Origin: Sarcomyxa edulis
Taxonomy: Eukaryota > Basidiomycota > Agaricomycetes > Agaricales > Mycenaceae
Direction: 5' to 3'
Assembly (NCBI GenBank): GCA_009761415.1
Contig: QUOL01000024.1
Coordinates: 248,001 to 312,000 of the forward strand
DNA length: 64,000 bases
Shown here: one piece after another, positions 1 to 64,000 of the stretch
Position numbering within the stretch: position 1 is the stretch's first letter
How the letters are laid out: each line of letters begins with the position of its first letter
The notes under the pieces: model-generated
What the model was told of the DNA's origin: nothing
The model's database searches: none
The model's input: the letters and a program-made list of their open reading frames with translations, nothing else
Program-made: the position numbers and the translations under genes

Positions 1-1309
1 CAAGAGACTAAGAAGATGAATCGGCTACATATCAACGGGTGGGATCACTATGGAGTCACTCACCAGGCGTCTTTCTGTTATTCCACGCACACTCTATCTG
101 TGTTCGAAGACGACTGAGCATAGCACACTGGCAGAAGGCTTTGTACTCACCTCAGCAGGCAACGTCAGAATCCAGTCATAGAATAGTACTGCACTTGCAG
201 CGACAAGGTAGTACTAGCCTCCGAGGTTAGTTTCTTCGGGTAATATGTGTCCACAAGTCACACACCTTCGTCGATTGGCTGAGCAGGTAATTGAATATGC
301 ATCAAGCAGGGGAAGACGACTACGAGACCACGTACAAATCGTATCCTATCTGAATTATCTCTGCATCAGAGAAACCGGGCATTCCAACGGAGGAGGATAT
401 AAGGGTAAGCGAAGCGAAATTGGGAAGTCAGTCAGACGAGATGGCGATATCGAGACAAGGGCCGAAGGCACCCACATCCTTATGAGTAGGACACTCGGAC
501 TTGTTTTGAGAAACGATCATGATGGCGCGGCCCATCAACGCCCAAGAGAGCCTGATTTAACACTACACGGCTTTGATTCCGAGCCAAGAAAGTGTATGTA
601 TAGACTGGCGGTGTAAGTGAGGGCGGTGCGCTGTTGATGAACTGAGACCTGTGAGCCAGTTTGTGGCTATATAGAGACTTACCTACCGATCAAACGTTAG
701 GATTGATAATATTGCCGGGGAAGACTTTCTTCCTCAAGAAAGGCCTACTTGATTTGTGGCGAAGGCGAGATCAGTGGATCAAATACAACATCAGAAACAG
801 ATACTGCGACACTGACCAGAAGATGGGACGTTGTTCGACTGATCCTCTTGATCTGCATTGTCGTCTGCCAGCAGGGGCAGTTCAGGCTCAGACTCGTAAA
901 CCGCTCTGTGGACGACTATGTAGAATGGCAAGCAATCTCTACCGACAGTTGCTTGCCTTGCCTGTCGTCAGGTGTACACAAACCAGTCACAGGTCTAGTC
1001 CAGGTTGATATGAAGAGGGGCAGACGACAGATGTTAGAGACTTAAAATGAATCGCACGTCCTATGTGCACATACACCGGATGGTTCTAGATGTGCACGGG
1101 TACAAAGTTTCCGGGCACTTCCGAGGAGACAGCATCGTGATGAATCGAAGCATCTATGATCTTTTGTTAGCTCGCTCGGACTATAGTCGCTTGGTTCTCA
1201 CGCAGAGGATATAGAACGGTCTGGATTAGCTGAACATCAGTATTGAAGTACCTGAGTACCTGAGACTGTTATAGAGGACGAGCTCAAGCAATATAACATG
1301 CGCATAAGT
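1..1309. other. Left flank, no gene recognised
   Basis: Only short open frames occur on both strands (for example about 123 codons from 245 and 98 codons from 749). None shows a domain, a codon pattern or an exon chain that I recognise. It is probably intergenic DNA or relic sequence outside the mobile element that begins at 1313. Confidence 0.4.
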
Positions 1310-1312
1310 AAT

Positions 1313-1400
1313 AGAGAGTTTGCGAAAGCCACCGGTGGCTGATGTAAGCCACCCATGGCCGGTTTTCGCTTGCGATTTTCAATGGCTTTTGAATGGCTTT
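1313..1400. repeat. Left terminal inverted repeat and subterminal motifs
   Basis: Starts AGAGAGTTTGC and holds AAAGCCAC, TAAGCCAC and two TGGCTTT motifs within 90 bp. The right end (21120-21182) shows the same terminal 11-mer in inverse orientation with AAGCCA and GGCTT motifs. Clustered subterminal motifs of this kind are usual transposase-binding sites in cut-and-paste elements. The segment also contains an imperfect palindrome around GCGAAA...TTTTCGC. Confidence 0.55.
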
Positions 1401-1922
1401 ACCCTCTTTCATAGTCCTATTCCTCTTCATCGAACGAATAGCTCAATTCTATTTCATCTCTAATTCATCACGAACCAAGCATAGAGCATCTTCCAGGTCC
1501 ATACTTCCCCATCGGAATGCTACCGTTCTGACCTGACACTGCGAAACAAGATAGTTTTCCAGGACAATAGCTGTATCTACCATGATGGCGAAGGACAGTT
1601 TTCTCATCATCTTCTGAACTATTACAATTACCCAGTGTTCTCCCATCTACGCTGTTGATGTTTTCCCCGTCCTTCGTACTTAAATCACTTTGTACTGCTT
1701 TCTAGTCTATGTCCTTCAGTACGTATCAAATATATTCTGGGTATGTTTTTAAATGCGTGAAATATATGTGTGAGGTCCATATTTTGGAGTCTGAGGTGAT
1801 GAGCATCACTCGAAGTTACGAGTGAATTGACGAGACTGCGTTGAGTATACTCGAACGTCCCTCGGGCAACGCTCGGGGATGTCAATTACTCGATTAGGCT
1901 AGTTAGCGGTAGTCTGTGGTAA
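1401..1922. other. Non-coding left arm of the element
   Basis: No counterpart to these 520 bp exists on the right arm, where terminal repeat and inner arm lie only about 20-40 bp apart. The left arm is therefore longer for reasons beyond the MITE. No coding sequence is recognised. Confidence 0.35.
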
Positions 1923-2526
1923 TTGGCAGGGCCTGTACGGGGACTCGAATTTTAAGGTCACGTGTGTCCGCGGCAATCTCCGGCTTCGGTTTTTTGGTGC
2001 GCGTCTCTCGCGTCGATTTGTACCTTTCCTCGAGTTTGGTCTCTCTATGCATACAAAGCTATGGCCATAACCCACCAAATCTGCTTTCACAACTCCCAGA
2101 CAGAAAAATAATCTCAATTTTCAGGTCCAAATTGGACCTCGGGCTCCTTCATTGCTTGATCTCGTTGAACCAGACTATCTCTTCATTTGCGGGTGCACAG
2201 ACCCACTATTTTATCAAAATCAATACTTACATTGGCTCCCTAGTCTTAAGTCTTGAACAGCCAACCCAGAGGGAGGACAGCAGGGGATCAAGGAAGAGCA
2301 GCACCAGCACTGGGAGTGATCAGGAGATAATATCAGCAGATTGTGCACGATTCTACCCCCGAATCAACATTGAATGCTAGTTTAAATTATTCTCTATCAC
2401 ATTTGTATCCTTGACTAGTATATAATAGACTACATTGCTCAGTTTTGGGTAGAAAAAAGAGACGATGAGACGTCGCGAGATCATCACGTGATCTTAAAAT
2501 CCGAGTCCCTATACAGGGCCTGCCAA
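1923..2526. mobile_element. MITE-like element, about 0.6 kb
   Basis: Imperfect inverted repeats of about 45 bp bound this segment. The left copy (1923-1965) begins TTGGCAGGGCCTG and reaches a CACGTG. The right copy (2485-2526) is its reverse complement with a few mismatches. There is no convincing coding frame inside. Size and structure fit a non-autonomous DNA transposon that inserted in the left arm of the larger element. I could not identify a clear target duplication. Confidence 0.6.
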
Positions 2527-2571
2527 TTGCGTCAGACTCTAATATCGTGATCGACTTTCATCACATCAGAT

Positions 2572-2767
2572 ATCAGACTCCTACCCATCCGTTATGGGAA
2601 GAGTTAAAAGCGAGATCCTAGGATATAGGTCGATGCTAGATCCTTCCTAATCGGGTTTATCTTATCTTATCGTTGTTTGTATGTTGTTTACTCTGAACCT
2701 TGTTTCTTTTAACTCTTCCCATAACGACTGGCAAAATTCTCGGTGGCGGTATGCGCATGTTTGGCTT
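2572..2767. repeat. Left inner inverted-repeat arm
   Basis: This stretch is repeated in reverse complement at 20877-21082. Outer and inner edges match nearly perfectly, and the centre matches with substitutions and small indels. Inside it, a 21-bp sequence starting CGTTATGGGAAG (2590-2610) is repeated inverted at 2706-2726, so the arm itself can fold back. Confidence 0.85.
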
Positions 2768-2853
2768 GCCTCTCGATCTACTCGTCGCCGAGGTGACCGA
2801 ATTACAACCAGCTTTCGTCTCTGCTCTATACTTTTACATTTGCGTCTATTCTG

Positions 2854-5146
2854 ATGTCCCAAACTCGCATGAAACATACAATGCCGGACAGTGATGAAGA
2901 GGCCCAGGCTCAGGTCGAAGCTATATTGGGAATTCGCCCCTGTCTCTGGCAAATTCGTGTGGCTCGCCATGTTTTAGCCATGGACGATGTCATTACTATC
3001 GCCCCTACTGGTGCTGGAAAATCAATGACATATTGGATTCCACTCCTCTACATTAAACATGGCATATCTGTGCTTGTAACTCCTCTTAAACAGCTAGGTA
3101 CACAATTTGTACAGCAGCTTTCTGCCAAAAATATCAGAGCCATCTCGATGACAGCTGGGAATGCAACAAACGAACTCTTTGAGGTGACTAGATACTCTAA
3201 AGCTTCTCCAAAATGTAGTGCTGATAAAACGACAGGAAATTGGCCGTGGCACTTATCGCATAGTCATTGTCAGCCCCGAGCTTCTGCTGAATGACAGTCG
3301 ATTTGATCTCCTCTGGGGCAAAAAACAATTTACGGACAAATTGATCAATGTAGTTTTTGATGAGGCACACGTTATAAGGGATTGGGGAGGCACATTTCGT
3401 GCAGACTATACTAAACTGGGCCCAATCCGGTATCTCCTCGGCCGTCGAATTGGCTACCATCTCGGGACCGCCACAATGCCACCTTCTCTACTTCCGGAAA
3501 TCAAACGAAATCTTCATCTTCGAGAAGACCGCACTACCATCATCCGTCTGTCCACAGATCGCCCAAACATCTTCTACCGCGTACAAAAAATGGTTCATCC
3601 AGTCAACTCGTACCACGACCTCGCATTCCTCATATCCAAGACCTTCAAACCTGGGGACCCATCTCCACAGAAATTTCTTGTGTTCTTCAACTCTCGAGCT
3701 GAAGCACAAGCCGGTGGTCAGGTTTTGCGTGAGAGACTGCCGGAAGAGTTGCGAGACAAAATTAAATGGTTCCATTCTGGTATGACGGACGAGTTTCGAC
3801 AAGATCAAATGTACGCACTTCAGATTGGAGATGCCTTCGGCCATGCCGCCACTGATGCAGCAGGAATGGTACGTTATCTCTTCTATTTTGCTTGGTCAGA
3901 AGCTAATATAACCTCAGGGCATCGATATTCCTGATATCAAATTGGTTGTACAGTACCGTGTACCTCGTTCCTTGAGTACCTTCATACAAAGAGCAGGGCG
4001 TGTGGCTCGGAACCCGAATATACAAGGAACCGCTGTACTGCTTGCGGAGCCGTGCTTTTTTGACGAAGAAAAGGAGAAGGCTGCTCAGAAGGCTGCTGAA
4101 GCATCTGAACGAGCGAAAAAGAGAGTAGCAGAAGGGCAATTTCAGCCAGCATCCGCAAAACGTACAAGACGTACGGCAAACGCACACTGGTCACGCCAAA
4201 ATCTCACGACCGAGGGTGCCTCGGGGTCAGAAGCGGTTGCTACTGGGAGCGACGATCCTCGTCTAAAAATCGAGAAAGCTATGGACGATTTTATCAACGC
4301 GGATCGACGAGAAGAGAGGTGTCGGCGGAAAGTTGCAAACAACCATTTTGGGAACATCGATCTACGTAAGTCTTCTTGATTTGCCTTTTTCGGTCCATCA
4401 AGAAAGAACACTGATCTTATCGCGCATTTTCCCAAGCACCTGTCATTGACAAAGAGTGCTGTCCTCGTTGCTCCCCTCGAATAGCCGTATTTTGTTGTGA
4501 TCTCTGCAATCCAGAGCACGCTATACTCCCTCTATCAGAACCTTACAAAAAACCACCTCGTACAGCCTCCAAATTCATGCCGCCGTCTTATGACCGAGGC
4601 TTACCTGAGAAGAACTTGCGCACAGCTCTTATCGCGATGCGCAAGCAACTCTTCGAAGAGACGGCAAAAGGAGCAGATTTTATTACTCCACAGGCACTCA
4701 TGTCTACCAAGCTCTTAGAACGGATTGTCGACCTCGCTCATTATCAAAAACTCACTACCATCGACAAGCTACGAGACCAAATCACTTGGGCCTTTCTAGA
4801 TACGTACGGAGTCAAAATTGTTGGTCTTGTACAACAGTTTTGCCCTCCCCCGCCTCCATCTTTACCATTCACCACAGTCCCTCTCCAGCCCCGAGCCCAC
4901 AGTGGACCGTCTTCTGCCAGTAACCAACCCACAGGTGCGGGTAGTTCTACTTCTGTCAAGAAACCAAGAACGTGCGGTGCCTGTGGTGGTGTCGGTCATA
5001 ATAGTACGTGATCTCTGGCTCTCCACGACGCGTACTTAGCCATGATATTGATTTATTGACCAGGAAACAACAAGAACTGCCCTGCCTTCTCTGGTCCTGC
5101 GACAAAGTCTACTAGCGAGAAAGAGAACTCGGATCCTTCAACTTGA
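2854..5146 (+). CDS. RecQ-like DNA helicase with C-terminal zinc knuckle
   Basis: ATP-dependent 3'-5' DNA helicase of the RecQ/DEAH type, nuclear by family. Exons 2854-3183, 3236-3868, 3918-4365, 4437-5003 and 5064-5146 give 686 residues with an open frame. Motif I is APTGAGKS (residues 50-57), motif II FDEAH (151-155), motif V TDAAGMGIDIPD across the exon 2/3 junction, and motif VI QRAGRVAR (345-352). A cysteine cluster (CCPRC, then CCDLC) follows, and a CX2CX4HX6C knuckle sits near the C terminus (Cys650, Cys653, His658, Cys665). No motif is lost, so it looks intact. It is shorter than housekeeping RecQ proteins and lacks an obvious HRDC domain. Its stop lies 37 bp from the ancestral stop of the convergent DUF6589 gene. 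The location inside the inverted repeats suggests it is element cargo, perhaps serving replication or excision; that role is inferred. Confidence 0.85.
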
Positions 5147-5463
5147 AGGTATACATCTATTTTTCTGACCACACCCGATGATACTAATCAACACCGATAT
5201 CATTACCAGTTGGAATGTCAACATCCCTGTGGCGAATATATACATTTACATTTCTTTCTTTCTTCTTACTTACTTTCAGGCTCGATATTCTGATGTCACG
5301 ACTTGTCACGTTTCCTATCTCCATTTCATATCTCCGTAGCTACTCATGTAACGCGCTGTGACGCAAAGAATCACTATCATCTTATCTCTTACCATCACCT
5401 AACTACGCTCTAAGCTCCAATCCCTGGTCTAACACCCCGCATTGTGGGCAGGGGCTTTACCTT

Positions 5464-5471
5464 AGGTGAGT
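5464..5471 (+). promoter_or_regulatory. Candidate splice donor in the LTR leader
   Basis: AG/GTGAGT is a near-ideal fungal donor. Together with an acceptor at 14254-14255 it would make a spliced RNA that carries ORF2 first and drops gag-pol. The pairing is inferred from sequence only. Confidence 0.4.
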
Positions 5472-5527
5472 AAACGTTCTTCGAAGCTACTGATCTTCGT
5501 CTAGGAAAGGGAAACGGATTGGGAATC

Positions 5528-5594
5528 GACTTCTCACGGATTGCCTGAGAAGTCAGAGATCACGCCGGCGTTCACGGATTGCCTGAACTGGGCG
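5528..5594 (+). other. RNA hairpin pair, leader of gag-pol
   Basis: Hairpin 1 (5528-5554) has the stem GACTTCTCA/TGAGAAGTC, nine pairs. Hairpin 2 (5563-5594) has the inner stem GTTCA/TGAAC plus an outer CGCC/GGCG. Both enclose the same loop CGGATTGCC. The loop can itself form two G-C pairs below an AUUG tetraloop, with the leading C bulged. A second pair with the same loop and other stems precedes ORF2. Confidence 0.75.
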
Positions 5595-5700
5595 TGTTCT
5601 CGCGAATCTCCTCCCTGTCTCCCTTTAGTGCTCGCCAGCTAAACGTCGCACTCGAATCGTGTCCCTTAAATATTTGTGGGGAACTCGTACGACCACCACA

Positions 5701-5722
5701 AAGGTGGACAAATCCGGACACG
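5701..5722 (+). other. Candidate primer-binding region
   Basis: Directly after the LTR, AAGG is followed by TGGACAAATCCGG. TGG is the usual start of a site complementary to a tRNA 3' CCA end. I cannot assign the tRNA from the sequence alone, and the 4-nt offset is slightly large. Confidence 0.3.
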
Positions 5723-6119
5723 CTACGACGTCCTGGCCGGCCATCCTACGAACGTACAGAATCTGCGTTCAATCCTAGTATATTCCTCCGATTCTACCGA
5801 TCCGCGTCCGCGCGGACATTTCAATCGATCTCGACTCACGGAGTCTCGTATACCAGCGCTAGCAGGGCCTAAACCCAAGCCTAAGCGTTCGGCGCTGCAG
5901 AAAGAACCGCAACAGTCGGTGGAGGAGGAGTTAGCCTCCAGAGAACACCAACAAGCCTTATTTCTCGCCCGTTTGGATAAGCGTCCACTACGATCGAGGA
6001 CTTCACTTGATCCGAGAGAGAGGTTCGACCTAGGTTCTTCATCGGACGAAAGCTTCTCAACTCCTAAGTCCGGAAGGACCCCCCTCGAGAGAGTTCTGTT
6101 CCCATCGGCTGAAGGAGGT

Positions 6120-9100
6120 ATGTCGACTACGGTCACAGCAGCGGAGGAATTGCCAGACGGAGCAACCTTGCCCCTACGGGGAGGGAACGGCTTCCCTCCG
6201 GCGGTGGAGATGGCGCCGTTGCGCTTTGAATTCCATCATGAAAACGAGACGACTCCGTCGACCTCCTCCAGGATAGCGTTGCTTGTCAAAAAGAAGACGC
6301 TGGTCAGGAAAGATGTGGTCGACTATGGGCTTTCGAAGGCGTCGTCGAGACCTCGCTTTTCGTTGGAACCTAACTTAGGGCAGACCCTTGAGGAAACAGT
6401 TAAGCAGATGCAAGACCTCTGTAGAAGAGCGTCTGCGGCGGTTTCCGGTCGAGTCTCGTATTTTCTTATTGACCCTTATGATACGTTCATGTCGTCCCTA
6501 AAAGGATGCGAGACGCTAGAGGAACTCAGCGTAGCTTGGAATTCGATCATTGTTAGATTGGATTTGGCTCAAAAGTATTTCGACAAATATAATCGAGAGT
6601 TCGAAAATCCTGATTCCATCGAGGCATTCTCGCCCGCTTCCACTATTCCCGCGACGTATGATCCGTTGCCTGGATCTCCTAACCCAGTGAAGAGAATGAC
6701 CTACCTGTATAGGAACGTTCCTCACCTAGCGAGTCGCCTAACAAACGAGCAACGGACGGCTCTAAGTGAAGGGAGTCTTATCACTGAGGTGATCGCTCCC
6801 CCGTCTCCTCTCCTACTGGCGTTCCCTACAAGGGAAACGGAGTCAGTCCCAACAGCGACTTCGCATGATGCATTAGGAGATCAGCAAGAGAGAGTTTATA
6901 GGGCTAGGACTAGCTACAAAGCTGGAAAGGAGTTCCAATTGCCCGAAGACGATTCGGGCGTCACGCGAAGAACGAAAACGGGTCGTCGAAGTGTGGCGTT
7001 CGAACCTACCCGCAACGTCGGGATAGGAGGTAGGAATCCTGAAGGTAGGAGACAGTCGGGAGTGTCCGCCTACTCTACCGCTCCAGATACAACGTCAGCA
7101 GGAATAAGCGTACCATTACTCGGAGAAAGGACTCAGTTTAAGGATGAGAGGTCTTTCTTTGCCAAACCGCCATCGGGCGAGAGAAGTGATTCCCCTTGGC
7201 AACAAAGAGATACGTTGTGGGGAGCTGCTACTCCGTTCGGCTATGGCAAACCCCCAGGTGGAACGGGTTATGGGCAACCGCGTAAAGAACCCTACCAAAC
7301 GACGTCCAGAGATTTTAGGAATGAACCCCCTGAGAGGAAAACATCAGAAGACGATGCGGACTCCAGTAGTACGGAACGAAGCTATTTTGGCACGCCTATG
7401 GATAAGGGACCACGGTCCAAGTCCACACCTGCCGCGCCTAGCGATCGCGAAGACCTCGGTCCCAGCGGAAGCAGAGTTCCGCAATTCCCGAGTAACGAGA
7501 ACAATTCGTACAACGACGATTCTCGACCGTTCAGGGGAGAGGGAAATGACCCCCCTGGGGGATACGCCTTCTCGGGTTACGAGGATTATTCGGCGCCGCC
7601 TGTCCCTCCGCCTCAACCAGCGATGGGAGGTGGTGGAGGTGGTGGAGGTGGTAATGACCCAGGCCCGCCAGGAGGCAATGGACCGCCGGGAAACAATGGA
7701 CCACCGAGAGGGAACGGTCCACCGGGAGGGTTTCCTCCTCCATTCGGTCCGCAAGGCGTGCCAGGAGGTCAACATTCTACCAATCGACAGTCGACGATGT
7801 TCGCTCCCTATGGGACCGTTCTTCCTACGATCAAGCCGGAATTGAAACAAGACGATCTACCTACATGGGATGGAGATTTCGGCACGGCTATTAGGTACTT
7901 CTGGGATGTGCAAGAAATCGCAGCCCTGGGAGGTTGGATGCCGCAAGCCCTGGGCTACTGGCTTTGGAAGAAGCTAGAGCCTGGATCAGACATTCAGAAC
8001 TGGTGGCAGATGCTGGATCCAGGGAGAAAAGCGTTCATGAGAGGTCACTACCTCAATTACTTGGAAGTTATCAAACGAGAGTATTTGGGGAAGAGATGGC
8101 AACAACGAATGAACCTGGAGTTCGGGCAACAAAGATTCCGTCAGAGAGGTCACGAGACAGAAACCCCGCAAGGCTTCATTACTCGCCGAATAATGTACAC
8201 GCGGATGCTGGCCGCCGCGGACAACGGAGGCCCAATGGAAGTATACGTTATAATGACACGGGCTCCGCTTTCGTGGCACACAATCCTGAACTTGGAAACG
8301 ATAGTCGATTCCGCTACTCTGTACTCCCGAGTGGTCGAACAGTCGGAGGCGTTGGCGTTCGCGGCTCGAGGGTCGTCCTCCAACGTAATTACCACTGAGT
8401 CATTGGCTGGGCAATTGCGTCGGTTGGGCATCGAAGTCGACTTGAAGTCTAAGTTCGCGGGGCGTCGCGCGAACGCGGTTCAAACCTCCGGAGAAGATAT
8501 GGTGGAACTTGGGGGGGAAGACGACAGCAATCTGGAAACTATCGTCCAGACTTTAGCCACCGACGACCATGTCATTAACGAGGCGTACCAGGCTCTCAAG
8601 AAGGCCCGACTACCTCCTAAGGGAGGATATCCGTTTCCGAAGAATGACGCGGTCACTACTCAAATGGGTCGCTTGCCCCCTTCGCCTTGCAAAGTCTGTG
8701 GGAGCAAGAATCATTGGGACAAGGAGTGTCCCAATTGGAACGTGTACCTGGAGCGTCAAAGGCGGTCAGCCAATCTGGTAGCGTCCCGCTCCGATGAGGA
8801 CGAAACTATCTACTCCAGTGCTTACGGGGTCCTACTGAATCGTCGCCTTACGGAGGAGGATCCTCGGCAGGATGGCGTCAATCGATCGGGTTTTGAATCG
8901 GCCTTTCCGCCTACCTCTGAAGCAATGGAGAGCTTCTCAGACGAGGTGACGGGATATAAGACCGAGGAAGAGGTAGTGCGGGAACGTAGACGCAGGACAA
9001 CTTCCTTGGAGGAAGTAGAGGATGAGTCCTGGGAAACGTACAGACGCATGCCCAAAGCTGAACGTGGATTGATAGACGCGGAAGACGAGAGCCGAGGACC

Positions 9101-12100
9101 AAGCGAGTATGGCGAGGAGGAGACGACAAGTCCGCGGAAAGCAGCATATTCCTCAGCCACGGAAGTCAACGAGGAGTATTACTGGAAGAACGACGGGTCG
9201 ATGCCTGGGGAGTCAGTTGGAGTTTCTTCGTCCGACACGGAGTGGACAGAAGGAGAAGATGTCGCGCCCGAGTCGGTCGCGCCCCCAGTTTTCAACGTTA
9301 ACGAACACCCGACCCCGACTGAGGACGATGTTCCTGTTCGAATTCCCAAGCGCCGTTATCGACCTTCCGGGAGTTCTGCGGTGGGAGTGTCGGTGCTGAT
9401 GACCAAGGGATGGGTTTCGAGTGTCAAGGACGCTCCCGTCGAGCTTCGCATTGACTCGGGAGCTGATGTCAGCTTAATCTCGGAGGAGTTTTACAACTCG
9501 CTGCTCTCGCCGCCTTCTATCCAGCAAGGGCTGAAAATGCAGCTTTGGCAGCTTACTGACAAGACTTCTTCGTTGAAGGGATACGTGACCATTCCCATCT
9601 TCATGAAAACGAGTGAGGGAGTGTTGGTAGAGACTGAGGCGGAAATGTACGTCGTTCCGGGCATGACAGTGCCCGTTCTCCTGGGAGAGGACTATCAGCA
9701 GACGTTCGAGTTGTCAGTCGAGCGTAATGTGGAAAGAGGAACTCATCTGCTATTTTCTCGGACCCCTTACGCAGTCCCGGTAGAAGGAGCGACCAAGACG
9801 CAAGACTTTGGCAGAATGCGTCAAAGTGCTTATATGACATCTCACTTTATACGCGCCAAGCTTCACAGGCGCAACAAGGCCAAGCGCCGCCAGTTGAAGA
9901 GGAGAACTGCGGAGGAAAGGTCCCTAGTCCGCGCCGCGTCCGACTACAAGTTGAAACCTCATGAGTGCAAGCCCATTCTGGTCACCGGTGATCTCGGGGA
10001 AGAACGCGACTGGTTGGTGGAGAAAACTCTTCTAGCGGGAAACAACAACTCGTATTTCGCAGTCCCAAACGTGCTGATCTCCGCCTCAAAGCCGTGGGTC
10101 CCCGTATGCAATCCTACTGATCACCCTCGATACATTAGAAAGGGAGAGGTCATAGGAAGTTTGAAAGATCCGGCGGAGTACTTCGATTCTCCGCAGTCGC
10201 AGGATCACTTGAATCTGCTTAGTTGGGAGACCCTCCGCATTAGAACGGTGCTGGAGGCTAGCCTGAATGTCATGAGTACTTCCGCCAGCGATCCTTCCCC
10301 TCGAGCTGATTCTGATATCGGTGCTTCGGACGAAGACTATGGGCCCAAGACTGCTGCTATGCCGGATCCGGAGGATCTCCCTTCCTCGGAGATGAAGTCT
10401 TCGGTGGATGTGGGGGATATACCGGAACATCTTCGCGCTCAAGTGTGGGAGATGTTGGAACGTCGCAAAGGCGCTTTCGGTTTTGACGGTCGACTGGGTC
10501 ATCACCCCGCACGAGTACACATTAGGACGGTCGACGGCCAGGTCCCGATCTCTGTCCCAATGTACGGCACCTCTCCGGCAAAGCGTTTGGTCATCGACGA
10601 GCAGATTGACAAATGGTTCTCTCAGGGAGTCATCGAAGAGTCCCGTAGTCCATGGAGCGCCCCAGTGGTCATCGCCTACCGGAACGGGAAAGCGCGCTTT
10701 TGCGTGGATTATAGGAAGCTCAACGCGGTCACCATCCCCGATGAATTCCCAATCCCTCGACAATCAGAGATACTCTCGTCCCTTTCGGGAGCACAGGTCT
10801 TGTCTTCATTGGATGCTCTCTCCGGATTCACTCAGTTGGAAATGGATCCCGACGACATTGAAAAGACCGCGTTCCGAACGCATCGCGGTCTCTTCCAGTT
10901 CAGACGGATGCCGTTTGGCTTGCGCAACGGGCCTTCTATCTTTCAACGTGTTATGCAGTCCGTGCTCGCACCGTACTTATGGATATTCTGTCTGGTATAC
11001 ATCGACGATATCGTTATCTATTCGAAGACCTTTGAGGATCATATACAACATCTGGATAAAGTTTTGGAAGCTATCGAGGGTGCAGGCATAACTCTGTCCC
11101 CGAGTAAATGTCATCTTTTCTACTCCTCGATCTTGCTCCTCGGTCACAAGGTGTCCCGCTTGGGCTTGTCTACCCACTTGGAGAAGGTGCGCGCTATCCT
11201 GGAATTGGAGAGACCAACGAAAGTTAGTCAGCTTCAGACATTCCTGGGTATGGCTGTGTACTTCTCGGCGTTCATACCCTTTTACGCCTCAGTTTGCTCT
11301 CCTTTGTTTCAATTGCTGCGACAGGGCGCTAAATGGAATTGGGGTGCGGAGCAGGAAAGAGCGTTCAAGTCCACTAAAGACGCTCTACGGACCGCCCCTG
11401 TGCTGGGTCACCCCATCGAGGGCCTGCCGTACCGCTTGTACACGGACGCTTCGGATGAGGCTCTGGGATGCGCGTTGCAGCAAATTCAACCTATCCTGGT
11501 CCGCGATCTAGCTGGTACGAGGACCTACGACCGTCTACGTAAGGCTTACGATGCAGGATTACCCCCTCCGAAACTCACCGCGACGTTGTCGACGAAGATC
11601 GACGACAGCCCTAGGAGCGACTCATGGGCAGACCAGTTTGACGACTCGGTCGTCCACGTGGAGAGGGTTATCGGATACTGGTCACGAACGTTCAAGGGCG
11701 CCGAAACACGATACTCCACGACGGAACGCGAGGCCCTCGGCGCTAAGGAGGGTTTGGTGAAATTCCTGCCCTTCATTGAGGGCGAGAAGGTCATCTTGGT
11801 GACTGACCACTCGGCGTTGCAGTGGGCACGGACTTATGAGAATGCGAATCGTCGCCTGGCCGCGTGGGGAGTGGTTTTTGCAGCCTTCCCCGACCTGGAG
11901 ATCGTACATCGACCGGGTCGTATCCATTCCAACGTCGACCCACTCTCTAGGCTGCCAAGGGGGGCTCCCGTGCACACATCTCCCCGCGTGGACTCTGAGA
12001 TCCCTATCGTGACCGATTCTTCTCGGGTGGAATCTCTGGAGCGACCCTTCTCCAGCGTCTCCCCCGCGAAGAGAGCTACTTTTGTGGCTTGGGAACTTGA

Positions 12101-13853
12101 CGATTGCTTAGAAGGTCACCGATCGGTGTGGGCGGCTACCCGCAGTCAGACTTCCGCGTCAAAGGCCGTTCCCCCTCTTCCGTCCTTGTCTGATGGGGGG
12201 GATGCTAGTGGAGATCAAGGCAATGACGGGACGAGTGAGGTGGAGACGCCGGATAAGCGCCTGGGTACATCTTCGGATGAATACTGGGCAGCGGTGAATC
12301 CCCCTCCAAATCTACATGTGGCTATGTCCCCTGAGCTACGCGCTCAATTTGTCAAAGGGTATGTGGACGACTCCTCCTTCAAACACATATGGGAAGAGGC
12401 CAGCTCTACCCCAGACAAATGGATTCCAGGGAGCCGTTTTTTCCAAGATGAAGATGGCCTCTTGTACTTTGCGAACGCGGACTATCAGCCCCGGCTGTGT
12501 GTGCCTCGATCGTTAAGGCCGTTTGTGCTCAGCGAATATCACGATAGCCCAGCGCAGACAGCTCACGGAGGACCTGAGAAGCTTCATGGGAAATTGAGTC
12601 AGAAGTTTTACTGGAAGCGGATGAAGACGGATATCTTAGCTTTCTGCCGATCATGCGACGTCTGTCAGAAGACGAAGCCTTCTAACTTTAATCGCTATGG
12701 CTATCTAATCCCTAACCCGATTCCCACTAGACCGTATGAATCGGTGTCCATGGACTTCGTGGTTAACTTGCCTATGTCTAACGGTTACAATGCCGTGTAT
12801 GTGGTCGTCGACCGACTCACCAAGCATGCTCAATTTATTCCAACTACCACGGCCATTACATCCGAGGAATTCGCTCGTTTGTTTGTCAAGGACGTGGTGT
12901 GTCGATTCGGCCTGCCAGACAGTATCATAACCGATAGGGACCCGCGTTGGACTTCGGACTTCTGGAAAGCGACAGCAAAGCACCTGAAGACGAAGATGTC
13001 TCTCTCTTCAGCTCACCACCCCCAACACGACGGGCAGACAGAGGTCGTCAACAGACAGCTCGGCATAATGTTGCGAGCTTACGTAGCTAATGACAAGGAG
13101 TCCTGGTCCGATTGGTTACACCTACTGGAGTTCTCTTATAACGGAGCGATACACGGTTCAACGGGGTCGAGTCCTTATTTTTTACTTTACGGCTTTGATC
13201 CCAAAACACCGGCCGACTTTCTAAATCCTCGCTCGTCGTCGTCCGTCAGGAATGAGGCTATCCACGACGACGCCAGAGATTTCCTGTCGGTTCTGAACCT
13301 TCATCGTGAATTCGCAAGGCTGGCTATAGCGGAGTCTCAGAACGACCAGGCGCGCAATTACAACAAGGGCCGCCGACCGCCCCCAGAGTTCAAGGAGGGG
13401 TCTAGGGTTTTGGTAAATCCGCATTCCTTGGAATGGGTCGAATCCAAGGGAGAAGGGAAGAAGCTGGTTCAGAGATGGATTGGCCCCTTCGAGGTTCTTC
13501 AACGGATTAATCCGAACGTTTATCGGTTGAGGATGAGCAACAAGTACCCAGGGTCTCCAGTAGTCAACGTAGAACATCTGAAAGCATATGTGGAATCGCC
13601 GGAGGAGCTAGGGAAGAGGGTGAAATTGCCCGAAACCCGTATCAACAAGCCCGAGGAACCGGAATACGACGTCGAGAAAATCTTGGGACACCGTTTCGAC
13701 AAGAAACGAAACCGCACGCTTTACTTAGTGCGATGGGAGGGCTACGGCCCGCAGTTCGATACTTGGGAACCCGCGATTAACGTCAAGAACGCTCCCTTAG
13801 CCTTGGAACGTTACCGGAAAGGGTTGGCCCGTTCTCTCCCCGCCGAAGGTTGA
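6120..13853 (+). CDS. Gag-Pol polyprotein with chromodomain
   Basis: One frame of 2,577 residues from the first ATG. The long N-terminal part is Ser/Pro/Arg-rich, with a glycine run near 7630-7655. Next come a retrotransposon Gag capsid region (about 7830-8400) and a CCHC knuckle (8688-8730, CX2CX4HX4C). The aspartic protease motif DSGAD is at 9453-9467, reverse transcriptase YIDD at 10998-11009 and RNase H TDAS at 11442-11453. The integrase follows with an HHCC finger (about 12540-12670), the core aspartates near 12753 and 12933 and the usual glutamate after HPQHDGQT. The C terminus is a chromodomain (about 13660-13830, LVRWEGYG), which in chromoviruses targets insertion to marked chromatin. 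There is no frameshift between gag and pol. The frame stays open upstream to 5670 inside the LTR, so translation could begin earlier than the first ATG. Confidence 0.95.
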   Translation: MSTTVTAAEELPDGATLPLRGGNGFPPAVEMAPLRFEFHHENETTPSTSSRIALLVKKKTLVRKDVVDYGLSKASSRPRFSLEPNLGQTLEETVKQMQDLCRRASAAVSGRVSYFLIDPYDTFMSSLKGCETLEELSVAWNSIIVRLDLAQKYFDKYNREFENPDSIEAFSPASTIPATYDPLPGSPNPVKRMTYLYRNVPHLASRLTNEQRTALSEGSLITEVIAPPSPLLLAFPTRETESVPTATSHDALGDQQERVYRARTSYKAGKEFQLPEDDSGVTRRTKTGRRSVAFEPTRNVGIGGRNPEGRRQSGVSAYSTAPDTTSAGISVPLLGERTQFKDERSFFAKPPSGERSDSPWQQRDTLWGAATPFGYGKPPGGTGYGQPRKEPYQTTSRDFRNEPPERKTSEDDADSSSTERSYFGTPMDKGPRSKSTPAAPSDREDLGPSGSRVPQFPSNENNSYNDDSRPFRGEGNDPPGGYAFSGYEDYSAPPVPPPQPAMGGGGGGGGGNDPGPPGGNGPPGNNGPPRGNGPPGGFPPPFGPQGVPGGQHSTNRQSTMFAPYGTVLPTIKPELKQDDLPTWDGDFGTAIRYFWDVQEIAALGGWMPQALGYWLWKKLEPGSDIQNWWQMLDPGRKAFMRGHYLNYLEVIKREYLGKRWQQRMNLEFGQQRFRQRGHETETPQGFITRRIMYTRMLAAADNGGPMEVYVIMTRAPLSWHTILNLETIVDSATLYSRVVEQSEALAFAARGSSSNVITTESLAGQLRRLGIEVDLKSKFAGRRANAVQTSGEDMVELGGEDDSNLETIVQTLATDDHVINEAYQALKKARLPPKGGYPFPKNDAVTTQMGRLPPSPCKVCGSKNHWDKECPNWNVYLERQRRSANLVASRSDEDETIYSSAYGVLLNRRLTEEDPRQDGVNRSGFESAFPPTSEAMESFSDEVTGYKTEEEVVRERRRRTTSLEEVEDESWETYRRMPKAERGLIDAEDESRGPSEYGEEETTSPRKAAYSSATEVNEEYYWKNDGSMPGESVGVSSSDTEWTEGEDVAPESVAPPVFNVNEHPTPTEDDVPVRIPKRRYRPSGSSAVGVSVLMTKGWVSSVKDAPVELRIDSGADVSLISEEFYNSLLSPPSIQQGLKMQLWQLTDKTSSLKGYVTIPIFMKTSEGVLVETEAEMYVVPGMTVPVLLGEDYQQTFELSVERNVERGTHLLFSRTPYAVPVEGATKTQDFGRMRQSAYMTSHFIRAKLHRRNKAKRRQLKRRTAEERSLVRAASDYKLKPHECKPILVTGDLGEERDWLVEKTLLAGNNNSYFAVPNVLISASKPWVPVCNPTDHPRYIRKGEVIGSLKDPAEYFDSPQSQDHLNLLSWETLRIRTVLEASLNVMSTSASDPSPRADSDIGASDEDYGPKTAAMPDPEDLPSSEMKSSVDVGDIPEHLRAQVWEMLERRKGAFGFDGRLGHHPARVHIRTVDGQVPISVPMYGTSPAKRLVIDEQIDKWFSQGVIEESRSPWSAPVVIAYRNGKARFCVDYRKLNAVTIPDEFPIPRQSEILSSLSGAQVLSSLDALSGFTQLEMDPDDIEKTAFRTHRGLFQFRRMPFGLRNGPSIFQRVMQSVLAPYLWIFCLVYIDDIVIYSKTFEDHIQHLDKVLEAIEGAGITLSPSKCHLFYSSILLLGHKVSRLGLSTHLEKVRAILELERPTKVSQLQTFLGMAVYFSAFIPFYASVCSPLFQLLRQGAKWNWGAEQERAFKSTKDALRTAPVLGHPIEGLPYRLYTDASDEALGCALQQIQPILVRDLAGTRTYDRLRKAYDAGLPPPKLTATLSTKIDDSPRSDSWADQFDDSVVHVERVIGYWSRTFKGAETRYSTTEREALGAKEGLVKFLPFIEGEKVILVTDHSALQWARTYENANRRLAAWGVVFAAFPDLEIVHRPGRIHSNVDPLSRLPRGAPVHTSPRVDSEIPIVTDSSRVESLERPFSSVSPAKRATFVAWELDDCLEGHRSVWAATRSQTSASKAVPPLPSLSDGGDASGDQGNDGTSEVETPDKRLGTSSDEYWAAVNPPPNLHVAMSPELRAQFVKGYVDDSSFKHIWEEASSTPDKWIPGSRFFQDEDGLLYFANADYQPRLCVPRSLRPFVLSEYHDSPAQTAHGGPEKLHGKLSQKFYWKRMKTDILAFCRSCDVCQKTKPSNFNRYGYLIPNPIPTRPYESVSMDFVVNLPMSNGYNAVYVVVDRLTKHAQFIPTTTAITSEEFARLFVKDVVCRFGLPDSIITDRDPRWTSDFWKATAKHLKTKMSLSSAHHPQHDGQTEVVNRQLGIMLRAYVANDKESWSDWLHLLEFSYNGAIHGSTGSSPYFLLYGFDPKTPADFLNPRSSSSVRNEAIHDDARDFLSVLNLHREFARLAIAESQNDQARNYNKGRRPPPEFKEGSRVLVNPHSLEWVESKGEGKKLVQRWIGPFEVLQRINPNVYRLRMSNKYPGSPVVNVEHLKAYVESPEELGKRVKLPETRINKPEEPEYDVEKILGHRFDKKRNRTLYLVRWEGYGPQFDTWEPAINVKNAPLALERYRKGLARSLPAEG

Positions 13854-14353
13854 GAGTGGTACTAGGACCACCCCCATTATACCCGTTTTCATTGTACATT
13901 TTGCATAGACTCACGGATTTGTGTTCTTCTTAGGACCTGGCGTTACCGCTGGGTCCCGTTTCACTTGTTCATATCTTTTTACTATTTTCTTCTATGGCCG
14001 ACTATGGTCGGCGGACTTTCGCTTTCATTTTCTTCAAGTTTCAAGCCACTTACCTCTCAGGTGTTCTTCCCGACGCCTTACATCGAATTCTCGACTAGCT
14101 CGGGATCCATCGGAATCACGACCTCGGAACAGGTGGTTACGAGAGTACCGCGTGGTACTGGGTGGCGTGCGTCTTATTGGAAATAGGGAGGTTCCTGTGA
14201 CTTAAATATCGTGGGTTGCGATAACCCCTTCCTTTCCATTTCCCCCATATTTCAGGTGGATAGAACAGTTACGGATTGCCTGGCTGTTCCAACTGAAATC
14301 GATTGAGTCTTCCACGGATTGCCTGGAAGACGGAAATCAAGGGATCATTGACT
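13854..14353 (+). other. Leader of ORF2: candidate acceptor and second hairpin pair
   Basis: The 500 bp between pol and ORF2 contain no gene. A pyrimidine-rich tract ends in TTTCAG at 14250-14255, a good acceptor. Hairpin 3 (14263-14289) has the stem GAACAGTTA/TGGCTGTTC with two G-U pairs. Hairpin 4 (14307-14331) has the stem GTCTTCCA/TGGAAGAC. Both carry the loop CGGATTGCC seen in the LTR. ORF2 begins 23 nt after hairpin 4. Confidence 0.7.
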
Positions 14354-16990
14354 ATGGATACTTTTTTCGTCAGCTCATCAGGGGGGCCTCTTCTACCCAC
14401 CACCCGAGTCGTAAACAACGAGTTTTGGGCAGAGTTCAGCTTTGGCAACCAGAGCATTCCTCTCGAAGCCGCCGACTACAAGGACAGGGACATCTATACC
14501 TCTCACGTAGGCCCCACGGGGGTTCTCCTCGAAATGGAACCAGGTCTCGAACCCAACTGGTGGAGGCTACATAAGTTCTGGGAAGCGTGGACTCCGGTTC
14601 ATGTCGAGGACTATAGGGAAGGTTTGCTGGATCTGAATCGATCAGTCATGCCTGAGACTCTGGAGGGAGGAGCCGAATTGAGGTTCAGAACGCCCTCGAA
14701 ATGGTCTTCGGAGATGAAGTCTCTCCTTAATGCTATCGGAGAGTGCTGTCTCTCGATTCAGGCCGACACCGACTATGGTCGTCACACGCCTACTCCCGAC
14801 TACGTCAACGTCGCCGTCCTTGCTGACGAATACGCCTCCGCCTTCGAAGTGGAATGCGCCGCCGCTCGAGCAAAGAGAGGTGCTTTGTTTGGCATCGGGT
14901 TTCTGACCTGGTGGGTGCTCTCAGCCCAGGACTGGAAGCGTGGCCTTCGCCCGGCAATCGTCAGCATCATCGAGGAGTTGCCTATCCACAATCGTCGCCG
15001 CCGAGGGGTGCTCATCGACCTAGCGCGCGATTGGAAATCGGTTAACATCGCGCATCTCCTCAAGCATGACGTTCCAGTATTCTACCCCTGGACTATCGTC
15101 GAGATCGTCGATCCCCGTTTCCACCTCTACTCTCCGGTGATGTACGACGCTTATCGAGATTACCTGATGACGACTGGGTCTACCAGCGGTTGGTTGGCGG
15201 CGCAAATTCCCGGATTTCTGGAGAAGTTTTGGGGCTTGGTGGAATATGACCATTGGGGCAGGAAAAGGAATCCCACTCCTCGCGTCAGAGCCTCCCCCGT
15301 ACCTGAGGATGTACGCTACACGTCCACAGTTCAGGATTTTCCGGGATGGGCTAGGCGCCCTCTTTCGAACGCTCTCCAAGTCTCGGTGTACTTCAAGCGT
15401 TATCATTACACTGTTCTCGAGGAAGATGGTCAGACCGTAGTGATGTTCTGGCGTTCCCGTCCTCTTAGAGGAGGTGACATGAATTTTTCCCCTGACAATG
15501 TGGAGGAAGACGACGTCTCTGCGATACGCGAAGTTTACAGGGCCAAATACGCTCCATTACCGGGACAGAAGTTCTCTCTCGAGACGGGTCTCTTGCTGAA
15601 CTCAGGGCCACTTCCCACACTCGAACAGCTCTCCACGCTAGCCCTACAGAAAGCCGCCATTGACTCGCATTTGGGGTACAAAGATCCTGACTCAGCCGAG
15701 TCTCAGGACGACGTGGTTATGAGTGAGAACTCTCCACCGCGGACTCCTTCTCCTGAGCCATTGTCGGAGAAACGCCGCCGGAAGAAGAAATCTCGTGCGC
15801 AAAGGCGAGCGGGTCGATTGACTACCAGGGATAGTTCGGTCAGTTCCGACGGGTTGCAAGTAGGGACGTCGGTCTCGTCGCCTTGGGTCTACGCTATGGC
15901 TGCGCCTCGGCTGACTGCAAACAGGAAGTTGTCCGATCGTCTCCATCCTGGGCCCTTACGCAGTACGATTAAAGTTGTGGTTCCTCCTCTTCCCTCTACT
16001 CGGGATCGTAGTGTCGATCGTGCTTCCTTCCTGGCTGATTTGCGGGAGTGGGGACGCCCGTTAACCTCGCCAGGTTCCACTTTCTCGGTTCCTTCGACGT
16101 TCGCGTGGCGGACCGATCTGTTGCGGCACGGCTACTTGTACGTCGACGCTGCTAGTGAGTTCCGCATGCGATACTGGGCCAACTGCTGGGATAGTATGAC
16201 CGACCTTAAAAGGGTCCTCGTCACTGCCATCGAGCATGGCTTGCCATTCCGAATTTGCACAGATCCCAAGGACAACGCAATCTTCTTACCCCCGGGTATC
16301 GAGACTCGGGATTTCGTCGCCGATGTCTATTATTCCGTTGGCGCTCCTGCTCGTACCCTGTCCACTAAGTCGAGCAGCGACGATCTGTACCGCCAGTACA
16401 AAATCAATCTTCTCGATATCCTGCAGCGCCCTCACGCTCGAGCTCTCATTGGTATGGGCGGACCTTTCTCTTGGATCGCGCGCAAATACAGCGGCATGCG
16501 CCTTGTCCGGGAATTCATGTGTGGTCCTTCTATCCAGGTCACCTTGCATCAGAGGGGGTGGTCTGACAAAGATAGTTTCCTCTTCTTCCGCTGTGACGAG
16601 ATGTCGCCTGACGAATTGAAAGCCGTGATGGGCTTTACCGCAGGGGGAACCGGGTCTCGGTCGACCGACTGCACCCTTTGGCCCGACGCGAAGATCATGC
16701 TCGCGTCTTGCCGCCATTATAGCGGGGAATGGAACGAGGATTGTGAGCGCATTTTCAACAACCTATACCTCGAGATGGAGAACGGTGCTGCAGAGTGCCG
16801 CACTCCCGGAGCTTGGGCTCAGTTCTTTCGTTCTGACAATCGGGGAGAATATGCTCCGGCTCAAGAAGTTCCCCAGAGTACGCTGACGGATGCCCTTGCT
16901 CGCCTCCACACGGGGTACAAGGAAACTTGGCACCGCGCAGCTCTGGCGGATCTGGCGGTTCCGGAAGTTTGGGATCCCATCGATGCCTGA
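14354..16990 (+). CDS. Retrotransposon ORF2, unknown 878-residue protein
   Basis: Long intact frame between pol and the 3' LTR, in sense orientation, where retroviruses keep env. I recognise no family. It has no signal peptide and no clear membrane segment, so it does not look like an envelope protein. A basic patch EKRRRKKKSRAQRR about midway could be a nuclear localisation signal, and a Ser/Pro-rich linker precedes it. The two flanking halves are rich in Trp and aromatic residues and look folded. The first ATG is at 14354, 23 nt after a hairpin. It may be expressed from a spliced RNA. A Gag-like, nucleic-acid-binding or host-interaction role is possible, but none is shown. Confidence 0.8.
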   Translation: MDTFFVSSSGGPLLPTTRVVNNEFWAEFSFGNQSIPLEAADYKDRDIYTSHVGPTGVLLEMEPGLEPNWWRLHKFWEAWTPVHVEDYREGLLDLNRSVMPETLEGGAELRFRTPSKWSSEMKSLLNAIGECCLSIQADTDYGRHTPTPDYVNVAVLADEYASAFEVECAAARAKRGALFGIGFLTWWVLSAQDWKRGLRPAIVSIIEELPIHNRRRRGVLIDLARDWKSVNIAHLLKHDVPVFYPWTIVEIVDPRFHLYSPVMYDAYRDYLMTTGSTSGWLAAQIPGFLEKFWGLVEYDHWGRKRNPTPRVRASPVPEDVRYTSTVQDFPGWARRPLSNALQVSVYFKRYHYTVLEEDGQTVVMFWRSRPLRGGDMNFSPDNVEEDDVSAIREVYRAKYAPLPGQKFSLETGLLLNSGPLPTLEQLSTLALQKAAIDSHLGYKDPDSAESQDDVVMSENSPPRTPSPEPLSEKRRRKKKSRAQRRAGRLTTRDSSVSSDGLQVGTSVSSPWVYAMAAPRLTANRKLSDRLHPGPLRSTIKVVVPPLPSTRDRSVDRASFLADLREWGRPLTSPGSTFSVPSTFAWRTDLLRHGYLYVDAASEFRMRYWANCWDSMTDLKRVLVTAIEHGLPFRICTDPKDNAIFLPPGIETRDFVADVYYSVGAPARTLSTKSSSDDLYRQYKINLLDILQRPHARALIGMGGPFSWIARKYSGMRLVREFMCGPSIQVTLHQRGWSDKDSFLFFRCDEMSPDELKAVMGFTAGGTGSRSTDCTLWPDAKIMLASCRHYSGEWNEDCERIFNNLYLEMENGAAECRTPGAWAQFFRSDNRGEYAPAQEVPQSTLTDALARLHTGYKETWHRAALADLAVPEVWDPIDA

Positions 16991-17004
16991 AGAGTGGGGG
17001 GGTT
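16989..17004 (+). other. Polypurine tract
   Basis: GAAGAGTGGGGGGG lies directly before the 3' LTR, the expected primer for plus-strand DNA synthesis. Confidence 0.75.
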
Positions 17005-17477
17005 TGTGGCGAATATATACATTTACATTTCTTTCTTTCTTCTTACTTACTTTCAGGCTCGATATTCTGATGTCACGACTTGTCACGTTTCCTATCTCCA
17101 TTTCATATCTCCGTAGCTACTCATGTAACGCGCTGTGACGCAAAGAATCACTATCATCTTATCTCTTACCATCACCTAACTACGCTCTAAGCTCCAATCC
17201 CTGGTCTAACACCCCGCATTGTGGGCAGGGGCTTTACCTTAGGTGAGTAAACGTTCTTCGAAGCTACTGATCTTCGTCTAGGAAAGGGAAACGGATTGGG
17301 AATCGACTTCTCACGGATTGCCTGAGAAGTCAGAGATCACGCCGGCGTTCACGGATTGCCTGAACTGGGCGTGTTCTCGCGAATCTCCTCCCTGTCTCCC
17401 TTTAGTGCTCGCCAGCTAAACGTCGCACTCGAATCGTGTCCCTTAAATATTTGTGGGGAACTCGTACGACCACCACA
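17005..17477 (+). repeat. 3' LTR
   Basis: 473 bp, identical to 5228-5700. The duplicated ATCCC follows. It includes copies of hairpins 1 and 2 at 17305-17331 and 17340-17371. Read on the minus strand, its end supplies a new C terminus and stop codon to the DUF6589 gene. Confidence 0.96.
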
Positions 17478-20198
17478 ATCCCGCGTTCCAGCTTCTGCGT
17501 CCGGAATAGTACACAGGTCAGTACTCTCCACCAACAGTGCGATTCCCTCGTTAATGGAATCTGCGACTTCGTGCTTTACTGTTCTCCCTAGTGTAAATAT
17601 ATGCGGATTTTCTTTTTTGATATACCTGGCGAGCTTTCTGAGCGTACGCGTCATCCTGGGATGGGAATGCCTAATAGTTCGGTGAGTGAGATAGAAATTA
17701 TTCTCGATGATTTGATGAACTGATCGATAAACTTCAATCAGGACCGATCTCTTGAATACCAAACGCATCGTCCGATTGGGACCCGCCCCCGGAAAAACAA
17801 CCTATTCCCAAGTCGATAAATATTTCCCCCTGCTTCGAACAGTCAAAGAAGAACTCACTTTCATGTAAAGATTATTTCTTTCCATTAACCAGTCATAGCC
17901 CCGGAATCCATTTACTTTTCCCGTTGGATTACATAGCCAATTGTTCAAAATGGCTCGCCTGTGTCAAGCAGTAACACATAAGTGTCGGGGAGAATCCCAG
18001 CCTCAAGCCAAACTTACCGGAGCCGTGGTGGAAATACATGATCAAGGTCTGTCATGAATTTTGTCATGTGCGCAGCATACTTATGCTTTCCAGTTCCTTT
18101 GAAGATCGCTATCCAGTAAGGGAGGACTCGCAATATGCGTCCAACGTCGCCGTAATTCATTGCGTGCGACAATTCAAGGTACAGCAGAGAATGCTGTTTT
18201 CGGAGTTTGTGGTTCTCGAAGCAAGCATCGCGTTCCTCCGCTGGCTTTTCACGCTCGTCTTGGAAGTCTAACCCAGGTAAGTATGTCACAGCCATCTCTC
18301 GAGATGTATTGACGATTACTTCCCAAGACGGCTTTGCCTTGAGAAAGTCGTCAAGTGTGGGGTACCCCAACTTCTCCGCCTCTATTCTCCAACAATCCAG
18401 AATATCAACCCATGTTGTGTGGTGTATGATGTCGTGCATCCTACGAAATCCCGGATTGCTGCCAAATTTCAATGTCTCCTTTGGTCGTAAGTGACGTATA
18501 TACTCGAACATTCCGGTAGCATCCTCTCGTCCCTCCTTTGGTTGAATGTGGGTCCTCCAGATCGCATCAGCGCATGCCATTTTGACGTGAAATAGCCCAG
18601 GAATAAAAACAATCCACCCGAGCCGATTTTTGGCTGTAGCCTCAATTGTTCTCATCCTACGTAGGCCATCAAGCTTCTCCTTTGTCCCTAAATCACCATG
18701 GACTAAGGTGATGTATTCCTCCAGCCTCTGGTCCGGTATGTTCGCCTGTCTCAAAAGACTTTGCAATACTTCCCAGTTCCCATCGTGAGAGCCTTCATCT
18801 GCATTGATCGCGTGCGCTGGATACTGACTTGTTTTTAGCACCGTTAGTGCATCAACAACCTCCGGCAACCCAAGCTTCTCTCGATAAACTTCAAATCCAG
18901 GTTCCTGCTGTACAAGAACATCCCGGAAATGCCACGCAAACGCTCTCAAGAGTGGGCTCAGATCGTCGCCATCTGTCGCAGGTGGCTTGGGCAGCACATC
19001 TCGAATGGTGGGTCTGTATATCTTTGGGTCATCGGCACTGAGATCTTTGTTGAAAGCACTTGTTTCGTGTAGTTCCTTGGTGAAACGTAGGTCCTCGGGA
19101 TCTACATTGACGTACGGTGCGAACGTTGCACCTGTCGCGCTCATGTGAAGGCCCTGCTTTCCGGCCGTTGGCTGTGCAACTTTGAAGTCCATATCAAAGT
19201 TGTCGTAGATCATGTTACAGTACGGCAAGTCCTTCAAGCGCTGGCTGGCGTGTTTTGACAAGGAATTGACCATGTTTTGATTTGTGACAGTGGAGACCGA
19301 GATTCCCATGTGCGCAAGAAGCTCAACGACTTTGTCTGGCACCGTTTTTGACTCGCAAAAAAAACCAATGATGCACTGAAGAGCATTGAAGTTTTTATTG
19401 CAGCTATTGCCCATTATGGAAAACAATACTACGCGCTTCTATAACACGACGTATGTGAGTAGATAGTAAATTACACCTACAGCCATAACGACTCACAATC
19501 AGTAGTAATGCAGCATTTCTCCTCGCGGGGTTCTGCCTTCTGCGCCGTTTTTTGGGTGGCCTCGCCACAGCTCGAGGCGGTTCATCGTCGATATCCATCG
19601 CCATGCTATCCTGGTCTTCATCGTCGTCACTTCCTCCCGACTCTGACTCCTCCGCATCTGATTCCGCATCCGCATCCGAATCCGACTCAGAGCCCGAAGT
19701 ATCCTCTATCTCTTCGTCCCCGTCAATCTCCGCCAGGTTCATTTCACGTTCCTCGTCGAACTCCGCTGTTTCGTCGGGAGCTACTCGTACTCGTGTCGGA
19801 TCGGCATCAAGAAGAACACCGAGAAGGCTCCACAATCTTGGGCACACACGTTCAATCGTCTGGCTCATCTCCGCAACCGAGAACGTTTCAATCTTCTCTA
19901 GATTCGCCTTCCTGCCATTGAGATGGAACCCGACATTTGGCTGAATTAGGGCCACCAGCTCGACGCGGTAAGTTTCCACTGCAACGTCTGTAGCCCACGC
20001 TTGGGCAATATCACTGGCTTGTTCTGAAAAGACATCCAACAGGTCCCGGGTTCTGCGAAGAAGGGCCTCACGATGGTTCCCCGCATGCCCTGTCCGACTA
20101 CGTAGTACGAGAAGGATCAGCTCAAAGATACTGGTGTTGTTCTGGTCCAGAATCGAGAGAATACGGCCAAGAAGATGTGCGTCCATGGTTTTGTGCAT
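17349..20198 (-). CDS. DUF6589 protein, transposase-like, last exon hit by Gypsy
   Basis: Exons 20198-19497, 19438-18018, 17958-17859 and 17801 downward. The N-terminal 234 residues include a long Asp/Glu/Ser run and the basic signal PPKKRRRR. The rest matches the DUF6589 family of agaricomycetes. Landmarks are YDNFDMDF (Asp313, Asp316), HGDLGT (Asp483), FIPGLFH, NYGDVGR (Asp665) and NNWLCNPTGKV. Three well-spaced acidic positions suggest an RNase H-fold DDE transposase; this is inference. Before the Gypsy insertion the last exon ran 17801-17483 and then 5227-5184, giving 861 residues. Now the frame enters the LTR and stops at 17349, so about 14 native C-terminal residues are replaced by about 34 LTR-encoded ones. 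The catalytic part is untouched. The ancestral stop was 37 bp from that of the convergent helicase gene. Confidence 0.8.
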
Positions 20199-20321
20199 AA
20201 AGTCTCTCTTTTACTCATTTATATATGACAGGTAGAGTGAACATGTGTTCTCCATGCGTACCACGGCTGTCATTATGCTTTTGTTAGCCTCCACGAGTCA
20301 TACACCTGGTAAGTTGTAATC

Positions 20322-20723
20322 CTAGGCCCTTATCCTTTCGACTGTCATTGCATCCCCTGAAATCAGTATCGCAGATCCAACTGACGTCTCGAGTGGCCCC
20401 AACACTATTCCGCTGAGTCCAACGATGTTCCCTACTCCCACAAACCTCTCTTCCTCTGAATCATACCCCGAATCTGACTCTCCGCCGTCTACTTCACTCA
20501 TGCCAAATCGCGACTCTGTCAAGGCATCCCCCTCCTCACTTGGCTCTGTTAGATCCGGAAGTTCATCCTCATCCATCTCCGTGATGTCCTCTGAGTCTGT
20601 GACTACCTCACGGCACATATCACGGTCTGTATTCATTCGACGCTTGTTGCGAACGAGCCAAAGGCAGCCGGTCAGAAGTATGGCAGTGAGGGTGATAATT
20701 TGCAGTAGATAGCTTCGATTCAT
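20322..20723 (-). CDS. Small acidic protein with one membrane segment
   Basis: 133 residues from an ATG, intronless. A hydrophobic helix at about residues 5-24 is followed by KRR and then a strongly acidic, Ser-rich tail, so it would be membrane-anchored with an acidic domain. I recognise no family. It lies between the DUF6589 gene and the right arm on the same strand, 124 bp upstream of that gene's start, and is probably a third gene of the element. It could also be a chance frame in a 5' region. Confidence 0.45.
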   Translation of the reverse strand: MNRSYLLQIITLTAILLTGCLWLVRNKRRMNTDRDMCREVVTDSEDITEMDEDELPDLTEPSEEGDALTESRFGMSEVDGGESDSGYDSEEERFVGVGNIVGLSGIVLGPLETSVGSAILISGDAMTVERIRA

Positions 20724-20876
20724 GTTGGAAAAGTTACTAATATCACTAGCAGTTCATGTATTATATATCTACACTACACGCTGGGCCCACGCTTCATGCA
20801 GAGAGGCGTACACGAGGTGCTTCTCGGACTCTCTACATGCCTCGGGCAAGCTCGGGCACTTCGGTTTTGCGCCACA

Positions 20877-21082
20877 GACCAAGCATGCGCATACCGCCAC
20901 CGAGAATTTTGCCAGTCGTTATGGGAAGAGTTAAAAGACATAAGGTTCAGAGTAAACATAAAACAAACAAAGATAAGATAACTTAGATAAGAGATAAACC
21001 CGATTAGGTAGGATTCAGCATCGAACGACATCCTCAGATTTCGCTTTTAACTCTTCCCATAACGGATGGGTAGGAGTCTGAT
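20877..21082. repeat. Right inner inverted-repeat arm
   Basis: Reverse complement of 2572-2767. It has its own inverted 21-bp pair at 20917-20937 and 21044-21064. The spacer between them differs in length from the left copy (148 bp against 137 bp over the fold-back). A TCAGACTCTA motif just outside (about 21092-21101) also recurs near 2532-2541. Confidence 0.85.
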
Positions 21083-21109
21083 CAGATATCTAGAGTCTGA
21101 ATCTGGAGA

Positions 21110-21182
21110 CTAAGTTAGCGGAGCCATCCGGCGGCTTTCCGCAACAACCAAAAGCCACCCAATGGCTTACTGCAAACTCTCT
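21110..21182. repeat. Right terminal inverted repeat
   Basis: Ends GCAAACTCTCT, the inverse of the left end, preceded by TAAGCCA-type motifs in inverse orientation. The AAT that follows is also found before the left end. Confidence 0.55.
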
Positions 21183-21610
21183 AATGTCTCAGTAGTGATA
21201 TACACGCAAATGGCACTCACTATTATGTAAGCAATGTCGCCGACATGAATATCTTGCATGATTGGATTGACTTCAGATGTAGAAAATGTACAACCAACTT
21301 GGTAGGGACTTGAAAATGGGTAGCGGAGTGAAATTACGGTAACGTTGAGACCTACGAATCGGCGCGTATAAGCAACTCGAACCAGTTCACGAACGATCCA
21401 CACGGTCGTTTGAATTTCCTTCTTCCTCCTTCCCGCGCCACTAGCAGTGCACGACACATCTTACATCTCTCGTCGAATCAGAAGTTCTTGAACGTGGCCA
21501 TGAACCTTTTTCTTGTGCTGCAGCACCTTCCTTCGTCGCGTCCGAAAGTGCAGCAGTCTACCGACCCGTACGTCTATGCGTAGACGATTGTTACCTTTTT
21601 TATTTGCAGG
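21183..21610. other. Intergenic, element end to Nudix gene
   Basis: About 430 bp without a recognised gene. It is the 3' flank of the Nudix gene, so the outer element inserted close behind that gene. Confidence 0.5.
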
Positions 21611-23044
21611 TTATGATGAGGTAGACCAGTCCAGGTATTGCCCGCCTGCAGCCCATGGAGTCGGGTGAATGAATCTGCCTTTGAGCTCGCGACACACATC
21701 CACAAATCTGGGATCTGAGTATTCCGTTATATACCCATGACGAATCAAGAAGTCGATTAAAGCCAGCGCAGAACTGGGCTTGAACATCCTTGCGAGTAGA
21801 TTTTTTAGGATTGTCTGTGCGTCCATTAATTCGAAGCTCTCCACCTCCCCATCCGCCACGTTGGTGCGAGGACGGACACTGCCGTCAGAGGGGAGCGGTA
21901 AGTCAAAGAGGTAGTATAAGCCAGGTAGGATCAATCCTTCTGGAGATCGATTGGGAAAAGGGAGGACCCCAACTGAGCGAGCATAATCTTCGACGTATTT
22001 TGGATCCAGCAAGGCCTCCTCGGCGCATTCCCGAATGATGGTAGTAGACGCCGTGTCGCCCACGCCAATGCCACCCCCAACAGTTACGTCAAGAAGACCC
22101 GGCCACCTAATAATTTAGCAAGTGTATAGATTGGATCAGCATGATTTCTATGAAGAGACCTATACACCTACGTTTTCTTGCTTATGGAACGCCGAGGTAC
22201 CCATACCATCATTCGACCACTTTCAGAGCAATGAAAATAGGCTACATCAACGATATGAGTAGACTGGATGGACAAAAGATGTAATCTCCTCACCTATGAG
22301 AAGACAACCGAAATTCGCGAATCCGAATAGAGGAAGGGCCGCACGTTCAATGGTAAATGCTACAGGATCACAGGACGATGGCAGGCGTTTCGATGGATGA
22401 TGATATACGGGAAAAGATTCGTTGCTCCAGCCTTGGTACTCAGATGTGAGTATTTTTATGATAGTTGTATGAACAAATGTTTTAATACCTTTCAGAAAGT
22501 CCTTAAACCTACCATCATCTCTCAATGTACGCACTATTCTATCTATGTGCATCGTACGAGCAGATCTCCCATCCTCGTTGACCCACGGAGCAAACGAGAT
22601 CGACGCTAACTTGGACACGTCACCATTGCGAGTCTGAAATCGCCACGGTGACTTTCCCGTGTCTGTAACGCATTTTTTGTAATCGTTTCGTATCGCAGAA
22701 ACGATGGGGGGTGAAAGCATCCCAACAGGCGGAAAGATTGGCGAGTTCTCTGGTGCAACGTAGAAAGGTATGACTGCGTTGGCACCGCCATTGGCTACAT
22801 CTGTCATCCTGGAGCTGACTTCAAGGTCTCGAGTATCCTTTATCTCAGGCACCACCAAATTATTGGCCTTGACAATAAGTGGGAGCAAGCTCGTATGCCC
22901 TGAAGGGAGTGAGAGGGGTTTGGGGGCCTTTGTAGGATGGTAGAAACGTATCAAAACGTCCTTTGTCGTGAACTTCGGGCGTCTGGCGAACGAGACCCGC
23001 AAGTGTACAACGGAACCCAATTGCCCAGGGAAGAAACGCGACAT
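21611..23044 (-). CDS. Nudix hydrolase with N-terminal DUF4743-type domain
   Basis: Exons 23044-22489, 22431-22294, 22241-22172 and 22106-21611 give 419 residues. The Nudix box spans GGGIGVGDTAS and RECAEEA, with Asp in place of the usual first Glu. After it come LPGLYYLFDLPLP and DGEVESFELMD, typical of the fungal family related to thiamine pyrophosphokinase and to yeast YJR142W. That yeast protein acts on damaged thiamine diphosphate forms. The upstream part (VGMLSPPIV, LPLIVKANN) fits the companion domain. About 65 N-terminal residues before LLPLIVKANN look atypical, so the start could lie further in or an intron may be missed. It sits 222 bp downstream of the viperin-like gene on the same strand. 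By family it hydrolyses a nucleoside-diphosphate-type substrate in the cytosol; the exact substrate is unknown. Confidence 0.85.
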
Positions 23045-23266
23045 TGGCACGCCCCGTCGATGGTCGAGGGACCAGGGTCTTGCAAGTAAATCAAAAATCA
23101 AAAAATTGACGCGTGACGGCTTGTTCGTTTGCGGCTCTATCTATTTATATAACGCGTCTCCCTCTCGGGAACTTCGTTCCATCGACTGTCGATTGTTGAG
23201 TAGATTCAAGAACCCGACTACTTACTATAGAGTCTTAAGTCGTACGTAGTGTACAATATGCTACTC

Positions 23267-24474
23267 TTACCATTCTGGGAGCACGCTCTCTTGATCCATG
23301 ATTCTGCTCCAATCAAACACACCTCCTCTGTTCAAGAATGCTTCATGATCAAAGCCAGCGTCCTTCAATGCTTCCTTGACCCCAACTCTGAGAATAGAGC
23401 GACCGGGTACTTTACCTCCATCTTGACAGTTCAGAAAGCTTGAAACTGAGTATCAGAGTCTTCCGTTCGAATGAAGAACAAAATGCGACGACTGAGACAT
23501 ACCGCATCTCTTCATCTAGATTGAGGTATGAGTCTCGCATAGATTCATTGTCTTCCGGCACAAGACAAGCTTGACCGCGGTGCCTCTCCAGAAATTTCTG
23601 AAACTGTTCATCGGTGATGACGAGATTCCTGGCATCCCGTAAGGATTGATTCTGTTCGCCCGTATTCTCGCCGTCTAATAGAAGGACCTGGAAGACCTGA
23701 ATACGACGATGATCAGAAAAAATGACAGTAGTGCTATGCAGAGAGACCATTCCTACCTTCCATCGAACGGGTGCCAGTTCTTCGATACTTTGATTCATGT
23801 CTTCTTCCCAATTGTACCTAGAGCCAGAAATAATTTAGTTACGACTCTCGTTTCAAGCTGTCGTTTTACATACCTGGTAATGACCGAATTTATCTTCAAC
23901 TTGATGTTATATTCACGACACCATTCCGCCACCTGAAAGACACGTCCGATGTGGTTTCCCATCCCCTTCTCGGAACGACCGAGGCGGATGTTGCACTCGG
24001 CATCGAAGCTGTCGCACGAGATGGCCATAACATCAAGATATTTACCGTACATTTCCAGCCATTTTTTCGTGACTTTCGAACCGTTATTGACAACGGAACA
24101 GGATTCGAGATGGAGTTCCTCCTTGCAAAATCGGAATATTTCACCGATAAAATCAGGTTTGAGGAAAGGTTCGCCGCCACTGATGTTGAGTTTCTTCATT
24201 CCTGCTTGCGCGAGGAGACGGAGACCTTGCTTGGCCTCGTCTAAAGGCAGGATGTACAAGTTCTTGGTGGTATGAAAGCAAAAATCGCATGCATAATTGC
24301 ATTTCCTGAACTTCGTGTTAGTTAACACCGAGATCAAAGATACAGAACTCACCTGTGAGGGAAATAGTTGACAGAGATAGGGACCACGTCAAGTTGGTCC
24401 TCAGAGTTTGCAAGAGGATGTATAGATACAAGAGACGAAAGTGTGGATTGAAACCAAGTGGCATAGGAAGACAT
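23267..24474 (-). CDS. Viperin-like radical SAM enzyme (nucleotide dehydratase family)
   Basis: Exons 24474-24353, 24305-23874, 23817-23757, 23696-23503 and 23438-23267 give 326 residues. The radical SAM cluster is CNYACDFC (Cys43, Cys47, Cys50), preceded by SVNYF and followed by FCFHT. Further viperin landmarks are NISGGEPFL, CDSFDAE, NWEEDM, PVRWKVFQVLL, MRDSYLNLDEEMR and a C terminus ending in Trp (DWSR...PEW). Length and end match animal viperin without its N-terminal membrane helix, so the enzyme is probably cytosolic. Animal viperin turns CTP into the chain terminator ddhCTP, and prokaryotic homologues are antiviral. Whether this one prefers CTP or UTP cannot be read from the sequence. 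No key residue is missing, so it looks functional. Confidence 0.93.
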
Positions 24475-26193
24475 GCTTTACTGGAGAGCTGAGACGAGAC
24501 ATACGACGACCTTTTATCCTGATAAAGGACCACTCTTTATGATTCTGGACGCGTCAGATCTAGGGCTCCAAGAGTTATTGTGGGTAGACGCCCTCGTACT
24601 TGGAATTCGATGCATGTCGGAAGCGCATGGTATACTGCGGAAGTCGCTTCTTGTAGGGATGTGGCCACAAAATTGGATGTCGAATACCAGTATAGATTGA
24701 ATTGCAAGTGAACATCATCCGGTAGAGCTTGTTATGAATTGAGGACCTCAGGTATTGGACGGTATCGAGCGACCAAGTGGATCATTGTGAGAATTCAATG
24801 GAATAAACTATGCGTTTGGCGCCTTTGGACCTGAATGCTGCGCTATTGCAGCGCTCGTAGCCTCGTACTTGAAGAAGAGATAGTTTACGCACAAAACGAA
24901 GAGCGGAGACCTTTGTCTTCTGAGGGTTCGACGTCTCTAGTACATTATTGGCCTATCTGATTAGCGCACATCACCTGCGGGCGCAGTACACGATCCCAGG
25001 TTGAAGTCCTCAGAAGCACCGCGAGAAGAGACGCGAGGAGTATGTCTGTTGTAGGAGGTACACCTGATCAGATCAGTCCAAAGATGGCTACTCGGGACTG
25101 ATTCATGTACGATTGGAGCTTTAGGCCTGAGGGTGAGCGCTTGAATTATTGTTAGCGCTCGTCTGTCATATGACAGCTTCTGAGAATTTGAAATGAATGA
25201 ACCGAATAGCACACACCTAGCAAATCACTTCTTTCACTTCTTCACGAAATTTCGAGCGTGGAGCGTCGAGATAGGGCTGCAAACGACTGTCTCAGTGTCT
25301 GACGGTCTACTGCGCTGTCCATCGATTAGATTCCATCGATTAACTGAGTATCACTCATTACCCAGACTTTCTCCAAGCACGCCGATAAGCTATATCTGCT
25401 GTGTTATCGTGGTTCCCTGTGGTCTGGGATGTCGTCGACAATGGGCATTCTGACTGCGACTCTGGGTCCTGAGATTGTCGATGAGTTGGGGCGAAGGGCC
25501 CGGTCTAGCTGGCTGAACCAAAGCGGTGACTCCGGTGAGTACTCCGTGTTCTGAATTGTATCTGCAGACCATATTTTGAGACGTCAGCGTATAGGTGGTT
25601 CTTGAACCGCTCTGCTTTCGGATATCTTTTGCCAGCAGCCAGTGCGTTGTCATGGATAACAAAAATTAGAAATGGAGTTCTGCAGATCATAACTCGGCAA
25701 AGAGAGTTGCGCGCCAACACAGACTCCATCGCTACACCCAAAATACTACGAACACAGTCTCCTAGGAGTCCACCACGTTAACGTTCAGGGATGAGAATCT
25801 TGGAATCGTGGATTGCTCAATGGAGAGATGGGTTATCATACTCGACGAGTCTTCAGGTCCCCGTATACTATGTGTTGGTGACCTCTAAGGCCTGATGTAT
25901 CGGGAGTCTCTTGACGAGGCAAACAAAAGCGACTCTTGGCGATATGTTTCGGTACTTTCAAGATACATTTCTTGGATTTTTGCTATAAACCTGGCACGAT
26001 TGGCCCGCAATCAGCGCAGTGGGCTCGAGGCTCGACTGAGAGGTTCATCCGCCCCGCTAAAACACGCGACCCTATTCGGGAATCCAATAAATTCGCTGTT
26101 GGAAATTGCAAAAAGTTCTTTGCCTTCACACCTTCATCTTTCGTCTTTTCTCCTTCTCTTCAGCCCAGTAAAATTCGTTTTTACTGCTCGATA
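24475..26193. other. Intergenic between viperin-like gene and desaturase
   Basis: 1.7 kb with only short frames on both strands. It would contain both divergent promoters. No repeat or RNA gene was recognised. Confidence 0.45.
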
Positions 26194-27908
26194 ATGTCTC
26201 CAAAAGGCGGCGAGGTCGCCGAACAGGTCGTGTTCGTTGTCCCCGACGTTCCCATAAAGGATCTCCTCAGCTCCATTCCTCCACATTGCTTCAAGCGGTC
26301 TGCCCTGAAATCGTCCGTTTATCTCGTATGGGATTGCTTCGTGATCTTTTGTCTCTATGAGATGGCTACGATCTCGGACTCATATATGACTCCAAATCAT
26401 CTATCCTTGCCATATCCTTTCCTTTATCCTTTGGCGCGGTTTTCCATCTGGTCTCTATATGGCTTTTTTGCCGGTCTATTTGGTATGGGTCTATGGGTCA
26501 TCGCGCACGAGTGCGGTCATCAAGCGTTCTCTGAATCAAAAACCTTGAACGATGCTGTTGGCTGGGTCTTACATTCTGGGTGCGTCGAAATCCAAGCTTT
26601 CAATCTGTTTTTCTGTACTTACGTCGTTTTGCGTCGGCTCCATAAGTCTCGGCGTTCCATATCATTCATGGCGCATCACACACGCGAAACATCACGCATC
26701 GAATTGCCATATGTCACAAGACCAGGTCTATGTACCCTGGACACGAACAGAAATGGGCCTTCCACCTTTGGATCCCACGAAGGACGACGTCCTCGGTCTC
26801 AATGTCTCGGAAGAAGTTCAAAAAGAGATGTGGGAAGCCCTTGGCGATTCACCTATCGGTGCTAGCTTTACCTCTGCGTTTTACCTGGTGAATTAAAACA
26901 TTTTTTGGAAGCCTGATGCTATCAATACTTATGTCAAAAGTACACAGATTGCGGGGCTCCCATTCTATCTCGTCAACAACACTGCTGGACAACCAAGATA
27001 CCCGAAGTTCACCAGTCGTGAGTCATCTTTCATCATCTTCTCATCATGATCTAATCCAGTCATCTCGTAGACTTCAAGCCCTCGTCTATAATGTTTGCAC
27101 CTCATCAGTACAGGCAGATCATCATATCAGATATCGGCATTCTAATCTGGTTAATGCTCATTGTGGCATTCTCGCAAAGCAAAGGGTTTGCCACCGTCTT
27201 CCGGGTCTACCTCGTTCCCTACATTTGGTATGTACCTCGTCTTGTTCTTCCATGCCAATGCCTGATAATCCTATTCTAGGGTTAATCATTGGCTCGTGCT
27301 TATCACGTTCCTTCAACATACGTCTCGATTGGTAAGTTACGCATGCATCAATAGCAACGAAATAAACTCATCGTCAGTTCGTAGATTCCCCACTACCGCG
27401 CTGACACATTCACTTTTGTCCGCGGGGCACTCTCCACTCTGGACCGTAGTCTTCTTGGAGACCTTGGCAGCGTTATGGGCTGGATCGGCGCACATTCTAC
27501 CAACGGTATATCGGAAACGCACGTTCTTCATCATCTGAGCAGCAAAATCCCTCATTATAATGCGTACGTGTCTCTTTACTGTCATTCAACCGTTACTAGA
27601 CTTCTCAATATTCTAGATGGGAGGCTTCTGATGCTCTACGAAAATGTTTGGCTCAACATGGAATCACACGACAAGGTGCACCGGGTGGTTGGGCTGAAGT
27701 CTACCGAGTCCTCAGAGAATGCAAGGTCCGTACATCGCTCCTTGTCGATTCAATTATCCTCACATAAACTCATTCTCGATCGCATCACCAGTTCGTCGAA
27801 GACCAAGGTTCCGTCTTGTTCTACAAAAATGCTCGCGGGCTCGCCGCCGCAAGACCTGTCTTCGCAGACATAGCCGCCAGCGACTCTGGTATAGAAATTG
27901 ACCGATAG
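26194..27908 (+). CDS. Delta-12 (oleate) fatty acid desaturase
   Basis: Eight exons: 26194-26579, 26647-26887, 26948-27017, 27071-27227, 27280-27331, 27385-27563, 27617-27725 and 27792-27908, 436 residues. The three diiron histidine boxes are present: HECGH (105-109), HAKHH (141-145) and HVLHH (348-352). Four hydrophobic stretches place it in the endoplasmic reticulum membrane. ADTFTFVRGALSTLDRS and SSKIPHYNA are typical of fungal FAD2-type enzymes, which introduce the second double bond into oleate to give linoleate. A delta-15 or bifunctional activity cannot be excluded. The 5' region before the ATG is pyrimidine-rich, as is common for highly expressed fungal genes. Confidence 0.93.
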
Positions 27909-28276
27909 ATCTTTTCTTAGAGGGGGTAAGGTGGTTCGAGTGAAGTACTTATAGGAGTCGGGATCGATAATTATATGCCCTCTTGCATTTGCGCAAGTAA
28001 TCAGCCGGTCGACGGGTCGCATTCATTGCCCTCGCCTGGGACTTTTCTCTCACACCACAGATACCTAGAAATGCATGCATGTTATCTTATATACATTCAT
28101 AATCTCCAGACAGCTTTCCATTGATGCCACGCGTCGGAGTAGATGACATGATCACGTGACTCAAGGCGCGTCGAGAATCTTTTCTGACCTTTGGTAGCCG
28201 TCTCTTCTGTCTCGAAACTTGAGATATCTTTTGAGCCAGTGCAATATTTGGTACAAGTTGTGTATAAAGGCTCTAC

Positions 28277-29984
28277 CTACGACGTTAATGGGAGCTGCTG
28301 TACAGGCTCACTGTCGAGGTGAGAAGCGATATCTTCGACGATACTTTGCGAAACAGGAGCTTGGAAAAAGTACCGCGTATTCCTGATATTGTCGTGACCA
28401 TGGTCATTAACGTAGGTTGCCTGTGGAATGACGCGCCAAAAATTAGGGCAGACGATGCCAGGATCAGATCAGAAGTGCTCACCGATTCCATCGTCAATGC
28501 CACCGAGCCATTTCCGCGATACCCGTAGGAAAGATAGAAATCGATAGGCGAACCATCGTTCAAGATTATGAACCTAGTAGAGCAGACATATGAGCAATAC
28601 ACGCCAAGGGGAGAAAAGGATAACTGAAGTGTTGTACTGGATTATCCGGATTTGCATTGTGGAATGATTTCCATACCAGCTCAATTTTGTTCCATGAAGA
28701 TTAACATCCGAAAGATGATCCAGAGAATACGGAGGCTCAGGCATAATGACCACGTTCGGGCTGATCAGACCAAATTCTGCCCATTCTGAATCGATATGGA
28801 GAGTGGCTCGCGTGTGATGTAGTCTTTGGGGCTCAGAAAGCCAGAGGTACGCATTGTGGAGTGCATCAGCACGATCACGAAGAACTCGACTCGTCGCATT
28901 TCTCATGAGCTCCCACAACGGGACAACCTCAAATCGGGATATTTGCGAGTGCGCGTGCATGGTATCCGCCCATCGGACGTATTTTTCGTAATTGGTCTGG
29001 TCCATGGCGATATCTCGGGCAAGTAGTGGGTCGCCACCGACAACGCTGACCTTTCCTTGGACAGACTCCAAAAAGCTCAGATACTGTGACGTCGTTTTTA
29101 TCGATGCATCGAAATTTCCATGCGCGGGTATGCCGTTGTGGAAAGCGAGAACGTCCGCTGGGAAATCCTGATGAATTTCTACGCTTTCAGCCGAGTCCCA
29201 CTGATATAAGAGTGAGAGATTTGATGTAATATCAGTACACGCAAATAGAGTAAGTACACTAAAAAAACTCACGAGGACGAATTTTGCACCGTAGTCTACA
29301 GCAACGACGAGGTGGCTGCCATTTCTCGAGAAGAACAATTTGTATTTCTCAATTGTAGATAATGACCTGTCGAAAGGTACAGGGAGATGTGCAGTCGCCT
29401 GCTCGACCCAAGTTTCATTGAAGTAAAGGTCTGACCGGTTGAACGCGACGCGATAGCCTTCAGCTCTGGAAGCAAAAATCCCGTGTTGGGAGTGAATTGG
29501 CATGACGTCGGGATTCAACAGGTGTTCCAATCCTACTCCGGTTACAGCAAAATAGTCCGTATACAAGCTCGGATCGGTCAAAAAGGACTGAACAACATCG
29601 AGACCGTTCCGAAAAGTCGTAAACTTGGAGGTAGTACGCGCAGAAGTACCATTGGTGACGAAGATACCCTTCGGACATTTGTGCATTACGCCTCCTGTAT
29701 CGGTAACGCGTACACTGCAGATCAGAAATATTCATGGAGATATGAAGAAACCAAGATTTCTCATACCAATGTCGCACGACTGGACAGCAGGGCCCGGGTC
29801 AAGGAAACGAGGGGCAATGTGTCCAAGGGTTGAAGCCGCGAGCTTGGAGAAAAGGTCATCGTATCAGTCGTAGTTTCGAAGGAAAAAGACTCACTGCATC
29901 TATGTCAATTGGGATGCCCCGAAAACTGGTCATGTCTATACCACATCCAAGCCATGACATCGCGGGAAGTATCAGGTTTACCAT
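28277..29984 (-). CDS. MACPF-domain-like protein
   Basis: Exons 29984-29895, 29842-29767, 29694-29273, 29200-28677, 28573-28483 and 28420-28277 give 448 residues. The segment YKLFFSRNGSHLVVAVDYG fits the MACPF signature, in which an aromatic-rich stretch precedes FGTH and a later glycine. VSVVGGDP and PLWELMR downstream also fit. No secretion signal is evident (N terminus MVNLILPAMSWLG). The C-terminal 120 residues look like a separate beta-rich domain. MACPF proteins of fungi include pore formers that act with a partner protein, but many have no known toxicity. No partner gene of that type is next to it. The assignment rests on motif recognition. Confidence 0.7.
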
Positions 29985-30653
29985 TGAGAACGTATGAGGT
30001 GATGGGGATATGAGTTGAGGGCACAAAGTGAGTGACTGCTTTATAGAAAGGAGAGGCAAACGTTGGTAAGAAATAAGGATATATGAATGCTTAACTTACT
30101 CAACAGTGGGTCAGCAGACAAGACTTCGGTGAGGAATAGATACCGTCTTGAGGCGTACATTTTTGGAGTGTGTTCGGATCCGCACGATTCATTACACCGT
30201 CGTCGGAGAGTGTGAGCTTGTAATTCAAAGGCGTTGACATCACCTCGGTCGGAGGAGAGGCGGTCGAAGTAAATCAAGGGTACATGCATCGTCAAATCCT
30301 GCCTGTATAACGTCACTATAAGCGTGTACGACTAAACGTTGGGTTAGTGAACGTGCGTGGGATGCAAAGCAGGCTTTTAAGCATAGTCTGGGAACGCAGA
30401 ACACCTGAGTGCTTGGGTCAAGTGTTCTACCTTGTAATATTGCGTCGATATAGGATCGAACTTTGCACCAATATTGCCGCTTTGACGACGACCCAGCCAA
30501 ACGAGAACAAATCATCTAGACCAAGTTCGCTTGAAGGACGATCAAGTGGATTACCTCAATTCTAGAAAGGGAGGAAATAATGCGATTGATATGTCATAGT
30601 ACATTGACGGACCGAACTTTAAATCAAGGAGATCTTGAATCTCCGACTCGGAG
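29985..30653. other. Intergenic, no gene recognised
   Basis: About 670 bp between the start of the MACPF-like gene and the stop of the dehydrogenase gene. Frames of up to 91 codons occur on the minus strand but show no family. Confidence 0.4.
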
Positions 30654-32399
30654 TCAAGGTGTGATCACGATCTTGAGCGCCGCTTTACTATTCATCTTAT
30701 CCAGAGCCTTCTGATACTCTTTGATATTGTATACGTCGGTGACCTGTGATTGAGCAATGCATCACCGTTAACGGAACACTCTTTGAACAGTATAGAATGA
30801 GAGCGAGTGCACACCATGCCCTTGACTTTAATCTTCCCGCTCTCGAGATATGCGACGGCGCGCGGGAAGCAGTGGGTTTGGGCGAAGGAGCCAATGATCT
30901 GGGACGAATAATACAATGTCAATGTCAAGGATTGAGAAAAAAGAGGCAGCGTACCTTGATCTCATTCTTGAAGATCTTATGAATGGAGCAGTTGAGGAAT
31001 GCACTCAATAAGAACAGGATGCCACTCACTTTATAAGGAGACCAGTGAACTCGCGCTGATCAAACAGTATGAAGGGAATCAATGATGGACAGACTATCAA
31101 ATCGTCTCACCTTTATCGGAATAAACACCATATATCATGTACGTGCCTCCTCTCCTTACAAAATCGAAGGCATCGTTGGCTACTTTCTCAGAGCCGGTGG
31201 CTTCGATCTAAGCAACGGTTCATCAAGACCCTCTCCCACAGAACGGTGGATGACACGAACGACAATATCAAAACCATGAGGATAATCCGACTTGATATTA
31301 TCCCACTGCGCCTTTGGTTCATTTCGGTCAAGCTCGATGTAAACATCGCCTGCATCAAGTTGCTTAGCGATCTCAGTCTTGATGCCTTTGTTTGCCGCAA
31401 TCACTACTTTGGCGGCACCATTGAGTTTGAGGAGCTGGGCCAGGATTAGACCTATGAAGATGATGGATTAACGGAGCTTGGAAGCGATTCGGAACGTTTG
31501 AGTAGAAACCTGTGGGTCCAGCTCCTACGATAAGGACGTCAACTCCTACGGCAGCGTTGAGCTTGTCCATCCCGTGAATAGCGCAAGCTGCTGGTTCTAC
31601 CAGAGTGGCTTCCTGGTCAGTCAAGTTGTGGATCTTATAAACCTTTGTGCCCTCGCTGGATATTGGTCAGAGGCATAAACCCTCGCAGAGAAACGGTGAG
31701 TGACTTACAAGACGACATATTCAGCAAACCCACCAGCCATACTGACCCCTCTGCCGACGAAGTTTTCGCATAGAAGACTCCGGCCTCGACGGCAGTAGAA
31801 GCAGTTTTCACACTTGGACGGTTCAGATTGATGATTGCAACCCATGTGAGAGGCTGTGAGCTTACAGTTACACCAGGATCTGCAACACATCGATCACCTA
31901 GCTCGAAGCCTTTCACGTCCTTCCCAATCGCGGATATTGTGCCGACTACTTCGTGGCCTAAATCAACTTTAGAGGATGGACCATTCTCAAGGTTGGACAG
32001 CTGCTTACCTGGGATAAGCTATACAAGTACGTCAATATGTGTCTGAGACTGTATGGATAATAGCTCTCACAGGAAACTTCGTGATGAACTCTCCTTCGTG
32101 AATATGGCAATCCGTTCCGCACATGCCTGTGGGAGTTCAGTTGATGCACATACGCACTCTAGGTGAAGCTCACCGCAGAAGGAAACTACAACGCATGGTA
32201 AGTTTTGTGACTATGTCATGCACATGAGATAGGCTTGCACCTTTTAGCATTATCTCATCGTCTGCGATCTGTGGGACCGGCACAGTCACGACCTCGAAGT
32301 TTCGAGCCTGGCAACCGACATTAGTGGCTCTCTGCACCAGATATGAATGGAATTTACTGCATGATAGTACAGTGCATTCATCGTCGTCGATTCCGACAT
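30654..32399 (-). CDS. Zinc-type polyol/alcohol dehydrogenase (MDR family)
   Basis: Medium-chain dehydrogenase split by many introns; the first exon starts at 32399 ([14 protein letters not shown]) or at the in-frame ATG at 32381. Catalytic zinc motif [15 protein letters not shown] and GHEVVG, structural zinc cysteines [15 protein letters not shown], a [12 protein letters not shown] helix, the nucleotide-binding loop VGAGPTG and VEATGSEK follow in order. The family oxidises or reduces polyols such as D-arabinitol or sorbitol with NAD(P) in the cytosol; arabinitol dehydrogenase is the nearest in appearance, but the substrate is not settled. It diverges from LYS2 with about 280 bp between the starts. 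Confidence 0.85.
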
Positions 32400-32679
32400 G
32401 AGAGATGGGGAAATACTAGCAAGCAGCTCGTCGGACCCATGTGTGCTTTAGTAGTGCGCCTGACCGGGATAACGACTGAGACCCCGGAGAAACGGAGTCC
32501 TGTGATATCCGGGGTCCCGTTGCGCCTGTTTAGCAAGAGCTTCTGGATTATGTAATATTCCCAGAAAAACTCTTTTCGATCGATCGCGTGTTCCGTCCTT
32601 GACTCGAGTCCTCAACTGCTCACATTTTGCAGTTCCACATCTCACCTTGTGGACACTTTCCAGAGAGTATCGAGGCTCA
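32400..32679. promoter_or_regulatory. Shared divergent promoter region
   Basis: About 280 bp separate the ATG of the dehydrogenase (-) from that of LYS2 (+), so both promoters must lie here. No specific operator was recognised. Confidence 0.45.
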
Positions 32680-35600
32680 ATGGCGAACGATGGACGACTG
32701 AAAAGAGTGGTAGGCAGGCTTCAGAACCTACCCTCTATCTCTTTACCGACGGATTATCCCCGACCAACCGGAACGAACAAACTAGTCGAAGCTGTCCATG
32801 TAGCTCAACTATCCGAACAGACGTCTCTCAGTCTTCTCAAACTGGTACTTTACACTGATGATGAAGATGTAGAAGAAGACGAGACAGACGCCCAAGTGAA
32901 CCGACCTTCTGCCTTTCATCTACTTCTTGCTGCATTCACCACTCTATTGCATCGCTACACTGGGGACACAGATATCGTTATCGGGTCGTCATCTGCATCA
33001 GCTCGTGATCCTCTTGTTTTGCGTCTATCAGTTGATCCCACGGATCCATACTGGGCAGTCGTCCGTCGAGTGCAGCAGATCGAAAAGGAAGCAGAGGCCG
33101 ACATTGTTCCATTCGAGGCGTTGATTCGTGCCCTATCGTTGGAGGCACCTCTCTTCCGTGTCCGGTTCTTTGATGAGACAGATGAGCCCACCGAAAACTT
33201 TATCCGGTCCACATCTCTAACGTCCGATCTCACTGTATTTGTGACCCATCCACCTTCATCTACCCGTGCATCTATCGCACCCCGACTCTCCCTCCGAATT
33301 GTCTACAACTCCCTCCTCTTCACGTCTTCGCGCATATCTCTCATTGTCGACCAACTGTCTGCTTTGCTTCGCAAAGTCGCGTCTAACCCACTGGCGCCCG
33401 TAGGTTCTGTCCCCTTACTGACCCCGTCCCAGCGCACCATCCTCCCTGATCCCACCGGTGATCTCAATTGGTGCGATTGGAAAGGCGCCATCACCGACGT
33501 GTTCTCAAAGAATGCACGAGAATGGCCTGATCGTCCCTGCGTGATACAGAGTCTTCCTGCAACGTCGGACAAGAAGACGTTCTCGTACGGTGCCATCCGT
33601 CGTGCTTCGAACGTCCTCGCTCACCATCTGTTGAAGAGTGGTGTTCAGAGAGAAGAAGTGGTTATGGTCTACGCGCATCGGAGCGTTGATCTCGTCGTGG
33701 CTGTCATGGCTATCCTCAAAGCAGGGGCGACATTTTCGGTCATAGGTCAGTCGATTGCCGTTTAATTAAGTCGGCAACTAAACTGACATCCGCTATAGAT
33801 CCCGCGTATCCTCCTTCGCGACAGATGGTTTACCTGCGCGTAGCCCAACCTCGTGGCTTGATTGTTCTGAAAGGCGCAGGGATCATCAGCCCCTCCGTCC
33901 GTGACTTCCTCACAGACGAACTCAAGATCCGCGTCGAAGTGCCTGCACTGGAAGTCTTCGTCAACGGCGACATTGTTGGTGGATCGAGTTCTGATGACGT
34001 CGACGTTTTGAAATCTCACGCAGATCTGGGAGATACGGACCCGAACGTCGTTTTGGGACCAGACAGCATAGGGACGCTCTCGTTCACCAGTGGAAGCACT
34101 GGCATCCCTAAAGGCGTCCGAGGAAGGCATTTCAGTCTGACACATTTCTTCCCTTGGATGGGGGAGAGATTTGGGCTGGATGAAAGATCAAAGTTCACCA
34201 TGTTGAGTGGGATTGCTCATGATCCCATACAGCGCGACAGTGAGTTTGTTGTCGAGTTTGAGTACATTGGTGATGATCCTGATGTCTTGACCCAGTGTTC
34301 ACACCCTTATTCTTCGGTGCCGAGCTACACGTTCCTACCGCAGAAGATATCGGAACACCGGGACGACTGGCGGAATGGATGGCAGATAGTTCCGTGACGA
34401 TCACGCATTTGACGCCAGCCATGGGCCAGCTCCTCTCTGCTCAAGCGACGCGTCAAATCCCGTCCCTCCTCAATGCGTTCTTCGTCGGAGATGTTCTCAC
34501 CAAACGCGACTGTCTCCGCCTCCAAGCCCTGGCCACGAACGTCCGCATCATCAACATGTACGGCACGACGGAGACACAGCGAGCCGTGTCGTACTTCGCC
34601 ATTCCTCCCGTCTCCATCGACCCCACCTTCCTAGCCACTCAGAAGGATCTGATGCCCGCGGGAGAAGGTATGATCGACGTGCAACTGCTAGTCGTGAACC
34701 GCAACGATCGCAACATTCCATGTGCCGTCGGCGAAGTAGGAGAAATCTACGTGCGTTCCGGAGGGTTGGCCGAAGGATACTTGGATCAGGACGCCACCGC
34801 CGAGAAATTCGTCAACAACTGGTTCTCTGCTGGTGCTCCACCTCGTAAAGATACCATCCTTCATCCGCTGCATGAGCTTGCCGGGCCAGAATCGAGGTAT
34901 TGGAAGGGTATCCGGGACCGTATGTATCGATCTGGTGACCTTGGTCGATATCTCCCGGATGGGATCGTGGAATGTACGGGCCGTGCGGATGATCAAGTGA
35001 AGATTCGTGGATTCAGAATCGAGCTGGGAGAAATCGACACGCATCTGAGTCAACATCCTTTGGTGCGGGAGAATGTTACTCTTGTGCGGAGGGACAAGGA
35101 TGAGGAGAAAATCTTGGTCAGTTATTTCGTGCCGTTGGATGGTCCGGGTCTTGCGGGGTATGCAAGTGATATACCCGAGGACGATAAAAACGTGACGACG
35201 GGTATGAGGAAGTATAGACGGCTTATTAAGGATATCAGAGAGTACCTCAAGAAGAAACTCCCGAGCTATAGCGTTCCTTCACGTATGTCATTCTATCACT
35301 CTTCAGTCCTGAGTGGCTCCACTAAATCTCGTCTCTGTTGTAGTTTTCGTCCCCCTCAATCGCATGCCACTTAACCCTAATGGCAAAATCGACAAACCAG
35401 CTCTACCTTTCCCAGACACGGCACACGCCGCTTCTGCTCCCCTTGGGCCCCCATCAGGCAATGCAAACTCTAACTCCACTCTAGAGACGATGCGCTCGAT
35501 ATGGTCATCTATCCTTCCAAACGCTCCCTCACCTATTCCCACCGACGAGAGTTTCTTCGATCTTGGAGGCCATTCAATCCTCGCTACGCGTCTCATCTTC

Positions 35601-37217
35601 GAGATTCGTAAAGTTTTCGTCATCAACGCGCCCTTGGGGTTGGTTTTCGACAAACCAACACTAGGTGGATTGGTTGCTGCAGTCGATGCCATTCGCAATG
35701 CTGATCTAGGACTCGCGTACAAGGAGCCGAATGGTAATGCCAATGAATCATTCAGCGTCCCAGGACAAGATGAATCCTCCACGGTGGCAGTTGTCGAGTA
35801 CGGAAAGGACTACGAAAGTCTCCTCCCTCGACTCCAGAAGTCATACCCACGTCTTTCGGCAGACTTTGCTGTTCGACCGCTGACAGTTTTCTTGACTGGT
35901 GCAACTGGCTTTTTGGGTGCATTTGTCCTCCATAACCTTTTGGCAGGGCAACAAAACAGAGTGGGGAAAGTCGTCTGTTTGGTGCGTGCGCCCGATACTG
36001 GCAAGGGTTTGGAACGCCTCAGAGAGGGATCTACCGACCGACAGGTCTGGGATGAGAAGTGGGTTCAAGACGGGCGACTTGAGGTCGTCGTGGGGGATCT
36101 TGGCCAGGAGCTCTTCGGACTTGGCAAAGAGACCTGGGACAGACTTACAGTCGAAGCTGATGTTATCTTGCATAACGGTGCTTTGGTACGTTGTAGTCTC
36201 GTGGAAGGAAATACGTATTGACGTTTTGCTCTCAGGTCCATTGGGTATACCCTTACGACAAGCTTCGCTCTGCGAACGTCATGGCCACTGTCACTGCTAT
36301 TGAATTCGCCAGTGCAGTCAAGCAAAAGCTTGTTGTTTTCGTTTCGTCTACCTCGGCGATTGACACAGAGCACTATGTGCAACTATCTGATTCTCTTGCG
36401 CAGAGTAGCTCTGAGTACAAGGGTGTACCCGAAATTGATAATCTTGAAGGCGCTCGGTACTCACTAAAGACTGGTTATGGCCAGACGAAGTGGGTGTCTG
36501 AAAAACTTCTCATGGAAGCTGGCCGCAGAGGCCTGTGGGGACATATTATACGGCCTGGATATGTTGTCGGTGATTCACAGACAGCAGGTACGTTTTTGAG
36601 AGAAATATTACAGTAAACAAGCCTAACTTTGCCTCCGTTATATAGTGACAAACACAGATGACTTCATCTGGCGTATGGTCAAAGGTTGTGTCCAACTCGG
36701 TCTGGTTCCTGATATCAACAACACGGTCAACATGGTCCCCGTGGACCATGTCGCACTTTGCACTAGTTTAGCGGCAGTGTACCCGCTACTCTACGCTCCC
36801 ATGTCTGTCCTGCATATCACAGCTCGGCCACTCCCAACATTCAACAACATGCTCTCGTCTTTGGTCCAGTATGGTTTCCCAACAACACAATGCGAATACG
36901 TCGTCTGGAGAAGAAAGCTCGAACAGCACGTCATGGAGGTTCAGGATAACGCTCTCTTCCCTCTGCTCCATTTCGTCCTGGACGATCTACCAACCAGCAC
37001 AAAGGCACCAGACCTCGACGATACTAATACCCGTGCACTTCTTCGGTCACATACCCCCAACCTGAACATGACCGTGTCTGACACGTTGATGGGCAAGTAT
37101 CTTGCCTGGCTCGTAGGCGCTGGCTTTTTACCTTCGCCGTCGTTATCTAACCCTCAGAAGGCTCTGCCCTCTCTTGGTGGAGGTGTCATCAAAGCCGCGG
37201 GCCGTAGTGGGTTGTAG
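32680..37217 (+). CDS. LYS2: L-2-aminoadipate reductase (large subunit)
   Basis: Exons 32680-33745, 33799-34239, 34296-35282, 35344-36185, 36236-36587 and 36646-37217 give 1,419 residues, the usual length. An N-terminal condensation-like part precedes an adenylation domain with [31 protein letters not shown] and [14 protein letters not shown] carrier domain follows (LGGHS, Ser receives phosphopantetheine). The C-terminal reductase domain has [15 protein letters not shown] and YGQTKWVSE (the catalytic Tyr/Lys pair). It activates 2-aminoadipate with ATP and reduces it with NADPH to the semialdehyde in fungal lysine synthesis, in the cytosol, after activation by the LYS5-type transferase. No break or missing motif was seen. 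Confidence 0.95.
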
Positions 37218-37631
37218 TAATGTATCTCATTCTCTTACTAAACAAAATAAAAGTCAAACGCTATGTACACTCTAGCAAGTTACCTGCATATCTGAGATAT
37301 ATCTAGTACCAAAATATGTATAATTGATTGATTCGTCCGATCTTGTAGGCTTCCCGTTCCGATGCAATCCGGAAAGGAATCATCTTGTCCTCAACATGAG
37401 GCAAATCCACACCGTGAATCGCAATTTGTCTCAGTCGCGAGTCGCGATCGGCCGAGCAGGTCACGTGGTAATTATTTTTGCGAGCCGATCATTTTTGGGA
37501 CCTCGCATCTCCCTTGGAGTCCTCTCACCACTTCGACAGTTTCCATCCTAGTTCTGAGCCCTTATTCATCCTGGTTGTCACTCAGTATCTACTTCTCAGT
37601 CATCCTCACCAATCAGACATAATTCAATAAC

Positions 37632-40233
37632 ATGGGCGTTGCCGACCCAACCAATGTCAAGGTCTACACTGTCAACGGTCCAGCTGCCGGCTCTTCATCG
37701 TCCTTGCCAGATTGGCTGACCAGAAAACGTGCCTCGGCCAAGGGGAAAGGAAAAAGAGCCCAACGAGAACAAATCGAGGGTACTATCGAACTAATCCAAG
37801 GATTCGAATTCCCCGAAGCGAGTAACCGCATCAAAACCACTCGAGATGGACACCATGCCATCGCTACTGGAACTTACAAGCCACAAATGAGGGTTTGGGA
37901 TTTGGACCAACTATCTCTAAAATTCGAACGACATTCAGATGCGGAAAATGTCGATTTCATTGTACGTGAGTCCACGCTCTAAATCTCCTGTTTGCTTTTT
38001 CTTGACTATCTTGGCATGGGTATATGATTCTTTCTATTACTAGCTTCTATCAGATGACTGGACAAAATCCATACATCTCCAGAACGACCGAACAATCGAG
38101 CTGCATACTCAAGGAGGTTTTCACTACCGGACACGGATACCTCGATTCGGTCGATCACTTGCATACCATTTCCCATCCTGCGACGCCTACTTCTCTGCAG
38201 CAGGCAATGAGATATACCGACTTAACCTCGATCAGGGACGTTTTATGAATCCACTGGTGTTGCAATCAGACGACGGGGAAATCCCAGGTGTTAACACCAT
38301 CGATATCAATCCAGCTCATCAACTCTTAGCCTTCGGTGTTGAAGGGAACGGGACAGTACAATTCTGGGATCCCCGGTCACGATCTAGTGTGGGCATCCTG
38401 AGATTGCCCAGAAGTAGACTCATGCCAACAACGGGTTCAGATGAAGCGTTGAGCGTAACAGCAATCTCCTCACGAGCAGATGGACTTTCGTACGCTATCG
38501 GAACATCCACAGGGCACACACTACTATACGATATCCGAGCAGCACGACCATTTGCGATGAAAGATCAAGGGTACGGGTTGCCTGTAAAGAACGTCTGCTG
38601 GATAGAAGGCGGAAGCCGAATGGCTGGGGACGGAATGATACTCAGTGCTGATAAGAAAGTCATCAAGATATGGGATCGAGACTCTGTAAGTCAAAACCCA
38701 CATCCACACTCTTGATAGCGACTCATTCATGCCACTCTTTGCAGCCTGCAACGAATTTCGCATCTATCACACCTGCTGCAGATATAAACCACGTCCATCA
38801 CGTCCCTGGCAGTGGACTTCTTATGCTCGCAAACGAAGGTATTCAGATGAACACCTATTATATACCACAACTAGGACCTGCCCCACGGTGGGCCAGCTTC
38901 CTCGAAAATATTACCGAGGAAATGGAGGACCAGAGCGTTCGGTCTGTTTACGAGGATTACAAATTCGTGCAGCGCAGCGAATTGGCTACGTCAGTCTTTC
39001 TTCCGTGTCTGTTCATCTATTCCCGTTTATTCATAATCCTTTCTGTAGGCTTGGACTGGACCATCTGGTCGGTACACCCGCACTGAAACCCTATATGCAC
39101 GGCTACTTTGTTTCTCTCAAGCTTTACGATGCTGCACGTGTCATTACGAATCCGTTTGCGTATGCAGAGCACAGGGAGAAATTGGTACGTGACAAGATGG
39201 AGAAGATGGCGGAGACGAGGATTCGGGCGAAGAAGGAGGTTGGCGTGAAGGTCAACAAGGCGCTTGCTGAGAAGATCCTCAGAGATGAGGAGAAGGAGAA
39301 GAAGAGAGAGGAGAAGAGGCGGCTTAGGAAGGCGCAGAAGGATGCAGAGAGGGATGGAGTGGAGATGGATGTCGATGATGAAGGAGATATGGAAGAGGTG
39401 GAGGAAGATGAAGCAAACGTCCCTGGAACGGAGAAACCAAGCCTTCTCAATGATCCTCGTTTCACGAGACTGTTCGAGGATCCTGCTTTCGCTGTGGATG
39501 AGGATAGTAGAGAGTACGCTTTGATGAACCCGTCGGCGGCTGCTCACAAGAGAAATGGAGCTGGAGAAAGAAAGACGAAGACGGCTGTGGAAGAGGAAGA
39601 AGAAGAGAGTGATAAAGCCTCAAGTGATGGTCTTGATGATAGTGACGAGAGCGATAGTGATAGTGATGGAAGCGATAGCAGTGATGCTGGCGGTCAGTTT
39701 TCATATTTATCTATAAATTTTCCCATAGCACTAACGAACACAATCCACCAGAACTCAACAAATTCGATCCTCGTGCTCGGCCAGGACAGAAGAATGAGCG
39801 TGCTCAAGAGGCTTATACGCGGAACCGGGAACGCAATCGTGTTGCGAATATCAACCTCGTTCCTATGCGTGCCCAGACTGGAGCGAACGGCGTTCGACTT
39901 GCAGACAAAAACGCGACTTTTGGACAGAGACGGATGTCTAGTGGAAGCAGACCTGCTGATACCCGCAGATCCTCCGTACACGCTGCTGACGGAGGCATGG
40001 AGGTGTCTTGGGTGCCGTCTGGGACAAGAAAGGTGGACGAGGAAGATATGCTTGTCTCTGGCGGTGGAAGTAATGGAAAGCCAAAGAGAAAGGGTGTGGA
40101 GACCTTCGGTGCTGGGATGGAGAAGGGAGGTGAGAATATCGTGGAGATGAGTGAGAGTGACAAGAAAGGACGGACTCAACGGAGAAAAGGCGTGAGGAGT
40201 GGCAGTAAAAATGTTTTCCTGAACCGTCATTGA
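37632..40233 (+). CDS. ENP2: Ribosome biogenesis protein ENP2/NOL10
   Basis: Exons 37632-37961, 38044-38685, 38745-38989, 39049-39692 and 39752-40233 give 780 residues. WD-type repeats fill the first half (for example GTYKPQMRVWDLDQLSLKFERH and VQFWDPRSR). The conserved NUC153-type segment is LLNDPRFTRLFEDPAFAVDE. Charged stretches EKEKKREEKRRLRK and a Glu/Asp/Ser run follow, then a basic C terminus. The protein is nucleolar and works in assembly of the small ribosomal subunit precursor. N-terminal YTVNGPAAG...PDWL is typical of the family. Confidence 0.93.
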
Positions 40234-40537
40234 TTTATTCTCACTTGTATACGGCATATCTAATCAATTATTTACTCTGGATCCTTGTATACTGTGAGCG
40301 GAAGGTACTATAAGAAGTCCCAAAGGAAATTGAAAGGAAGTCGAAGTCCGTTATAATTCGATCCTGGTGGGCACGTGGCAAATAATAATATTTTTCGGCA
40401 TCGGCATCGGCATCGCGCGGCATTTTTGACTCTCAAACTTGCATTTCATTTTTCTACATTCTCCAGAATGCACTTACCTTGACCGCTCATCTATAAACCT
40501 TTCTTCGATATTTAGCACGAGAATCCATCTGGGTACG

Positions 40538-42003
40538 ATGATCAGGAACCCTCCTGCCATCGTTGCGGGTCCCAATGGAGAAGAGGCCGAAATTCCAATA
40601 TCCCCAGGCCTGCGTGCCGCACTCAAGGACATTGCATTCGGTAGCGTGAGTAACTTGTTTCAGAGTCATGTCAAGTACAATGAACATTTTGACGTCTCAT
40701 AGATTGCAGGAATGGTATCAGAGATATTTGAGTACCCGTTCGACCTTGCAAAAGTCAGGCTGCAGTCTCAGCTCCTCTCACCTTCGATCTCTGCCCCACG
40801 ATTCAAGGGCCCAATAGACTGTCTTTTTCAGACATGGAGAGACGAAGGATTCAGAGGTCTCTACCGCGTGAGTCGTGAACCCTATAGCATATCATGGTTG
40901 ATCTAACTCGGACGCGCAGGGTCTTCCAGCACCCATCTTAGGATCAATGGCGGAAACTGCTTCTCTATTTCTGACTTACACGGCTTTCCAAAATCTCATA
41001 CACTCATACACCCACCCGTCCAGCTCTCGAACGAGCTCTCCAGACCTGTCCATTCCACAATTGGCCTTAGCGGCAGCAGGAGCTGGATTTGTCACCAGCT
41101 TTATACTGTCCGTCTTCATTATCTCAATTGTATCCCATGTTCTCATCTTCATTGACGTTCAGCACCCCAATCGAACTGGTCAAATGCAAAATGCAAGTCC
41201 AAATGATGCATCTCGGTTCGCCCACACCCGCCCATATCCCACCCATTCACGTCATCCCCCCATTGGCCGTCCCACTACCTCCTCAAATGCGTAGACTCGA
41301 AATCCCATATACATCCACTCTCAATTTCACTTCAAACATAAATCCTAGAACGCCACTCCGAATCTTATCCCCACTCAAACTCGCCGCATCTACCTCTGCT
41401 GCAGCGTCATCATCCCATTCATCAACTCTTGCCCCACGTCGATTGAATCCACCAGGTCCTCTGAAAATCGTAACATCAACTATACGCGATCATGGCTTCC
41501 GCGGACTTTGGGTCGGGCATACTGGAACGCTACTCAGAGAAACAGGTGGGACCGCAGCTTGGTTCGCCGTCAAAGAATGGGTTGCTGGAGGTTTGAAGGA
41601 CCGACGATTACGAGGTACCGAATCGGTAGAATTCGATCCTACTTCAAATTCTCGTAAGCGTGCCCATATAGGAGAGGCCACCGACGACCTACTACCCTGG
41701 GAATCAGCCGTCTCCGGCGCAATTTCCGGCGCTGCATGCGTGCTAGCTCTATATCCTGCTGATACCATCAAGAGTGCCATGCAGACACGGGAGGAAATGC
41801 GTCCTTCCTCTTCCTCTTCGGCGTCCCCGTCAAGTTTTTTCAACAATAAACCACCATCATTTTGGAAGACGTGTGTTCAGATGTACAAGATACATGGAAT
41901 ACGAGGGCTATATGCTGGGTGTGGGATGACAGTCGCTAGGGCTCTACCGAGCTCTGCTATTGTTTTTGTCACGTACGATGGGCTTAGTGCATGGGTCGGC
42001 TAG
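40538..42003 (+). CDS. Mitochondrial carrier, ornithine-carrier-like
   Basis: Exons 40538-40645, 40703-40867, 40920-41107 and 41163-42003 give 433 residues. Three carrier repeats are visible with PxD/E motifs: YPFDLAKVRLQSQ, TPIELVKCKMQ and YPADTIKSAMQT, plus RGLYRGLPAPILGS, RGLWVGHTGTLLRE and RGLYAGCGMTVARALPSS. The protein spans the inner mitochondrial membrane. RETGGTAAWFAVKE and the first repeat resemble the ornithine carrier of yeast (ORT1/ARG11), which links mitochondrial ornithine synthesis to cytosolic arginine synthesis. A long Ser/Pro-rich insert (about residues 190-260) separates repeat-2 helices and is unusual. Substrate is inferred. Confidence 0.88.
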
Positions 42004-42618
42004 GAGCCACTAGCAACAATTGGGCTGCTCGAAAATTGGGCCGACTGGGAACTACGAGATCACTACTCTAACCATGGGAGTTCGGGGAGGAATTCCAATC
42101 ATATATGCATAGGCATGTTTGATGGTGATCATGACGAGGATGTACGTCCAATAAACAATACCTAGATCTTACATTATACTACGTAGTGCACATTTATTAT
42201 AGATCTAGACATCGATAGGAATAATATCTACATCACAGCTCTCCCGAACACTTACACCTTGTGTCGACGCGTACTTATAATTAGCAGCTGGTTCTATTCA
42301 TGATCAATATAATGATCTGGATGCCATTGGACAACACACACAAGCATAGATATCTATGCGATCGTCCGGGTCCTACAAGGATCCACAATCGACAAAGATC
42401 GACGACCAACTCAGACTAATCCGAAGAAAATGAGATCCGTAACGAGCGTCTTTTATCAGCGATCACGAAAACAAGCTCGAGCCCAGCGCAAAGATAGGAA
42501 ACCGAATATATACATTATACACCTCGAACACTCCCGTAGTTCTTTTGGGTCCGGAGAGGCTAAACGTGTAAACATATGCGTATAGGTAGAGATATGTGCA
42601 CCTAGCCATACTCTGAGC
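42004..42618. other. Intergenic between convergent genes
   Basis: About 610 bp of 3' flanks of the carrier (+) and SURF4 (-) genes. It is AT-rich and I saw no gene or repeat. Confidence 0.5.
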
Positions 42619-43926
42619 TTAGTAGGTCTTCTTCTTCTCGTCAACGGACAATCCACCTAGAGGAATTTACAAGGTAAGTCGTGTACATATATGGAATGGA
42701 GGACATGGACATACCGGGACCCATATTTACGAGGAGAATAAGACCACCGACAATCGCTGGAGAGAGGGAGAAAATAATATCAAGAAACGAAATCTTACGA
42801 TACAATACGTGTATACGTACACAATGTCTGGAAGAAATCGTACCTAAGTTACAAATGGCATGTCAGTGACCTTCCAAATGAGGAAAAGCTTTACAAAAAG
42901 GATCAACGCACTTGAGGAAATCCCTCTGCGGGTGTGCAGAGTGGACACTCCACCAGTTGTTTGCGAATACATTGAATATGCTGAGAACGAGAACGAGGAA
43001 TCCAGCAGACCATTTTGCTTTGAATCCGACAGCGACCATGATACATGCTGCAAGCCCGAATATGGAGACGAATACACGGACAATAGACCATTCGCCTTGA
43101 ATGATGAAGCCGAGGAAGAGGAAGATGAGGAGAACACGACCGGCAAGGAGGAAGCTGATGGACGAAGACAGGTCAACCTTGACGGCCTGGGGAAAGTAGT
43201 CCGACTTACTATTTCTTGCGGTCTGTCTCGCTTATAGTGGGTATACCAGCGAATAATGGTCTCCTGCTGACCATAGAGTCACTGAACACCATGAACAATC
43301 CACCGATGACGCTCAGGTTGCGGAGGAAGAAATTTAGGTCGAAGATGAGACCGTATCCGAACCCTTGAATGATAACAACGCTCAGAAGACCTGCTACTGC
43401 ATATTCGGTGTGTCGTTTCAAGATGACGGCCGAAGATCCAGTAAGCATCGTCTAATCAAAGGCTCAACGCGTCGTTCGATATTGGATATTTGGGAGTGCA
43501 GACTCACCAACACATTAACGATGAGGAAAATATGTGAGATTCCCCATGGGAATTTTCTGTGTCTGAAACAAACGAAGGGCGCGTTGAACGATAGTCAATA
43601 TTGTCACCAAGCATTACAAGCTCCCACACTCACTGTTGCAAATACCAGATCTGATCACCCCACTGAGTTATAATCCTCAAAGCATCCTCCAAAAACGTAA
43701 CGACAATCAAGAAACGACCAATGGCCGGCAAATGGGGTTTCAAAGGTTGAGAGTATATTTCGACATTGTCTTCGACTGTCTTGCTGAGAGCACGTAGTTT
43801 TTCGAGTGGGTCGTCGGGGTTAGCAGCGCGATAGCCCGTTGAGGATGAGCGAGAGTTTGAGAGTCCATGGGGGTCTGAATTGTAAGAATTGGTAGCTGGG
43901 CGGGCGATGTTGATTCGAGAGGACAT
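42619..43926 (-). CDS. ERV29: SURF4/ERV29 cargo receptor
   Basis: Seven exons: 43926-43634, 43556-43508, 43451-43210, 43154-42912, 42843-42821, 42756-42715 and 42656-42619, 309 residues. Exon 5 is only 23 nt. Conserved blocks are FLIVVTFLEDALRI, FFLRNLSVIGGLFMVFSDS, FAGIPTISETDRKKYFLLAG, RVLLIFLFLGF, NNWW and a terminal KKTY, which reads as a dilysine (KKxx) retrieval signal. It is a multi-pass protein that loads soluble secretory cargo into COPII vesicles and cycles between ER and Golgi. The start is followed by a Ser-rich tail of about 50 residues before the first helix. Confidence 0.93.
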
Positions 43927-44269
43927 GGTGGAATGAGGAGCAAGTGAGTTTGGCGCGACGACGTGGCGACTTGCTACCGTGAGAAATGATTATATCCATC
44001 TTTTATTCGTGATTTTCAGACTTTCATCAGCTCTTCATCACATAGCAACTCCCTCGTCTTTCCGGTCGGGAACATAGCCACAAGAAGGACCGGAATCACA
44101 CCTTGAAACGTATCTTGGGCATGGCGCACACGCGGAATCAAAATTGGTGGACCATCATTCGGCGCCAAGTTACTGTGGACTACTTGTTCAGAAGCAATAC
44201 TTCTGGGCGCGGATGAATGCCATTTCACCTTGCTCTTGTACTCAAGGGCGTATATGATCTATGCTGCAC

Positions 44270-44960
44270 TACCCAGGTTCCGATTGTGACTCGTTCAGTC
44301 TGCGTCCGTGTCTTGGAGGCACGGAATACAATTGCACATTCGGAGTCAAGCCCTGGTAGACGGTATGGATGCTGAGTCCGGACGGGGGGCATGTTATCTT
44401 TACATATATGACACGTTAAACTCTACCCAATCTTGGTTCTGACTCTGACACGTCCGATCTCCGTCCATATCTTTGGAGCGCTTACACCGTACTGGCGATA
44501 CAAGATGGGTGGGCCGCTCATTCAGAGTCCACTTTCTGTAAGCGCGGACAGCTAGCCTGCTAGTTTTTTTACACCAGGATGACGTGTGACCCACAGAATT
44601 CTACATAGCACTACGTATGTTCCGACTCCTGACTCGTTCGGTCTATGTCCGTGTCTTGAAGGCCCAGAATCAGAATCGCCGTCGGAGTCAAGCCCTTATA
44701 GGCGGTATAGATGCTCGCAGACGGCCTGTTATCCTTGCATATATGACATGCCAAACTCTACACAATCTTGGTTCTGATCCTGACACGTTCGGTCTCCGTC
44801 CAGATCCTCGAGGCGCTTCCATCGTTCAAGATTGGTGGACCACTCACAGAGTCCGTCCTGTAGCGATTCCAGAGGACCAACATGACCCTCCAACCTCTAA
44901 ACGATACAACGTAGGCTCCGACTCTGACTCGTTCGGTCTATGCTATAATACCGCCCGCGA
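44270..44960. repeat. Degenerate tandem repeat, about 343-bp unit
   Basis: The block starting GACTCGTTCAGTCTGCGTCCG at 44288 recurs as GACTCGTTCGGTCTATGTCCG at 44631, and a third partial copy starts near 44926. Within each unit a half-unit (around 44423 and 44766) repeats the same theme (CTGACACGTYCG...CTCCGTCC). The frames through it are open for 60-117 codons, but this is a side effect of the repeat. Confidence 0.7.
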
Positions 44961-46235
44961 CAAAGGCTAACTATCAACTAGTAAGTGTTCGGCGACTGCT
45001 TTACATTGCCACCCGCGACATAGGCTATTCTATCGGCGGTATGAAGTTCCGTCCTGTTCTTAAACTGCCCAAACTACTGCGTAAATATGCCAAGTTCCTC
45101 TCATGTCAAAGCTACCCGTTGTCAGCTTGCTCGTAGGACCGTTATTCACACTATCCCTGAAGTTCTACGATCTTCGCCCAGAACAAACTCGGGTGTCAAT
45201 TCTGTCACCCTCCTCCGTGATCACAATCCCGAGCTACCTAGTCTTGCTCAACCAAAGAAATTCCAAATTCCTGCCTTCCGTTATACACGTCGTAGCAGAA
45301 GACACACTTCAAGCTGCATCCCAGCTTCTCTTTCGACAGGTGGTGGCACCGACAAGGCAAGACGCTTTGCCGATAGAGTCGTTCTCCTGTTCATGGCCTC
45401 GGAGATCCGCCCCGGGTGGCTTTCTTACTGGAGGAAACCCTCGGAAGGAGAGTTTATGCATGCGCACAACGTTGTACGCGAGCCTCCACGATCATATTTA
45501 CTGTCTTCCAGAACTGGGTTGTCTCTACACACGTGACGTGTGCGTATTTCGTGGTCGTTATGGCCAGGGTGCCGCACTTACTCAAGAGTCGAACCCGGTG
45601 AAGGATTGGTGGCTCGGGGACGTGTTATCCTGTGCTCCAATCCGATGTCGAAGTTGAATCAGTTGGCAGATATGCAAATGCTCAGCAACGCGACCTTATG
45701 CGAGAGAAGATCAAGGTTGTGCTGCGTGCTGCGGCTTTAAACGGCTGTAGGATAAGCTGTTCTGGGAGCCTTTGGGCATCCGATGATTCATCTAAAGAGG
45801 TTGACTCGCTTTTTTGAAGGGTGCTTCCAAGGGCGGCGAGGTTATGGGCTGCTTCGACGCAATTGTGACTACCATATAAGGTGGTAGAAGGGAGACACTG
45901 GAAAAACCTTGTAAGGGGTTTTCGGGCCAAGCACCAATGCCAGCGTATAAATCATTCTCCATTGGTGTTCCCCTCATGCTGTCCTTCACTTGGTACGTCA
46001 TCAATATCGTTGACTCCTGTGATTCTCCCATTGACAAGACTCATGCTAGTTTGAAGTCTTATCATACTCTGTCTGGGCAGTTTCCCTGGGTCTAGCCGAG
46101 TCATTTTATGCATATACCTTCTAATCAAACTTCTTGAAGATCGTGAATGGTTCCTAGGATTACAGACTTCCTAAGCGGACCGGGTTCAAGTCTTCTTAAG
46201 GCAGTATTGGTGCTATTTCGACTGCACGACCCCTC
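44961..46235. other. No gene recognised, partly repeat-derived
   Basis: Open frames of up to 184 codons occur near 45103-45657 (+), in two overlapping phases, without family likeness or conserved motifs. It may be decayed mobile sequence. Confidence 0.35.
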
Positions 46236-47218
46236 ATGCATTACAGTCCCGTCCTTGCCTTACTGTTCATCTTTTTCCTTAGTGACACTATCAGTGCCCA
46301 CAGAGGATGCTCTACTCCCTTGCCCGCCAATCTCACGGCAGGTGGCCCCAGCCAATCCTTCAATATCACTTCTGGAGGGCGAAACCGGTCGTACCTTCTT
46401 CATATCCCAACAAACTACGACATCAATACTCCATCGCCGCTCATCATTTCATATCATGGTGCCAAAGAGACTCCCGCAATTTCAGAGTCTAATTCGCGAT
46501 TTTCATCTTCTATCTACAACCAGGACTTCGTGGTGGCCTACCCGTCTGGCGTCGGGGTCCGTCGCTTCTCTCTATATCCTCATTTGCCTCACCTTCCTTC
46601 TCACCGGATATTATCTAGCATGTCTGGGAAGGCGCATCATACTCAGTCCCTGGTGTAGACGATCATCTGTTCACCAACGATTTAATCGATGCGCTCTTGT
46701 CCAAACTCTGCATCGACCACACCAATATCTTCGCATCCGGGAAGTCCAATGGAGGAGGGTTTGTCGGTCTTATGACCTGTGACGAGAGACTCTCATCTCG
46801 AATCAAAGCATTCGCAACAGTCGAAGGCGCTTTTTATAACCAATTTCCCGATACCTTACCGTGCAATATTTCGAGGACTGTTATCCCGATCATCGACTTT
46901 CAAGGAGGCGATGATACCAGAGTCAGTCATTTTTTCCTCCTTTTCCGTATACTCGAGTTCATTGAATGAGCATGCCAGATCAATGCTACCGGTAGTACAG
47001 ATGGAAATGGCGGTGCTTATCCTTCAATAGACGATTGGGTCGCATGGAAGGTATCTCTCAATCCTGCTTGTAATTCAACCCCCGATCAAATCAACATAAC
47101 GGAAACCGTGACGACGAGGACCTGGATGTGTGGGAGTCCTGCGCCAGTTCACATCGCGTACCTTGAAGGACCTCTCAAGCACCGTTGGCCGGGCACAGAA
47201 CAGACAGGCAATGGGTGA
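46236..47218 (+). CDS. Secreted esterase, feruloyl esterase/PHB depolymerase type (CE1)
   Basis: Exons 46236-46556, 46619-46921 and 46979-47218 give 287 residues. The first 20 residues (MHYSPVLALLFIFFLSDTIS) form a signal peptide. The nucleophile elbow is ASGKSNGGG, preceded by VVAYPSGVG and WEGASYSV, and GVDDHLFTNDLI follows. The Asp of the triad is probably in FQGGDDT and the His in KHRWPG. This order is typical of fungal feruloyl esterases and related CE1 enzymes that release hydroxycinnamates from plant cell-wall arabinoxylan outside the cell. Six or more Asn-X-Ser/Thr sites fit secretion. It is convergent with the phosphatase gene. The final exon end is the least certain part. Confidence 0.85.
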
Positions 47219-47599
47219 AAATCTGCTCAGAATTTGGCCTACATTCCTCTTCTGACAATCATTCTACGTGTCTGCTCAAGAATCATCCCAGCTACGCCGC
47301 TCATCATGCAATTTTTCAACCAATGGCTCCCAATATGCATATGATCTCGAATATATTCTACTCCTCAGGTTCAGATAAGGTCATTCAAGGCACGCAGATC
47401 CCTAGATCCCTCTCAAAGCTGTCTATCCTGCCGTCGTGCTTGCTCCGTGGAGTTCCTGACGCGTGGCGCGTCGACTTTGTGTTATTTCAACGCCTTCGCC
47501 AAACAATCGTCCGTTTCCGAAACGCGACCACCATTTGCAAGATAAATAACAAATTGATTCAGAACTCAACAGAATTCCAGCTTCTTGTTGTAGCGTCCT
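47219..47599. other. 3' flank between convergent genes
   Basis: About 380 bp between the esterase stop and the phosphatase stop. A 154-codon plus frame crosses it but shows no family. Confidence 0.45.
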
Positions 47600-50060
47600 T
47601 CAACCTCTCCCAGCAGGCGCACACTCCGAATCCCAATCTTCCGGCGTAAGCTCTCTGACGCGTTCACTGAACGCCGTGAGCGAGCAAAATTCCGGAAATC
47701 CTTCCAAGTGCTTGCCATCATCAGCACAAAGAGGAAGTATCATGTTTTTGTTCTGGTAACGCATTCGGACGTCTGGATTGTATCATGAGATGAGCTTTGG
47801 AGAGAGATACAGTTTTACAACTATAGAACCCACAATATTCCGGATCTGGGAGCCTCATTCCAAACACGGTCTGTAGGAACGTTTTCTTGTCAGCTTCTTG
47901 TTGTTGTCTCGTCTTGAATAGCTCGAACGTGATCGAGGCTGTGAATGCTGGCCATCTGGAACAAAAACGATAAGTACGGAAATCATATCGAGGCCGTAAC
48001 GGTGAGACAAACTTGTCATCAAAAACGTCCAATGTAGAACACAAGCCGGCAAGAGCAGTGTCGTGCGTAGAGTGGACAAGAATCTTAGGTTCTTCCTGGC
48101 CATTAATCTTTGCTTTGGCCACCTTCTCCATCTTGTGCGAAAGATCGGAGAGCAGTCGGCCCATGCCTAGACGGCGTACTTCCTCTGTTTTATCTAGGTA
48201 AATCGTTGTTAGTATCGAAAAGAGATTTATACGGTCGAAGTCGAGGTTTACGAACATCCTGTGGAGAAAATAAGAAGGCTGACATTACTGATTAAGAAAG
48301 ACGCACCAGCGAACCATTCATTTACGACTGCTTTTTCCTATCGGATATCATGACATCTACATCAGTGGCCACCCATTCCGAAGTTTCGACTGGGTACCTA
48401 CGATGACGTCTATGACAGCTTTCTCTTCGAATTCTGGAGGTACTTTGACACCATGCGCTATTGAAGCTCGGACCTGTGTAATCTGAATACGTGCATCGAA
48501 GCGTCCAAAGATTGAGAACGCACGGTATCAAGGATGCCAGAGGCTCTTGGTTTACCATCAACCCGGATTGGGTTCCCACCTAGATACTTAGATAATTTCT
48601 TATCAAGGGGTTCTAGAGTATGATTGAAGGCCGAAGCAGCAGCTATGAGAGAATATCATGAGTATCATACAGAGATATCGAAGTCCAAGGCGTAAAAGGG
48701 GAGAAAAGGACAGAGAAGTGACTACACCGTCGAATTCGGAGGGATATACAATTGGAGATGCATATTGTAGCTTATAGACGGAAGTACACACCTTGAGCAA
48801 ACGCGACCTGGAGAAGTTCGAGCCGTTTGCAAGAGTATGTATTTCCATAGAGGTTCTCGTCCTTACTATTTCTGGGAAGGAAAAGAAATTCGTTTCATTA
48901 GCAATTCGAGAGGCTCAATATAGAGAACGGGACGCTGAGTCGGTCGATGAAATGAAGGACGTGAGCATACCTCAAAAGTAGGGGAGGGACCGCCGCGGGG
49001 TCGCATTTAGACGTGGGATAGAGACCGTGTATTACTTGCTGAAGGCTTTCGATCGTTCGAGGCATGTTCGTCGACCTGAATGAGATCTGGGTAAATACCT
49101 ATCCGTGGAACATCCATGGGAGCAAACTATCTTACCGGAAATAGACGGCATTGGAGTTCACAAGTTTGTCGGGTAGAAAGTTGAGTCTGATAGATCATGA
49201 GGATGAGGTAGATGTGCTAAATGAAGGATATTGACTTCTCGATATATAGTTTCCGGAGAGCTGCTCCATAATTGTAGGTAGACTGAAATAATACGTCAGT
49301 TCTGTATGAAGAGTGGTCTACGACGCCAGACACACCTGTCTACCTATGTCTGTTAACTCCCCTAATAGACTACGGAAGTCAACAGAGAAGGCGATCGCAA
49401 AGCGGGAGATATATTTACCATAAGTATCAATCAACAGAGTGGCATTTGACTTACCAGTCACCTTCGACACTAGTGCCATCTGGCCTCTCTACGAGCTTGC
49501 GTGTATGCAAAAACCCTTCCGCTTGATCATCCAGAGTTCTCCGCGCATCTGTGGCGATGACGTCCCCGAGCACAGCTGCACGAAATCGACGCGCGGTCTT
49601 GCACATTACCCAATGCTCGGGTATAGAAGCCGGAGGTGCGGATAAGCGTATTCCAACCGGAGTTCTTTCGCCTGAAGGATGAGAACCACCAGATTGTAAG
49701 TAAGATGATAGTAAAAAGCCAAAGCACCAAGTTGTACGCACCATGTCTCACATAGATATGTACCTGTTCTAAGTCTAGTCCTTTGGGAGCCATAGGATAG
49801 CGTTCCACGTCCAGTGGAACCTGAGGTGGTCTATAAACATATGCGCTGGGAAGCGGGCTTCGATCATTCGTTGCAGAGGTGCTACCATTATGTAGACTGA
49901 GTGTCATGAGCTCAGCGGAACTCGAATGAAAAGAGGTTTGAGAAGTCGATGACGAGTTAAGTGATGTCGATGTTTTGTGAGCGTCTATAAGAGATGAACG
50001 AGTCGAGGCGAGAAATATAGACAGTAATAGTATAAGGTCGATTGAAATCCTACGCAGCAT
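47600..50060 (-). CDS. Histidine acid phosphatase (lysophosphatidate phosphatase-like)
   Basis: About ten short exons on the minus strand from ATG 50060 to TGA 47600-47602. A hydrophobic N terminus (RISIDLILLLSIFLAS) gives a signal peptide or anchor. The catalytic motif is split by an intron: VRHG joins ERTPVGIRL. Downstream are ELTDIGRQ, GAALRKLY, FRSTNMPRTIESLQQ, the proton donor motif HSTHDTALAG and a C-terminal segment with RYQNKNMILPLC and FCSLTAF. This is the histidine phosphatase clan-2 fold. The TDIGRQ and STNMPRTIES blocks resemble the ACP6-type lysophosphatidic acid phosphatases more than phytases. Several exon borders in the middle (about 48300-49250) were not all resolved. Confidence 0.85.
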
Positions 50061-50376
50061 GTGTCTTCCGACACTAGCAGAACTGTAGAAGAGGAGTAGA
50101 GTATCTTTCAGGAATCAAGAGATGTTCGATGGTCAGAAACCCGAGGTAGACAGAAAGACGAATGGGAACTGGGAAGGAGATGAGATTTATTTCGCCATCA
50201 ATCGACTGGCGCGCACTGCCACGTGAGTCACGCGGGCCCGTACGTCGTTATGCTCAGGCTCTCGTATGAACCAACATGAAGTCTTATCTGTCTAAGTCAG
50301 ACAATACGCAGAACTGAATCATGCGATTTGCAGGTGAAGGGGTATCCTAATATCTAGGTGTAAGACCATATGCATA

Positions 50377-52487
50377 TCACGGCTTCAGATCGCTTCCAGA
50401 GTCATTGACTACGGTTGAATGAGACACGTCTGGCAAGTTGACAGACTCCTGAGTTTCCGAAATAGACGGCAAGCAACTTTAGCTTCAGAAGGAAAGAATA
50501 CCTTGTAAACTGACTGACCTGTGAGCTAGTACTCCCCGCACTGGATCCTGCATTGTTGAGGCATCCGTCTGTGATGGTTTCGGTCACTACGTAGACGTCA
50601 ATTTGAGTAGTTGGCTATAATGACGGCTATAAGTACGAATTTCTCAATCGGATATGTATGCACGTACTTTTTCAGAGTTGCTTCGCTTCAGGAACCGTGG
50701 GCGGCGCAAAGAATGAAATTGAGGCACTGGGCCGGAGTCCGGTTCATTATCAGCATCTCGCAAGACCTGCCGGGAGTTCAATCTATAGAACTCGAGATGA
50801 GTCAAATGCCCGTATGATGGTGAAAAGATCACCTACGTCGAAAGGAATGTGTTGGAATAAACTGCATTGCAAGGTTAGAATGATATCATCCATCCGCAAA
50901 TTACTTACGTCGCGATATCAAGAAGCACAGCGCCAAGTACACCCAAGTCCTCGGGACAGTCAAATACTATTCCGTGGTCAGGTTAATTGAAAGGACAGGA
51001 TGGGAAGATCCCGAGACTCACGGTGACCAAGCAAGCGATAGAGGAGATGCTGAGAACGTACATGGGATGAGTATCTGATCCCCACAAGGTTCAGTTCCGG
51101 TCTCACCTCGTAACAAGTCCCGTATGAACAGCGATAGCAATGAGTTTATCGATAATCTGATCGGTCCTAGACGCAAAAAGTAGGAGTGAGTGACGAGATA
51201 GCGATTGGCAAGTAGGACGGAAAGACAAACCTCTTGTAGCCTGTCCGCCTCTTCTGTAAATAGTAGCAGAGCGCCACAGCGATACTTGTGTCACAAAATG
51301 CGGCGCTTCCAAGCCTCAAAATACTCGGCACCTGCGGTTTCAAGAGAATATATGGAACTCGAATCGGTCGTTGTGTATGAATGACAGTATTACCGCCTGA
51401 CCTTTACTGACTGAAAATGAGCAAAGCGCCTAAGGATGAGAAACTCCACTGCGGAAACTATAGGGTATGATCAACAAGGACTGTGATGGAAAAAAAGATA
51501 TTTGTCACACCTTCTCCGCTCGCTATGATAGACAAAAGACATGTGATCACAACGACATCAGGCTGAAACTCTGAGACTCACTGAAGTGGAGCAAGGCGAG
51601 TAACATCTGGAGAGAACGTCATCATAGGGCGGTCAAAAATAACACGAGAGGACGAACGATAATGGAAGTCAAACGGTAGGATTTGTCGCTGACTGAACAT
51701 AGAAACCGTCAGTGACGTCGTCCTCCTGGAACTGAATTACCTACACATCCAGACTCTATACGCCAAGAAACTTTTGTGAAAAGCGATCAGAACATTTGAA
51801 ATGGTCTACAACGATTAGAGGAGCTTACGATTCGGCGATCCCAGATATGAACATCTTTAGATTGGATACAATGCGTCAAGTCCGGACTCTTGTCAGACAG
51901 GCAGTCACATACCGAGATGGCTAGTTCCACCTAGTATCGGGGTGAGCTCATAGGCTTCGAGGGTGTGATAGAAGCTTACATTTAAACTCCTATAGAGGTG
52001 GATGTCAATTTGAATAGGCATCTAGATCCAGGAAATAAGCGCTCACCAAACTGCGACACCGATAGGTTGAGTCGTAACAAGATAATACCAACATGCGTGC
52101 GTCACAAGGAAGACAGACACCGTGTCGAGGATACTGCAGTTGATAATGATCGATATCAAAGAAAAGAAAGATCTAATGGTCACTGACCATACGGAAGCGA
52201 CCTAATGCAGTACATGCATGGAATTCAGGCGTACTATTGCAACATGCAAACTGTGGGACTTACAAGAATTTTGATGAAAACTTGATCGCCTGGAAACCGT
52301 TTGTAGTACTTGTATGTCTGCGTTATCGTGACCCCGTATAGTCTGGAAAAAGCAAGGCGTCACTTTCCATCCATGTTGGTAAATGCGGTCGAGTATTCAA
52401 CAAGACTCACAAAGAAGAGAACACCAGACCGAGGAGCGTCATCCCTAATGCAATTTCCTCCTTCCGCTCTCTGTGAATCACCGTCAT
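50377..52487 (-). CDS. DUF6534 seven-helix membrane protein
   Basis: Many short exons from ATG 52487 to TGA 50377-50379. In order: LGMTLLGLVFSS and LYGVTITQTYKYYKRFPGD (helix 1-2), DTVSVFLVTHACWYYLVT, FLAYRVWM, RLGSAAFCDTSIAVALCYYLQKRRTG, RTDQIIDKLIAIAVHTGLVT, YLTVPRTWVYLALCFLISR and LYSNTFLSTLNSRQ. These blocks in this order are the hallmark of the basidiomycete DUF6534 family. Members have a receptor-like seven-helix layout and occur in many copies per genome; function is unknown. The C-terminal tail is Ser-rich and hydrophilic. The family recognition is firm; exact exon borders in the middle are not all resolved. Confidence 0.83.
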
Positions 52488-55400
52488 GGTTGCAAGGACA
52501 ACGAGCGTGTAAGAAGATTATTAGTATGACGGTTAGCAGTGGAGAGTGAAGAAATGTAAGCGGGAGTGGGCAGAAAGGTGTTGGGAATCCAGCGTTCGAT
52601 GAAACATATATCATAGGCTTTGAATAACGTTCTGATATGTGATCTGCAAGTGGACACTTGTTCGATCGGTGTGAGAGCCTCAGACCCATCTTCAGAATAG
52701 ACTCGATGGCTTTAGCTCCGCGTGGTCAGGTAGGCGCAGCAAGGATTCACATCGATAAGGCGATTTCCACGAAATCGTGGAAGTAGTCTTTCTTTCTTGT
52801 CGAAGCTAAGTTCCTTGGGCACACGTAGTTGAATGACCGATCTACAGCAAAAGAAAATGGACGATCTCATTCAGTGTAAACTGAGATCCTGATGATGAAA
52901 TAGTATTCGATCTATCAGTCTATAAGCGGAGTCGAAACAGAGATAGACGGGACGCAGATTGTTTCGGGACAATGCGAAGACGAGGACACGGATTAGTTTG
53001 CGTGCGAACTTTCAGGTATGAGAACAACGCACCCAGAAACGCCAAGATGAGAATCCAGTGATAGACTTGGGCTACGAGAAGTCCTGAATCTGCACAGTGC
53101 ATGCCAGAGCAGCTTATATACAAGTAGAACGACGTACTCACCCTGAGTTCCGAATTTCAGCAGCATCGCAGGGCTGTGATAGACACTAGCTTGATGAACA
53201 GAACGAAAAAGATCATCATATGTGCGTTGCCTCTGATACTGCTGCACATCTGAGCGTGGGTGTCGATTGAGAAAGTCTTTCGCGTCACATGTGGCAGGCT
53301 GGAAGACACGACGGCTAGATTTCGGCTGTATAGAAAGTACCGGGACGTTCCTCGTGCAAGCAGAGCTATCTTGAGAAGACACGTAACATGAGAGTCGAAA
53401 GCTTTGTACAAATGCAGGGTATAAAGTCCCAAGACCCAGATCTAGCGTACACGATGAAGGGCACAGCGAATGCAAATGACGACAAGAAATATTTGGTCAT
53501 CCAGAACGAAGACTTTTGGCTTTCCGTGCTTCTTGTGAATCCTTGGCAAGTCTACTGTTGTGGGAGGTATCGAAGAGCAAAACTGACAAATCTGCTGCGA
53601 TAATCAATGAGTATCGATAAAGTCAAGGAAACTCACCACTAGGGTCGATATGGCTCAAAGGTCGAGACGACACCGAGAAAAATACTAGTTCAGGTCAGCG
53701 GCATGATGGCCATTATTTGACTAGCACACGCCGAAGCCGAATTGCTCCTATAACGAGCTTAGTTATAAGACCGCGATGACTGATTGACGAGTTAGCTGAT
53801 GCCCCCCTGTTCGTATTCAAGTGTGCTTAGGGATCTGCCTTCAGTCTCGTAGTGCATCTCAAACTGGGCTGCCGGCCGTCTAGCCAATGACGACCTCAAT
53901 GGAGGTTGTTGTGAAAGTTGATCATCCTGGAGGAAATATCACACGGTCATGATGGCATGGATCGTTGAATATGCGAGTTGAAGGTGTTGAATTCAGCGTG
54001 GCGGGGAGTCCACAGATCAAAAGATCTGTCTTGCCAGAGTTGTATATGACTATGGATTGTAAGATGTTTTATGTCAGTAGTCTTCAATGGATATTCGTAC
54101 TTTGCTCGCGGCAATCGGACACACCTAAAGCCTTGCCATGGGGAAAAAACCATCAAGAGTCTTTGAAAGCCTTGTCGTCTGACGAGGTCGAAGGACCGCT
54201 TCAGAAAAAGTGCATGCTGGACACGGAAGACTTGCGGAAGACTTTTGTTGGAAGCGGTCCATGGACCATGTTGTCTGCTGTTAGTTTCAAGTCGCGACCA
54301 CCTGATGTCGGTCACGGAGACGTCACGATCACCGACCTTCTCCAGTTGTTCTCCAGCAACTCCCAACTCGGAGACAGAACTCAGGGGCCCATTCTAAGCC
54401 CTCAATCTCAAGTGCTAGGTCCCTGGACATGTTTTTTACAAGAGGTCCATAATTACCTTCCAATTCGATGGATGCGCCCCGTTCCGTGTAAGGTTTTTTT
54501 CTTGACATACTGAAAAACATCGACTGCAAACTCATCTACTCTACTCTTGGGGACTCGGGAATACCATAACATAATGCTAACCCCCATTATTCAAATCCGT
54601 GTCAGCACCTTTTGTCGAACACCACAATACGATGCAACACACTGGCAGTCTGATTGTTCTAAATCAAGTTTCGGCGGTACCCTTTTAGATAACAGCTATC
54701 TTTCGAGAGCACTATGTGCGGAAAAAATGTAGACTAGACGATCTCAAGCAGTCAGCTACCAATGGACCGGAGACACTGTGAAGTCAACACTTCTCAGTCA
54801 GCGGAGCCCAGAGACAAATTGTCTCCAAATTTCTCACCGAAGCACAAGCTTGTAAGCGATTTATACATACTTGCTCCTCTTTATCTCCTCGCGCAACTTT
54901 GGATCGCAGTGAAGTCAGCCTTCTTTGCCCAGGACGATAAATACCCGATCCGCGCAAACGTCTCGGATTTGAAATGTGAGCAACTCAATCGAGACTGCCC
55001 TGAAAGGCTCCGGATTGCGCTCACGGTCATACATCTAAATTCTCCAGGAAGTCTTCACAAGACTGCTCTAGGGCCACAGCGCGGAAGATGAGCACGTCGG
55101 CGGCTCGCATCTAATACAACTTAAGACGGACTCCGGCCACAAACCAGGGAACTGGCTGTGTCGATGCTCATACCACTGTGATTTGCGATTCCATCGAGCT
55201 GATACTTACTATTGTGCGTCGTCTTTCACGATCGCTATCAGGTTGTGTCTCTGTTTGGGAGACAGATCACAGGCTATCCTTCTCACTGCGCTACACGAGG
55301 ATACTATTCAGTAAAACAAGGACCCGCGAGCTTCGAAGACCGGCGGCCGCGGATACTTCGTTTGTGGGAGAGGCCTCCTCACCTATCTAGTGAGCTGGGC

Positions 55401-58095
55401 TATATTTCATGACCCTTGCGGACTCTTCAGCTGGTCTACCTTCGAAGATTTCACAATTCACTGATAGACTCGATAGTCTCCCACTCGATGAACATAATGG
55501 CACTTATATTGAGACCAGGATTTACTGTATAGCCAGATTTTACTTTTAGCATCGTAACCCATCGCGAGCAAACTTGTCGCGGGTACCAAGGTAGGTTAAA
55601 TTTGAATGTCAAGTCCGTCCTCGCGCGGTTTCTGACCTTTGTTTCTCTAAGAAATTTCTCCAAGCTTGGGGTCGCTGGGCAAGATCGTACAGCCCCATAT
55701 GCTGATATGGTTGCGCTATTAGGATGTTTCTCGCGTCAAAAACTGCTGTGAAGTAATCCCCACGTTGGTGCGTCAGTCTCTCAAGCACTTCTGCTTACCG
55801 AGGACACACCGAGGTCCCAGCGTCCCTTCTCACAACTACACCCTACCAGTCGACCCTGATCATCTTTTACCCATCATAAATTTGCACCAGCCAATACCAC
55901 GGCGGAGACTCGCAGTGGCAACGCTGTGTGGCCGATGAATATTCAACGATCATGTCTACTCCGATGCCTCGAAGGTCTGCCATTTTCTTTGCTAACGATC
56001 TAAAGCTTGTTCTTATTCCATCATATGTAGCTGATCTTCAGAGACGTAGCATATCCTTCGAAGCGCGGTACAAAGTGGAAGCTTTGTGCCACTACTCAGA
56101 GCTGTTTTATTTTAGGTGAGTATAAATGCTTCAGGTTCGCAATATCTGGGTGATTTGACTCCCCGCGGCACCGGACCAGAAGAGCTTCGAGACTTATCTT
56201 GATCTCCGTTGGAAGACGCTTCATTGTGCGACTCCATCTGTCTTGCGCCAAATCCACCTTAAAACCTCCCAGGTCCAGAATCAAAAATTACGGAAGTTGT
56301 CGTCTCATTTGTTTTCCTATGATTGATTTTTCATTATTGAGGGCAACAGAGCTCCCAAGGTCAGGGACCGGCTTAACATGGCTATAGTGCCGTTGCAATT
56401 GACGTCATCCTAAAGGCGTTAATTATACGGCAACGGCTTCATATATAGAAGTATACGGACAGGATCGAGTGCCGATACTTGCACAAGCCAAATCGTCGGC
56501 AACTTGATTTTGCTTTTCAGCGCTCCTCACTGGCTCCCCATCTCCGTATCCCCATTTCGCGCATGTGCATGCCAACGAGTGTTGCTCACGCATGGATCCC
56601 CCGAGCTTCCCTGACTATCCATCACAGTGCGTCACGGAGAATTACTGCTCTTCCACTAGAGAGTTTTTCTTGATGGAAGGCGTTCGTCCCTGGATTCTGG
56701 CGCATTCAAGGTTCTGCATGTCTAGAGACATAGTCAAACCTTGTCAATTCTGAAATTGTTTTCCCACCCTCCGACCTTCCACATTGGATTTCCGAATTAC
56801 TCTTCTGGTAGCCGCGTATCCACTTGTCAGACAGCGATATCGTGGATTTTTCTTCGAAATGAATGTATCATGGCCGCCCTCCATACTGTAATGTGGGTTC
56901 TAATCCTAGTTACTCTGTCGGTAAGCCCAAGATCGGGCTTATCTACGTGGTAATTCTTACCCTATCTTGTGCAACGAGATTCACGCTAACAAGCGTCTAA
57001 CACCTTCACAGATGAGCTCCACGGTAATTATAAACAAGGCCTTCGAAGGACGATTCAGCGTTCGATCCGTAAGTCAGGTCGTCTCGCTCTGCAGAAAACG
57101 GTAGCGTTGCGATCCAGTATCTACAATTCATGGGATTATTCTTCTGCATATGCTCAAAACCCGTGGACATATTGAATCATTCCGGAATTAATCACAGGCT
57201 TGATTCTCTCTCGTCATTCTTGCGAACATACTCCGACCCTCCTTGAGGTTATCACATCCCTAATCTCAAGCTTATGTCGAGATACGGAATCAGGGGGATC
57301 GTCGGGGCCTTGCCCTTATTTCCGGCCATAGACAAGGGTTATCTGCATTGTAATCTAGGCCTTATTTCAAGAATTTGAAGCTTGAGGACATTTTATTGCT
57401 GTGAGTATAGCTCCTACATTTATGGGGTGGCCAGGTCACCTTGGAATCGTTCCGCCTTCTATCCTCTTCTGACAGCTTCTGACCGATTTGACAGCACCCT
57501 GCTTTGCTTAGATTTTCTCCAACGAAGCTGGTGACTGAGCCAGCGAGTTCTGTTTGATGGTAACGATCCACTCCAAGGTGAGTCTCGCTCGAACGAAATT
57601 TGGTCCCTGGAGGTCGCGAGGGTGCAGTGATCTCGAGTACCGAGACTTTGGAGATACAGTTATGGTTATCTCAGTCTGATCTGATCATGATCACTATTAG
57701 ATTGCTTCCGCCGGATAGTGGTAAGTATTAACTTTACGTGTCACGTTTTCCTCTCAAATCATTTGTCCATTCAAAGGTTTTTCTCTTCCTCTCCTCCGCT
57801 CATGCTGCGGCTCACACCAGGTCTCCGGGATGAGATGTTATGAGAACCTTTTTAGCTTCTTACGTCCAATCGCAGACTTCCAGACTGGCTTTTAATTTCA
57901 TATGCCGAACTCAATTCAAACTTAAAAATATCTGTAATTTTGTAACGTTATACTCGCTATCCGTTCCTCGTTCGTTCCTGCCCTCCATTTGCACCACATT
58001 TCTACGAAGACTAGAATGCTATTTAGGGTAAGTCCAGCTTTCTTTGCCACTCGACTCATACTCTTCTCCCTCCCCCATCGTGTTTCCCTCTTACG
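52488..58095. other. Long stretch without a recognised gene
   Basis: 5.6 kb. Minus-strand frames at 52920-53480 encode hydrophobic pieces (for example LVAQVYHWILILAFLG) that could be exons or relics of another membrane protein, but I could not join them. Overlapping frames at 53947-54513 on both strands show no family. The remainder, about 54.6-57.9 kb, holds only short frames. No tRNA, rRNA or clear repeat was recognised. Confidence 0.4.
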
Positions 58096-59325
58096 ATGCA
58101 GCGTCCTACTTTACAAAATGTCCGCATCCGTTCCACTCGTGACGCCCTCCACGTTTTTGGCGCTGTAGCCAGGAATGCGCTTCCCCTCATCACTCGTCGC
58201 TTGGACGCAGAAGAGCGCCGAAATATTATTCCAGGGAATGTCTACGTATGGGAGGAGCGTGGCGCAAACACCGAGGCTACTGGTCTCGGTATGGAAAGAT
58301 GGTGCGTGCTCGGTTGTGTGGGACACCCTCGCGATGTGAACTCATTGTGTTCTCAGGACGGACGGTATGGGGTGGGGACCAAGTCGTAAGTTGAAGGTGA
58401 TATGACCTGCTACATCACACTCAAAATTCCTCACAGGCGTTCGTGATGTATGCCCCAATACAAATTCCTTCGGATTTATTGCATCCTGACTTTGGACCAG
58501 GAATTCCTCTTCTATCATCAGAAGGATTCCGATATCGGAGACGAACCAATCAACCCAGTCACTCCTTGGGCTCAAATGATGAGGTTAGCCTACTATATCT
58601 CCCACGATCAGTACGAGTGACTGCCCCTCACCGTTCATATAGAAAGAGGGAAAGAGCTTTGTCCCATTCATCTGGCAACCTCTATCCATCCATGAACCGT
58701 AGACGAGAGACGGAATGTCTGATAAAGCAGACCTACAGTGTTCATGTTTCACTCCCCAATGATGCTGCTCGTGGTATCATTCGGAAATGGCATCTTAGTG
58801 AGTTTCGTTGTAATACAGTGTACGGCCCATGACTCATTTCATCCAGCCGCCTATTTCAGCCAGCAGAAACTTGATGAACTAAACACGATTGACAGGATAC
58901 CGGGCGTTGGCGATGTACCTGTACCCGACGGCTGGTTTAAAAGTGCTCGAGCTAGCAAGGTCCGACGAGACACTGTTGGCAGCACGTCTCCGTCCTCCGC
59001 TAATTACGCTACCGGTCTGCCGGCATCCCCCCCAAATTCGTCCTATTCTCAATATCGCGAATCTTTGTCACCCTCTCACGAATCATCGATATCTCCCGTA
59101 CCGTTCGACTATCCAGGATCCGCGTCTTCGTCGACTATGGTGAATACACATGTCGGCAATGTGCCGGTCCGTGGAGGAGGTCAGCATGATCTTGTCCCTC
59201 TAGAATACCTCCAGAATATCTCCGGACAAAAGCGTGACCCTAGGGACGAGCAACTACTGCGGCTATTTGGCTCTTATAGATCTTCCCCAGCGATGACACC
59301 CCAAATGCGTCCACGGGACCTCTAG
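58096..59325 (+). CDS. Gti1/Pac2 (WOPR) family transcription regulator
   Basis: Exons 58096-58301, 58357-58385, 58437-58447, 58501-58583, 58643-58797 and 58847-59325 give 320 residues. Exon 3 is only 11 nt. The first WOPR part reads TRRLDAEERRNIIPGNVYVWEE, then ERW joined to TDGMGWGPSRVRDEFLFYHQK. The second part is LIKQTYSVHV and WHLTAYFSQQKLDEL. A Ser/Pro-rich tail without known domains follows. WOPR proteins bind DNA and act as switches of morphology and development in fungi (WOR1, RYP1, Sge1). The protein is expected to be nuclear. The long pyrimidine-rich 5' region upstream and three small exons suggest complex splicing. Confidence 0.9.
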
Positions 59326-60867
59326 CTGGTTAAACATTTCCAAAAGGTCATAATACGTATGCACCGCCACCCATGAAATACCTGTCATTTCCAAACCCCA
59401 TACCCATCTTATATCCCCATATCACCTTGTGCACTCTTCTTTTCTCGTACAGACGCTCGGAATTCTGGAATTCCAAAATCCGTGTACTTACATGCGCACA
59501 TATATGGACACCTATCGGCACACTACACTGGCATCTCTCTGGTATCACTTATGTGAAGATGGATGGATTGGCAGGTAGCGGTACGCGACTAAGGAACAAC
59601 GTGACTAATCCAGGCTACTTATGGGTACGCGTCTGTAGCTGACTAGGAGGCTCATGTACGGAGTGAGTCATCTCCTCCAACACTCCCCCAGATGGCGAAC
59701 GTCCGTACTACGCATATGTAAGTGGCCGAAAATATAGAAGTGGACCATGGTCCTTGTCTGCTTATGAGGTAGGGGTATTAAGGAGGTATGGGTAGGTGAC
59801 TGTAGTGTCACTGTTAGGTTCGAGCAAGCGATTTCGTCGTAGGGATTGGCAATGGATTGGCAATGGATTGGAGCCTAAGCTCCCCCGATTCGAAAGACTC
59901 GCATATAGGTGTATAGTTATGCAGTATCTGAGTTCGGTCGATGATGGGGCTGTCCGTGGGCATCTCAACGGCTAGCTGAAGTTTGGTTAGCGTCGATCGA
60001 TCGACTCTGTTGCTGCTGGGATAAGGGCTGTTGAATGAAAATCGAAAGCTGGATCCCGGGCCTGGGTTTGTTCTGCTTTCCCCCCCAGCCTCGGTTTCTT
60101 CGATTCTTGGTCCTATGTTTGTCGATTGATCGATGAGGGCTGTTGAATGGGAAAGAGAACTCCCCCGATTCGTGGTTCGAGGTTTGAGTGTCGCAGTTTA
60201 TTGTTACGAGTCCTTAATTTATTAAGTAGTCGTTCCCTTTATCCCTGTTCCAGCCAGAAATTTGCGAAAAATAACGATGTCTATCGCGTGGGAACATTTG
60301 CACAGCCACTGAATCCAACGCGACTTTGCACCGCCACATCTCAGCGGCAAATTTCGACGATGTCTATAGCGTGGGAACATTTCACAGCCACTGAATTCAA
60401 TGCGACTTTGCACCGCCACATCTCAGTGGCAAATTTCTACGATGTCTATCGCGTGGGAATCCTTGCACAGCCACATAATCCAATGTGACCTCGTACGATG
60501 TCTATGACATGGGAATACCTCCTCCTCCTCCTTGCACAGCCACTGTAAAATTGCGCCCGAAAATTGCTAAGATAATGGTCTGAGTTGCAATCAAGTCTGG
60601 ATTCTTTTGTTCAATTCTCTACTTTCCAGATACTAATCAATTCTGGTATTCTATCTCATCGTCTGGATTATTGGACCTTTTACGCTTCGAGTTCCTTGTT
60701 TCTAAAGAAGTGGTGTCTTGCTCGTCCGTGATGAGTACGGAGTGTGCCGTGGAACTTCCAACAAGCTGCTGTGGCAGATCTTTAATATTGTCAGATAGGT
60801 ATATTGTAACGTATAAGTCGTCGTTGACATACCGACAGCAACATTCTGTTGACCTTGAGTTTGTACT
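59326..60867. other. Intergenic with simple repeats
   Basis: No gene recognised. GGATTGGCAAT is repeated in tandem near 59845-59872, and an 83-bp tandem repeat lies at 60274-60500. Confidence 0.45.
60274..60510. repeat. Tandem repeat, about 83-bp unit
   Basis: Units starting ACGATGTCTAT at 60274, 60357, 60439 and 60495 (last ones shorter and diverged). Each has GTGGGAA, CACAGCCAC and TTTGCACCGCCACATCTCAG. It is translated openly in one frame, which I treat as incidental. Confidence 0.8.
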
Positions 60868-61375
60868 CGATCGTAAGGGTCTATTTCATCCTCAGAATCC
60901 GTATGGATGACTTCCAATGCAGCACCTCCAGCATTGTCGTTGCTCTGATATACGTAACATAAGCTTGAAGTGAACTAGGCAAACATATTCACTTACCGGT
61001 GCACTTGTGACTGGTCTCTTGTCGGCTAGAACCTGGAACAAATATAAGATAATTGAACGAACATTAGAGCAAAATTAGAATCTGACGCACCACATTGGCT
61101 CTCTGGACGCCCCACAATCTGGAGTCTTTCAGACGTGATTTGGCTCTGTCGAGTCTATTCTCGAGACCTGCTATTTCCTCCCTTTTCGCTCCCAATGCAT
61201 TGCGAAAATCATCTCGCTGCTTGGTAAGGGTAATCAGGTCCTCCCAAAGTTCCGCATTGATCCGTAATTCTGTCGTCCAAGAGCTTTCCAGATTTGTGTT
61301 CTCCTGTGTTAGTTGATCTACAGTATTCTGAAGTTTCTCCAGTAGTTTGATGTCTTCTTTTGTGTCGCTATACAT
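60868..61375 (-). CDS. Coiled-coil protein, uncharacterised
   Basis: From an ATG at 61375 the frame encodes about 95 residues of heptad-like sequence (IKLLEKLQNTVDQLTQENTN and later GLENRLDRAKSRLKD). Introns near 61090 and 60990 join further short exons (ADKRPVTSAP and an acidic EVIHTDSEDEIDPYD). The frame also continues upstream of the ATG without a stop to a GTG, so an earlier exon is possible. It may be a separate gene or the 3' exons of the gene at 62110-62905. Function unknown. Confidence 0.4.
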
Positions 61376-61616
61376 GTTGGCTTGAAGGTGCACGTTGGAA
61401 TAAAACTGAAGTACTTGTGAGTTCTTCAGACGATTGAAGTTGACCTGTGTTTGGACTTATTATATTTGCCCAAGCTTGATCAATAATGGCATCGAATGAA
61501 AACATGTTTTTCAACTTCAAACTGGTTTGATTGTATCTTGGATGCGTCCAAATGTACGTTCAAGATGATTAGTCATTCAATTTTCATCGCTATTCATGAG
61601 ACTATAGATTTTATGG

Positions 61617-61838
61617 ATTATGTAATCAATGATGTCAGTAGGATGATCGGCGTCTCGATCATCTTATTGACGTCATCGATTATGTAATACTGAACTTACC
61701 GATCCTTCCAGGAGTCTATCTCTCCTGCCACGACGGTCGGTTGTCCAAAATGATATATATTAGATAATTACATAATCAATGACGTCAGTAGGATGATCGG
61801 TCTCCCGATCATTTTGTTGACGTCATTGATTATGTAAT
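61617..61838. repeat. Two 72-bp fold-back repeats with TGACGTCA
   Basis: Copies at 61617-61688 and 61767-61838. Each is an inverted repeat of about 34 bp arms around a 4-bp centre; the second is almost perfect (ATTACATAATCAATGACGTCA on both arms). Every arm has TGACGTCA or the near form TGATGTCA, the palindromic CRE-type site of bZIP factors. They are arranged head to tail 78 bp apart. Confidence 0.8.
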
Positions 61839-62109
61839 ATATGATGTAGATATTTTTCAAGTCATTTTTTGATTGACGGTGGCAAACTTTGAAATTTATT
61901 TCTCTATGTCTGCAGCTCCTTCTCCTCTCCCTACATTTAGCTGTGCCATGCCCATACGTGCTTCCACGACTTCTTCATCTTCATCATACCCAATTCTCCG
62001 TTTTAAATGATTTGGAGCAAATATGGGACGTGCAACAATGTGATGCTCAGCCCTGGCGCTGCTTGCCATCTATGATCATGTATGAGTATACGATAGAAGT
62101 TACCAGTGA

Positions 62110-62905
62110 GACATAAATACCTTGCTGAAACTATTGTCCAAGAGCGTTACGGCCTGCAGTATACAGTGGATAGTAATCTTGTTGTTTTTGACAGGAATTG
62201 CTCGAAAGGTGTGCTGAACCTCGACAATATCTCCAACTTTGAAAATACTGGGATTAATTGGAGAGTAGCTGTCGAACGTCAGCAAAAGTTGAGAGTATAT
62301 TGGACTACCACGACTCACATAGATTTTCCTTCTGCCGACACTTTATGACCATAATACACAACGTCATTGTCCGCTCCATGCATGAGCGTATCCCCCATCA
62401 TGTTTCGCAGATTACCAGCTGGATCCACCATGTATCGGAATGGTACGGACACTTCATGTGGAGCATCTTGGATTGGAGTGAAGTATCTGTTCGATGCCGT
62501 GATGGTATCTCCGTAATCTAGATATTTAGCTGGTTCCCAAGCCTTGACCTCCCCTTCGGGAAAAGAAATAGCAAATAATTCGTGAACTTCTCTCAGCTTT
62601 GTAACGCTTAAAGAGAAAGTATCGCTTCCAAGACCTGTGAGTCCAATGTGTTGACGAAGATAACGATTTTTATGAGACTGCGATCTATACAGATTACCGT
62701 GAGCGTTGTAGTTTATGTCTATATTATATGGCGCTATCACTTACCTTTTCTGTACGGGGGGTAGATTTTTCTCAAAGAGAATACCTTGTACTCTCAATAC
62801 TACTTCGTCTGAATGGGTCTCGCCATCGTCGTTGACCTTTGGTCTTCCGAGTCTCCATATATTAGGATTCTCGAATGGCAACAAGTTAATATCTTCAAAC
62901 TTGTA
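62110..62905 (-). CDS. Member of an uncharacterised multicopy agaricomycete family
   Basis: Exons include GRPKVNDDGETHSDEVVLRVQ, then SFPEGEVKAWEPAKYLDYGD and DAPHEVSVPFRYMVDPAG, GADNDVVYYG, and after an intron FKVGDIVEVQHTFRAIPVK. I know these blocks in this order from many predicted agaricomycete proteins without assigned function, usually in many copies and often near transposons. Start and end are not resolved; upstream frames reach about 63390. Introns near 62740 and 62310 are supported by GT-AG and frame. It might be a mobile-element gene. Confidence 0.5.
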
Positions 62906-63392
62906 TATATAAATACATCAGTCTCAACAGTTTCGTGAATGAAAGAGATCCAACGCACTGATATTGTACTTAGTTGAACGCATGGCTTGTTTGCATTGGT
63001 AGTCGACTTTATACGTGCAGCAGAGATCTCCTCCAGTCTCGCTTCTACAAATTTGGTCAACAAGCTTTGTCTTTGTGAAATGAACCTCTATGCTTACTTG
63101 CAGCTGCAAAATTGTAGTGACCATCCATGTCGCTTTTCACAGTGTCCACAAGGGAAACAAGAAGAACTTGAGCCAGTTCGCTTGACTCCAAACTGCTAGT
63201 GGTCCTATCTATATTTATCATTGTGCCATCGATCGGTCTACTTCCGATTCGATCATTTACCTTGGCAACTGCAATTGATTCCGATCTATTTTTGCTCTGT
63301 TGGCTTCGGAGAGATAACTCTCTAATTGAACAATGATTGATGTCTTGTAACCCTGTCAAACACATTGAATTAAATTGATAACTTGACTTCAA

Positions 63393-63669
63393 CCTTGATT
63401 TTCCTTCACATATCCATTGTGTTCACTATTCTTTCCATAATGTTGCATGTGGTCATTGCTTGTGGACGATCGGTTGCAAAGTGTTTCGGTTTAGAATTCT
63501 GATCCCTTCTTTCCTTTTTTGGTTTAATTTGGCCAGAATCAGACTGGTCTACCCGTAAATGTACCTGCTTTGTTGTTCTTGGCCTCAAAACTGGTTAAGC
63601 CTCCCCTAATCCTAACATTTAAAAGACCACAATCATACTTTTCGTATGTCACTTTTTGTCGCTTTCGCC
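63393..63669. promoter_or_regulatory. Probable divergent promoter region
   Basis: About 280 bp between minus-strand frames of the uncharacterised family and the ATG of the acidic plus-strand gene at 63670. No specific element recognised. Confidence 0.3.
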
Positions 63670-64000
63670 ATGCCTCCCCGTACTCGTCGCATGTCAGTAT
63701 TCTCACTTGTGATGTAAATGCATGATTGTACTAACGACTTGTGTCCTCAGACCTAAACCTTCCACCCCTGTCAATTCAGATGGGGAGCCTGACGGTGTTG
63801 AAGAACCATATATTCCTGAAGATCTTGATCAGGATCTTGAGGGGTTTATTGTCGATGACGAGGCAGAGGAGGGGGAGGAGGAAGAAGATGGAGTTTTGGC
63901 TGAAATGTGCGCAATTCATGATTCATATCACTTCACATTCATTGACTCTACATTATCTGTAGTTCCGATGTCGAAGAAGATAATCATAATGATCTTTCAG
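63670..64000 (+). CDS. Acidic protein, 5' part only (runs off the window)
   Basis: Exon 1 MPPRTRR starts at 63670. A GT-AG intron ends at about 63750, then PKPSTPVNSDGEPDGVEEPY, IPEDLDQDLEGFIVDDEAEE and a Glu run follow. A second intron (donor about 63905, acceptor about 63961) leads to SDVEEDNHND and the window end. Highly acidic N-terminal regions of this kind open several transposon-encoded and nuclear proteins in agaricomycetes. The family cannot be decided from this part. Confidence 0.5.

Follow-up and report, generated by a model that had tools for sequence, protein, structure and literature searches.

The question raised by this locus is where the mobile DNA that joins a RecQ-family helicase gene to a gene of the DUF6589 family begins and ends, and which kind of transposon it represents. 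The window, by which we mean the whole 64-kb stretch of DNA that was analysed (C17:248001-312000 of a 35.6-Mb genome, which its spliced genes and their homologs in mushrooms assign to a fungus, most likely an agaricomycete), is a stack of nested mobile DNAs, and the features that the original prediction had combined into one element are split across different layers of this stack. The focal layer is a 6.25-kb RecQ/DUF6589 transposon inside a 687-bp insert that itself lies inside a non-autonomous element, MITE-A. Our main reading, to which we assign a probability of roughly 0.8, is that positions 2574-21080 hold a recently mobile two-gene DNA transposon with terminal inverted repeats, most likely of the AcademH lineage. 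It is based on 9-bp duplications, inverted repeats of about 200 bp, an identical copy with open frames, shorter copies that share these ends, and the repeated pairing of RecQ with DUF6589; that the unit is a mobile element as such is close to certain.

The element (2574..21080; termini CAGACTCCTACCCATCC) measures 18,507 bp with the Gypsy retrotransposon that it contains and 6,252 bp without it, beginning with CAGACTCC and ending with GGAGTCTG. Its left terminal inverted repeat (2574..2764, + strand, ~190 bp) matches the right one (20879..21080, - strand, 202 bp, i.e., about 200) at 86.6%, and the 9-bp target duplication ATCAGATAT stands on both sides (2565..2573 and 21081..21089, + strand). 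The same element without the Gypsy is found at C13:40213-46464, where 6252 of 6252 bases are identical to the copy in the window; it is flanked by a duplication of its own, CGTGACCGG, and the flanks of the two copies are unrelated (no match). The long inner inverted arms that had been noticed from the start, recovered here as 2662-2764/20879-20981 (93%) and 2572-2662/20992-21082 (90%), are thereby shown to be the true terminal inverted repeats.

A genome-wide scan for the end motif found six places where either end carries an exact CAGACTCC-type motif (the window, the C13 copy, C37:102570-103988, C40:579943-581012, C38:1653285-1655199, and C37:1436988-1444813), and each of them has an exact 9-bp duplication. 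Two full copies are present in the genome, and relatives exist in named agaricomycetes. The copy at C37:1436988-1444813 is itself interrupted by a 6.4-kb insertion with long ORFs (C37:1438278-1444703; L022 3278-9703), which has split direct repeats at 3277-3470/9229-9422 and 9068-9230/9542-9704 and resembles a DIRS-type retroelement. When up to two mismatches were allowed, the scan returned 192 places versus 98 for a reversed control, so that many of the weak places are due to chance. Among the 20 end motifs with zero mismatches, 12 are the ends of the six copies and one belongs to an end of C1a, another element; isolated exact motifs lie at C5:540066, C13:231154, C34:1962017, and C39:1313738, a motif pair was found at C10:263710/265596, and further diverged copies of the element may exist. 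Another motif pair, at C17:242796-242946 outside the window (L037, 151 bp), has TAGTCTCGTTCCCATCCG at both ends and no target duplication; its flanks are also inverted repeats, which makes the palindrome longer than the element-like core.

The helicase gene (2854..5146, + strand; exons 2854-3183, 3236-3868, 3918-4365, 4437-5003, and 5064-5146) encodes 686 aa with DEAD (PF00270, E 6.6e-19) and Helicase_C (PF00271, E 6.2e-16) domains in Pfam. Neither an RQC nor an HRDC domain was found in this protein by Pfam at E 0.05, and a C-terminal CCHC knuckle scores 20.4 bits, under the curated cut-off of 22 bits; compared by sequence with solved structures, its top matches are RecQ and WRN, then BLM. The DUF6589 gene, which probably encodes the transposase, lies on the - strand (17478..20198) and has four exons (20198-19497, 19438-18018, 17958-17859, and 17801-17478 then 5222-5184). 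Its product, 861 aa long in the intact C13 copy, matches PF20231 with E 1.3e-73. The Gypsy sits in the last exon, which it splits in such a way that the last 12 codons and the stop are severed (5184..5222, - strand; coordinate from a BLAST match). Both frames are open in the C13 copy, where the two convergent genes are separated by 37 bp from stop to stop, exactly as had been proposed for the ancestral state. Upstream of DUF6589, an ORF of 143 aa (20322..20753, - strand) that by eye is hydrophobic near its N-terminus matched no Pfam family and no homolog in the protein database searched.

The predicted structural model of the DUF6589 protein resembles DDE transposases with middling scores: the best Foldseek match has E 0.019 and none reaches 0.001 or lower, while the VIA list places Spt6 (5.9), Pelota (5.1), and p120RasGAP (4.9) among the transposases. 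A DUF6589 profile run against PDB sequences gave one chance-level match (E 0.47), and none of 44 pattern matches to DUF6589 relatives in viral contigs was confirmed. DUF6589 is a probable transposase of helicase-bearing transposons. As a DDE-type enzyme, with D79 and D249 as candidate catalytic residues, it would bind the inverted repeats, excise the element, and join it to a 9-bp staggered cut in the target; the RecQ-like helicase would take part in this reaction, most likely through the unwinding of ends or repair intermediates, and the short copies would be moved in trans.

The transposon could also belong to another superfamily, MULE-like or undescribed, and have acquired RecQ independently of AcademH, which we regard as unlikely. 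MULEs typically have long inverted repeats, and ISCth4, an IS256-type element, is among the top fold matches of the DUF6589 model. IS256/MuDR-type elements make duplications of 4-10 bp according to the excerpts consulted, and the open-access literature searched contains no paper naming DUF6589, be it alone or together with the word transposon; four papers that mention PF20231 are, going by their titles, unrelated. Against this stands the domain content of alignment A1, which comprises the ORF of the window and 38 of the 120 homologs listed from a protein search with 215 matches: a MULE domain occurs in 0 of these 39 members, that is, in none of the 22 Pfam families that they match at E 0.5, so that a MULE identity has no domain support. 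Moreover, AcademH is described in print, as far as the available part of the source goes, as combining a helicase with duplications of 9 or 10 bp (PMC10045372).

A separate question is whether RecQ adjoins DUF6589 more often than chance would allow. Searching the genome with PF20231 yielded at least nine DUF6589 loci; at six of them, a RecQ in convergent orientation lies no more than 5 kb away (with the window counted without its Gypsy, and with C5 being weak). Taking the identical C13 and C17 loci as one gives five of eight. In the window, the genes are 12.8 kb apart because the 12.25-kb Gypsy lies between them, and they are adjacent without it; the other convergent pairs, with RecQ less than 5 kb downstream, are at C13, C1:2876, C11:625, C19:158, and C5:76 kb, the last one weak (E 5.8e-7). 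At a seventh locus, RecQ and DUF6589 lie inside one 12,995-bp element (C1:2518195-2531189) with ends TAGGCTCG/TAGACTCG and the exact duplication CCGTCGATG, which abuts the matching end and was found by searching ~5.2 kb for the left flank, where an exact 9-mer has a chance of ~2%. The genes of this element are at its opposite ends and point outward, whereas they are convergent elsewhere; all but its middle 5.5 kb was read. The element at C1:2874755-2880422 (5,668 bp) has ends TAGTCTCG and the duplication TCTATATGC, which came from a search over 30 x 30 positions and also abuts the matching end. Inverted repeats without a clear duplication are present at the C19 element, and the C11 and C5 loci have no clean termini. 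There is no RecQ near the DUF6589 loci on C6 and C10: the 6.1 kb examined at C6 contain the right end TAGGCTCG and neither a matching left end nor a RecQ, and the C10 locus (C10:418945-420465) has an 812-aa open frame with the nearest RecQ-like match ~27 kb off, which may reflect a different arrangement or retention of the gene. Separately, seven places (L045-L051, on C35, C32, C33, C3, C1, C27, and C19) share a repeat that is ~99% identical and no shorter than 1.6-3.2 kb; several of these places are on a small contig or close to the end of one. The repeat includes a segment resembling the beginning of the DUF6589 domain region (37% across 63 residues), and the stretches examined contain no telomere repeats.

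By simple arithmetic with 14 RecQ-like loci in 35.6 Mb, an arbitrary position would have a RecQ no more than 5 kb away in only ~0.4% of cases. In addition, RecQ and DUF6589 distances correlate over nine pairs (r 0.81, matched by 8 of 20,000 permutations in a Mantel test without C5, C6, C10, and C13, the last being identical to the window). The association must be old given that identity among the paired sequences is as low as 20-51% for RecQ and 19-61% for DUF6589. These data bear directly on the idea that RecQ is passenger cargo in an element moved by DUF6589 alone, an idea encouraged by the C6 and C10 loci and by the multicopy occurrence of RecQ genes without other domains in fungal subtelomeres (PMC7473861, in the portion accessible). 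Pairing at seven of nine loci, including four diverged RecQ with 25-31% identity to that of the window, the co-divergence of the two genes, and the fact that RecQ has an open frame in the young copy all speak against it and leave it quite improbable.

The pairing extends to other agaricomycetes. Eight named species are common to the RecQ and DUF6589 matches listed from the protein database, not counting Amanita muscaria, whose RecQ and DUF6589 stem from records under different names. In four of the eight, the contigs of both genes have equal lengths and are therefore presumably one and the same; three of these contigs are 0.5-3.6 Mb long, so linkage there is loose, and the fourth is the 24,474-bp contig of Gymnopilus dilepis (locus tags CVT26_001802 and CVT26_001805). 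The contigs differ in Mycena floridula, Suillus plorans, Leucocoprinus birnbaumii, and Ceratobasidium sp. AG-Ba.

The outer boundaries of the stack in the window belong to older layers. As first reported, the inverted AGAGAGTTTGC ends are present at 1313 and 21182 with AAT on both outer sides, AAGCCA motifs are clustered (four AAGCCA/TGGCTT in 1313-1450 versus 39 across the whole window), and the distance between these ends without the Gypsy is ~7.6 kb (19,870 minus 12,255). These are the ends of MITE-A, of which the left part (1313..1909, + strand; outer duplication AAT) is 92.6-95.2% identical to eight other genome copies and the right part (21113..21182, + strand) is identified by its match to other copies and its AGAGAGTTTGC end. 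In those eight, the left part runs straight into the right part, and neither RecQ nor DUF6589 intervenes; six copies measure 654-664 bp between the AGAGAGTTTGC ends, one ~620 bp, and one is without a left end. Three more places (L034, L035, and L036) hold MITE-A pieces only and are left out of this count because they do not reach the insertion point. Since all eight spanning copies are without the insert and the 9-bp sequence AGTTAGCGG stands on both sides of it (1901..1909 and 21113..21121, + strand), something that leaves a 9-bp duplication inserted into MITE-A. The whole insert is 1910-21112, with TAGTCT...AGACTA ends, and comes to ~687 bp minus the next layer. This MITE-B has its left part with the TAGTCT end at 1910..2573 and its right end, recognised by the end sequence, at 21090..21112 (both + strand), and is interrupted by the RecQ/DUF6589 element. 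A search of the genome found no stand-alone copy of MITE-B and one 72% partial match, so that the case for calling it an element is made by its ends and its duplication. The innermost layer is the Gypsy LTR retrotransposon (5228..17477, + strand; 12,250 bp) with identical 473-bp LTRs and the 5-bp duplication ATCCC. From this nesting, the order of insertion would be MITE-B into MITE-A, then the RecQ/DUF6589 element, and last the Gypsy in the final DUF6589 exon. Altogether, exact 9-bp duplications of mutually unrelated sequence mark nine insertions, of which six are the copies bearing CAGACTCC on either end, two are divergent RecQ/DUF6589 elements, and one is the 687-bp insert.

A single 7.6-kb element with AGAGAGTTTGC ends, an AAT duplication, and both genes inside has virtually no probability left: although the inverted ends and AAT exist, these ends occur alone, the insert is absent from 8/8 copies spanning the insertion point, and the C13 copy stops at positions matching 2574/21080 without the outer ends. 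Copies whose homology ends elsewhere, which the original prediction had named as its own refutation, were found for the outer ends, and none of the other MITE-A copies examined holds both genes between AGAGAGTTTGC ends. A DNA transposon with RecQ and DUF6589 was correctly foreseen, as seen from the identical second copy, the nine duplications, and the other pairs here and in named agaricomycetes; its limits had to be redrawn to 2574-21080 from 1310-21185, its duplication to 9 bp from AAT, and its size to 6.25 kb from 7.6 kb.

These results provide a probable function, that of the transposase of helicase-bearing transposons, for the Pfam family DUF6589, which has had none assigned. The two identical copies, whose ends are defined and one of which is free of insertions with both frames open, are well suited for asking why the transposase would require a RecQ helicase and for studying the origin of the 9-bp duplication. 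Some RecQ-like genes of mushrooms may be transposon genes and not host repair genes, which calls for caution in their interpretation. A much bolder and rather doubtful extension would make DUF6589 a transposase superfamily of its own outside Academ that has travelled with RecQ through much of the Agaricomycetes in convergent and divergent gene orders, with many mushroom RecQ-like "DNA 3'-5' helicase" genes being largely transposon genes.

AcademH elements have terminal inverted repeats and reportedly were set out as a lineage of the Academ superfamily by Kojima in 2020. Among the known systems compared, MULEs share the ~9-bp duplication and the long inverted repeats with the element in the window and differ in the transposase domain that the 39 DUF6589 members lack. 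The subtelomeric RecQ helicases of fungi are likewise multicopy and consist of the helicase core only, but the accessible part of their description treats them as genes and mentions no inverted-repeat transposon (PMC7473861), whereas the element here has termini and a target duplication of its own. KolobokH, a fungal transposon with a RecQ helicase that, in the excerpt available, lies downstream of the transposase domain (PMC9587614), can be set aside as having hardly any probability, since Kolobok is described, in the part consulted, as duplicating TTAA (4 bp), while the duplications here are 9 bp long with no TTAA rule and RecQ is a separate convergent gene. Part of a further source assigns transposon-borne DEAD/Helicase_C helicases jointly to AcademH, KolobokH, or Helitron and reports AcademH at low copy number in three phyla, Basidiomycota among them (PMC10799480); excerpts of other papers were also used (PMC12730594, PMC9674265, PMC4522978, PMC8290104, PMC12210899, PMC3411680, and PMC10294476). 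The original view that no such transposon had been described is probably wrong, since AcademH, which in the available text is set apart from AcademX by a helicase versus a nuclease, is described there as helicase-encoding with duplications of 9 or 10 bp (PMC10045372). With a helicase gene beside the probable transposase gene, 9-bp duplications, and terminal inverted repeats of ~200 bp (86.6%), the RecQ/DUF6589 element is by its anatomy, set against that description, most likely an AcademH transposon.
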